In this document: positions 1 through 64,000 of the stretch, one piece after another
Layout: each line of letters begins with the position of its first letter
Position numbering within the stretch: the stretch's first letter is position 1
The notes under the pieces: generated by a model
Seen by the model: the letters and a program-made list of their open reading frames with translations, nothing else
The model's database searches: none
Told to the model about the DNA's origin: nothing
Program-made: the position numbers and the translations under genes
Source: Diprion similis
Lineage: Eukaryota; Arthropoda; Insecta; Hymenoptera; Diprionidae
Length of the DNA stretch: 64,000 bases
Assembly: GCF_021155765.1 (NCBI RefSeq)
Contig: NC_060118.1
Span: 10,351,646-10,415,645, forward strand
Reading direction: 5' to 3'

Positions 1-392
1 TTCTATTTATAGTGTTAAAGCCATTGCGAGCCAAAGAGATTCGTTTCTAGTCCATTCGATTTGAGCTTTGTAAAAATGATCTTTACGAGGTTTACTCTTC
101 CGCGATTGATTCCGATATTTTATCGAAAAGTTCCCGGTGAGCTTCGTATTTTATTCAGAGTGTCGGTGTATCGTAAGCCCAAGAGACTCACATCCGATCC
201 TTCAATTTTTCATCGCCCGAAAATGCTTTCCACGTTGAGATTCTAACGAATTCCGTGCATTCTGAGATTTGATAGAAAAGTTCGAAACCTCCTCACCGGT
301 TCTTTTGCCTCCCAATAACAATTTGGCTGCAACAATGTGAACGCGACCAACAAACTCATCGATGTTTCAAAGTTGTTATCGTTACTTTCCAG
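1..392 (+). other. Intron 1 of the pro-resilin gene (3' part)
   Basis: No coding exon is visible here. The stretch ends in a pyrimidine-rich acceptor (ttactttccag, AG at 391-392) that opens the first visible resilin exon. The neighbouring RR genes begin with a tiny exon (MK or MFEK) followed by a GT donor. No such ATG-plus-donor is present in 1-392, so the resilin start codon and promoter are inferred to lie left of the window. Confidence 0.6.
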
Positions 393-2671
393 TGCGTCCT
401 TGCCACCGCCATATTGGCGTTGGCTCTAGCGCGGCCAGAGCCACCGGTGAATTCGTATCTGCCACCGGGTCGAGGTGGTCCAAATGGTGGTGGCGGTTCA
501 CCAGGTTTTGGAGGCAGCGGTGGACCCCCGTCAGACCAATACGGTCCACCAGGTTTTGGAGGCGGCAGCGGTCCTTCGGGTGGTGGTGGATTCGGTGGTG
601 GAAACGGAGGCGGCAAGCCATCCAGCAGCTACGGACCTCCTGGAGCAGGCGGAAACGGTGGTGGAAATGGATTTGGAGGTGGTAGTGGCGGAAACGGAGG
701 TGGCAGACCATCAAGCAGCTACGGTGCACCTGGAGGCGCTGGAGGAAACGGAGGTGGATTCGGAGGAGGTGGCAGCGGAAGTGGGAATGGCGGTAGCAGA
801 CCATCGAGCACCTACGGTGCACCAGGTGGTGCTGGGGGTAATGGAGGTGGAAACGGCGGTGCCAGGCCATCAAGTAGCTACGGTGCTCCAGGTGGGCCAG
901 GAAGTAACGGGGCCGGATTCGGTGGAAATGGTGGAAGTGGCAGTGCAGGTGGAAACGGAGGCGGCAGGCCGTCGGACAGCTATGGAGCTCCAGGTGGGCC
1001 AGGAAGCAACGGCGGAGGTTTTGGAGGTGGAAATGGCGGTGGAAACGGAGGCGGCAGACCGTCCAGCAGTTACGGAGCTCCAGGTGGACCAGGAAGTAGC
1101 GCAGGTGGTTTTGGAGGTGGAAACGGAGGTGGCAGGCCATCAAGCAGTTACGGAGCTCCAGGTGGGCCAGGAAGCAACGGTGGAGGTTTCGGCGGTGGAA
1201 ACGGCGGTGGAAACGGAGGTGGCAGACCATCAAGCAGCTACGGAGCTCCAGGTGGGACAGGAAGTAGCGCTGGAGGTTTCGGAGGTGGAAACGGAGGTGG
1301 AAATGGAGGTGGTAGGCCATCAAGCAGCTACGGAGCGCCAGGAGGTGCTGGAGGCAACGGAGGAGGCAGACCATCGAGCAGTTACGGAGCCCCTGGTGCT
1401 GGAGGCAACGGTGGTGGATTCGGAGGAGGTAGCAACGGTGGAAATGGAGGAAACGGAGGTGGCAGACCATCGAGCAGCTACGGTGCTCCTGGCGCGGGAG
1501 GAAACGGAGGTGGATTTGGAAGTGGCGGTCTTTCGGACAGCTACGGAGCTCCTGCTGCAGGTGCTAACGGAGGCGGTAATGGAGGAGCCGATGGTTACGC
1601 ATCTGGTGGGCCTGGAGGAAACGGCGGAGGATTTGGAAATGGCGGTAGCAGCGGAGGTGGCGGCAGCGGATACGGCAGCGAAGCGGGTGACGATGGCGGA
1701 AACGTGAGTATAACTAGAACCCCAGACATCCTCTTGCCACGTACTTACCTAAATTTTTCTGAAACAAAAAATGAAACAAAATTCAGGAACCGGCAAAGTA
1801 CGAGTTCTCTTACGAAGTAAAGGATGAAGAGTCTGGCAGCAATTTTGGACACACCGAAACTCGTGACGGCGACAGAGCTCAGGGTGAATTCAATGTCCTT
1901 CTGCCTGACGGCAGGAAACAGATAGTCGAATACGAGGCTGATCAGGACGGATTTAAACCTCAAATAAGGTACGAAGGTGAAGCTGGATCCGAGGGTTACG
2001 GCTCTGGTGGACCGGGTGAAAATGGCGGCAATGGAGGTTCCGGTTCAGGTGGAAACGGTGGTTATCCCTCCGGTGGGCCAGGCGGCAACGGAGCCGGCAA
2101 CGGTGGATACTCTTCCGGAGGACCTGGAGGTAACGGAGGTGGAAACGGTGGATACCCTTCGGGCGGACCCGGAGGCAACGGAGGTGGAAATGGTGGATAC
2201 TCTTCGGGAGGATCCGGAGGCAACGGAGGTGGAAATGGTGGATACTCTTCAGGAGGACCCGGAGGCAACGGAGGCAGTGGATTCGGTGGAGGTAACGGAA
2301 ACGGAAACGGTAACGGAGGCTATTCTGCCGGTGGTCCAAGTGGCGGTAACGGCGGAGGATTCGGAGGCGGCGGAAACGGTGAGTATTTTGCCAAATGAAA
2401 AAAACAAGATGGAGTTAGTCGGCAAACTTGAACTCGGGATTTCACAGGCGGATACCCATCCGGCGGACCATCAGGAAACGGAGGCAACGGTGGATTCGGA
2501 GGCGGACGAGGCGGTGGAAGCGGTGGAAGCGGTGGAAGCGGTGGAGGCGGAAACGGGAACGCTGGCTACCCTTCCGGGGGTCCCAACGGCGGTAACGGAG
2601 GTGGAAACGGCGGCGGCTACCCGTCGGGGAGCGGAGGTGACGCGGCGGCTAACGGCGGTTATCAATACTAA
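393..2671 (+). CDS. resilin: Pro-resilin, rubber-like cuticle protein (first exon outside window)
   Basis: Exons: 393-1703, 1787-2378 and 2448-2671 (TAA). Introns are GT-AG; junctions are phase 0 after 1703 and phase 1 after 2378. About 708 residues are visible, lacking only the initial residues. Exon 393 opens with the hydrophobic end of a signal peptide, then ARPEPPVNSYLPP, the mature N-terminus known from insect resilins. Next come about 13 elastic repeats of the form (R/K)PS(S/D)(S/T)YGAPG separated by Gly/Asn spacers. Exon 1787 starts at EPAKYEFSYEV and carries the Rebers-Riddiford chitin-binding domain (GHTETRDGD, VLLPDGRKQIVEYEAD, GFKPQIRYEG). It is followed by YPSGGPGGNGGGNGG-type repeats ending in QY. 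In the family, the secreted protein binds chitin and its tyrosines form di- and trityrosine crosslinks in elastic cuticle. Retention of the 69-bp last intron would end the protein at TGA 2396-2398, giving a shorter C-terminus; this isoform is only a possibility. Identification is firm; the start is missing. Confidence 0.93.
513..1560 (+). repeat. Resilin exon 2 elastic repeat block (YGAPG repeats)
   Basis: Degenerate coding tandem repeat. Each unit holds PS(S/D)(S/T)YGAPG followed by a Gly/Asn spacer of variable length. I count 11 (R/K)PSxxYG units plus flanking SDQYG and LSDSYG variants. The spacer length (GGGNGGG runs) is the main source of length variation, as expected for slippage in G-rich codons. 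Confidence 0.9.
2063..2287 (+). repeat. Resilin C-terminal 45-bp coding repeat (15-residue modules)
   Basis: Five successive 15-codon modules start at 2063, 2108, 2153, 2198 and 2243. Each reads Y(P/S)SGG(P/S)GGNG(A/G)(G/S)(N/G)-like. They lie after the chitin-binding domain, and a further set of looser copies continues in the last exon. Confidence 0.85.
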
Positions 2672-4012
2672 TACCCACCGATTTAGTTAGACACAAATGG
2701 CCTGTTATATAATGTACGATAATATCGACTTGCCGGATTAACTTATTGTTTTTCATTTAGCCATACACGCACAGACATACCATACATATAATTTATATAC
2801 TGTGTAATCACGTTCTCGTATTATATATGTTATTATCATTATTATATTATCAAGCCGCTATACGTACGTTATAATCGTATAATACGCAGTATACTTAGTT
2901 TTATTCAACGCGTAACACGAAACGAGCTCTGATCCCGATCGTGTCTCACGTATAATATGATAATCATCCATTCCATCATCCCAGATCTCGCCCCGAGTTT
3001 AGCCTCAGGGTTCTCAAGGATGGCTCGCGGTAACAATACGTTATACAACTATGCTCACTAAATTCAACAAGTTTGATCTCTCGTATTTCGTTTTCGTCCA
3101 TCATGCGTGACAGTTGTATCAGTAGAGTTCATTCCGTTTCTTCTGTATCACAAAGTAGTAAAACCTCTAATTAGCATTTACTCTCGATTTTTACTTTCTC
3201 TTACGTCTTTAATCAGATCTCACTATGTATCTCTAATAGTTTAAATATCTATAACTCGCAATCGTGCGATTGCTATAGTCTAGATCATCTCCGTCTATCA
3301 CCATAACGAATTGTTTACAATTTATGAAAAATGAGAAATAATAATAATAAATATAAGACATTATACAATGCTTGCGTATCTCGGTAAATTGTAATGACTC
3401 GTTTTATTCCTTCAATCAACACCTAGCCAAGATTTTATCCTAAGTCCTCCACAATGCTCGACTCTTAAAGTCTGGTTTACCCATCACGTGAAGTCTCATC
3501 GATATCGAGCCTTGCATAAACTCTCCGGAATTATTTTTAAAAACTATAATGAACACAGCAATAAATATATCCTTAACCATACTTTAGAGTACAGTAGAAA
3601 GATAAAACGAAAGAGACTGTAGAACGTTCAATTTTCAAATCACTTGCCGTTGGGGCAGGAAATGTAAATATTCAGCACAACTGCAGCAGCAGCAGCAGCT
3701 TATTCGATTCAAGGAGCGTAAGTATACGGCATATTGTATAAACCGATGCGGTAAGAAATTTGCGCAATCGTTAATACGGGTAAAATCTCGCTGAGAAGTT
3801 GTGTTAATCTTCTTCTTCTTCTTCTTGCACTTCTGGTCCTTTTTTCTCCTTCGAATCTCCTGATGCAAAAACTGTAACGGTACTGAAAGCGAGCCTCGGT
3901 ACTCACACGTAACAGCTGCCAAGAGTAACAGGAACATCTTCGCGAGAGATGCGCGCTGCCTCCGATGCACGTAATCGATTGCTGCACTGCACTGCACCGG
4001 ATAAATTTTTGC

Positions 4013-4052
<40 letters not shown>

Positions 4053-4427
4053 GAGGATGCACCTCGGCGCCGGCTGCTGCACTTCGTCTCAAGACTTTCG
4101 TAATCGGCTCACGTGCAACCGAGACAAACTCGTACTCTCGAGCTCATCTAATGTGCATTAGGAGATCAGGAGGAAGAACTTTCTTTCTGCGTTATAATTC
4201 GCACGTCGCTAAAGATCGAAGCGAGCGAGGAGCCTGCAGCGCGTCTTCGATCATCGATCGACGATCCGTCAGAATTTGAGACGCGTTTTACTGCCGTTGC
4301 AACGGTGCGACGCTCGCTTCCCGGGTTCTGCGGTTTTATTATTAAATATAATTACCGTATTCTCCAAATTACTGTATTCCTGGCTCTGTTTCATTCCGCT
4401 ACCCGCCGATGCTGATGCGGCTGCGGG
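2672..4427. other. Intergenic: resilin 3' UTR and spacer
   Basis: AT-rich sequence follows the resilin stop. Candidate AATAAA poly(A) signals occur in the aataataataataaata run near 3340-3352 and near 3560. Short repeats are a CAG/GCA run near 3682-3699 and a TTC run near 3812-3826. I see no supportable gene. The right part is the upstream region of the next RR gene and holds a GA tract. Confidence 0.6.
4015..4050 (+). repeat. (AG)18 microsatellite upstream of RR gene 2
   Basis: A perfect AG dinucleotide run about 380 bp upstream of the TATA box at 4428. Runs of this kind are bound by GAGA factor in flies, so a regulatory role is possible, but nothing here proves it. Confidence 0.9.
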
Positions 4428-4435
4428 TATAAAAG
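4428..4435 (+). promoter_or_regulatory. TATA box of RR gene 2
   Basis: TATAAAAG stands 104 bp upstream of the ATG at 4532, in a GC-rich context. Transcription would start near 4458 if spacing is normal. Confidence 0.75.
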
Positions 4436-4531
4436 GAGCCGACGTTTTCTAGGCTCATCCCAGTCTCTCTGTCAACGTCTGATAACGGTCCTCGCAACCC
4501 ACCAAGAGGAAGAAGACGAAGAAGTCGCGCC

Positions 4532-6337
4532 ATGTTTGAAAAGGTGGGTAAAGCTGATAATACGCGGTTTTCTTGCTTCCCGTTGCTCGCGAAAAAACAA
4601 GAAAATAAGAAGCGACTTGTCGCTTTCAAAGGTTCGAGAAAAGCTCGAAACAGGTGTTTGTCTTAGCGCTTAACCGCGCAGCGCCGCGACTCGCAATTCC
4701 ACTGTCCGCCTCCGAGTCCTTGGTCCTTATATTTTATTCAGATCTCCGCGCTCGGCTTGGCGACAGCTCAAATAATTTGCAAATACTTAACCAGTAGATC
4801 TGATTCATCTGCATAGGCACTCAGCGGAATCTTAGAGTGAGAAAGAGAAAGAAGGCATCGCGTCGTCACGGTTACGGTTCTTGCAGGCTCGAACAACCCC
4901 TAAGACTCATTGTCGATTCGCAACCAGACTCGAACCAGCGGACCATTTCCATTCTCGCGATTCAAACCCACCTGCGAAACACCGGGTGAATAATTAAAAC
5001 CTCCCCCGCGTCGATGAATCAATGAAACACGGGTTGAAATTTCGCGAATTTCTTCATACGCTGCTAAAGTGAACGGAAGGAGGGGATGAAAATTTGCGTC
5101 GGTAAAATTGGGGGAATTCCTAACCACCATCTGGGCTGCAGGGGGGGGGGGGGGGGGGCGCTCGAATATAAAGGTCCACTGGTAAACCGTCGTAAAGGTT
5201 TTTCAATTTTCCTCGAGGAATTCGGAACGACTTGAACGCGCGATTAACTCCCATACCAGAGCCACATCGGGTTCCATGTATGAACCGAAGCTAAGGGTGA
5301 AGGGAGGAGGGGGGATTTCGTTTCATAAAAGTAATCGGGTGCACCGAAAATTCGTGTCCCGCAAAAACGCTGGATTCGCGTAACAGTTTTTAGAACCCAA
5401 CGACGTATTTTTTCCGTGCAGTCCTGGAAAATCGAAAAGATTTCTTCCGACGCACGGACGTTTTCACTTGCAATATTCAACCCCTTTACCCTATTGAATT
5501 TTCAGACGATTTTCTTGTTGCCGTTACTGGCGGCAGTTCTGGCCGATCCCCAAGGACCCGCGTACCTTCCTCCGACTGGGAATTCCCCGGGAAGACCTGC
5601 CGCCGGCCATCCCGACGAATGGGCTGGCGTACGTACATATGCATAATACATTTAAGCCCTCGCATCCTGCGATCCTCATTCCGGCCTCTCCTGTCCTTCG
5701 TTTCATTCCGTTGAATCTCGCTCAATTTTCAATCACCCATCTCTCAATGTTGAACCTGCTTGTCGTACCTACTTGACAAAGAATTATGCCAGAGTCGAAG
5801 AGAGATGAAAAACAAGGACTCTTTTTGCGAAAAGGAGCGCTTAATTGTCCTTCTGAGAAAGCTCGTTTTCAGTAAAAGAAAAGGTTCAAGAAAGGAAATT
5901 TGAAAATACCAACCGCACTTTGCGTAGTTGTATAATTATGCTAATTGAAGTTGTCCTTAAAAAGGTCATTTTTGAATTTTGAATCTGAACTCAGAATTTG
6001 AAAATTCAAAATGGCAAAATGACCAAAACATAGTTGCAATCACGCAAGCTGTCTTGAATATAAAATTGTGCATTTTTTCCATCAGGATCCAGCGAACTAC
6101 GAATTCTCGTACGAGGTTCAGGACGCAGCATCAGGTCTAGACTTTGGTCACCGCGAAATGCGGAAGGACGACGAGGCGACCGGAAGCTACCACGTTTTGC
6201 TGCCGGATGGTAGAACCCAGATAGTCGACTACGTGGCGGACGGCGGTGGGTATCGTCCGATGGTTCGCTACGAGGGAACAGCCTCGTTTCCGGCCCCAGG
6301 TGGTCAAGGCGGAAGTGGCGAGGGCTACAGATACTAG
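4532..6337 (+). CDS. Resilin-like RR cuticular protein (128 aa)
   Basis: Exons: 4532-4543 (MFEK, then GTGGGT), 5506-5628 and 6086-6337 (TAG); both introns GT-AG, phase 0. The assembled protein is 128 residues. MFEK plus TIFLLPLLAAVLA forms a signal peptide. A short linker DPQGPAYLPPTG keeps the resilin-like YLPP motif. Residues about 46-105 are the chitin-binding RR domain (DPANYEFSYEV, FGHREM, HVLLPDGRTQIVDYVADGGG, RPMVRYEG). The Gly-rich tail ends GYRY. Family knowledge: secreted cuticle matrix protein binding chitin through aromatic residues. Unlike resilin it has no elastic repeats. The domain start at an exon border and the tiny first exon match its neighbours and support the model. Intron 1 (about 960 bp) contains a poly-G tract. 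The exact first exon is inferred from the TATA box and donor. Confidence 0.87.
5141..5158 (+). repeat. Poly-G tract (G18)
   Basis: An uninterrupted run of 18 G inside intron 1 of RR gene 2. Such runs form G-quadruplexes and are error-prone in sequencing, so the length may be inexact. Confidence 0.85.
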
Positions 6338-6738
6338 GAACCAGAATCGAAGACTTTAGCAAAATCGTCGATCAGTGTCCGCGCGTTTCCGATCAATTAC
6401 CTGGCTCCTATCACTCGTCCCTTAGCAATTGAGTCACAAAACTGATTGGACACAAAAAAAATCATCCCCCCTCCCCTCCCCCTCCTACGAAAAAACGCTG
6501 ATAACACTTTCATATCAATTTCAAATATTTTTCCAATCGTTATTTGAGATACGGATTTCTATTGTGAAAGAAAAGAAAACAAGAAAATTTTAAACAAAAA
6601 AAAAACTTTTACCACGACGATTCAAACGACTAAATGAATTTCCGGTAAGAAGTGATGATGGATATTAAATTTCGAGGCAATTTTTTTCCGCGAAAAGATT
6701 TTATGTTATTATTTGTCAACGTGTTTATAAATCGTTGC

Positions 6739-6780
<42 letters not shown>

Positions 6781-6805
6781 TACATACATATATATATATA
6801 TATAC
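6739..6805 (+). repeat. Compound (TA)n/(CA)n microsatellite
   Basis: Alternating TATATA, CACACA and TACATA blocks, a simple sequence repeat of alternating purine-pyrimidine composition. Hydrophobic and His/Tyr-rich open frames overlapping it are artefacts. Confidence 0.9.
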
Positions 6806-9800
6806 ATTTGCAGGGTGCTAAGCTAAAGTACGAGTGATTATATTTTACGCCGCATTTCCCTTTGCGTCTAATTTCCAAGGAATTAGGTATAATCCTGCAA
6901 TTATTATACAGCATACACAAATACATGTTTAGACATTTGTACATTAAACGCACACGTATACGCGTCAGTGTCTCTATCTGTGGATTAACAAAGACTCTTG
7001 TCGCAGGAGTAAGGAATTGCGCGACATTATCGCATCCGCTGACAAATCGTGTCTGCCTAAGGCCAGGGTCTTAAAACCGCGTATTCTGAAGGTGGTTGAA
7101 TTCACGAATCTGAATCTCGCTTATCGCCCGAATATCATTGTTGTTGTTATTATCATTATTATAACTAGTATTGTTATCATCATTATTATTATTACTACTA
7201 TTGTTGTGATTATTATTATTATTATTGCAACGTTAAACTTGCGTATATTATTTTATATACGGTATTGTGAGGAATATGCGAGAGTGAAATATACGTGCAT
7301 TACCGTCTCATGTTACATAAACGTGAATTTATGATACACAGTATGAATACAAATTCAAGTATATCCCAGTGAATATAAAGAGCAGCTGTGGGGTGAACAG
7401 CTGCTGTCGTTATCCACGTTTCCGTTCCAGAGCTGCGTGGCTAGCTACCCCGAATTGGAATTTAGTAAGGTGGTCCCAATAACATATTTATCTTAACGGT
7501 TAAACCGGCGTAAAAGTAACGACCGGATGGCAGGACTGCGGGGGTATTTCCGGGCGATCGAGTGCTCTGGAATTTGAATAATGCGATTTATCTGTACCTG
7601 AGAGGAAAGGAAGGCGAACGTGCACATGGGAGCATCTCCTCTTCTCCGAGGGATGTGGAGGAGTATAAAAATGGCGGGAGCAGAAGAGGAACTGACAGGA
7701 GAACCTCGGGGAGGGGGGTTTACACCGTAATTGGTTTTGCGAAAGGACTTTTCTTTCCTCCTTCGATACCGATCGGTAATATGTTTTCATAGCGGCGAGG
7801 GAAGGGGGGGGCGGGGGGAGGAGGAAAAACGCCGAGGTATAAGGTAATATCAGAATTTACATCGCGATCGATTCGACATCCGTTTTTTTAGGAAGAATGC
7901 GCCCCGCCGATCATCCCTTGAATTAATATCGACCCGAGTACCGCTATGAATTTCAATTTCGCATTAATTGAGGGTGTGTAGAGAGATCGAGATAACAAGG
8001 GTGCAAAGGCCCGTCTGACCTCCGTCTTGCCTCTTCGTCTCTTCATTCTCTTCCCCGAAGTGTAATTCAATCGTCTGAATAATCACCCGAAAATCATATC
8101 ACAGACACGGAATCACTAACCAATCCCTGATGGGTTTCCCCACATCGATTTCGCAGCCCCGAAGGATCAGGATATCAGGATGCGCTGTGCGGTGTCTTCG
8201 CCCTCGACATCGATCAGCCTCGTGACGATATTTGGTCGTCGGTTTCAATCCAAACGATGGAATTCGGGAATTAAAATTTATTGTTGAGTCAAAGTAGAAG
8301 GAAAAAAATTTTTTTGAAGTGAAAAGAATGAATTATGTTAGCCAATAATTTTGGGACTCCGGTCCTTCTGAGTTTCTAATTCAGTTTGAAACGTGAAGCT
8401 TTCGCGTGTGCCTGCAGCTATCGCGCTATTGAAAATAACGGAAGAGGAAGTAATTTGCAATTTTCTCAATTTCAATAAAGGCACTCTGAATTATCTCGGG
8501 ATTGTTATTTCGATGGCCTCCGGCTCCGCGGGAATAATTCCGCATCACGCGTTCTCGGCAATATCGCGTGCGTGGATCGTATTCGATGGAAATGTACGTG
8601 TTCTGGCATGCTTGCCGAATTATTCGGTAAATAAATCTGAGACGCCCTCGTTTTTCCCGCGCGCTGAACACCGTGGCCGAAATTAACAGGAAATTGCCAC
8701 GGTATTCGCAAAAAAATAAAACTCCGAATTTCTCCTCTTGAAAAAAAAAACATAAATTAATTAATGAAATAAATACTCAGCAAATACAGGAATTTCATTT
8801 ATAGATCGCGAAAATTATTTAATCGCATGTTCCACTGCTAGATATGGAAAACAAATTCCTCATTTTGACAGAATAAAAAAAAAAGTTTTATACTTGGGAA
8901 ATGAATCATCTCGTGATTAGAATTCTCCACCCATTAATTTGTGGGTATAATTTAGACGGAGGGGGAGGGTTTCGATAAATTAAAGGCGACCTTTGAACCG
9001 CCCACATCTTTATAATTCTCAACATTTTCAAGCCCTTTCCAACCTCCCGCAGAGTCACGTTGTAGGCTTCCAGTCTGACAATGATCAACCCCGAAGGTTG
9101 CTACCTTTTATCGTTTAATGGTCTCGTTAAGAATAGGGGTGGGCAGCTCGGTTCTATACCTGCTTCTTTCTCGCTGCACCATTAACGACGACCACTTTTT
9201 ATCGGCTTCAACTTCACTCGTTGAATATCAAATTGGATTCGACTCGATATCACTGTGTTGTAATACCTTGTTATATCGGAATTATAATTATTATAATAAA
9301 GTTACCACTTCGTTTCTCAATTTTTTAAACAAACATGATTCTAATTGTTGACCAAAATGGGCGGTAAAAATTCGAGGTCTGTTGAAACTTTATTTCGAAA
9401 CTTCAGTCTTGTTATATATAAGTTAAGTTGTCACTTAACTTTCTTCGAAATTATCGAGGGAACAGTTTTTCCTTTTTCCTCTACACTCATCTCCGAAACA
9501 GCAGACCTAATTAGGCGAATAAAATGTTTTCCGAAAAATAAAAATCGTAGAAATAAAATATACGGTGAAATTTGACTCTGATGATCCGAAGTAAGAGAAT
9601 CTCTTCAGCGTTGATCTACACACCAACCTCGCCTGCGTTGTCATGTATAGTTTGTTGAGTTGTTTACACAAACGACGAGGTGATTGCGATCGGGTGAAAT
9701 TTGAGTTACAGTAAATTTGACCAGGCACAATATCACGGTAATTGTGTTTGAATACCAAATAGTGAGTAAATAGATTGAATGCAAGTGTCGATAGCCGGAG

Positions 9801-10355
9801 AACATGACTGGATGTGCAATAAACTCCCGAGCAGTTAGATAATGTTCGAAGAACCTGAAAAGCAGTCTTGCTTTCAATCCGAACCAACCATGGATCCAAA
9901 AACTCCCAACTTCGAGTCAAAATTTCTTCACAAAGCTGTTTAATCGACAAACAGGTCATCCTTGATTGATTGATGGACCTGCAAGGACGACGTTGCGTCA
10001 AGTCACGACTGTAAGACAAAGGCTGATTCCAAGCAGTTATTCCACTCGCCCACGAGCTGGATGCACGGCGAGATGAATGGGCGGCACAAAAGGTGCAAGA
10101 TAAGGCATCTGGGCCCCGTTAAGCGTGATCGATGTAGGCGTGGGTGCAGACCCCTGCGATACAGAAACCTGTCCACAAGTGAGTCGTCCAAGTGACAGGT
10201 TTGCGTATTCCAACGACTTCTCAGAGTTTCGGAGAAGCATGCATAGAAGTTTAGAAAAATCTGAATTCAAAAAACCGACAAGCCTTTTCAAGTCGTGCGT
10301 GCTGCGCAATCGGCCTTGTTCGAATCCATCAAGCGCGGTTTCCCCCGCGGAACAA

Positions 10356-10383
10356 GGGGGGGAGGGGGAGGGGGGGGGGGGGG
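10356..10383 (+). repeat. G-rich tract
   Basis: Almost pure G with single A interruptions, ending in a run of 13 G. Together with the GA/G tract at 10523-10569 it makes the plus strand strongly purine-biased here. Confidence 0.85.
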
Positions 10384-10519
10384 CGCTTACATCATCTATA
10401 ATGGCAAACAAGCCGCAAACATGTGCGCAGCCTCGAGTGTAAACCGTAAACCATTACGCACGGCGTATAACCACCCGCTGTCTGAATGATTTCGAGCCTG
10501 ATATACAGCGTGTATATCT

Positions 10520-10522
<3 letters not shown>

Positions 10523-10569
<47 letters not shown>
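10523..10569 (+). repeat. (AG)19 followed by a G9 run
   Basis: A perfect AG microsatellite at 10523-10560 passes directly into nine G at 10561-10569. A homopurine mirror-like tract of this type can form triplex (H-DNA) structures. Confidence 0.9.
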
Positions 10570-11504
10570 AGTTGGGCCCCCATAAAGAACAATAAGCCAT
10601 CGGGACGCGTGTATGATAATGCCGTCATTTCTGTCGTGGTGATTATGCTGCACCGCACTTGCATGCTTGCATGGCGTAATTAACAGATAACATTAGCGAG
10701 GCAGATGTGTTTTCGGTATAGTTACATTCGATATGCGGCGATAAATTTTCTATCCACATTTCACCGCAGTAATATGGACATACACATATATATATATATC
10801 TATATATATATATATATATATGTGTACGTACGAGTAATTCGTGCGGTGGAAAATTGATGCCAATTTTCCCAATCGTTCCCCAGATCGGTGGTTATGTATA
10901 CAACCGGTACATACACACATACACATACACGCGATACACATATGTGTGCATATCACCTCGATACGGGAGCCAGACTCCCAGCTAATCGCCGAATCGAATC
11001 GAATGCATGCATCGGCTAAAAATACGTTACATCCAGGGAGTGAAAATGTTTTACACACGAGACCGAGGGGAATTCGAATCTGCATTATAATTGTCTTCTG
11101 ATTGAAATCAATTTGAATTTGTATGAAAAGGAAAGATAAAGAGAGTAAAAAAAAAAAAATAATAAAATAAAATAAAAACACACGACCAGTGAAATTGAAG
11201 CGAAAAATCCACAGCTCGGTTGAAGTTTTAGATAACGAGATTATAATAAATTCCTGACGAGTATTGATTTCCTTTAACATATGGGAGGGAGAAAATATAA
11301 ATGAGAACGCAGGAAATATTATAGATGAAAAAAATTGTACATAATTTATGCAACAAGGACTGGATATTTAATAATTCACAAAACTGACATGCATGATAGA
11401 CTGAAACGCCGCGTTGTCCGCACGGCGTGACTCTCGGTGCTTCAGTTTTCGCCCACCCAGCAAATCGTTCGCATGGTTCCATACTCGGTAAAGGCAGCAA
11501 CCAG

Positions 11505-13394
11505 ATGGGCTTATTGAATCCGAATGACGTCCTCGCCGAAAGCCGTCTTCCATTCCTGTTCAGCAGTCTGCTCGGTGAGTAATAATTCAGTCGAGAACCA
11601 GACCCTAATCTTCCAGCCGTCCAGAATTCACCGACGCGGTGAAAAAGGGGATGAAAAAAGAAGTCCAAGGGGCGCCATTGAGCCCGCCAAGCCGTTAAAC
11701 GCTCTCCAAGCCCCGACATTTCTCGATGCAAGGATGCCAATCATCTTCCAGGTCTTCGAAAGATCGGGTCAGGCGATCGGCGGTGGTTGGACTGCCTGTA
11801 TCCAACCCTCCTGATCATTTTGTACATCGGACTGTTCGCCATGATCCGGAAAGACGTTTGGACCTACTACGATTCACTGGACGAGGCGATCTTCTACTTC
11901 AAGGACCAGAAGCTGCAGGGCTGTCTGAACCTTGTTGTGGTCCCGGTGATCATCTTATCGAGCATCATCAGGAGCTCGGATGACCTTGATGGGTACAAGA
12001 AGCTCGACTGCATCGACCGTCTTCTGCTCTACCTGAATGCCCCGATCGACCACGCGGCTGGAACGAGAGAGGAAGTCAGCAACCTCTGCGTCTACGTCTT
12101 TCTTACCCTCGTCACCAACCTCTTGACGTACTTCACCGTTGTCATGGCGGGATCCGGGGTGGATTTCGACGTCGCATGGATCCTCGGCCACCTTCCGGTG
12201 CTTCTTGAGGTGGTGATTCTTTGCGGATTCGTCGCTGTCATTGCCAAGATCCGCGTCCGTTTCGAACGGACCAACTCCGTCATCGCTGAGGCTCTGACGC
12301 CGAGGAAGATCAGCGTTATACTAGTCCAGTCGACGAGCTTTGATAACGGTGAAGTAGTTCTGGACCGCATTCATGTTTTACTACTATCTTGTCTTTGGAA
12401 AGTTTTCAAGGTTTTTACTTCCCATCTAGCTTCCAAACTTCGACTTGCCAGACGCATTCACTTCCAACTCCACGACGTCGCGGCTGCTGTCAACAAGGCT
12501 TATGGCTTTCGAGTGTTCTTCATCTTCTTCGTCACCCTGTTTTCGATCCTGAACCACTTCCGGAACGCGTTTGCTCTCCACGACGACCCTCTTGGCATCA
12601 TGGACCTTGGTCTTCATTTGGTATGGATCTGCTTCCACATGGCGAAATACTTCTACGTCGCGAATGCCTGTCATGCCACTGTTTCAGAGGTCAGTCGAAT
12701 CTCGTCATACCTGTGAAGTGGAAAGTATCAAATTCGCCGTTTCATGTTCCTCAGGGGAAACTGGCTGGTAAATTTTTACTGGATGCACCAATTGTTCGAG
12801 GACCAATTGGCCTCAGCGAAGAGGTTTGTGTTCAAAGACACTTTGATCGATTAAAATAACGACGATGCCGTAATGAAAATGTGCTGTGAATTTACTCGGG
12901 CAATTTGGAAAAAAGATTGATGTAATTACCCCCGGTGTTTAATTGGCTCAATTGTACAGCCGGACTCTGTTCTCTACGCACGAATGATTTAAATCAATTG
13001 GTAAAATTCACGGTCCAGCGGCCAGCCCGATCCGTATATTTCGGTTCATGGCACATTTTGTCGGGGAGAATGAGAGAGGCACGAGGTACATTGCGGGGTG
13101 AACGTTTTACAAATTCAGGTTCGATGGTCGTGGACCCGGATAATGATCAGGAGTGAATAATGGAATTTCAGGTAGAGGCCTTCTCCCGGCAACTGGATAA
13201 CAAGCAGCTGCAGTTCACGCTCGTCAGCGTTTTCGCTATCGACATACCCAAGGGAGTAACGGTAAGGAGTTCATCCCTGCACAGCGCATCGGCGATTATA
13301 TTACATAAATCGATTTTCCTCATCAGCCGGCAATCTACTTTTTTTTGCGTAGATCTTCATTGCGGTCATAACTTATTTCTTGGTGCTATGCTGA
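11505..13394 (+). CDS. Gustatory receptor (insect 7-TM chemoreceptor)
   Basis: Assembled from splice sites: exons 11505-11574, 11752-12689, 12755-12823, 13172-13261 and 13353-13394 (TGA), giving 402 residues, normal for the family. All introns are GT-AG; the first is phase 1 and the last three phase 0, as is usual at the 3' end of insect Gr genes. The start region (NPNDVLAESRLPFLFSSLLG, then LRKIG) fits the family N-terminus. Hydrophobic segments follow: LDCLYPTLLIILYIGLFAM, LNLVVVPVIILSSII, CVYVFLTLVTNLLTYFTVV, LLEVVILCGFVAVIA, FRVFFIFFVTLFSIL, LHLVWICFHMAKYFYVA and IFIAVITYFLVL, seven in all. The C-terminal signature is partly present (FSRQL, FTLVSVFAID, then TYFLVL), but the frame ends in Cys-stop where the family usually has Q-F. 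Family role: ligand-gated cation channel of taste neurons. The ligand cannot be told. The 69-bp exon at 12755 is a short inference; the rest is strong. Confidence 0.82.
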
Positions 13395-14264
13395 TTGTGA
13401 TGAGATGTTGCGGAATTGCATCACCGCGTGGCTGAAGACCTGATGTAACAACAAATACGGCCACCACCACCACCACCGCATGTACATACTTGCAGCAGAT
13501 TCTCCGGCACTTCTCGTTCCCTCCAATTCATCAGTGATTACATTGAACACTCGGCGTTTAAATCTGCGGTTCTCTCTCTCTGGAACTCACTGCAAGCTGG
13601 AGGGGAAATTTGCCGTTGCTGATCTCAGTGAAAGAATAAATATTGCCTCGTTTTATTCCTTTTTTTCAATCCTCAACAATGACGAGCGGACAAAGCGATC
13701 TGTCGAGCCATCATGGTTACACGAGTTCGTATTGCTGGACCTGGGGCCCACCGCGAGTGGATTATGCGCACCATTTTCCATCCGTCCAATTAGCCTATAC
13801 AAGTTGCTCCGCACTCCAATACACGCTGCTTAACATGTGTTACACGCAGCGATCTATTTACGCGGAGCAAGGTCTTTTGCGCAAGCATAAAATGAAACGC
13901 GTCTTCTCGTGTACTACTCATTGAATGTACTATATACCTACGCTCCATCTCCGCTTTCGCGGGATTCCATTTGATCGCGTCATTTCAGCCTCAGCGTGTC
14001 CACTACCACAACGAAGTGCAGTTAGCCGAATGTCATAACCGACCGCGATTCATCATTTTTTTTATCCAATTCCACAGACACGCGAATCTGTCGCGACGCG
14101 AACAGTCGATGATCGATATTCGGTATTGACCGTGATCGAACCATGCAGACAAACGTCAGGAAAAACTAACCCAAGGCTCTGACACATCGCCTCTCCCAAC
14201 CTCTTTCGGAAATGTATATTGCCAAAATTCGCCGTTAAGATAAACAAAACCGACACTAGTGATC
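13395..14264. other. Intergenic between gustatory receptor and TTLL4
   Basis: Short spacer with a (CAC)n run near 13462-13478. No gene, no clear TATA box and no clear AATAAA signal are seen. It must hold the receptor's 3' UTR and the TTLL4 5' UTR. An in-frame TAA at 14241-14243 precedes the TTLL4 start. Confidence 0.5.
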
Positions 14265-16175
14265 ATGTTGTACAAATCACAATCCATTTTGATCGACGAG
14301 AACAGAAAATCGACCGTTCGGCGATCTAGATCTGCCCCTGTTAATCGTCGCACAAGCATAGAAAAACTTTTCAACAGTTTGGAGAATGGACTAAGGGATG
14401 TTAGAGACTTCGAGGTAATCTACGAAAGAAACTATTCTCGCAGTGAGTCGAAGGTAATTTGCGCTTCGGCCAGGACGAGCAGGAACCTAATTCTCGTTCA
14501 GCGTCTTACGGATGAGGACAGTGATCAGGATGACGAGTTTTTTTCCAACGCAGAGGCCAGAGAATGCCAGCAGCCCCTGATCATTGGACCCGTAGTTCAA
14601 TCAGAGCTAAAAACAGTGGTAGCAGTAGCTGCAAGAAAGAAGTTCCACTTCCCGTTCCGAAAAAGCCTCTTTTCCCACGTGCCACCGTACGTCTTCTTCC
14701 ACTGCGACAACTGCAGGTGTTCGCCGCTGCCAAAGTCAGTCTCAAGGCACATGAAGTGGCGGCTGACTCCATATACACCGCAGATCGTCAGGAGAATCGT
14801 GGAGGCTTCCGGGTTCCGCGTGGTTTCCTGCGACCCGAGGGACTCTGACTCGTGGTGCGGTAACTGGGACCACGTGTTCCCGAAGAACTGTGTGCGCCTC
14901 CGCTGGTACCAGAAAGTGAACCACTTTCCGGGGACGAACAAACTCGGACACAAAGACCAGCTCTGGGCCAGCATCAGCGAGATGATGAAGAGGTTTGGAA
15001 AGCGGCACTTCGGCTTCATGCCAACGACCTTCGTCCTGCCCCGGGATAAGCGGCGGCTGATGGTCGCCTGGAAGCAGAACGACGGAACCAAATGGATCAT
15101 TAAGCCGCCAAGCTCGGCGCGTGGTGCGGGAGTCCACGTGGTCCACCAGTGGTGGGAAGTGCCGGCGAACTCGTACCTCGTGGTCCAGCGGTACTTGGCC
15201 AACCCGAGGCTGATAGACGGGGCAAAGTTCGACCTGAGGCTCTACGTGCTGGTGACAAGCTTCGACCCCCTGAGAGCGTACCTCTACTCTGACGGCCTGG
15301 TCAGGATAGCGACGACGAAATACGACCAGGACGCGAAGCACCACAAGAACCGGTTTATGCACCTGACAAACACCAGCGTGAATAAGTACAGCAAGGCATA
15401 CCAGCTGAGTCCAAACGTGAACACAGCCACTGGCCATTTGTGGTCGCTAAAAAGTCTGTGGTCACTTCTGGAACGAGAATCAGTTGACGTCCCGAAGCTG
15501 TGGGCAGAGATGAAGGACATCGTGGTCAAGACCTTGATAGCCGCCGACGGTGTAGTTGGTTCTGTTATCCAGAAGACCTTGACCTCTCGGTACACGTGCT
15601 TCGAGCTCTTTGGCTTCGATATACTCATCGAAGAGAACTGTAGGCCCTGGTTACTGGAGGTCAACACAGCGCCGTCCCTTCACACGGACTCTGCCGTCCA
15701 CAGAGCTGTGAAAGGACCGCTGGTCAGGACACTCTTCAATGTCGCTGGATTCCAACTGAACCCTGGAGTCCCGGAATCAGTCCTGAAGGAGCTGTCCAGT
15801 CGTTACGGTCTGGATGGATCTGTCTGCCAGAATTTTCATCTCAACGACAAAAGTCTCACGCATCAAGCGACGCGGAAGCAGTTTAACTACATGTACCGCA
15901 ATTCTAGGGACGAGTATCTCGATACCATACTGCAGGACCTCACATCCGACGATATCCGCAACCTGATTACCTTCGAGGATGAACTCACCCAGCTGGAGCT
16001 GTTCGAAAAGATATTCCCGACCAGCCGGAGTCACAAGTACCTAAAGTACTTTTCCAGGCCAAAGTACTACGACATGCTTCTCGACGCTTGGGAGCACCAC
16101 TACGGATCCTGCAGGAAACTCGGTGTCCGCAAGCTGCAGGATATGTGCAGGAGCAAGCGTCACCTGATGCCTTGA
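14265..16175 (+). CDS. TTLL4: Tubulin polyglutamylase, TTLL4 type (intronless)
   Basis: A single uninterrupted frame of 636 residues. The ATG at 14265 is the first Met after an in-frame TAA at 14241, hence the chosen start. The tubulin-tyrosine-ligase domain spans about residues 155-490. Visible motifs are WYQKVNHFPG, the nucleotide-binding KPPSSARG (Lys 280), the DLRLYV block (Asp 323), HLTNTSVNK (residues 367-375) and the metal-binding LEVNTAPSLH (Glu 465, Asn 467). The C-terminal block (LTSDDIRNLI, EDE, FEKIFP, YLKYFSRPKYYDMLLDAWE) matches the TTLL4 subgroup rather than the tyrosine ligase itself. Known role: ATP-dependent addition of glutamate side chains to tubulin tails on axonemal, centriolar and neuronal microtubules. 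All key residues appear intact, so an active enzyme is likely. The lack of introns is unusual for a TTLL gene and raises the possibility of a retrocopy. The long N-terminal extension of vertebrate TTLL4 is absent. Confidence 0.9.
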   Translation: MLYKSQSILIDENRKSTVRRSRSAPVNRRTSIEKLFNSLENGLRDVRDFEVIYERNYSRSESKVICASARTSRNLILVQRLTDEDSDQDDEFFSNAEARECQQPLIIGPVVQSELKTVVAVAARKKFHFPFRKSLFSHVPPYVFFHCDNCRCSPLPKSVSRHMKWRLTPYTPQIVRRIVEASGFRVVSCDPRDSDSWCGNWDHVFPKNCVRLRWYQKVNHFPGTNKLGHKDQLWASISEMMKRFGKRHFGFMPTTFVLPRDKRRLMVAWKQNDGTKWIIKPPSSARGAGVHVVHQWWEVPANSYLVVQRYLANPRLIDGAKFDLRLYVLVTSFDPLRAYLYSDGLVRIATTKYDQDAKHHKNRFMHLTNTSVNKYSKAYQLSPNVNTATGHLWSLKSLWSLLERESVDVPKLWAEMKDIVVKTLIAADGVVGSVIQKTLTSRYTCFELFGFDILIEENCRPWLLEVNTAPSLHTDSAVHRAVKGPLVRTLFNVAGFQLNPGVPESVLKELSSRYGLDGSVCQNFHLNDKSLTHQATRKQFNYMYRNSRDEYLDTILQDLTSDDIRNLITFEDELTQLELFEKIFPTSRSHKYLKYFSRPKYYDMLLDAWEHHYGSCRKLGVRKLQDMCRSKRHLMP

Positions 16176-16272
16176 ATGATTTGTGTTCTTGCTCTTTTGT
16201 TACTGTCTCCGAATTTGTCTTGTAAAGAGTAACGGAAATTCGCATCTTCTGCTAATTATGCATCTAAAAATG

Positions 16273-16278
16273 AATAAA
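16273..16278 (+). terminator. Poly(A) signal of TTLL4
   Basis: AATAAA about 100 bp downstream of the TTLL4 stop codon, the first such hexamer after the gene. Confidence 0.6.
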
Positions 16279-18565
16279 CGATGGAAACGAAGACATTTTG
16301 CTCCGAATTTCAGCTCACTGACAAAACGAAACTAGTTCTTTGCTCTTTCGATTGATATATTTAACGTTGAACTCGTTGACTAACTACCGTCACCTCACAG
16401 ATTCCACCCAGGATCGATCCCACAAGGACGAATTACCATCTTTACGAACCCCACGTGGGTGTGATCACCTGAAACGAAACTTTAAGCAGGCGATAATTGC
16501 CTGATCAAAGGATACGCAATGCACGGCTTTGATCTCGTCCACTTGGTTGCGAGTTACTCTCGAAATTTTCCGACGTACCCTTCGACCTGATGAAATTCGG
16601 TAGCCACGGAAAAGGTCGATTCTGTGAAAGGTATAACCGACTTGAACCCCGACCAAAACCGCTTTTCCGCGTTGTAACAGCTCCGCTTTCTTCGCAACTT
16701 CGTTGCATTAACGTTTATTCGACGAACGCGCGCTGCGACGACGACGACGGGGAAAACGTTACGTAATAGCAGAATTAATTCGTTCACGACGGTACAGCGG
16801 TTCATGAAAAAATGCAGAAATAGTCCCGTAATAATTGAGTTTTGCCCCAGCAGCCGCCAACTGCAGCTGCCGCAGCGACTCTGCAGTGTAGCACATGCAA
16901 GTGAGAGCTACGAGGGGTCAACCTATTTTCATTTCAATCCAGCATCCGTTCCTACGCCTCAGCTGCGATGAAAACTAATTAAAATTCGATCGAGAGGGAA
17001 GTCAAGTCGGAGTGTTCCGGAGTGAGCCTTTCTCTCTCCTTCGCAATTACAATCACGCTACGAATTTGCAAAATTTAGGCATACGCATTTGCATCTCTCG
17101 GATGAAACGCTCCCGAGTAATAGAAGGAAATAATGTATTCATGAGATGAGCTGCACCACGTATACTCGCTTGTTTCTCCCCCATCCTCACTCCTACGAAC
17201 CATCCACCCGCAGATGCATGCAGATACGCATTGCCGATGCGTATCACCGCTGTTTGCATAACTTATTATATTCGCGGATCACGTAATTCGCCCGTCAATC
17301 AACCGCTGCGGGCCTCTTTGGCGCCGAACAAAGTGCCTCGGGCTATAACCGAAATCCAAAATTTTATCGAAAATCGGAACGTTCTTTTTTTTTTTTCTTC
17401 TTCTATTATTTATGCGCTCGATATTGTGAACACGTATGATTTCAGCCGGAGGGAAAATCCCAGATGTGATTAAAACTTTATTTACGTATGTCTAGCAGAT
17501 ACTGATTACGCGATAAAAAAAAATCGTAATATCCGTTGAGTCGGTCGATTCGGTTTCAGCCGAATTAATCGGATGCCATCGACGACAGACTGCGACGACC
17601 TTTCGTCTCTGGTCGATGTCAAAGCCGAAGAATTTAATAAATGCTGAAACGTTCTAATTTTTCATTGCTTTTTTAACCTTTGAGGAATTAATTGCCAACG
17701 GGCTTTTCTGGCTGATCTCATCCTGAAAAAATTCTCAGATCACGTAGTAGATTTATATTTGAATATAACGGTACGGAATCTCAACAAGCATCTACTTGAC
17801 AAGCAGGAGAAGAAAAGAATTAAATGTTTTCAAGACACCGATTGATTCGTTTGACAAATGAAAAGGAGAAAGCGTTTCAAGCTGCAGCTGCCTTGCGGTG
17901 AAATAAATTCGAGGCAGTGATGCATCGCGTTTTGGACAGAATAGATGAAATAAAGGGGAAAACAATTCTTGAAACGAGCTTGAGGAAAGCTCGAGATGGT
18001 AAGTTTGAGTGCGCTTCAGCTGCCGGGATACCCACGAATATATACACCCCAGTGCATCTCCAAGTCGAAGGTATCCTCTGCCAAAATGGAGAAGAAAAAT
18101 ACAATATCGGCGTGAAAATATGGGCTATTACTTCTCGTCGTCAGATAGAGCTTTGCATGAAATGAGCTGCGAAAAAACTCGCGGTCTAGCGATCGGGTGA
18201 GGATCCTAAAGCGGATTGTTCGGATACGATGAAAGGACTACGACATCGATCTTCGATAAAATTCGTGGAGAATCTTATAAGCGACTTATTAGTTTCTTGA
18301 GGAAAAAAAAAAATGTATTCAGTTCAGGTTAAAAAAAAAAACCTCCTCAACGCAGTTATAATTGGCACTTTACAATCCGCAGATTGCGGATTGAGTATTT
18401 GACAGAAAAGGAGAAGAAGGTGGCGGCGGTTTGCGGTGAGAAGCGCGAACAAAAGGATATGACAAGCGTGTAGGGTCGGCTAGGCAGAGGCAATTCTGTC
18501 GCAACGACCTTGCTCGAGATGTTACATATATCGGAGAACGGAGGATGCACCAGGTACCGGGAAGG
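16279..18565. other. Intergenic between TTLL4 and RR gene 3
   Basis: I see no gene. The stretch has short T and A runs and several short open frames of no recognisable family. The final few hundred bases are the presumed upstream control region of the next RR gene. Confidence 0.5.
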
Positions 18566-18571
18566 TATAAA
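18566..18571 (+). promoter_or_regulatory. TATA box of RR gene 3
   Basis: TATAAA 123 bp upstream of the ATG-AAG exon at 18689, in the same arrangement as in the other RR genes of the window. Confidence 0.7.
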
Positions 18572-18688
18572 GCCTGGGAGAGGCAGATGCCAGAGCACTT
18601 CACACCGTCTCATCCCCAGACGCAGAGCAGCCCGAAAAACCGCGAGTCCGCAGAATCTGAAGAGAGGATCGCCGCACCGATCGTCGAG

Positions 18689-20721
18689 ATGAAGGTGAGT
18701 CTCTGCTGGGCATATTTTCTCAATTTTTTACCGTTGCTGGTTCTCGCGGAAAACGGGGAAAAGTAAAGAGGGCGTGGAGATTTTCATCTTTCCCGGGAAA
18801 AAGAGGAGAAAGAGAAGAGAAGAGACGGAAAAACCACCGCGCGGATCCAATTAACCTTTGAGGTCGCACCCTCAGCCTCTTTTTTCCGCGGCAACTTTGA
18901 CGATCACGAGTACGCTTATAGCTCGCGAAAACCGCCGCTTAACGATACTAATTTAATTAAAAAGAGTAAACCGATAAATTACCGTAACTCGTTAATCCGA
19001 TCTCAGACGTTTTTTCCACCCCCCTGAAGCGCTGCCGTCGCCGTATTCGACCCTTAAAGCTGCAAGCGTCCCGGTATTCATGGACTCAAGGACCTGGCCA
19101 CTCGCGTAATCATCTCGTAATTCACCCCATTTCTGACCTCATGTTCGTAATTTTTCTTTAAACACACTTGGCAATGGTCGCTGTAGTGACTATAACCAAG
19201 ATCTAAACCTTGTTGGAAGAAAATGATTCCCAGTAAAAGTGAACCATTAATTTTAGTCCTTTCTTCTCCAAATATCGTGTTCCGATTCCTGCAATCCAAT
19301 AGTCGGAAACCGATTCCGTAACACTCCGTATGCGCGATCCAATTCGAAATGTTCTTCTTCTCGGTCAAGTGGGACACGCATCTCCACGGTGCAAATGGGC
19401 GGTGATCAATCTCTCGGGTTTTATTTTTCAAGACGAATCCTTTCCTTTCTCCACTGAGTGTTTTCCCCACGTAGGTAGGTACACGTATAACGTGGCCTGT
19501 CAGCTGACCGTTGCGATTGCAATGCAGATCACTCGGCTCACGTACGATTTACGAATATGCCGAGAAGATCTCAGGTACGTTTCACACACGTGGGCGTTGC
19601 GTAAACCCGATATAACCATCCTCTCTTCTGCTGGATCGTAAGTAGAAGTACTTGCAACTGGAAACCAGACGGCGAGAAGTTACGCCGAGTACTTAAGAAA
19701 GTTAATTGTTATCTACTTGCTGCCAGAAATTACTTTTTAATTCACGGGCATCTCAATCGCCCACATATACGAGCTCTACGTGATCCGACTTGCGATTCAT
19801 CCCGTACACGTGCTAATTGTCAGCACTTGACTCCGGGGATCCACATGACGACGTTTCGACATTGACGCTTGTTTATTAGCATAATAAGGCCGGAGACTGC
19901 CGCCATGTTTTTGCTGATTATGATACACGTTATACCGGACTGCGGTTCATTAAGTCATTTAGCGATAACTGCCCCGGTAGCGAGTGCATATAATTAACGA
20001 GGACTTCCTCCGCGAGAGGATACCTCGGGGAGTAAATCGAATCCCTAATTGCAATCTACCCAACCATGGACCTTTTCTTCTTTCAGTTATTCGCCGCAAC
20101 GAGTTTGCTAATTACTCTCCTGGCCGCGGTCGCCGCCCGACCCGAACCCCCGGTGAACCAGTATCTTCCACCGAATCAACAGTTCATTCCCGCCCAAAGA
20201 CCCTCGGACTTTACTGGATCCAACCCACCCCCTGCTATGCTGGGAGGCATTCAGTACTTACCACCGAATTCCAACGCCTTTGGTGCCCACCAGGGATATG
20301 ACGATGGCTCCACCGGCGTAAGTATTTTTCCAACATATATCTAGGTTAAAAGTAAGATGATCGTATACTCTCAAGATACGTTGAACTCGTCTTTCATGTT
20401 AACCGCATGAATTTTCATACGAATAATTTCGTCCACGTCACGATAATCGTTATCAATTCTAATTTATTTTCTCTTCAGGAACCGGCGAAGTACGAGTTCG
20501 AATATACCGTAAACGACTTTGAATCTGGGAATGATTTTGGACACAGGGAGAACGCCGAGGATGGCGTTGCTCGCGGCATTTACTACGTCCTGTTGCCGGA
20601 CGGTCGCAGACAGACGGTGGAATACGAGGCCGACGAAAATGGCTTCCGGCCGAAGGTGACGTACACGGACGAGGGAACCAGGGGCGGAAATGCCGGAGGA
20701 AACGGGGGCTACGGATACTAG
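18689..20721 (+). CDS. Resilin-like RR cuticular protein (159 aa)
   Basis: Exons: 18689-18694 (MK, then GTGAGT), 20087-20317 and 20479-20721 (TAG); both introns phase 0, GT-AG. MK joins LFAATSLLITLLAAVAA to form a signal peptide. The mature protein opens RPEPPVNQYLPP, one residue from the resilin N-terminus, and a second QYLPPN motif follows. There are no elastic YGAPG repeats. The last exon carries the chitin-binding RR domain (EPAKYEFEYTV, DFGHRENAEDG, YVLLPDGRRQTVEYEADENG, RPKVTY) and a Gly-rich tail ending YGY. An alternative start (ATG 20066, MDLFFFQLFAATS) would need no first exon, but the strong acceptor ttcttctttcag at 20086 and the upstream TATA/MK exon favour the spliced form. Probable role: secreted chitin-binding cuticle protein. 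The 1.4-kb intron 1 holds nothing recognisable. Confidence 0.87.
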
Positions 20722-23700
20722 CTTCCTGAAGACGTCGGTCTTAATTGTCACTCTGGACCCTCGGACATTTACAAAGTTATTCAGGCGCCGGGTGAAGAGA
20801 AACGGGAAATTAGAAATTAATTGCAAATCCGCGGTTTTTACGTCAAGTGTTGGTATCAAAATTTACAAGATCTACCACATGTTGCGGGATGCTGAATAAC
20901 AGCATTATCTTTAGGAAAGTCGAATCCATTTTAACCTCATAAAGTCTTTCTCTAAATATCGATACGGCGATTACGAAAGAAATTCACTCAAGCTACTAAT
21001 ATTTTTTTGCTTTATATATTCAAGTCGAAAGTTCAACGATTTTTTATTTGGAATCTTTGAAAAACTCTGTGGAATATGTGTCCTTAATTTCAACAGCATT
21101 TGACGAAGGAATCCCAATCTTGCTCATCGTCTACCCTTGATGATTTGAAAAAATTAAACCTGATTATTTTCATCCCCTATTTCACCCGGCTCCCGAATAA
21201 CTGATAATACACACACTGTGATCAAACCATTACCAATAATCTGATAAATAAATGATGTTACACATATTGAACGCGTGATGCGTTCGCGAAAATCGGCTAA
21301 AGCCGGTGATCGACGGCCGTTACGTAACAGCGTAACGTAATATGTACATCTATACATATAGATACTATAACATATTCAGACATACATTACATACATGATA
21401 TATTTTTTACACGAAAGGAAATAAAATTGATAAGAAAAAAAGAAGAAATATGTGTGAACGATTAAATGAATAAAAAAATTCAATATCCATTTATATATCA
21501 ACACGCGTATACTTTTTAATAACGTAATATACGCACGCGTAGGTATATTCAGATATACATAAGACGAAACGATACACCTGTGCAAAGGTTCCTTTCACCC
21601 GCAAGCGGTTCTCTTCATCGAATAAAGAGTTGAAATTCAACGAAGTAGACGAAGAAGAAGAAGAAGGAAACGGAAGAAAAAAAATTCAACTAAACGAGTG
21701 ATAAAAATAAGCATTTCGCGAGAGCCAATACCGCGATGATACGCGATACAATTCTGCGGCCGAAGCGTAACGAGAGATTTTTCGCTCCGCAGGTATACAC
21801 GTAATATCTCGCAAAACTACACCGATACGATATATACAGGTATGTGCACCTTTCGGGGGCGAAAGGGGGGGAAGAAGGGGATACTCGGTGTAACAAGTAT
21901 GGTTAATTATATATTTATAAATGTATATATGTAGGCACGAAAGAAGGCGAATTCGCTTGCCAGTCCGTCTGTCATTTCGCGTAATTGAAATACTATCGCG
22001 AAAAGCAGCCGCGGCTCTCGCGATAATGTCTAGCGAGCGCGGTTATCAAACCACCGGCTGTCAAAACTTTCTTAATTCTCGTCTTACGCGTTACACAGAT
22101 CCCTCCCCCCCCCCACACCCCGCCACGATGTAATTGCATTTCGATGAAAGTTCGCTCTATATTTTTACTCGCCTGGAGTTCCGCGAAACGCGATTCCCGC
22201 GTATTGATTCACCGCGGATATAATCCGCGGCCTCTTCAAAAAACAAGAAAAAAAAAATATCTCATTATTTCATACTCCGATTTGAAACAAACAAGAATTG
22301 CGCAAACTCGACACCGATTGTTCGGAGGAAATTTTATCCAAGTTTCGAATTTGCAATAACGAATGAAATGATTTTTATATCGAGTTCTTCCGTCATTCTC
22401 ATTTTACAGCTCGTCCTGCAGGCCTGGGTGAAATTGAAATTACGAAAATGGTGAGGAAGAGTCGAAAAACCGAGCCGATTCACTCTTCTTCGCAAATAAG
22501 ATTACACGATTGATTTATTATACAGAAAGTTCGAGGGTGTTTATACATGTATACATATAGCTACTATACATGCACATAGCTTACTTACTCGGGCCGGTTT
22601 TTATACGCAGAAAACGGCCCTGAGTTATTCCTCTACGTGACTTCCTTCGGTGCTACGTGAACGCGAGGGCAGTATTTCTTCGATTAAAGAACTGGCTACT
22701 GCTTCGAAGCATTACTCTCTCGCGTAGAGTCGATCAATTATAATTAAAACTGCACGGCCACCTTCGAGAGCTGCAGAACTTCTTCATTTTGCGCGAGCGT
22801 TATGCCAAAAATATACTGCGTCGCCTCGGGCACATCTACGCTGTTATGTTGCAAGTGTTTAAAACAGGAATTGCCGAGCACGATGACGATCTTCACCAGG
22901 TTGGCAATTTATGCGGACAATTGATGCGAAAATTGATATATTTTTATCAACTACTTTGCAGTTCAGTGACAGCGGATAGCAAAAAAAATGTAAAATTATA
23001 AAATTCGTTCATATTCGGAATAATTGTACTTCTACAAGATATGAATTTCATCACCAGATTTTTTTTTTCTTTTATTTATTTATTTTTTTATAACGCTCAG
23101 TTGTCAAGTTATGGACTTCTGAAGAATTTATGTAATTAATTATTAAACATGTTGGTTTCTATAGAAAATTTACTCTACTTTTCAATCATAAAATCAGATT
23201 CTGATTTTCTTTTTTTTTTCAAATAAATTCAAAAATAACTTGAAGCGTCTGGATAATACACTGCAAGTGTCAAAACGGGATCTACATTAGCTTAGGAAAT
23301 ATTTGAACTGAAGTATAACATATACGTGTGGCACTGAGCATGGTACTTAGCGTTTGCTTAGGTGGCCGATCGGCTGATTTGCGCGGAAAAAATATACTTA
23401 GTAAAACTGCTGCAATATCATCCATGTAGGAATAAATACTTCAAATTTCAAGAGTAATTTTGTATAATTATATCCATATTTTAACAATGATCTCTAACCG
23501 AATGAAGCAGCATTGTAACATAGAAAAACGATTTCATTTTATAATTTTGACAATTTTACAGTGGAAATCAGCGTTATAAGAAGTTCTTTTTACTAGAAAA
23601 GACTTGTAGTTGAAGTAATGGTGATTGCAGAAGCGAACCATGGGATGGTTTTGGGAAAAATCTTTTGTAATTTTGGGTAAACTACCATGTTTAATATTTT

Positions 23701-24492
23701 ATTGTAAATTAGTTGGTAAATTCGTAAAACTACTTAAAAAATATTCGTATTTTAATTAGGTCAATTGTTTAGAATCCCATAACTTGACAAATAACGCCTA
23801 GAAAAAAAAAAGTGATCACATTCGTGTTCTTCTAGAAATAGGTACGATTAGGCCGAATATGAACGAATGTTAAAACCGCAAATTTTTGCCGTTGTCTGGT
23901 TCAGTGAAAAGCTCTTTGTCCCGATTGGAAACACCGATGTCTCCAGAAAGCCGGGAATTAAGCTTCATTATCCTCTTATTAAAACTTGAGTAGAAACCGA
24001 GTTCATTCCTGAATATAAACAGTACGAAATACGAAAGAGTTTATTGTGGTAAAAATTGACCTGAGATGAAAAATATGATGCAACGATCTTAGAGGGATTG
24101 AAATGGATGATTTTTTTTTTCACTTTTCGCACGCCTCAAGCTTTCCGTTTTTGTTCCAGATAATTCATGTGTCTGACTAATTATGATCAAGTGCGGGAGT
24201 CAAGGATCACTCGCCGAGGCATCATTGAAGCGTCGAATTTGAAAGTGCGGCGAAAACGCGGGCGGCGATACGTAATGGAGAGCCATCTTTGAGAGGCAGA
24301 TCATACGTGGTGATCTAATCACGCGCCCATCCTGGAGCTCGCATACCGAGTTGGCCTTGCCTCTGATCCCGATGTTACAGATTGCGTCAGATCGACGCGG
24401 ATCCCCAATATTGCTTTATGCTCGCAAGCCCATCGCCGGGGAAAGATTGATTTCGTCGTAAATTGTAAGGAGGGGGAGACCGTGATGGATGG
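20722..24492. other. Intergenic between RR genes 3 and 4 (copy 1)
   Basis: AT-rich spacer. A possible AATAAA for RR gene 3 lies at 21247-21252. A poly-C run is near 22107-22116 and several poly-T/A runs occur. I recognise no gene or RNA. Short open frames (for example 22789-23001) have no family motif. Confidence 0.5.
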
Positions 24493-24499
24493 TATAAGA
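24493..24499 (+). promoter_or_regulatory. TATA box of RR gene copy 1
   Basis: TATAAGA 60 bp upstream of the ATG-AAG first exon at 24553, so the transcript would have a very short 5' UTR. Confidence 0.65.
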
Positions 24500-24552
24500 A
24501 TCCGCGATCGCTACCGAAAAATCAAATCAAATTGTGCATCCCTCGAAGAAGC

Positions 24553-25776
24553 ATGAAGGTGAGGATCGACGGCTAGTGTGAATATTCGCAATCTACATGG
24601 TGCCAGCAAATCGATCTCGGTGCAAATCGGGACCGAACTGCATATCGAACTTTGAACACATCAGTGATTTCGTTTCACAATAAACTCGCGAAAAATTCCT
24701 AATTCTGATTTATAAGAGGGACCAAGAAGGAACGAAGATCTTACGATATCGATATGACATGAGATTTTCCAATTAGTCAATTTAGATCATACACCTGTAT
24801 TCTATCGAATTTTATTACTCTCACGATTATAGTGATTGTCGAATTTGCGCTCGATTGCAATGCGCCTGGATACGGCACAGATTTAGAATTCCGCGACTGA
24901 TTTCCGTGCATGATACTAATTGTCAATAAAAGACGACTAATATTGTGGTTACGACTACTCAGGTATTCCTTGCCCTGTGTCTCGTTGCGGCGGCGTCCGC
25001 CAGCCTGGAGCCTGCCGGATATCGTCCTCCAGGTTCCGCTCCCTCGACGCGTTACCTGCCTGCGAGTAACCAGGCGTCATCGGCCCCTCAGCAACCGTCG
25101 GCCAGGTACCTGCCGGCCAGTCAGTCGGAGAACCTGGCTACCCTGGCTCGTTTCCCAGCACCATCCAGTGCCTATCTTCCTGCCAACAACTACGAAGCTC
25201 CTGCTCGAGCCTCCCCGTCGTCCTCCAGGTTCTCCAGCGGCCCGTCCGCGTCCTACGGAGTCCCCGCTTCATCGCAGTACTCGGCGCCGGTTGCTGTTCC
25301 CGAAAATCGTTACCTCCCGGCCACCAACGCTGTAAACGGAGGTGGCGACTCAGGATACGCCTACGGAGATGCCGAAAATTCAGTGAGTATGAGCATAACT
25401 CAATATTGTAACCACGATTGCCGGTAGACCGATGTTTGAGTTCCGGTTACCGGTTATCGGGGAATGTTGAACTGGACGCCATGTAACGATGTAAACTTTC
25501 CTGTCGCTTCAGGAACCCGCGAAGTACGATTTCCAGTACGAGGTGAAGGACAACTACGACAACGACTTTGGACACCAAGAGAGCCGTGACGGCGACGACA
25601 CCAAGGGCATGTACTACGTCCTCCTTCCCGACGGACGCAAGCAGATCGTCGAGTACACGGCCGACCAGGAAGGTTACAAGCCCAGGATCTCGTACGAGGA
25701 GGCAAGGCAAGGATACAACAACGGATACAATCAGAGAAACGGTCAAGCTGGGGGATATCCCGAAGGACCTTATTAG
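24553..25776 (+). CDS. YLPA-motif RR cuticular protein, copy 1 (229 aa)
   Basis: Exons: 24553-24558 (MK, then GTGAGG), 24963-25382 and 25513-25776 (TAG); introns phase 0. MK joins VFLALCLVAAASA as signal peptide. The mature part starts SLEPAGYRPPG and carries scattered YLPA motifs (RYLPAS, AYLPAN, RYLPAT) in a Ser/Ala/Pro-rich linker. The last exon encodes the RR chitin-binding domain (EPAKYDFQYEVKD, DFGHQESRDGDD, YYVLLPDGRKQIVEYTADQE, YKPRISYEE) and a Tyr/Asn/Gly tail. Family role: secreted chitin-binding cuticle protein; tyrosines in such motifs are thought to serve crosslinking. A near-identical inverted copy lies at 51691-52702 across the satellite array. From about 25103 to 25758 I see no difference between them, intron 2 included, while the first exon, signal peptide and 3' UTR differ. 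Confidence 0.9.
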
Positions 25777-25882
25777 AAGTGAAATATATTCCGCAATGGT
25801 GGCTTGATGAGTAGACACGTGATAAAAACGATCATGTATTTTAATGTACATATTGTAGCTACCGATGTATAATTACTAGTGA

Positions 25883-25888
25883 AATAAA
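25883..25888 (+). terminator. Poly(A) signal of RR gene copy 1
   Basis: AATAAA about 105 bp after the stop codon, the first such hexamer downstream. Confidence 0.65.
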
Positions 25889-26349
25889 GAAATTTTGTAC
25901 CTCGTAATATTAACCTGCGTATGATCTCTGTGCATTGCTCGATCTACTTCTTAATCAGATCAGTAATACAACGTTGATAATGCGGTCATGACAACACAAA
26001 TAGGGAAAAAGATAAAAGATACATGACAAAAGACGGAACGAATTCAAGGATTGCAAAACTGACAAGCAAGAAGAAATCTGCATTTCGATTTTGAAAGGTG
26101 GTAATGTCGTTCAAATGACAGATGTCTGCAGGATCGGGGATTTTCCATTGAATTTCCGCAAGATGTTCGTCGTGCAACTAAAAGAGCTATGATTCAATAT
26201 AGTCTGTCATTTCTGCTTTTCTTAGAGTCCTATAGGATGGAGAGGAGTCATGGTGAAAAGAGTCTGAGTGAAGAATTTCCGGCTCGCTTTCGCTAAGCTC
26301 ATAGCGTTCTCAAAAGTTGAATGAGTTGATGAAGGTGACACAGATGAAT
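25889..26349. other. Spacer between RR gene copy 1 and the satellite array
   Basis: About 460 bp with no gene. Its right end grades into the first, clearly divergent satellite monomer; whether older, more decayed monomers lie further left cannot be told by eye. Confidence 0.5.
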
Positions 26350-28784
26350 GTCAATCACTGGAGTCCCAATACGCGACAAGCAGCGCAAAAAGTGTTACAG
26401 ACGAAAAACTGCAGATTTTCATCGTCATTTCGCCGCTGCTGGTCCTAGGCTCTTTTTCATGTGTTTCCTAAGTTCCTGGGCGTCGAATTAGTCCAAAAAG
26501 CGTCATACGGATCGATTCCAAGACAAAAGATTTTTCGGCCAAAAAAAATCCAAGGCTAACCCCTTTGCATTTTTGGCGAAAATTTCGACGACTTTGAAAA
26601 GTGCTGCAATTAATTCTTGAGGGTACTAATCCGACGTGATTTTGCGAGAGGAATCGATTAATCGCAGTCCCGATACGCTGCGAGCAACACCTGCAAAGTT
26701 ACAGCCGAAAAACTACAGATTTTCATCGTCATTTCTCCGCTGCTGGTCCTAGGCTCTTTTTCATGTGTTTTCTGGGTTCCTGGGCGTCGAATTAGTCTAA
26801 AAAGCGTCATACGGATCGATTCCAAGACAAAAGATTTTTCGGCCAAAAAAAATCCAAGGCTAACCCCTTTGCATTTTTGGCGAAAATTTCGACGACTTTG
26901 AAAAGTGCTGCAATTAATTCTTTAGGGTACTATTCCGACGTGATTTTGCGAGAGGAATCGATTAATCGCAGTCCCGATACGCTGCGAGCAACACCTGCAA
27001 AGTTACAGCCGAAAAACTGCAGATTTTCATCGTCATTTCTCCGCTGCTGGTCCTAGGCTCTTTTTCATGTGTTTTCTGAGTTCCTGGGCGTCGAATTAGT
27101 CTAAAAAGCGTCATACGGATCGATTCCAAGACAAAAGATTTTTCGGCCAAAAAAAATCCAAGGCTAACCCCTTTGCATTTTTGGCGAAAATTTCGACGAC
27201 TTTGAAAAGTGCTGCAGATAATTCTTTAGGGTACTATTCCGACGTGATTTTGCGAGAGGAATCGATTAATCGCAGTCCCGATACGCTGCGAGCAACACCT
27301 GCAAAGTTACAGCCGAAAAACTGCAGATTTTCATCGTCATTTCTCCGCTGCTGGTCCTAGGCTCTTTTTCATGTGTTTTCTGAGTTCCTGGGCGTCGAAT
27401 TAGTCTAAAAAGCGTCATACGGATCGATTCCAAGACAAAAGATTTTTCGGCCAAAAAAAATCCAAGGCTAACCCCTTTGCATTTTTGGCGAAAATTTCGA
27501 CGACTTTGAAAAGTGCTGCAATTAATTCTTTAGGGTACTATTCCGACGTGATTTTGCGAGAGGAATCGATTAATCGCAGTCCCGATACGCTGCGAGCAAC
27601 ACCTGCAAAGTTACAGCCGAAAAACTGCAGATTTTCATCGTCATTTCTCCGCTGCTGGTCCTAGGCTCTTTTTCATGTGTTTTCTGAGTTCCTGGGCGTC
27701 GAATTAGTCTAAAAAGCGTCATACGGATCGATTCCAAGACAAAAGATTTTTCGGCCAAAAAAAATCCAAGGCTAACCCCTTTGCATTTTTGGCGAAAATT
27801 TCGACGACTTTGAAAAGTGCTGCAATTAATTCTTTAGGGTACTATTCCGACGTGATTTTGCGAGAGGAATCGATTAATCGCAGTCCCGATACGCTGCGAG
27901 CAACACCTGCAAAGTTACAGCCGAAAAACTGCAGATTTTCATCGTCATTTCTCCGCTGCTGGTCCTAGGCTCTTTTTCATGTGTTTTCTGAGTTCCTGGG
28001 CGTCGAATTAGTCTAAAAAGCGTCATACGGATCGATTCCAAGACAAAAGATTTTTCGGCCAAAAAAAATCCAAGGCTAACCCCTTTGCATTTTTGGCGAA
28101 AATTTCGACGACTTTGAAAAGTGCTGCAATTAATTCTTTAGGGTACTATTCCGACGTGATTTTGCGAGAGGAATCGATTAATCGCAGTCCCGATACGCTG
28201 CGAGCAACACCTGCAAAGTTACAGCCGAAAAACTGCAGATTTTCATCGTCATTTCTCCGCTGCTGGTCCTAGGCTCTTTTTCGTGTGTTTTCTGAGTTCC
28301 TGGGCGTCGAATTAGTCTAAAAAGCGTCATACGGATCGATTCCAAGACAAAAGATTTTTCGGCCAAAAAAAATCCAAGGCTAACCCTTTGCATTTTTGGC
28401 GAAAATTTCGACGACTTTGAAAAGTGCTGCAATTAATTCTTTAGGGTACTATTCCGACGTGATTTTGCGAGAGGAATCGATTAATCGCAGTCCCGATACG
28501 CTGCGAGCAACACCTGCGAAGTTACAGCCGAAAAACTGCAGATTTTCATCGTCATTTCTCCGCTGCTGGTCCTAGGCTCTTTTTCATGTGTTTTCTGAGT
28601 TCCTGGGCGTCGAATTAGTCTAAAAAGCGTCATACGGATCGATTCCAAGACAAAAGATTTTTCGGCCAAAAAAAATCCAAGGCTAACCCCTTTGCATTTT
28701 TGGCGAAAATTTCGACGACTTTGAAAAGTGCTGCAATTAATTCTTTAGGGTACTATTCCGACGTGATTTTGCGAGAGGAATCGA

Positions 28785-31700
28785 TTAATCGCAGTCCCGA
28801 TACGCTGCGAGCAACACCCGCAAAGTTACAGCCGAAAAACTGCAGATTTTCATCGTCATTTCTCCGCTGCTGGTTCTAGGCTCTTTTTCATGTGTTTTCT
28901 GAGTTCCTGGGCGTCGAATTAGTCTAAAAAGCGTCATACGGATCGATTCCAAGACAAAAGATTTTTCGGCCAAAAAAAATCCAAGGCTAACCCCTTTGCA
29001 TTTTTGGCGAAAATTTCGACGACTTTGAAAAGTGCTGCAATTAATTCTTTAGGGTACTATTCCGACGTGATTTTGCGAGAGGAATCGATTATTCGCAGTC
29101 CCGATACGCTGCGAGCAACACCTGCAAAGTGACAGCCGAAAAACTGCAGATTCTCATCGTCATTTCTCCGCTGCTGGTCCTAGGCTCTTTTTCATGTGTT
29201 TTCTGAGTTCCTGGGCGTCGAATTAGTCTAAAAAGCGTCATACGGATCGATTCCAAGACAAAAGATTTTTCGGCCAAAAAAAATCCAAGGCTAACCCCTT
29301 TGCATTTTTGGCGAAAATTTCGACGACTTTGAAAAGTGCTGCAATTAATTCTTTAGGGTACTATTCCGACGTGATTTTGCGAGAGGAATCGATTAATCGC
29401 AGTCCCGATACGCTGCGAGCAACACCTGCAAAGTTACAGCCGAAAAACTGCAGATTTTCATCGTCATTTCTCCGCTGCTGGTCCTAGGCTCTTTTTCATG
29501 TGTTTTCTGAGTTCCTGGGCGTCGAATTAGTCTAAAAAGCGTCATACGGATCGATTCCAAGACAAAAGATTTTTCGGCCAAAAAAAATCCAAGGCTAACC
29601 CCTTTGCATTTTTGGCGAAAATTTCGACGACTTTGAAAAGTGCTGCAATTAATTCTTTAGGGTACTATTCCGACGTGATTTTGCGAGAGGAATCGATTAA
29701 TCGCAGTCCCGATACGCTGCGAGCAACACCTGCAAAGTTACAGCCGAAAAACTGCAGATTTTCATCGTCATTTCTCCGCTGCTGGTCCTAGGCTCTTTTT
29801 CATGTGTTTTCTGAGTTCCTGGGCGTCGAATTAGTCTAAAAAGCGTCATACGGATCGATTCCAAGACAAAAGATTTTTCGGCCAAAAAAAATCCAAGGCT
29901 AACCCCTTTGCATTTTTGGCGAAAATTTCGACGACTTTGAAAAGTGCTGCAATTAATTCTTTAGGGTACTATTCCGACGTGATTTTGCGAGAGGAATCGA
30001 TTAATCGCAGTCCCGATACGCTGCGAGCAACACCTGCAAAGTTACAGCCGAAAAACTGCAGATTTTCACCGTCATTTCTCCGCTGCTGGTCCTAGGCTCT
30101 TTTTCATGTGTTTTCTGAGTTCCTGGGCGTCGAATTAGTCTAAAAAGCGTCATACGGATCGATTCCAAGACAAAAGATTTTTCGGCCAAAAAAAATCCAA
30201 GGCTAACCCCTTTGCAATTTTGGCGAAAATTTCGACGACTTTGAAAAGTGCTGCAATTAATTCTTTAGGGTACTATTCCGACGTGATTTTGCGACAGGAA
30301 TCGATTAATCGCAGTCCCGATACGCTGCGAGCAACACCTGCAAAGTTACAGCCAAAAAACTGCAGATTTTCATCGTCATTTCTCCGCTGCTGGTCCTAGG
30401 CTCTTTTTCATGTGTTTTCTGAGTTCCTGGGCGTCGAATTAGTCTAAAAAGCGTCATACGGATCGATTCCAAGACAAAAGATTTTTCGGCCAAAAAAAAT
30501 CCAAGGCTAACCCCTTTGCATTTTTGGCGAAAATTTCGACGACTTTGAAAAGTGCTGCAATTAATTCTTTAGGGTACTATTCCGACGTGATTTTGCGAGA
30601 GGAATCGATTAATCGCAGTCCCGATACGCTGCGAGCAACACCCGCAAAGTTACAGCCGAAAAACTGCAGATTTTCATCGTCATTTCTCCGCTGCTGGTTC
30701 TAGGCTCTTTTTCATGTGTTTTCTGAGTTCCTGGGCGTCGAATTAGTCTAAAAAGCGTCATACGGATCGATTCCAAGACAAAAGATTTTTCGGCCAAAAA
30801 AAATCCAAGGCTAACCCCTTTGCATTTTTGGCGAAAATTTCGACGACTTTGAAAAGTGCTGCAATTAATTCTTTAGGGTACTATTCCGACGTGATTTTGC
30901 GAGAGGAATCGATTAATCGCAGTCCCGATACGCTGCGAGCAACACCTGCAAAGTTACAGCCGAAAAACTGCAGATTTTCATCGTCATTTCTCCGCTGCTG
31001 GTCCTAGGCTCTTTTTCATGTGTTTTCTGAGTTCCTGGGCGTCGAATTAGTCTAAAAAGCGTCATACGGATCGATTCCAAGACAAAAGATTTTTCGGCCA
31101 AAAAAAATCCAAGGCTAACCCCTTTGCATTTTTGGCGAAAATTTCGACGACTTTGAAAAGTGCTGCAATTAATTCTTTAGGGTACTATTCCGACGTGATT
31201 TTGCGAGAGGAATCGATTATTCGCAGTCCCGATACGCTGCGAGCAACACCTGCAAAGTGACAGCCGAAAAACTGCAGATTCTCATCGTCATTTCTCCGCT
31301 GCTGGTCCTAGGCTCTTTTTCATGTGTTTTCTGAGTTCCTGGGCGTCGAATTAGTCTAAAAAGCGTCATACGGATCGATTCCAAGACAAAAGATTTTTCG
31401 GCCAAAAAAAATCCAAGGCTAACCCCTTTGCATTTTTGGCGAAAATTTCGACGACTTTGAAAAGTGCTGCAATTAATTCTTTAGGGTACTATTCCGACGT
31501 GATTTTGCGAGAGGAATCGATTAATCGCAGTCCCGATACGCTGCGAGCAACACCCGCAAAGTTACAGCCGAAAAACTGCAGATTTTCATCGTCATTTCTC
31601 CGCTGCTGGTTCTAGGCTCTTTTTCATGTGTTTTCTGAGTTCCTGGGCGTCGAATTAGTCTAAAAAGCGTCATACGGATCGATTCCAAGACAAAAGATTT

Positions 31701-34700
31701 TTCGGCCAAAAAAAATCCAAGGCTAACCCCTTTGCATTTTTGGCGAAAATTTCGACGACTTTGAAAAGTGCTGCAATTAATTCTTTAGGGTACTATTCCG
31801 ACGTGATTTTGCGAGAGGAATCGATTAATCGCAGTCCCGATACGCTGCGAGCAACACCTGCAAAGTTACAGCCGAAAAACTGCAGATTTTCATCGTCATT
31901 TCTCCGCTGCTGGTCCTAGGCTCTTTTTCATGTGTTTTCTGAGTTCCTGGGCGTCGAATTAGTCTAAAAAGCGTCATACGGATCGATTCCAAGACAAAAG
32001 ATTTTTCGGCCAAAAAAAATCCAAGGCTAACCCCTTTGCATTTTTGGCGAAAATTTCGACGACTTTGAAAAGTGCTGCAATTAATTCTTTAGGGTACTAT
32101 TCCGACGTGATTTTGCGAGAGGAATCGATTATTCGCAGTCCCGATACGCTGCGAGCAACACCTGCAAAGTGACAGCCGAAAAACTGCAGATTCTCATCGT
32201 CATTTCTCCGCTGCTGGTCCTAGGCTCTTTTTCATGTGTTTTCTGAGTTCCTGGGCGTCGAATTAGTCTAAAAAGCGTCATACGGATCGATTCCAAGACA
32301 AAAGATTTTTCGGCCAAAAAAAATCCAAGGCTAACCCCTTTGCATTTTTGGCGAAAATTTCGACGACTTTGAAAAGTGCTGCAATTAATTCTTTAGGGTA
32401 CTATTCCGACGTGATTTTGCGAGAGGAATCGATTAATCGCAGTCCCGATACGCTGCGAGCAACACCCGCAAAGTTACAGCCGAAAAACTGCAGATTTTCA
32501 TCGTCATTTCTCCGCTGCTGGTTCTAGGCTCTTTTTCATGTGTTTTCTGAGTTCCTGGGCGTCGAATTAGTCTAAAAAGCGTCATACGGATCGATTCCAA
32601 GACAAAAGATTTTTCGGCCGAAAAAAATCCAAGGCTAACCCCTTTGCATTTTTGGCGAAAATTTCGACGACTTTGAAAAGTGCTGCAATTAATTCTTTAG
32701 GGTACTATTCCGACGTGATTTTGCGAGAGGAATCGATTATTCGCAGTCCCGATACGCTGCGAGCAACACCTGCAAAGTGACAGCCGAAAAACTGCAGATT
32801 CTCATCGTCATTTCTCCGCTGCTGGTCCTAGGCTCTTTTTCATGTGTTTTCTGAGTTCCTGGGCGTCGAATTAGTCTAAAAAGCGTCATACGGATCGATT
32901 CCAAGACAAAAGATTTTTCGGCCAAAAAAAATCCAAGGCTAACCCCTTTGCATTTTTGGCGAAAATTTCGACGACTTTGAAAAGTGCTGCAATTAATTCT
33001 TTAGGGTACTATTCCGACGTGATTTTGCGAGAGGAATCGATTAATCGCAGTCCCGATACGCTGCGAGCAACACCTGCAAAGTTACAGCCGAAAAACTGCA
33101 GATTTTCATCGTCATTTCTCCGCTGCTGGTCCTAGGCTCTTTTTCATGTGTTTTCTGAGTTCCTGGGCGTCGAATTAGTCTAAAAAGCGTCATACGGATC
33201 GATTCCAAGACAAAAGATTTTTCGGCCAAAAAAAATCCAAGGCTAACCCCTTTGCATTTTTGGCGAAAATTTCGACGACTTTGAAAAGTGCTGCAATTAA
33301 TTCTTTAGGGTACTATTCCGACGTGATTTTGCGAGAGGAATCGATTAATCGCAGTCCCGATACGCTGCGAGCAACACCTGCAAAGTTACAGCCGAAAAAC
33401 TGCAGATTTTCATCGTCATTTCTCCGCTGCTGGTCCTAGGCTCTTTTTCATGTGTTTTCTGAGTTCCTGGGCGTCGAATTAGTCTAAAAAGCGTCATACG
33501 GATCGATTCTAAGACAAAAGATTTTTCGGCCAAAAAAAATCCAAGGCTAACCCCTTTGCATTTTTGACGAAAATTTCGACGACTTTGAAAAGTGCTGCAA
33601 TTAATTCTTTAGGGTACTATTCCGACGTGATTTTGCGAGAGGAATCGATTAATCGCAGTCCCGATACGCTGCGAGCAACACCTGCAAAGTTACAGCCGAA
33701 AAACTGCAGATTTTCATCGTCATTTCTCCGCTGCTGGTCCTAGGCTCTTTTTCATGTGTTTTCTGAGTTCCTGGGCGTCGAATTAGTCTAAAAAGCGTCA
33801 TACGGATCGATTCCAAGACAAAAGATTTTTCGGCCAAAAAAAATCCAAGGCTAACCCCTTTGCATTTTTGGCGAAAATTTCGACGACTTTGAAAAGTGCT
33901 GCAATTAATTCTTTAGGGTACTATTCCGACGTGATTTTGCGAGAGGAATCGATTAATCGCAGTCCCGATACGCTGCGAGCAACACCCGCAAAGTTACAGC
34001 CGAAAAACTGCAGATTTTCATCGTCATTTCTCCGCTGCTGGTTCTAGGCTCTTTTTCATGTGTTTTCTGAGTTCCTGGGCGTCGAATTAGTCTAAAAAGC
34101 GTCATACGGATCGATTCCAAGACAAAAGATTTTTCGGCCAAAAAAAATCCAAGGCTAACCCCTTTGCATTTTTGGCGAAAATTTCGACGACTTTGAAAAG
34201 TGCTGCAATTAATTCTTTAGGGTACTATTCCGACGTGATTTTGCGAGAGGAATCGATTAATCGCAGTCCCGATACGCTGCGAGCAACACCTGCAAAGTTA
34301 CAGCCGAAAAACTGCAGATTTTCATCGTCATTTCTCCGCTGCTGGTCCTAGGCTCTTTTTCATGTGTTTTCTGAGTTCCTGGGCGTCGAATTAGTCTAAA
34401 AAGCGTCATACGGATCGATTCCAAGACAAAAGATTTTTCGGCCAAAAAAAATCCAAGGCTAACCCCTTTGCATTTTTGGCGAAAATTTCGACGACTTTGA
34501 AAAGTGCTGCAATTAATTCTTTAGGGTACTATTCCGACGTGATTTTGCGAGAGGAATCGATTAATCGCAGTCCCGATACGCTGCGAGCAACACCTGCAAA
34601 GTTACAGCCGAAAAACTGCAGATTTTCATCGTCATTTCTCCGCTGCTGGTCCTAGGCTCTTTTTCATGTGTTTTCTGAGTTCCTGGGCGTCGAATTAGTC

Positions 34701-34864
34701 TAAAAAGCGTCATACGGATCGATTCCAAGACAAAAGATTTTTCGGCCAAAAAAAATCCAAGGCTAACCCCTTTGCAATTTTGGCGAAAATTTCGACGACT
34801 TTGAAAAGTGCTGCAATTAATTCTTTAGGGTACTATTCCGACGTGATTTTGCGAGAGGAATCGA
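28785..34864. repeat. Higher-order satellite unit 1 (20 monomers, 6,080 bp)
   Basis: The order of variant monomers here is repeated in the next 6,080 bp. Private mutations recur at exactly +6,080. The A-to-G in the A-run after ttttcggcc is at 32620 and again at 38700. The C-to-T in gatcgattc is at 33510 and again at 39590. The caggaatcg/ccaaaaaac pair near 30295/30353 recurs near 36375/36433. Confidence 0.85.
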
Positions 34865-37800
34865 TTAATCGCAGTCCCGATACGCTGCGAGCAACACCCG
34901 CAAAGTTACAGCCGAAAAACTGCAGATTTTCATCGTCATTTCTCCGCTGCTGGTTCTAGGCTCTTTTTCATGTGTTTTCTGAGTTCCTGGGCGTCGAATT
35001 AGTCTAAAAAGCGTCATACGGATCGATTCCAAGACAAAAGATTTTTCGGCCAAAAAAAATCCAAGGCTAACCCCTTTGCATTTTTGGCGAAAATTTCGAC
35101 GACTTTGAAAAGTGCTGCAATTAATTCTTTAGGGTACTATTCCGACGTGATTTTGCGAGAGGAATCGATTATTCGCAGTCCCGATACGCTGCGAGCAACA
35201 CCTGCAAAGTGACAGCCGAAAAACTGCAGATTCTCATCGTCATTTCTCCGCTGCTGGTCCTAGGCTCTTTTTCATGTGTTTTCTGAGTTCCTGGGCGTCG
35301 AATTAGTCTAAAAAGCGTCATACGGATCGATTCCAAGACAAAAGATTTTTCGGCCAAAAAAAATCCAAGGCTAACCCCTTTGCATTTTTGGCGAAAATTT
35401 CGACGACTTTGAAAAGTGCTGCAATTAATTCTTTAGGGTACTATTCCGACGTGATTTTGCGAGAGGAATCGATTAATCGCAGTCCCGATACGCTGCGAGC
35501 AACACCTGCAAAGTTACAGCCGAAAAACTGCAGATTTTCATCGTCATTTCTCCGCTGCTGGTCCTAGGCTCTTTTTCATGTGTTTTCTGAGTTCCTGGGC
35601 GTCGAATTAGTCTAAAAAGCGTCATACGGATCGATTCCAAGACAAAAGATTTTTCGGCCAAAAAAAATCCAAGGCTAACCCCTTTGCATTTTTGGCGAAA
35701 ATTTCGACGACTTTGAAAAGTGCTGCAATTAATTCTTTAGGGTACTATTCCGACGTGATTTTGCGAGAGGAATCGATTAATCGCAGTCCCGATACGCTGC
35801 GAGCAACACCTGCAAAGTTACAGCCGAAAAACTGCAGATTTTCATCGTCATTTCTCCGCTGCTGGTCCTAGGCTCTTTTTCATGTGTTTTCTGAGTTCCT
35901 GGGCGTCGAATTAGTCTAAAAAGCGTCATACGGATCGATTCCAAGACAAAAGATTTTTCGGCCAAAAAAAATCCAAGGCTAACCCCTTTGCATTTTTGGC
36001 GAAAATTTCGACGACTTTGAAAAGTGCTGCAATTAATTCTTTAGGGTACTATTCCGACGTGATTTTGCGAGAGGAATCGATTAATCGCAGTCCCGATACG
36101 CTGCGAGCAACACCTGCAAAGTTACAGCCGAAAAACTGCAGATTTTCATCGTCATTTCTCCGCTGCTGGTCCTAGGCTCTTTTTCATGTGTTTTCTGAGT
36201 TCCTGGGCGTCGAATTAGTCTAAAAAGCGTCATACGGATCGATTCCAAGACAAAAGATTTTTCGGCCAAAAAAAATCCAAGGCTAACCCCTTTGCAATTT
36301 TGGCGAAAATTTCGACGACTTTGAAAAGTGCTGCAATTAATTCTTTAGGGTACTATTCCGACGTGATTTTGCGACAGGAATCGATTAATCGCAGTCCCGA
36401 TACGCTGCGAGCAACACCTGCAAAGTTACAGCCAAAAAACTGCAGATTTTCATCGTCATTTCTCCGCTGCTGGTCCTAGGCTCTTTTTCATGTGTTTTCT
36501 GAGTTCCTGGGCGTCGAATTAGTCTAAAAAGCGTCATACGGATCGATTCCAAGACAAAAGATTTTTCGGCCAAAAAAAATCCAAGGCTAACCCCTTTGCA
36601 TTTTTGGCGAAAATTTCGACGACTTTGAAAAGTGCTGCAATTAATTCTTTAGGGTACTATTCCGACGTGATTTTGCGAGAGGAATCGATTAATCGCAGTC
36701 CCGATACGCTGCGAGCAACACCCGCAAAGTTACAGCCGAAAAACTGCAGATTTTCATCGTCATTTCTCCGCTGCTGGTTCTAGGCTCTTTTTCATGTGTT
36801 TTCTGAGTTCCTGGGCGTCGAATTAGTCTAAAAAGCGTCATACGGATCGATTCCAAGACAAAAGATTTTTCGGCCAAAAAAAATCCAAGGCTAACCCCTT
36901 TGCATTTTTGGCGAAAATTTCGACGACTTTGAAAAGTGCTGCAATTAATTCTTTAGGGTACTATTCCGACGTGATTTTGCGAGAGGAATCGATTAATCGC
37001 AGTCCCGATACGCTGCGAGCAACACCTGCAAAGTTACAGCCGAAAAACTGCAGATTTTCATCGTCATTTCTCCGCTGCTGGTCCTAGGCTCTTTTTCATG
37101 TGTTTTCTGAGTTCCTGGGCGTCGAATTAGTCTAAAAAGCGTCATACGGATCGATTCCAAGACAAAAGATTTTTCGGCCAAAAAAAATCCAAGGCTAACC
37201 CCTTTGCATTTTTGGCGAAAATTTCGACGACTTTGAAAAGTGCTGCAATTAATTCTTTAGGGTACTATTCCGACGTGATTTTGCGAGAGGAATCGATTAT
37301 TCGCAGTCCCGATACGCTGCGAGCAACACCTGCAAAGTGACAGCCGAAAAACTGCAGATTCTCATCGTCATTTCTCCGCTGCTGGTCCTAGGCTCTTTTT
37401 CATGTGTTTTCTGAGTTCCTGGGCGTCGAATTAGTCTAAAAAGCGTCATACGGATCGATTCCAAGACAAAAGATTTTTCGGCCAAAAAAAATCCAAGGCT
37501 AACCCCTTTGCATTTTTGGCGAAAATTTCGACGACTTTGAAAAGTGCTGCAATTAATTCTTTAGGGTACTATTCCGACGTGATTTTGCGAGAGGAATCGA
37601 TTAATCGCAGTCCCGATACGCTGCGAGCAACACCCGCAAAGTTACAGCCGAAAAACTGCAGATTTTCATCGTCATTTCTCCGCTGCTGGTTCTAGGCTCT
37701 TTTTCATGTGTTTTCTGAGTTCCTGGGCGTCGAATTAGTCTAAAAAGCGTCATACGGATCGATTCCAAGACAAAAGATTTTTCGGCCAAAAAAAATCCAA

Positions 37801-40800
37801 GGCTAACCCCTTTGCATTTTTGGCGAAAATTTCGACGACTTTGAAAAGTGCTGCAATTAATTCTTTAGGGTACTATTCCGACGTGATTTTGCGAGAGGAA
37901 TCGATTAATCGCAGTCCCGATACGCTGCGAGCAACACCTGCAAAGTTACAGCCGAAAAACTGCAGATTTTCATCGTCATTTCTCCGCTGCTGGTCCTAGG
38001 CTCTTTTTCATGTGTTTTCTGAGTTCCTGGGCGTCGAATTAGTCTAAAAAGCGTCATACGGATCGATTCCAAGACAAAAGATTTTTCGGCCAAAAAAAAT
38101 CCAAGGCTAACCCCTTTGCATTTTTGGCGAAAATTTTGACGACTTTGAAAAGTGCTGCAATTAATTCTTTAGGGTACTATTCCGACGTGATTTTGCGAGA
38201 GGAATCGATTATTCGCAGTCCCGATACGCTGCGAGCAACACCTGCAAAGTGACAGCCGAAAAACTGCAGATTCTCATCGTCATTTCTCCGCTGCTGGTCC
38301 TAGGCTCTTTTTCATGTGTTTTCTGAGTTCCTGGGCGTCGAATTAGTCTAAAAAGCGTCATACGGATCGATTCCAAGACAAAAGATTTTTCGGCCAAAAA
38401 AAATCCAAGGCTAACCCCTTTGCATTTTTGGCGAAAATTTCGACGACTTTGAAAAGTGCTGCAATTAATTCTTTAGGGTACTATTCCGACGTGATTTTGC
38501 GAGAGGAATCGATTAATCGCAGTCCCGATACGCTGCGAGCAACACCCGCAAAGTTACAGCCGAAAAACTGCAGATTTTCATCGTCATTTCTCCGCTGCTG
38601 GTTCTAGGCTCTTTTTCATGTGTTTTCTGAGTTCCTGGGCGTCGAATTAGTCTAAAAAGCGTCATACGGATCGATTCCAAGACAAAAGATTTTTCGGCCG
38701 AAAAAAATCCAAGGCTAACCCCTTTGCATTTTTGGCGAAAATTTCGACGACTTTGAAAAGTGCTGCAATTAATTCTTTAGGGTACTATTCCGACGTGATT
38801 TTGCGAGAGGAATCGATTATTCGCAGTCCCGATACGCTGCGAGCAACACCTGCAAAGTGACAGCCGAAAAACTGCAGATTCTCATCGTCATTTCTCCGCT
38901 GCTGGTCCTAGGCTCTTTTTCATGTGTTTTCTGAGTTCCTGGGCGTCGAATTAGTCTAAAAAGCGTCATACGGATCGATTCCAAGACAAAAGATTTTTCG
39001 GCCAAAAAAAATCCAAGGCTAACCCCTTTGCATTTTTGGCGAAAATTTCGACGACTTTGAAAAGTGCTGCAATTAATTCTTTAGGGTACTATTCCGACGT
39101 GATTTTGCGAGAGGAATCGATTAATCGCAGTCCCGATACGCTGCGAGCAACACCTGCAAAGTTACAGCCGAAAAACTGCAGATTTTCATCGTCATTTCTC
39201 CGCTGCTGGTCCTAGGCTCTTTTTCATGTGTTTTCTGAGTTCCTGGGCGTCGAATTAGTCTAAAAAGCGTCATACGGATCGATTCCAAGACAAAAAATTT
39301 TTCGGCCAAAAAAAATCCAAGGCTAACCCCTTTGCATTTTTGGCGAAAATTTCGACGACTTTGAAAAGTGCTGCAATTAATTCTTTAGGGTACTATTCCG
39401 ACGTGATTTTGCGAGAGGAATCGATTAATCGCAGTCCCGATACGCTGCGAGCAACACCTGCAAAGTTACAGCCGAAAAACTGCAGATTTTCATCGTCATT
39501 TCTCCGCTGCTGGTCCTAGGCTCTTTTTCATGTGTTTTCTGAGTTCCTGGGCGTCGAATTAGTCTAAAAAGCGTCATACGGATCGATTCTAAGACAAAAG
39601 ATTTTTCGGCCAAAAAAAATCCAAGGCTAACCCCTTTGCATTTTTGACGAAAATTTCGACGACTTTGAAAAGTGCTGCAATTAATTCTTTAGGGTACTAT
39701 TCCGACGTGATTTTGCGAGAGGAATCGATTAATCGCAGTCCCGATACGCTGCGAGCAACACCTGCAAAGTTACAGCCGAAAAACTGCAGATTTTCATCGT
39801 CATTTCTCCGCTGCTGGTCCTAGGCTCTTTTTCATGTGTTTTCTGAGTTCCTGGGCGTCGAATTAGTCTAAAAAGCGTCATACGGATCGATTCCAAGACA
39901 AAAGATTTTTCGGCCAAAAAAAATCCAAGGCTAACCCCTTTGCATTTTTGGCGAAAATTTCGACGACTTTGAAAAGTGCTGCAATTAATTCTTTAGGGTA
40001 CTATTCCGACGTGATTTTGCGAGAGGAATCGATTAATCGCAGTCCCGATACGCTGCGAGCAACACCCGCAAAGTTACAGCCGAAAAACTGCAGATTTTCA
40101 TCGTCATTTCTCCGCTGCTGGTTCTAGGCTCTTTTTCATGTGTTTTCTGAGTTCCTGGGCGTCGAATTAGTCTAAAAAGCGTCATACGGATCGATTCCAA
40201 GACAAAAGATTTTTCGGCCAAAAAAAATCCAAGGCTAACCCCTTTGCATTTTTGGCGAAAATTTCGACGACTTTGAAAAGTGCTGCAATTAATTCTTTAG
40301 GGTACTATTCCGACGTGATTTTGCGAGAGGAATCGATTAATCGCAGTCCCGATACGCTGCGAGCAACACCTGCAAAGTTACAGCCGAAAAACTGCAGATT
40401 TTCATCGTCATTTCTCCGCTGCTGGTCCTAGGCTCTTTTTCATGTGTTTTCTGAGTTCCTGGGCGTCGAATTAGTCTAAAAAGCGTCATACGGATCGATT
40501 CCAAGACAAAAGATTTTTCGGCCAAAAAAAATCCAAGGCTAACCCCTTTGCATTTTTGGCGAAAATTTCGACGACTTTGAAAAGTGCTGCAATTAATTCT
40601 TTAGGGTACTATTCCGACGTGATTTTGCGAGAGGAATCGATTAATCGCAGTCCCGATACGCTGCGAGCAACACCTGCAAAGTTACAGCCGAAAAACTGCA
40701 GATTTTCATCGTCATTTCTCCGCTGCTGGTCCTAGGCTCTTTTTCATGTGTTTTCTGAGTTCCTGGGCGTCGAATTAGTCTAAAAAGCGTCATACGGATC

Positions 40801-40944
40801 GATTCCAAGACAAAAGATTTTTCGGCCAAAAAAAATCCAAGGCTAACCCCTTTGCAATTTTGGCGAAAATTTCGACGACTTTGAAAAGTGCTGCAATTAA
40901 TTCTTTAGGGTACTATTCCGACGTGATTTTGCGACAGGAATCGA
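34865..40944. repeat. Higher-order satellite unit 2 (20 monomers, 6,080 bp)
   Basis: Tandem duplicate of 28785-34864 by variant-monomer order and shared private mutations. Small differences exist: for example 30070 has C (caccgtc) where the second copy has T, and one monomer near 39296 has its own change. The next monomer (40945) again is of the ccaaaaaac type, so a short third piece may begin before the order breaks. Confidence 0.85.
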
Positions 40945-43900
40945 TTAATCGCAGTCCCGATACGCTGCGAGCAACACCTGCAAAGTTACAGCCAAAAAAC
41001 TGCAGATTTTCATCGTCATTTCTCCGCTGCTGGTCCTAGGCTTTTTTTCATGTGTTTTCTGAGTTCCTGGGCGTCGAATTAGTCTAAAAAGCGTCATACG
41101 GATCGATTCCAAGACAAAAGATTTTTCGGCCAAAAAAAATCCAAGGCTAACCCCTTTGCATTTTTGGCGAAAATTTCGACGACTTTGAAAAGTGCTGCAA
41201 TTAATTCTTTAGGGTACTATTCCGACGTGATTTTGCGAGAGGAATCGATTAATCGCAGTCCCGATACGCTGCGAGCAACACCTGCAAAGTTACAGCCGAA
41301 AAACTGCAGATTTTCATCGTCATTTCTCCGCTGCTGGTCCTAGGCTCTTTTTCATGTGTTTTCTGAGTTCCTGGGCGTCGAATTAGTCTAAAAAGCGTCA
41401 TACGGATCGATTCCAAGACAAAAGATTTTTCGGCCAAAAAAAATCCAAGGCTAACCCCTTTGCATTTTTGGCGAAAATTTCGACGACTTTGAAAAGTGCT
41501 GCAATTAATTCTTTAGGGTACTATTCCGACGTGATTTTGCGAGAGGAATCGATTAATCGCAGTCCCGATACGCTGCGAGCAACACCTGCAAAGTTACAGC
41601 CGAAAAACTGCAGATTTTCATCGTCATTTCTCCGCTGCTGGTCCTAGGCTCTTTTTCATGTGTTTTCTGAGTTCCTGGGCGTCGAATTAGTCTAAAAAGC
41701 GTCATACGGATCGATTCCAAGACAAAAGATTTTTCGGCCAAAAAAAATCCAAGGCTAACCCCTTTGCAATTTTGGCGAAAATTTCGACGACTTTGAAAAG
41801 TGCTGCAATTAATTCTTTAGGGTACTATTCCGACGTGATTTTGCGAGAGGAATCGAATAATCGCAGTCCCGATACGCTGCGAGCAACACCTGCAAAGTTA
41901 CAGCCGAAAAACTGCAGATTTTCATCGTCATTTCTCCGCTGCTGGTCCTAGGCTCTTTTTCATGTGTTTTCTGAGTTCCTGGGCGTCGAATTAGTCTAAA
42001 AAGCGTCATACGGATCGATTCCAAGACAAAAGATTTTTCGGCCAAAAAAAATCCAAGGCTAACCCCTTTGCATTTTTGGCGAAAATTTCGACGACTTTGA
42101 AAAGTGCTGCAATTAATTCTTTAGGGTACTATTCCGACGTGATTTTGCGAGAGGAATCGATTAATCGCAGTCCCGATACGCTGCGAGCAACACCTGCAAA
42201 GTTACAGCCGAAAAACTGCAGATTTTCATCGTCATTTCTCCGCTGCTGGTCCTAGGCTCTTTTTCATGTGTTTTCTGAGTTCCTGGGCGTCGAATTAGTC
42301 TAAAAAGCGTCATACGGATCGATTCCAAGACAAAAGATTTTTCGGCCAAAAAAAATCCAAGGCTAACCCCTTTGCATTTTTGGCGAAAATTTCGACGACT
42401 TTGAAAAGTGCTGCAATTAATTCTTTAGGGTACTATTCCGACGTGATTTTGCGAGAGGAATCGATTATTCGCAGTCCCGATACGCTGCGAGCAACACCTG
42501 CAAAGTGACAGCCGAAAAACTGCAGATTCTCATCGTCATTTCTCCGCTGCTGGTCCTAGGCTCTTTTTCATGTGTTTTCTGAGTTCCTGGGCGTCGAATT
42601 AGTCTAAAAAGCGTCATACGGATCGATTCCAAGACAAAAGATTTTTCGGCCAAAAAAAATCCAAGGCTAACCCCTTTGCATTTTTGGCGAAAATTTCGAC
42701 GACTTTGAAAAGTGCTGCAATTAATTCTTTAGGGTACTATTCCGACGTGATTTTGCGAGAGGAATCGATTAATCGCAGTCCCGATACGCTGCGAGCAACA
42801 CCTGCAAAGTTACAGCCGAAAAACTGCAGATTTTCATCGTCATTTCTCCGCTGCTGGTCCTAGGCTCTTTTTCATGTGTTTTCTGAGTTCCTGGGCGTCG
42901 AATTAGTCTAAAAAGCGTCATACGGATCGATTCCAAGACAAAAGATTTTTCGGCCAAAAAAAATCCAAGGCTAACCCCTTTGCATTTTTGGCGAAAATTT
43001 CGACGACTTTGAAAAGTGCTGCAATTAATTCTTTAGGGTACTATTCCGACGTGATTTTGCGAGAGGAATCGATTAATCGCAGTCCCGATACGCTGCGAGC
43101 AACACCTGCAAAGTGACAGCCGAAAAACTGCAGATTCTCATCGTCATTTCTCCGCTGCTGGTCCCAGGCTCTTTTTCATGTGTTTTCTGAGTTCCTGGGC
43201 GTCGAATTAGTCTAAAAAGCGTCATACGGATCGATTCCAAGACAAAAGATTTTTCGGCCAAAAAAAATCCAAGGCTAACCCCTTTGCATTTTTGGCGAAA
43301 ATTTCGACGACTTTGAAAAGTGCTGCAATTAATTCTATAGGGTACTATTCCGACGTGATTTTGCGAGAGGAATCGATTAATCGCAGTCCCGATACGCTGC
43401 GAGCAACACCTGCAAAGTTACAGCCGAAAAACTGCAGATTTTCATCGTCATTTCTCCGCTGCTGGTCCTAGGCTCTTTTTCATGTGTTTTCTGAGTTCCT
43501 GGGCGTCGAATTAGTCTAAAAAGCGTCATACGGATCGATTCCAAGACAAAAGATTTTTCGGCCAAAAAAAATCCAAGGCTAACCCCTTTGCAATTTTGGC
43601 GAAAATTTCGACGACTTTGAAAAGTGCTGCAATTAATTCTTTAGGGTACTATTCCGACGTGATTTTGCGACAGGAATCGATTAATCGCAGTCCCGATACG
43701 CTGCGAGCAACACCTGCAAAGTTACAGCCGAAAAACTGCAGATTTTCATCGTCATTTCTCCGCTGCTGGTCCTAGGCTCTTTTTCACGTGTTTTCTGAGT
43801 TCCTGGGCGCCGAATTAGTCTAAAAAGCGTCATACGGATCGATTCCAAGACAAAAGATTTTTCGGCCAAAAAAAATCCAAGGCTAACCCCTTTGCATTTT

Positions 43901-46318
43901 TGGCGAAAATTTCGACGACTTTGAAAAGTGCTGCAATTAATTCTTTAGGGTACTATTCCGACGTGATTTTGCGAGAGGAATCGATTAATCGCAGTCCCGA
44001 TACGCTGCGAGCAACACCTGCAAAGTTACAGCCGAAAAACTGCAGATTTTCATCGTCATTTCTCCGCTGCTGGTCCTAGGCTCTTTTTCATGTGTTTTCT
44101 GAGTTCCTGGGCGTCGAATTAGTCTAAAAAGCGTCATACGGATCGATTCCAAGACAAAAGATTTTTCGGCCAAAAAAAATCCAAGGCTAACCCCTTTGCA
44201 TTTTTGGCGAAAATTTCGACGACTTTGAAAAGTGCTGCAATTAATTCTTTAGGGTACTATTCCGACGTGATTTTGCGAGAGGAATCGATTAATCGCAGTC
44301 CCGATACGCTGCGAGCAACACCTGCAAAGTTACAGCCGAAAAACTGCAGATTTTCATCGTCATTTCTCCGCTGCTGGTCCTAGGCTCTTTTTCATGTGTT
44401 TTCTGAGTTCCTGGGCGTCGAATTAGTCTAAAAAGCGTCATACGGATCGATTCCAAGACAAAAGATTTTTCGGCCAAAAAAAATCCAAGGCTAACCCCTT
44501 TGCATTTTTGGCGAAAATTTCGACGACTTTGAAAAGTGCTGCAATTAATTCTTTAGGGTACTATTCCGACGTGATTTCGCGAGAGGAATCGATTAATCGC
44601 AGTCCCGATACGCTGCGAGCAACACCTGCAAAGTTACAGCCGAAAAACTGCAGATTTTCATCGTCATTTCTCCGCTGCTGGTCCTAGGCTCTTTTTCATG
44701 TGTTTTCTGAGTTCCTGGGCGTCGAATTAGTCTAAAAAGCGTCATACGGATCGATTCCAAGACAAAAGATTTTTCGGCCAAAAAAAATCCAAGGCTAACC
44801 CCTTTGCATTTTTGGCGAAAATTTCGACGACTTTGAAAAGTGCTGCAATTAATTCTTTAGGGTACTATTCCGACGTGATTTTGCGAGAGGAATCGATTAA
44901 TCGCAGTCCCGATACGCTGCGAGCAACACCTGCAAAGTTACAGCCGAAAAACTGCAGATTTTCATCGTCATTTCTCCGCTGCTGGTCCTAGGCTCTTTTT
45001 CATGTGTTTTCTGAGTTCCTGGGCGTCGAATTAGTCTAAAAAGCGTCATACGGATCGATTCCAAGACAAAAGATTTTTCGGCCAAAAAAAATCCAAGGCT
45101 AACCCCTTTGCATTTTTGGCGAAAATTTCGACGACTTTGAAAAGTGCTGCAATTAATTCTTTAGGGTACTATTCCGACGTGATTTTGCGAGAGGAATCGA
45201 TTATTCGCAGTCCCGATACGCTGCGAGCAACACCTGCAAAGTGACAGCCAAAAAACTGCAGATTCTCATCGTCATTTCTCCGCTGCTGGTCCTAGGCTCT
45301 TTTTCATGTGTTTTCTGAGTTCCTGGGCGTCGAATTAGTCTAAAAAGCGTCATACGGATCGATTCCAAGACAAAAGATTTTTCGGCCAAAAAAAATCCAA
45401 GGCTAACCCCTTTGCATTTTTGGCGAAAATTTCGACGACTTTGAAAAGTGCTGCAATTAATTCTTTAGGGTACTATTCCGACGTGATTTTGCGAGAGGAA
45501 TCGATTAATCGCAGTCCCGATACGCTGCGAGCAACACCTGCAAAGTTACAGCCGAAAAACTGCAGATTTTCATCGTCATTTCTCCGCTGCTGGTCCTAGG
45601 CTCTTTTTCATGTGTTTTCTGAGTTCCTGGGCGTCGAATTAGTCTAAAAAGCGTCATACGGATCGATTCCAAGACAAAAGATTTTTCGGCCAAAAAAAAT
45701 CCAAGGCTAACCCCTTTGCAATTTTGGCGAAAATTTCGACGACTCCGAAAAGTGCTGCAATTAATTCTTTAGGGTACTATTCCGACGTGATTTTGCGAGA
45801 GGAATCGATTAATCGCAGTCCCGATACGCTGCGAGCAACACCTGCAAAGTTACAGCCGAAAAACTGCAGATTTTCATCGTCATTTCTCCGCTGCTGGTCC
45901 TAGGCTCTTTTTCATGTGTTTTCTGAGTTCCTGGGCGTCGAATTAGTCTAAAAAGCGTCATACGGATCGATTCCAAGACAAAAGATTTTTCGGCCAAAAA
46001 AAATCCAAGGCTAACCCCTTTGCATTTTTGGCGAAAATTTCGACGACTTTGAAAAGTGCTGCAATCAATTCTTTAGGGTACTATTCCGACGTGATTTTGC
46101 GAGAGGAATCGATTAATCGCAGTCCCGATACGCTGCGAGCAACACCTGCAAAGTTACAGCCGAAAAACTGCAGATTTTCATCGTCATTTCTCCGCTGCTG
46201 GTCCTAGGCTCTTTTTCATGTGTTTTCTGAGTTCCTGGGCGTCGAATTAGTCTAAAAAGCGTCATACGGATCGATTCCAAGACAAAAGATTTTTCGGCCA
46301 AAAAAAATCCAAGGCTAA

Positions 46319-48381
46319 TCCAAGCAACAAATACCAAGACCATAATAACAAACACAAAATGGAAAAAAATAAAACCATGGATCACACAAGGCATAATCAC
46401 ATCTATTAGAAAGAGGGACGAGATGGCGAGAAAGCTTCGGAGAAACAAAAACGACACCGTACAAAAAGAAGAATACAGGATATACAGGAACAGTCTCACA
46501 AGACTTATAAAAGCAACAAAAAACTCTTATTACAGTAAGCAAATAGAAAAAGCAGGCAATGACCAGAAGAGGATCTGGCAAGTAATCAACGAGAATCGAT
46601 ATGAAAAAGTGGACAGAAACAAGGAACGTGTATATACAATAAAAATAGGAGAAACGAAAATAACCGACCCTAAACAAATTGCCAACAGCTTTAACGAGTT
46701 TTACATCAGTATGGGTAAGAATCTCGCCAAAAAAATCCCAAAAACCAAGATGAAAAACACAAAAAACGAAATAAACATAAAGGACTCAATATTCCTGACA
46801 CCAATATACGAAGCAGAAATAAAAAAACACATAATGGAGCAGAAAAACAGTGCATCCACGGGACATGACAACATTAAAGCCGAATTTCTCAAACAGAATG
46901 TAGAATACCTTACAAAACCCCTAGAATACATATTCAATCTTAGTATAGAAAAAGGAATATTTCCGATACACTTTAAGACAAACACCATAACGACTATATA
47001 TAAGACAGGGGATAAAATGGACATGGCCAACTATAGGCCCATAGCTATCACCAGTGCGATAGGAAAGCTCCTTGAGAAATGTATGAAAACTAGGCTGATA
47101 AAACACATGGACAAGCACAACATCATTTCAGTAAATCAATATGGATTCAGACAAAATTGCAGCACACAGGATGCGATCTACTCACTAACAAAGTACATAT
47201 ACGGGAAGATAGACAAAAAGAAGAAAATAGTAGGAGTGTATCTAGACCTAGCGAAAGCTTTCGACACGGTGCCACATCAAAGACTGTTGGAGAAAATGGA
47301 AGCAATAGGGATCAGGGGCATCTCTCTGCGATGGTTCGGAAGCTACCTGACAGAAAGAACGCAACAAGTAAAACTAGGAACATCATACAGTGAACGAAAA
47401 ATTACGGAATGCGGAATACCCCAAGGGACTGTCCTATCGGCAATTTTGTTTAACGTATATGTAAATGATATATGCAACATGAAAATGTCATCGAAAATAT
47501 TAGCATACGCCGACGACACTGTCATATTGACTGCAAAGGATACGTGGAAAGAAGCCTTTGAAACAGCAAACCAAGACCTGAATGCAGTATATGAATATCT
47601 TAACGAACACCTACTATCCTTGAATGAGAAAAAAACCAAATATATGACATACGCATCCAGCAAAATAGGAGAAGAAACAAGAGGACCGGAATTTTCAATT
47701 AAACTACATAGATACGATACAACAAACAAGAAATGTACGTATGAAGAAATTGAAAAGACAGAAGAAATAAAGTACCTAGGAATAATCATTGACCAAAAAC
47801 TAACATGGAAGACACATATACTTCAAACATCAGCAAGAATCCGAAAACTGATACACACCTTCATCAATTTACAAAATATGGTAGACAAAACAACAATGAA
47901 AAAAGTATACTATAGTCTCGTGAACTCCGTACTAGAATACGGTATAATAGGCTGGGGTGGAACATACGGCAAACATCTCAGACCGCTGGAAATAACTCAG
48001 AAGCTAATCCTAAGAATAGCGTACAAGAAGGATAGAAAATACTCTACCGAGAAATTATATGAAGAAACGGGACTACTGGACATTAGACAAACTTACATGA
48101 AGGCTGCAGCAATAAAGATTCATAAATCGAATTTAACGGACGAAGAATACCAGATCGTACACGCGCATGATACAAGGGCAAGAGTCAACAAAGAGGTAAC
48201 AAACCTGAAAACATACACAACGAAAGGACAACACCAAGCTGACTACATAGGCCGAAAAATATATAACGAACTCGATAACGAAATGAGAAAACAACCAACA
48301 CTCAGATTCAAAAAAAACATGAAACAATGGATTTTCAGCAGAGGAAGAGAATACTTCAACAAAATTACAAGCCAGGAATGA
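46319..48381 (+). CDS. LINE ORF2 fragment: reverse transcriptase
   Basis: The frame is open without a stop from the truncation point to TGA at 48381, about 687 codons; the first Met is at 46423. N-terminal KPWITQGIITSIRKRDEM is the linker normally found between endonuclease and RT domains. RT motifs follow in order: YRPIAITSAIGKLLEK, QYGFRQNCSTQDAI, VYLDLAKAFDTVPH (catalytic Asp), GIPQGTVLSAILFNVYVND and the catalytic YADDT (47506-47520). After them come thumb-like and C-terminal segments (LEYGIIGWGG). No RNase H domain is seen. The intact frame suggests a recent insertion. The copy cannot move on its own since the endonuclease part and the 5' promoter are absent. Codons are A-rich, unlike the GC-rich host genes around it. 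Confidence 0.92.
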
Positions 48382-48567
48382 AACAGATGAGACCTACAAA
48401 TCAGAACACAGGACGGACAACACAAACGAAATAATGAAAATAAGTAAGCCGAACCCTTGACACCCTACGCACAAGTTTCCGAACTTATGTGGGGGAGGGC
48501 GACGCACTCTACATGGAGGTACACATCGTAGATTATAAGTTAATTCTCACGCAGACAGAAATAGAGG

Positions 48568-48568
<1 letters not shown>

Positions 48569-48597
<29 letters not shown>
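48569..48597 (+). repeat. A29 tract in the LINE 3' UTR
   Basis: Uninterrupted run of 29 A, about 100 bp before the true (AAACT)n end of the element. It is internal, so it is not the insertion tail. Confidence 0.85.
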
Positions 48598-48598
<1 letters not shown>

Positions 48599-48701
48599 AC
48601 TGTATAAACTTACAAGTATAACTATGTAGCGTATTTAAAAAAAAAAAAATGTATTGTGTTCACCGAAATGGGAGATATCCAATAAACTAAACTAAACTAA
48701 A

Positions 48702-51052
48702 CTAACCCCTTTGCATTTTTGGCGAAAATTTCGACGACTTTGAAAAGTGCTGCAATTAATTCTTTAGGGTACTATTCCGACGTGATTTTGCGAGAGGAAT
48801 CGATTAATCGCAGTCCCGATACGCTGCGAGCAACACCTGCAAAGTTACAGCCGAAAAACTGCAGATTTTCATCGTCATTTCTCCGCTGCTGGTCCTAGGC
48901 TCTTTTTCATGTGTTTTCTGAGTTCCTGGGCGTCGAATTAGTCTAAAAAGCGTCATACGGATCGATTCCAAGACAAAAGATTTTTCGGCCAAAAAAAATC
49001 CAAGGCTAACCCCTTTGCATTTTTGGCGAAAATTTCGACGACTTTGAAAAGTGCTGCAATTAATTCTTTAGGGTACTATTCCGACGTGATTTTGCGAGAG
49101 GAATCGATTAATCGCAGTCCCGATACGCTGCGAGCAACACCTGCAAAGTTACAGCCGAAAAACTGCAGATTTTCATCGTCATTTCTCCGCTGCTGGTCCT
49201 AGGCTCTTTTTCATGTGTTTTCTGAGTTCCTGGGCGTCGAATTAGTCTAAAAAGCGTCATACGGATCGATTCCAAGACAAAAGATTTTTCGGCCAAAAAA
49301 AATCCAAGGCTAACCCCTTTGCAATTTTGGCGAAAATTTCGACGACTTTGAAAAGTGCTGCAATTAATTCTTTAGGGTACTATTCCGACGTGATTTTGCG
49401 AGAGGAATCGATTAATCGCAGTCCCGATACGCTGCGAGCAACACCTGCAAAGTTACAGCCGAAAAACTGCAGATTTTCATCGTCATTTCTCCGCTGCTGG
49501 TCCTAGGCTCTTTTTCATGTGTTTTCTGAGTTCCTGGGCGTCGAATTAGTCTAAAAAGCGTCATACGGATCGATTCCAAGACAAAAGATTTTTCGGCCAA
49601 AAAAAATCCAAGGCTAACCCCTTTGCATTTTTGGCGAAAATTTCGACGACTTTGAAAAGTGCTGCAATTAATTCTTTAGGGTACTATTCCGACGTGATTT
49701 TGCGAGAGGAATCGATTAATCGCAGTCCCGATACGCTGCGAGCAACACCTGCAAAGTTACAGCCGAAAAACTGCAGATTTTCATCGTCATTTCTCCGCTG
49801 CTGGTCCTAGGCTCTTTTTCATGTGTTTTCTGAGTTCCTGGGCGTCGAATTAGTCTAAAAAGCGTCATACGGATCGATTCCAAGACAAAAGATTTTTCGG
49901 CCAAAAAAAATCCAAGGCTAACCCCTTTGCAATTTTGGCGAAAATTTCGACGACTTTGAAAAGTGCTGCAATTAATTCTTTAGGGTACTATTCCGACGTG
50001 ATTTTGCGAGAGGAATCGATTAATCGCAGTCCCGATACGCTGCGAGCAACACCTGCAAAGTTACAGCCGAAAAACTGCAGATTTTCATCGTCATTTCTCC
50101 GCTGCTGGTCCTAGGCTCTTTTTCATGTGTTTTCTGAGTTCCTGGGCGTCGAATTAGTCTAAAAAGCGTCATACGGATCGATTCCAAGACAAAAGATTTT
50201 TCGGCCAAAAAAAATCCAAGGCTAACCCCTTTGCATTTTTGGCGAAAATTTCGACGACTTTGAAAAGTGCTGCAATTAATTCTTTAGGGTACTATTCCGA
50301 CGTGATTTTGCGAGAGGAATCGATTATTCGCAGTCCCGATACGCTGCGAGCAACACCTGCAAAGTGACAGCCGAAAAACTGCAGATTCTCATCGTCATTT
50401 CTCCGCTGCTGGTCCTAGGCTCTTTTTCATGTGTTTTCTGAGTTCCTGGGCGTCGAATTAGTCTAAAAAGCGTCATACGGATCGATTCCAAGACAAAAGA
50501 TTTTTCGGCCAAAAAAAATCCAAGGCTAACCCCTTTGCATTTTTGGCGAAAATTTCGACGACTTTGAAAAGTGCTGCAATTAATTCTTTAGGGTACTATT
50601 CCGACGTGATTTTGCGAGAGGAATCGATTAATCGCAGTCCCGATACGCTGCGAGCAACACCTGCAAAGTTACAGCCGAAAAACTGCAGATTTTCATCGTC
50701 ATTTCTCCGCTGCTGGTCCTAGGCTCTTTTTCATGTGTTTTCTGAGTTCCTGGGCGTCGAATTAGTCTAAAAAGCGTCATACGGATCGATTCCAAGACAA
50801 AAGATTTTTCGGCCAAAAAAAATCCAAGGCTAACCCCTTTGCATTTTTGGCGAAAATTTCGACGACTTTGAAAAGTGCTGCAATTAATTCTTTAGGGTAC
50901 TATTTCGACGTGATTTTGCGAGAGGAATCGATTAATCGCAGTCATGATACGCTGCGAGCAACACCTGCAAAGTTACAGCCGAAAAACTGCAGATTTTCAT
51001 CGTCATTTCTCCGCTGCTGGTCCTACGCTATTCTTTATGTGTTTTCTGAGTT
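48702..51052. repeat. 304-bp satellite array, right block (about 8 monomers)
   Basis: Continues the left block in the same orientation and phase once the LINE is removed. It contains A-type monomers and one B-type monomer (around 50324). The last monomer (from about 50900) shows rising divergence: tttcgacg, gtcatgatacg, then tcctacgctattctt. Confidence 0.96.
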
Positions 51053-51190
51053 TCAGGATGTTGATCTAGACTTGAAAGTATCAGACAAATCTATTTCTAG
51101 ACCGCAGATTCACTGGGCAAAACGAAAGCAACTCGAACCTATCCTGATTTTTAGCTAAAATATGGTCGATTGTGAAAGAAGCTTGCTGCG
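51053..51190. repeat. Decayed satellite edge
   Basis: Alignable by eye to the monomer but heavily mutated. gagtttcaggatgttgatct aligns with gagttcctgggcgtcgaatt, agtatcagac with agcgtcatac, and gatttttagctaaaat with catttttggcgaaaat. Traces such as tactatttttgacg near 51260 suggest decay continues further, but I cannot set the limit. Confidence 0.65.
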
Positions 51191-51690
51191 AACAGCGGGT
51201 GAACCTCTCACCTGATAAACGAAGTGTTCTCCAGCATTTGCTTAGCTTTTGGTCCAATATACTATTTTTGACGTATCCTTCGATATCCTGAATTTTTTTA
51301 CCGAAATCATAGTAACAAATTGATCTTTGCATCGCAAATTTCGGGGACCCAATATCATAGTCACAAAGACACAGTGATTCTTATTGGCAAAAAAACTTGA
51401 TGAATTCTGAGAACCCTCAGGTAGCTTCTTTGCTCGTCAGCGTCAAATTCAGTATCAATTCGTTTCTAAAGCCTGACCCATATTCTCTACTCCATACATT
51501 GGAATTTTAATTTACACACAATTTTAAACTTCTTGTAAATATTTATGCAATCAGATGATTTTTCAATTATCACCGAGTCGCATTTTTACTGAATTTTTAT
51601 TTCATATATATGCGCTACATGTGATCATAGTTATGGTAGACATTTACACACGGAAAATTACATTATCCAAGAAAATAATGATGTCAATTT
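51191..51690. other. Spacer between the satellite edge and RR gene copy 2
   Basis: No gene. It must hold the 3' UTR of copy 2 (minus strand). It shows no similarity to the 3' flank of copy 1, which marks the end of the shared tract. Confidence 0.5.
51596..51601 (-). terminator. Poly(A) signal of RR gene copy 2
   Basis: AATAAA on the minus strand about 90 bp past the stop codon of copy 2. Confidence 0.55.
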
Positions 51691-52702
51691 CTAATAAGGC
51701 CCGACTGAATCACTTTGAGAATATCCCCCAGCTTGACCGTTTCTCTGATTGTATCCGTTGTTGTATCCTTGCCTTGCCTCCTCGTACGAGATCCTGGGCT
51801 TGTAACCTTCCTGGTCGGCCGTGTACTCGACGATCTGCTTGCGTCCGTCGGGAAGGAGGACGTAGTACATGCCCTTGGTGTCGTCGCCGTCACGGCTCTC
51901 TTGGTGTCCAAAGTCGTTGTCGTAGTTGTCCTTCACCTCGTACTGGAAATCGTACTTCGCGGGTTCCTGAAGCGACAGGAAAGTTTACATCGTTACATGG
52001 CGTCCAGTTCAACATTCCCCGATAACCGGTAACCGGAACTCAAACATCGGTCTACCGGCAATCGTGGTTACAATATTGAGTTATGCTCATACTCACTGAA
52101 TTTTCGGCATCTCCGTAGGCGTATCCTGAGTCGCCACCTCCGTTTACAGCGTTGGTGGCCGGGAGGTAACGATTTTCGGGAACAGCAACCGGCGCCGAGT
52201 ACTGCGATGAAGCGGGGACTCCGTAGGACGCGGACGGGCCGCTGGAGAACCTGGAGGACGACGGGGAGGCTCGAGCAGGAGCTTCGTAGTTGTTGGCAGG
52301 AAGATAGGCACTGGATGGTGCTGGGAAACGAGCCAGGGTAGCCAGGTTCTCCGACTGACTGGCCGGCAGGTACCTGACCGACGGTTGCTGAGGGGCCGAT
52401 GTTGCCTGGTAGTTACTTGCGGGCAGGTAACGCGTCGAGGGAGCGGAACCTGGTGGACGATATCCGGCAGGCTCCAGGCTGGCGGACGCCGTCGCGACGA
52501 GGCACAAAACAGCTACGATCTGTGTACATTCAATATACAGTTTTAGTATCACAAGAGTCACAATAAGATTGTTCAGATTACATGTACCGAGAAAATATCA
52601 CTGCAGTTTGCAGAGTTTAAAAGTAGAGTAGCACCGTTTCCGGGCTTACCGAAGCCCAAAAGATCACACCGTATCGATCTTACTGGATCCTCTTACCTTC
52701 AT
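51691..52702 (-). CDS. YLPA-motif RR cuticular protein, copy 2 (234 aa, inverted)
   Basis: Minus strand. Exons: 52702-52697 (MK, then GTAAGA), 52519-52097 and 51966-51691 (TAG); introns phase 0. MK joins IVAVLCLVATASA as signal peptide, then SLEPAGYRPPG. Linker and RR chitin-binding domain equal copy 1 except for a few residues near the N-terminus (SNYQATSAP against SNQASSAP; SVRYLP against SARYLP). The C-terminus ends GGYSQSDSVGPY instead of GGYPEGPY. The 130-bp intron 2 is identical to that of copy 1 by base-by-base reading, whereas intron 1, promoter and 3' UTR are unrelated by eye. Role as for copy 1: secreted, chitin-binding cuticle protein. Both copies point toward the satellite array. 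The different promoters could give different expression times for almost the same protein. Confidence 0.9.
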
Positions 52703-52760
52703 GGTATGTATTCCTCTGCGTGCCGAACGGTTATAATTAAAAGCAAGGATCCACCCCGGC

Positions 52761-52767
52761 TTATATA
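52761..52767 (-). promoter_or_regulatory. TATA box of RR gene copy 2
   Basis: TATATAA on the minus strand, about 60 bp upstream of the ATG at 52702. It differs from the TATAAGA of copy 1, in line with independent promoters. Confidence 0.65.
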
Positions 52768-55326
52768 GTTCCCTGGCGATCGCGAAAGTGCGAGTTGCAT
52801 AGGTTTGCTCTACGCTGTATGTGGGAGTTGCAAAACCGAGTGAAAAATGCCCCCTCTGTGAATGTAGCGGCTGCGCATCTCTCTAAAATTCTCCATAATA
52901 TATAATTCATCTTCGGCGTAGATGAGCGATGGAGGCTGTGGCCGGGTGTGAGTAAGAGTATATCTCTATCCGTCGTGTTTCATAACGCAACTGTAACATC
53001 GGGAGCAAGGCCGCGCATAGCCCATCTCACTGTACAGACAACGCGGCATCCTTGATTCTTCAATTTCACTCCAAGGATTCCTAAGCCAGCCACTTTCAAA
53101 GTTGCTTCTAGACTGTGCAAGCGACGTGCGGCGCGAGCCAGGATTGCGCCAATCAATCACTTCCTCATTTGGCAAAAGGATCGCCTGCGCTTTCAAGCTA
53201 ATACGTGTAACCCACACGCCCCCAAATCTCAGAGGTAACGAGTCGTTTGCTTCTCGTCTTCATTATCCATTGAATCATCTCGTTTTTCGACTCCTGAGAA
53301 TATGGCACCAGTGCCTCGTACCGAGAGCTCAATCTTCTCAAATTACAACAAATCGCACAATTACTCTGTCGTGCAGTGATCGTCATCTTTCCATGCAAAC
53401 CGCAGAATTCATCCTGCTGGTATTTTTTATTCCAATTCGATCCACGGCCCCGTCCCATATTGCGCAATCGCTAACCACGCTGATGTATTCGCACCGCTTC
53501 GTCTTGTCGAGGTTTCAGGGCTTACCAGCCGGCGGGTGGTAAGAAATTTTTAGGAATAATAAGTGGAGCTGGAAGAATGAGCGGCAGATATCGCATATAT
53601 ACCATCGTACCCACATTCGTCATTTTCAAATGTCAAATTGTACACGCGGGGTTATTATAACAACGCTAGCGAAAAAAGAATTGTCACCCATTTGTCAAAG
53701 CCCTCTTCCGATAAACGGGCTTTAATTTATCGCCCCGCGAAACATTACTCACTCCTGCTTACGCAATCTTCACCGAAAAAAAAACCGATTACAATACTTC
53801 TTGTACACTTTTCTCGCGAACGTACAACTGAGCCGATGATATATTATTTCATAACGGCGTAAAATAAAAAAAAAAAGTAAATAAAAAAAAGAAAGAAAAA
53901 AAGAAGAAGAAGAAATAATCTACGATGACATATTTCCCGCCTTATAAACGTTTCAATTCTCTCATCCTGAAAGAATTTCAAATAACGAACAATCCCCGAC
54001 TTCCACTCGCCACTTTTTTTCAACCCCTCTTTTCATTGTTATCACCCCGTCTTTTTTTCGTACCCATTACTCAGGTGCGGATCGATCTCACCCGACCTTC
54101 GACTTTGACCTCAGAGACCTTCTGTGTCCTGAAATAGTCTGAACGGATATCCACGCGAAGTGAACAGGACGAAGTTTGATTTCTGACATTAAATGATCAA
54201 GTAGTTCAAAATCACGCGTAGAACATGGCGTGAGATTTTTATGGTTCTCGGGGAATCTGATACCCAAAGGATGCCGTGAATATGCTAAGCCTAAGAATCA
54301 CTTTGACATACTTTTCATGCTTGCAAATTGTTCCCCTCTAGGTCAGGAAACTATTTTGAAGAAGGTTCTCAGTCGTTTAAACAAAGCCGATGACTACTTG
54401 CTTTCAAATCACGTAAGAACGAGAAAACTGATTCACTTGGAAATCAAATAAGTGATTTTAATTCGTCGACGTTGACTTCGAATGATTTACATTGTGCACC
54501 AGCTTCATCCCTGATTCCTAATAATTCAGCGTTTTAGGCGATTTCCAGTGAATTCTATAAGTAATGAATCCACGGCGGATCACAAGAAATTAGTGAAAAT
54601 CATTGGAAATCAATGCAAATCACTTGATAAGTTGTATATCAACGAACAACATGACAGAGAATATAAATCAAGAGAATGTCAATGAATTGTAATCGTTTGG
54701 CATTTACCGCAAGGCTTGCAGTGATTTTCAATAATTTCATTTATATTAATTGATTCCTCGTGATTTCGAAGAATACCTAAATCATCCGGGATCCTTTGAT
54801 TGACAATTCGATCTGCAACTGTCAAATTTATGACATTCTTGAACGAATGAAATCTCATTATCAGGCAGGATTATTCGATGCTAGTCGATGACCGTAACGA
54901 GTAATAAAACATCCGTCATAGATACGCCAAAAGCAAATTCATCAACAAGCTCCGTGTATTACGCTGTAACGCATATTACAGTTTATGCAGATCCTCTCTG
55001 ATTTCAGATTGCATCTTGACTCGAGAGTGGGAATATTTAAAGGAGAATCAGCGCATTAAACGAATCAATGAATCAACACACGCTCTCCAAATCCTTGAAA
55101 CGTAACAGGCTTCACCTTATGTACTTTCTCCAATGTTAACACTCCTGGTAAATCATTAAGCGCAGTCAACTTTATCGTGTTTTCAATCAGAATTCAACGT
55201 GACAGTCGTCCGTTAATTGTAGTTCGTCCTCCGAGATGAAAGAGATGAAAATAATAAAAGGCATGGATTCGTTAAAATCTTGCATTAAAAAAGATCGCAA
55301 ATTATTATCAAATCAAATTCATTCTT
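52768..55326. other. Intergenic between the two minus-strand RR genes
   Basis: No supportable gene. It holds AT-rich runs (53865-53917, A/G-rich) and short open frames without family features (53102-53542; 54230-54451). Its left end is the upstream region of copy 2 and its right end the 3' flank of the third minus-strand-type RR gene. Confidence 0.5.
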
Positions 55327-55332
55327 TTTATT
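55327..55332 (-). terminator. Poly(A) signal of the 312-aa RR gene
   Basis: AATAAA on the minus strand about 155 bp beyond the stop codon at 55485. Confidence 0.5.
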
Positions 55333-55484
55333 ACAAAAATAATTTACACAAGGTAGAAATAAGCCGTGCGCGAATCGTAATATCGATTACAAAAACGCAC
55401 ACGTAATAAGCACGCGAATATAAAGATCTAGATCGCTAGGTCGTCGTTGTTACTGGCACATAATCCAATCCCGATTCAAATCCC

Positions 55485-56559
55485 TTAGTAGGGTCCCTGC
55501 GGGTGTCCGTGAGCGTATCCACCCTGACGGTTGTATCCGCTGTTGTATCCCTGCTTGGGTTCCTCGTACGAGATCCTGGGCTTGTATCCCTCCTGGTCAG
55601 CCTCGTAGTGTACGATCTGCTTGCGTCCATCGGGAAGAACGACGGTGTAGACTCCCTGAGTGTTGTCACCGTCGCGGCTCTCGTGATGTCCAAAGTCATT
55701 GCCTGAGGGTTCATCCTTGACTTCGTACTCGAACTCATACTTAGCCGGCACCTAAAAACACAAGATCCAAGACCATCGTCATCGTCTCAACCACCCACCG
55801 CATCTCATACTCACAGATTCGTCATCCTGATGGGCGTAACGGTACCCAGCATTCGCTGGCAGGTAATGGCTCGACGGAGCTGCGCTGCTGTGGGACGAGT
55901 AGCTGGAAGACGATCCATGGCTGCTTGCCGGAAGGTAAACGCTGGAAGGCACGCTTATCGACGACTTGTGGACGCTGTTCTGAGCAGCCGGAAGGTACTG
56001 GCTTGACGGGGCGCTCCAGCGGGACGCTGAAGAAGATGCTGAGTTGGCCCAAGGTGATGACACAGAGGACACAGAGCTGGCCCATGGCGCCGAGGACGAA
56101 GGTGCAGCCGGAAGGTACTGGTTGACAGGAGCCTCAATGGCAGCCGATCCGTATTTGTTGGCCGGAAGGTACTGGTTCGAAGGAGCTGCAGCGGACACTT
56201 GGCTCCACTGGTTGGCAGGCAGGTACTGGTTTGAAGGTGCTGACGAGTACCGACTGGCCGGAAGGTACTGGTTCGATACTGAGTTAGAAGAGTGGTGGCT
56301 GGCCGGAAGGTACTGGTTCGAAATCGAGTTAGAAGAGTGTCGGCTGGCCGGAAGGTACTGGTTCGAAACGGGGTTGGCAGGCAGGTACCTGGCCGATGGA
56401 GAAGCAGATCCTGGAGGACGATATCCAGCCGGCTCGAGGCTGGCCAGAGCGACGGCGGAGAGCGAAAGGAGGATGAAGACCTGGAAGAAGAAGAAGAAGA
56501 TCGTTAGTAGCTCACGAGACGATAGGATGCCAAACTCTGCCGATGCTGCTCACCTTCAT
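55485..56559 (-). CDS. YLPA-repeat RR cuticular protein (312 aa)
   Basis: Minus strand. Exons: 56559-56554 (MK, then GTGAGC), 56480-55815 and 55751-55485 (TAA); introns phase 0 and short (73 and 63 bp). MK joins VFILLSLSAVALA as signal peptide, then SLEPAGYRPPG as in copies 1 and 2. The linker of about 200 residues is built of NQYLPA(S/N/A) motifs (six NQYLPA plus SQYLPA, VYLPAS, HYLPAN, RYLPAN) in Ser-rich spacers. The last exon begins VPAKYEFEYEV, with Val where the paralogues have Glu or Asp. It carries the RR chitin-binding domain (DFGHHESRDGDN, VVLPDGRKQIVHYEADQE, YKPRISYEE) and a tail ending HPQGPY. Likely a secreted cuticle protein with regularly spaced tyrosines for crosslinking. It is the closest relative in the window of copies 1 and 2 and is transcribed in the same direction as copy 2. 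Confidence 0.9.
56277..56366 (-). repeat. 45-bp coding minisatellite (15-residue NQYLPA module)
   Basis: Two adjacent 15-codon modules, SNQYLPASRHSSNSI and SNQYLPASHHSSNSV, followed by a third partial one (SNQYLPASRYS). Near-identity at the DNA level points to recent tandem duplication within the exon. Confidence 0.85.
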
Positions 56560-56613
56560 GTTTGCCTTTGGAGAACACAGGATGGTGTGATGTCGACCAT
56601 TGGTAGTGCATGG

Positions 56614-56621
56614 TTTTTATA
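56614..56621 (-). promoter_or_regulatory. TATA box of the 312-aa RR gene
   Basis: TATAAAAA on the minus strand about 62 bp upstream of the ATG at 56559. Confidence 0.7.
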
Positions 56622-59600
56622 CCGAAAAAACGGCGCCTATATCCCCGCCAAAAACCTGCAGTTCTGTTGCGTAACGCACGCGTGCGGCCCGGAGGAGTAA
56701 ACTGTAACAACGAGATCGTCGAGTGGCAAGGACGGGCGGGCCGGCTCCCCACCATTCGTCGGGCCGGAATGGGCCTTACGCGTGTTCAGCTGCCGGGCCC
56801 GCTTTGAACGTCGAGCGAACATTTCACCGAAAGATCTCACTTTCTGCACAAGTTTTAATACACCTTGTCAGATGTTGTACGGCAGCCGAGCGATCGGATT
56901 CGGATTCTCATCCGCGGTTGAAAATGGTCTTGATCCGAAGGATTTGGTACCTGTAAAGTGAATTGTTTTTTGGACGTGCGAAACTCCGAACGCGAGTAAA
57001 TTCACTTCAATCAAATGTCAGCCGTTTGAATTGAACTCGTGGAACCAGGAATTGTCGGGTCATCGATGATCTGCTCTTTTCATTGAAAGCGCACAACCTT
57101 TTGCCTTGATCTTTTTTTCCCTGCTTTGGTATCCTGGATACTGAATGGGAAAAAACCGCTCGCTGGATTCCGCTCAGCAGTTTGTTAATCATCGACGATT
57201 TCAACCGGACGTTCATTCGTCGCGTGGAAAACATCGGTCGTTGCAACAAACGGTGAACGCCGAGTCTGCAACGACTAATTGAGGCCCGTTTGTTTTTCGT
57301 ACTCAGGACAAATGGCCCGTAAGCGGAACGGTCGAAACTCTCTGTCCCTGTCGCAACGTTTTCGCAGAGACAATGCTACAATTCCTAGTGTTTCATTTGC
57401 TTCTATCTTTTCATACATTTAATTCGCTGTTTATCCTTTCACGCGGATACCACGAAAGCCTACTAAAACTCTTTATTACCCACGCAGCTGTTCACGTCCG
57501 GTGGTGTTGATTGCCGCACCTTTGTGATTATCGCAACGGTGTGTCAAGTCCATAATCGCATAATTCTCTGCATGGTGAAAATCCAGCTCCTGGTAATGAT
57601 TTTTTTGCAAATTTGATGACAGGTCACAATCGAAAATCATTCCGATTCAGATACACGGACGGGTGATTGCGCATTGGATGACACCATCCTCTGAAATGGA
57701 ATCATCTTGCATGGTGGGAAAAATATTCGAGCAAAAGAAGCCGAGTGACACGCATGCATAAACGATCTTAATGTAGGTGAGATCAATCCGCAACTCTATT
57801 GGCCATTGAGGCGTTCCTAATTGATCTACTTCTGACGGCTATTGCTTAAGGGGTGATGCATGGATCCTTCACTTTTTTCGCCACTCCTCGTATTCTCCAT
57901 CTCGGTTTCACAGTGATACAGGCATACAGAATTGGTCAATATAAGCACAAGACCATGTCCTACTACCACTTGGCTCTGGTTCCATAAATACCATAAATCT
58001 ACGCCCATGGACCTGAACCTGCATCCGTTGTTCATCATTTCCACAAAGCGCCTTTGCACGATTTTCAGTCGAGGATCTTGCGTGCAAAAAGATTAGTTCG
58101 GAAGAAAAGTTCGCCAAATGAAATCAACCCAATGAGACTGGTGAAGAACAAAAATTTAGGAGACCAATGGACGTGTTCATGTAGGTTAAAACTGGCAACT
58201 GTGTTGATCTGATTCCATGTTACGACGAGGCTGCTTTTACTTTGACCGTATAATATCTCGAGCAGCGAGAGCTGGCCGGTAGTAACGTTCCTCACAAATC
58301 ATATTATCTCATGTTCTTACGTGACCACATGCACACGTGTGCCTACCGCATTATGGTAGCTTGAAAATCTTAGAGATTATACTCGGTGCGCGTTGCACTG
58401 GCGCAACGAACGATCTTATCACACGATTCCCTTGAGACATCTGCAGCGTGATGAGCGTGTTCCTTAAAGATTTTATACCCTGTCCATTTAAGGTCTACAG
58501 CAAGGAAGCACACGTGGAAAGGAGTCTGAAATTTAGCTTGGCCACGTTTAGGCGTCGATGAAAGAGAATTTTCGCCATCGGAAACAGTCGACTCAGCGCT
58601 TTGAAATACGTAAGGAAATCACGAACCGTGCCGGACATCTCGACACTTGGACGACACTTGCAAAGAGAGGAGAAAACCTGTCGACCTTTCAGATACACCT
58701 CAGGCAGAGAATTTTCGCATCGTCGAATTTCCACCGTGAATTGAGAGACTAGATCGATTATCGGGAAACGAGCGACGCTTCCGCTCTCGCAAAGGTTCAT
58801 CGTTGATAACGGAATGATTGACGGCGATAAATAGTTCAGTTCCAGGTTTCGAGACTCGAAGAACGAGCGTAAATTAATTTCTCAGAGTTCTTTTTTCACT
58901 CCGTTATTACAAAGGGAAAAACGCTTTTGGGATTTGTTTGAATGATTGAATTCAGGAGATTTGAATGAAATGTATAACTATTGATGAGGACGGCTTGTGG
59001 AACGGTAAAATCCCGGGAAGCTCCGAGTGATCGAACATGCTCTGCAGAGTTTCGTAATGCTGTTCGACAGATGGATTTAGAATTAATATATTTCTCTGAA
59101 TTGCGCTGCGGACAATAGAGCAAATATAAATCCATCCGCAAATGTAAAACACCGGGAACAATGAAAACGAGGGCGACTGGGTCGGCCGGGAAATGTATTT
59201 TACACCCTTCCCCTCTCGGTCTGTTTCAATTTGCTCGGTTTCATGCGGCAAAATGTTCCTATTTCCCTGAGCTTATATAGAGAGAATCGTGGCACAGCGG
59301 TGAAGAACTCCGAGGGCAGTTTATTCGATTGAATAACAACCGTTGTTAATAATTGACATTTGGCGTGAATGCCTGCCCACCTGCCCGAATAAATTTGCTT
59401 ATTGTTAGACAAACCACCGAGCATATATTTAGAATTTCAATTCCCGACCCTGCCACCAAGCTTCGTTTAACATGTTTGTTCTTTTTTTTCCTGTTTTTTA
59501 TTTTATTTTTTTTTTTTTCTTCACCACAGTGAAAATATTCAAGGATCACAAAATCGAAGGAACAATCGTAGTCGAAGAGCGATCAGTGGCGACGATTTCT

Positions 59601-62600
59601 TGAATTGGAAAATCGCTGTAACAAAGTTATAAGAAATCGAAAATTTAGATTTGGAATGTTTTTCAGTGAGGAATGAAAATGCAGAATTAGAACCCTGAAC
59701 GATTCCACAATGATAGAAATGTAAAAATGTTAACAAAGTTAGAATTCTTTGAATTCTTAGAAATTTTTGAAGTTCTATACTTTGAGCTGTTTTGTTTTAA
59801 TATAAATCTACGCTTCTCGCGACTTTTGCAATTCGGATGAAATCAAGTCGTTGCAAATAATCGATTTATCAAAAGGCTGGTTCTATTATGTAGAAATGTA
59901 AAACTTGGGAAAATTATGACGCGAAATATAAATTTCGCGGAATCTAATGAAGCATAATTAGCCACGTAGAAGAACCGCTAATGAGATAAAAAAAATTCTC
60001 TCGCCTAAAACTTGACCGCGGATATAAATAGAAAGGCGAGAAATTCGCTCGAGTTCACACACAGGAGCCGCTGGTTGTAACAGGGGCCGGATAATTATTT
60101 TTTTTCTCTTTTTATTTACTCCGGGGTTAAGGGATCAGAGATTTGCGGAGGCTGAGAGGTCAAGAGACTAAGAGGCTGTTGGGCGGTACGTATTATAATA
60201 TGTGGATGGATTATAGACCGCGGAGGCGAAATCTCTAGACGATCGAGCGCAGAGCCCGAAGCGTAAAATCTCGAGGACGCTGTCAGCCAAGTCGCGATGC
60301 CCAAATAAATATCCGCGGCTATATGATCCTCTGAGAATTAAATTCGGAGGCACGAGATTCCTGCGCTTTCATACTCACGTGCATTAAATATTAATTATAA
60401 TTACAATTTTTGCCGAAGGTACGCCCGCAAAGACGGCAACAGCATCCCGGCAAATAGCGCAGCTCGCGTTGCGCAAACTTAGATAAGTATCTTTTATACA
60501 CTTAAAACGACCTCGAACACTGGGATTCACGGCCTTCTTATTCCTCGAGCTCTCGCCCTGAATGACACAGAGAAATTAACGCTCCTCTCTGTCTCTCTCT
60601 CTCTCTCTGGTTGGCCGTTGTTCTCAGTTATTCGAGATCCGTGCGAAATTCGGTCTCGAATTGAAGTCTTTGCATGTAATGTGTTATATGGTAAAAGGAA
60701 AGAAGTTGATTGATTTTCAATTCGAAGAACTCTCGTTTATCCTTCGGCCGATCTGTGGATCCTCCGAATCGTCTTTCCTACTTAAACCTTATTTTCAAAT
60801 CCGGTTCAGTACGAATTACCTCAGTCCTGGTGGATGTCTGGAACTCTGCAACGCGAATGCAGTGATCGAGATGGTGGGAATTAGCGACGTAGCAGTGAGA
60901 AGATTGCGAAATTGGGAAAAAAAATTCTGCGGATTGTATAAACGGCAGAGTGTAATCCACTCGTCTGCGTTTTTGTTAATTGTTTTGACGCGTCACTTAC
61001 TGACAATGCCCGCGGTCTCTTAACACCGCACTGCAATTTATCATTCTACTCGACTCCATATTACGGGCAATGCAAATAACGACTCGCGTCAACGCCCACA
61101 TTCCATTTTTTGTGTCTTCTTTCATCGTATATTTCTTTCCACCATAGTCCAAAGCAAACTTTGCATTTTCCCACGGAATTATAATCGAAAAATATGGTTC
61201 TTGGTACGAAATGATAGTTAATTTTGTAGCTGTTGAAATAATAAATCGATATTCATTCAACCCATAGATCAACAAACGAATCGATTTGATGTTGGAATAA
61301 CCAGAAAATATGGTACCGACAACCGTAACCAGACCAAATGGTTGGTTGTACAGCTTTTCCTCGTAATTTGAAAAAAATTTAAACCGTCAAATTGTCTGAT
61401 AATTAAAGCGATCGAAATTTTTATGATCTCGTTTCTCACCTCGCCGACACTCGTCTTATATGTACAATTAATTACGTCTAAATCCGATCGGCATACACAC
61501 GCTTACATCGGACCTTCGGAAATATCTGATTTCAAGGTGTGCCCATTAATACCCTTCTAGATTTCCCAAGGATGCGTATCGGCGATGTTGATCCGTGAAT
61601 ATTAGTTCATCGAAATTACTTCGTCAAATTCGATCCGCCGTCTGCCCCTCATCGGTGCTAGCCTGTAATGCCAAATGCGTAACCCCATCGAGATAATCTG
61701 GAACAACTGCAGGCCTCTGTCCTCAGGCTAAAGCAATTAACATCAGCCGAAATATCGCGGAGCCGTCACGCCAATATTTCAGAATTTCCGGCCTGCATTT
61801 TGCGAAAGACGCTTTTACTAATTCCAAAGAGTTGATTACGCGTGAGCTGAAATTCCGATCCTCGCGGATTCGGTGATACGATGCAGCTTGTTGTTAGAGT
61901 GGTTTTTTTTTCAGTAGATCAGAAATTAAGTTTTCATGGGTGTAGATGGTCAGAATTATTTATTTAAACGGCTGACGTTACGGTCAAGTAAGATTAGGAT
62001 GATATTTCAGTTTTTCAAAATTACACTCGGAAAATCCACTTTGGTATCACCAAAACATTACCGATAAATTGTTTCTTATTTTTTTTTTTTTTTTTTCAAT
62101 TCTTTTCTAAAAATTTCTCCGTATTATTTTTATTTCAATAAATTTGAATTGAGATATCAGTTATAAGTACAAATTTAGAATTCATTGTAATTTCATTAGA
62201 GTAAGAAGACTTTTAGTTTTCAATGTTTAATGGTGGAGTCGAAAATTTTTATTTCAGTAATTTTCAATTACAATGAAAATACAGAGCGAAAAATTCTCAA
62301 CAACACCGTGAAGTCTAAGTGTAACTTCAGCTGAATTTTAGCGGAACGTAATCCGCCAGAGATTAAAGCAATCAACCATCCATACTTTGACGGTATAGAT
62401 TCTTGGATTCTTCATACGCCATCCACGCCCTCTGATTAAAAATCTCTTCGATAATTTAATCGAAGACAAGTGAAGACGAGGATACCCAATGGAGTCTCGA
62501 TTCTACAAGCGTGTCGAATTCACGACTCCGCACGCGACGCGGAGGATAAAAAACGGAGATGCGATGCACGTTTGCCGGCGTATCTCGTATCTAGGACATC

Positions 62601-64000
62601 CTGTACGCACCTGGCAGGCACGCATATACGTGGTCCACATATGAGGAGGTTCAAGTTACGTCCTTAAGACGTAGTTCCATGTTGCGCGATACCAGAGCCA
62701 CGGATAAGATGGATTCCATCTCCGGATTCGACGCCTTGATCGCCGTTAATTGTCGATTGTGATATCGGGAGTCTGAATGACGCAACATGATGGACCTCCT
62801 TACACCTCCATGAGCCATAAATTTACTCACGGGCTACCAATAATCAGGCTTTTTATTTTACACCGCGATGATGAATCTGCGTTTTTTACTACCGACGATT
62901 TTTCGTGTCCTCTTTTTCTATTTTTTTTTCCTTCTTCTTCTTTTTTTTTCTTTCTTTACATGTATTCCGATTGCTTTCTCGGCTGCTCGTGATATCATCG
63001 TAAATCTAAATCTCCGCAGCATTACAGCCAATCATCGCACCTTCGAAAATGACAAAAGTACGAAGAAATAGCGAACGCGGATCGATAGATCGTTCCGAAA
63101 TTATATATCTACGTATACGTGGTTCGAGAAGTAATCATGATGTTCACGCCACCGTCTGATTGATATAGTTAACCGATTTATCGGATTGGATATCTGCGTG
63201 TGTTGCTCGTAAAGACGATCTGAGCCTGTCAATTATCGACACTCAGTATCGTACGTGCCAGAAATTAGTATTGCTTCAAATAATCCTATCATTTTTTCTT
63301 CACTCTTTTTTCTACTCTCGATCTATTTCTTCACGCCTCGTGAGCCCGTCTAACAAACTGATTACTATTTGGGTTGCTGAAAAGTAACACCTTGCCACTT
63401 TGATTTATACATTTTCACTTTCTTTCCACTTTGAATCGAACCGATAAAATCAACTTCACTGTTTGAATTATAACGAATTCAGACATTATTTTACTGCACG
63501 ATTTTGCAGAATTTTCAAAATATCATTTCAAAATATTTCAAAGAAAACAAATTACTGTTCAACATTATCATACGAGTCTAATACCATTATTAAAAAAGTT
63601 GAAAAGTTATTCTTGCGATGCATAGAGTTGAAAACTATTGAGAGAAGCAAATAATGCTTGCCGTCTTGAATCTTATTCTCTACCAATTTTATTTTACTTT
63701 CCTTGTTTTTCTCCCTCGCTCCGTATTTTTTTTTTTCTTCTTTTTTCTTTTTTCAATATTTTTTTTTTTTTTACTTTCTGCTTTCAATTATTTGTTTTCC
63801 CGCAGGTTAGAAAGAACTCGTGGTTTTCTCAGAGTAAACGTTGTAAGGAATTAGTCGAGGGTTACGCAGAGTCAACGGAGGATGGCGAAAAGAGGCGGGG
63901 GGTGGGGGGGGGGGGGGGGGTGGACCGAGTACCCACGCCTTTAGTGAAGTCGAGTGCAAACTTTACACAGTTTGCTTTTCAATTTGTCGGTATTATCCGT
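56622..64000. other. Intergenic right end of the window
   Basis: No gene that I can support on either strand. A TATAAATAG sequence near 60019 and a TATATAGAG near 59275 resemble core promoters, but no coding exon with a signal peptide or family motif follows within reach. Simple sequence includes a TCTC run near 60589-60608, T runs near 59501-59519 and 62078-62096, T-rich DNA at 63727-63772 and a poly-G tract at the end. Open frames (60661-61023, 62470-62667 and others) look like chance. Confidence 0.5.
63897..63920 (+). repeat. Poly-G tract
   Basis: G6-T-G17, a third long G run in the window (after 5141-5158 and 10356-10383), all on the plus strand. Confidence 0.85.

Follow-up and report, generated by a model that had tools for sequence, protein, structure and literature searches.

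The two cuticle genes described here point towards each other from opposite strands of a 64,000-nucleotide stretch of Diprion similis DNA (contig NC_060118.1; the whole stretch is called the window below), and they raise the question of how a pair of genes can be letter-for-letter identical in the middle and beyond alignment at both ends. Copy 1 lies on the plus strand (24553-25776) and copy 2 on the minus strand (52702-51691), a convergent RR pair already proposed by a first-pass annotation of the sequence, the coordinates of which were borne out. In the predicted gene model of copy 1, a first exon of 6 nucleotides (ATGAAG, encoding MK; 24553..24558) is followed by exon 2 with the rest of the signal peptide and a YLPA-repeat region (24963..25382) and by exon 3 with the RR (Chitin_bind_4) domain, the tail PEGPY and the stop (25513..25776; PF00379, E 4.2e-15). 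The predicted model of copy 2 comprises exon 1 (ATGAAG, 52697..52702), exon 2 (52097..52519) and exon 3 with the RR domain, the tail SQSDSVGPY and the stop (51691..51966; PF00379, E 4.9e-15), all on the minus strand; in both copies the exon 3 coordinates include the complete stop codon. A third paralogue, used as an outgroup, has the same predicted exon plan on the minus strand (56559-56554, 56480-55815 and 55751-55485).

Both copies belong to the CPR family as judged by PF00379 scores of 56.2 and 56.0 bits against a curated cut-off of 25, with exon 3 of all three genes scoring 56.0 to 56.7 bits. The ATGAAG first exon and phase-0 introns are common to the predicted models of copies 1 and 2, the same first exon recurs in that of the third paralogue, and in all three models it interrupts the signal peptide, a trait that the accessible part of PMC2259329 describes as common, not universal, in the CPR family. 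All three genes also end in a conserved GPY-stop. No Pfam family scored above cut-off in exon 2 of copy 1, which carries YLPA four times, a repeat resembling the YLP motif described for cuticle proteins in the available text of PMC2932725. Apart from the tail (PEGPY vs. SQSDSVGPY), the only differences between the proteins of copies 1 and 2 after the assumed signal peptide are two substitutions and an inserted Tyr.

Base-by-base alignment of the two loci confirmed what the first-pass annotation had claimed, the lack of any difference from 25103 to 25758 in copy 1, including a 130-bp intron. This stretch on the plus strand (25103..25758) is identical at 656/656 positions to 52376-51721 of copy 2 (51721..52376 on the minus strand); exon 2 contributes 280 bp of it and exon 3 the last 246 bp, with the whole 130-bp intron 2 in between. 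Intron 2 itself is identical at 130/130 positions (copy 1 25383-25512, copy 2 52096-51967), and none of about 122 synonymous sites in the tract differs between the copies. The edges can be read directly from the alignment, with the nearest differences at 25102 on the 5' side and 25759 on the 3' side in copy 1 coordinates. Just 5' of the tract, 24987-25102 (24987..25102, plus strand) is 94% identical (109/116), with 7 substitutions, a 3-bp indel and a dS of about 0.13; on the 3' side, the tail of exon 3 is identical at 15/18 positions and has a 12-bp indel. Within the 772-bp alignable block, 7/7 substitutions lie before the tract, in the leading 116 bp (P = 1.7e-6 if placement were uniform). 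A BLAST comparison of 2.5-kb stretches around the two copies returned a single strong match (774/786) and a second one of 29 bp, upstream.

Outside this block the likeness ends, as the first-pass annotation had also stated for signal peptide, intron 1, promoter and 3' UTR. The signal-peptide segment before 24987 has 13/24 bases in common (z 1.2), and intron 1 (404 vs. 177 bp; z 1.4), the 400 bp upstream (z -0.1) and the 400 bp downstream (z 0.1) aligned no better than base-shuffled sequence (100 shuffles each). The pair thus combines identity at neutral sites with homologous flanks that have diverged at either end of the tract, the homology of the signal-peptide edge being weak (z 1.2). Because intron and synonymous sites are identical while no alignment can be obtained for promoter, intron 1 and 3' UTR, we favor recent conversion for the tract, and because 24987-25102 is only 94% identical, an earlier round is suggested as well. 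Our reading, to which we give a probability of roughly 85%, is that copies 1 and 2 are old CPR paralogues homogenised by recent interlocus gene conversion laid over this earlier round. The older event would have left the 94%-identical stretch, which we take as an older conversion layer, and in the recent one the stretch of one gene (25103-25758 in copy 1) would have been copied over the other, so homogenising the protein body and the RR domain while the promoter, the start of the signal peptide, intron 1 and the 3' end stayed separate. The repair mechanism and the two-step order of events are what we infer from this pattern.

When the tract was searched against the 269-Mb assembly, it was found at full length in two places, both at 100%, the sole further match being the third paralogue with 79% over tract positions 406-628 (part of exon 3). 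Exon-3 dS relative to this paralogue is 1.48 for copy 1 and 1.64 for copy 2. With about 122 synonymous sites and 124 counted intron sites all unchanged, divergence between the two copies is at most 0.012 (95% upper bound). At an assumed rate of 3.4e-9 per site and generation, this bound corresponds to a tract age of up to about 1.8 million generations.

Since the comparison of the two copies draws on one genome assembly as its sole source, and satellite lies between them, an assembler or polishing step might have made two similar loci identical, or one copy might be false. We consider this very unlikely, given that the flanks of the two copies differ, with 7 sites and indels directly beside the tract, and that 656 bp is short relative to long reads in general, a point not specific to this assembly.

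How old the genes are, as opposed to the tract, has to be judged from less material: because intron 1, promoter and 3' UTR cannot be aligned, paralogy before conversion rests on the exon plan, the short exon edges and one upstream element. This element, defined by the pattern TCCCGATGTTACAG followed by zero or one base and TTGCG, matches the 269-Mb assembly exactly at two sites only. One precedes copy 1 (24367..24386, plus strand, ending 166 bp before the ATG) and the other copy 2 (52986..53004, minus strand, ending 283 bp before the ATG), with a pairwise BLAST E of 2e-5; the reversed control pattern had no exact match in the assembly. A similar word, with 14/16 letters matching, lies 142 bp upstream of the ATG of the third paralogue; this match is weak alone (E 1.9), and as many two-mismatch matches of the element word were reached in 7/100 shuffles of the window. 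TATA-like sequence is present upstream of the ATG in copy 2 (at 65 bp) and in the third paralogue (at 62 bp); in copy 1 the only counterpart is TATAAG. The element and the exon plan, both common to the pair, suggest that copies 1 and 2 share a promoter ancestry that has otherwise decayed and that the identical tract arose later than the genes, which look like old paralogues on these sequence features.

These observations bear on an alternative history, in which a segment from exon 2 to exon 3 was recently duplicated and inserted in inverted orientation, where it acquired another promoter, first exon and 3' end. Such a partial duplication would account for a clear alignment limited to exon 2-exon 3 next to unalignable promoter, intron 1 and 3' UTR. 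However, we regard it as unlikely, as judged by: 1) the 6-nt first exon, in-phase splice sites and GPY-stop, which in the predicted models are as in the third paralogue; 2) the upstream element, which both copies have and which occurs at no other exact place in the genome; 3) the two levels of identity within one block (94%, then 100%), which misfit a single event. Recent gene conversion, as the first-pass annotation had proposed, is well supported by the combination of identical intron and synonymous sites, unalignable flanks, and a shared exon plan and element.

The surroundings of the pair correspond less closely to what had been proposed. Palindrome-like arms, which the first-pass annotation had assumed, are absent: the shared segment is about 0.8 kb long, from exon 2 to exon 3, the neighbouring DNA is unalignable, and the stop codons of the two copies are 25,914 bp apart. 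On general grounds, a hairpin spanning 26 kb would be implausible. The 26-kb spacer does consist largely of satellite, as had been claimed (22,276 bp, 86%), but its two blocks turned out to be one array in one orientation split by 2.4 kb. The left block (26394..46318) and the right block (48702..51052) of this 304-bp satellite are both on the plus strand by monomer matches, and between them, inside a satellite monomer, lies an apparently truncated non-LTR reverse-transcriptase element (46319..48701, plus strand; PF00078, E 3.8e-40), bordered on either side by monomer positions 1-166 and 163-304. The CTAAA-repeat tail of the element joins at a CTAA that it has in common with the satellite monomer, an arrangement suggestive of pairing between tail and target. 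Two arrays in opposite orientation can be rejected, with 75/75 monomer matches in the window on the plus strand (E 1e-3); one 22-bp minus match left of the array (E 0.07) was taken as chance. The 71 monomers of exactly 304 bp have a mean pairwise identity of 99.1%. In 26394-46318, monomers 20 apart are identical in 18/44 comparisons, and this excess of identical pairs points to a recent duplication of a block inside the array.

Homology of one inner flank of the array to the other was rejected (best E about 0.5), and so was the idea that the satellite is confined to this locus: the matches listed fall on C3, C5, C7, C9, C11, C12, C13 and C14, that is, on at least 8 contigs with 38/435 candidates scored. 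We found no satellite beyond the inverted pair in 51053-64000 of the window and the adjoining 3.9 kb and 4.0 kb, and our literature search returned no paper on a 304-bp satellite DNA of Hymenoptera. The array is probably a mere intervening insertion.

The pair is part of an RR cluster (C14:10189k-10421k) with 12 matches, 10 of them on the plus strand; the only two on the minus strand are copy 2 and the third paralogue, which, as judged by orientation, may form an inverted two-gene block. Because these two alone are on the minus strand in the cluster, the satellite array would lie at one border of this possible block. Elsewhere in the window, a coding sequence of glycine-rich tandem repeats, which we take to be resilin-like, occupies 414-1975 and includes an RR domain (1787-1975), and two open frames inside the RR cluster match a 7tm chemosensory receptor (11787-12716; PF08395) and a tubulin-tyrosine ligase (14259-16175; PF03133). 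The window contains no Rfam family at gathering score and no tRNA.

The orientation of copy 2 and the third paralogue suggests a past inversion, and inverted identical tracts permit ectopic crossing-over, so that the mosaic and swapped 3' tails might have been made by a crossover producing a 26-kb inversion and not by non-crossover conversion. The accessible part of PMC2793513 reports a CPR inversion in D. persimilis, the breakpoints of which lie at coding repeats. We hold this to be the least probable of the alternatives and scarcely credible, since a crossover alone would not yield identical tracts, and no satellite was found on the far side of the pair (51053-64000 and the adjoining 3.9 kb and 4.0 kb). 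Non-crossover conversion between the two copies is still the reading that we prefer.

To place the pair within its family, we searched the genome for RR matches, of which there are at least 87, and compared 39 of them with each other, 20 of these in one cluster on C9; two further matches (L006 and L007) had no match to copies 1 and 2 or to the compared RR loci at E 1e-5. Among the 39/87 matches compared, exact runs reach 100 bp or more in nine pairs, several of which share genes; the longest is that of copies 1 and 2 (656 bp), followed by one of 394 bp. The other eight pairs are on C9, where the exact runs measure 119 to 394 bp; in 6/8 of them z<2 holds for one or both 200-bp flanks (60 shuffles each), and in 2/8, both inverted, for both flanks. 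Homogenised blocks with diverged flanks thus recur in the RR family. Some C9 pairs may be plain duplications and not conversions, because 6/8 keep homology (z >=4.4) in at least one flank. A preference of homogenised pairs for the inverted layout is unsupported, with 5 direct and 4 inverted among the nine (39/87 matches compared). The C9 cluster (C9:5725000-5844999, L008-L019) contains many similar pairs, direct and inverted, with runs up to 394 bp. On the same contig, C9:5831822-5832814 and 5821840-5822832 form a direct 993-bp pair with 97.6% identity and flank z of 1.6 and 1.0, in which not both ends are within 600 bp of an RR match.

The 5' edge of the tract (25102/25103) adjoins a YLPA repeat at 25107. 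As one case, this is only suggestive of a link to conversion at coding repeats. A broader idea, which we put forward as doubtful, is that copies 1 and 2 would keep exchanging sequence across a 22-kb satellite block, since the inverted layout would permit conversion but eliminate crossovers that alter copy number, and that repeated conversion at a coding repeat would hold two differently regulated genes to nearly one mature protein. If our reading is true, copies 1 and 2 provide a sharply bounded natural example in which conversion acts on the protein body and the regulatory ends are kept separate. They show what look like two age layers, and the genome offers other RR pairs for comparison.

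Our literature search, which was not species-specific, found no paper on this locus, and we regard copies 1 and 2 as a new example of an already known process, our knowledge of which they leave unchanged. As far as the available text of PMC2793513 goes (Cornman 2009), interlocus gene conversion among Drosophila CPR genes affects Ccp84Aa/Ccp84Ab and Cpr67Fa1/Fa2, with tracts starting near coding repeats in the 84A array and no repeat association in the 67F pair. Like those pairs, copies 1 and 2 are clustered RR genes, and as in the 84A array their tract begins beside a coding (YLPA) repeat; unlike those pairs, they come from one genome, have a 26-kb, mostly satellite spacer and include a 130-bp intron in the tract. 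In the palindromic Hsp70 and Amylase pairs of Drosophila, as outlined in the accessible part of a review (PMC3924832), linked inverted duplicates exchange sequence by conversion, which for Amylase is largely limited to coding sequence while the flanks diverge. Copies 1 and 2 are likewise linked and inverted and have probably exchanged sequence by conversion, but they are cuticle genes with a satellite spacer and a homogenised intron, seen within one species. The CPR clusters of Anopheles gambiae, for which concerted evolution is named as one cause, form compact arrays of genes that are near-identical in their coding regions and differ in their UTRs, according to the available portion of PMC2259329; in the three-gene case given there the introns differ, whereas intron 2 of copies 1 and 2 is identical.
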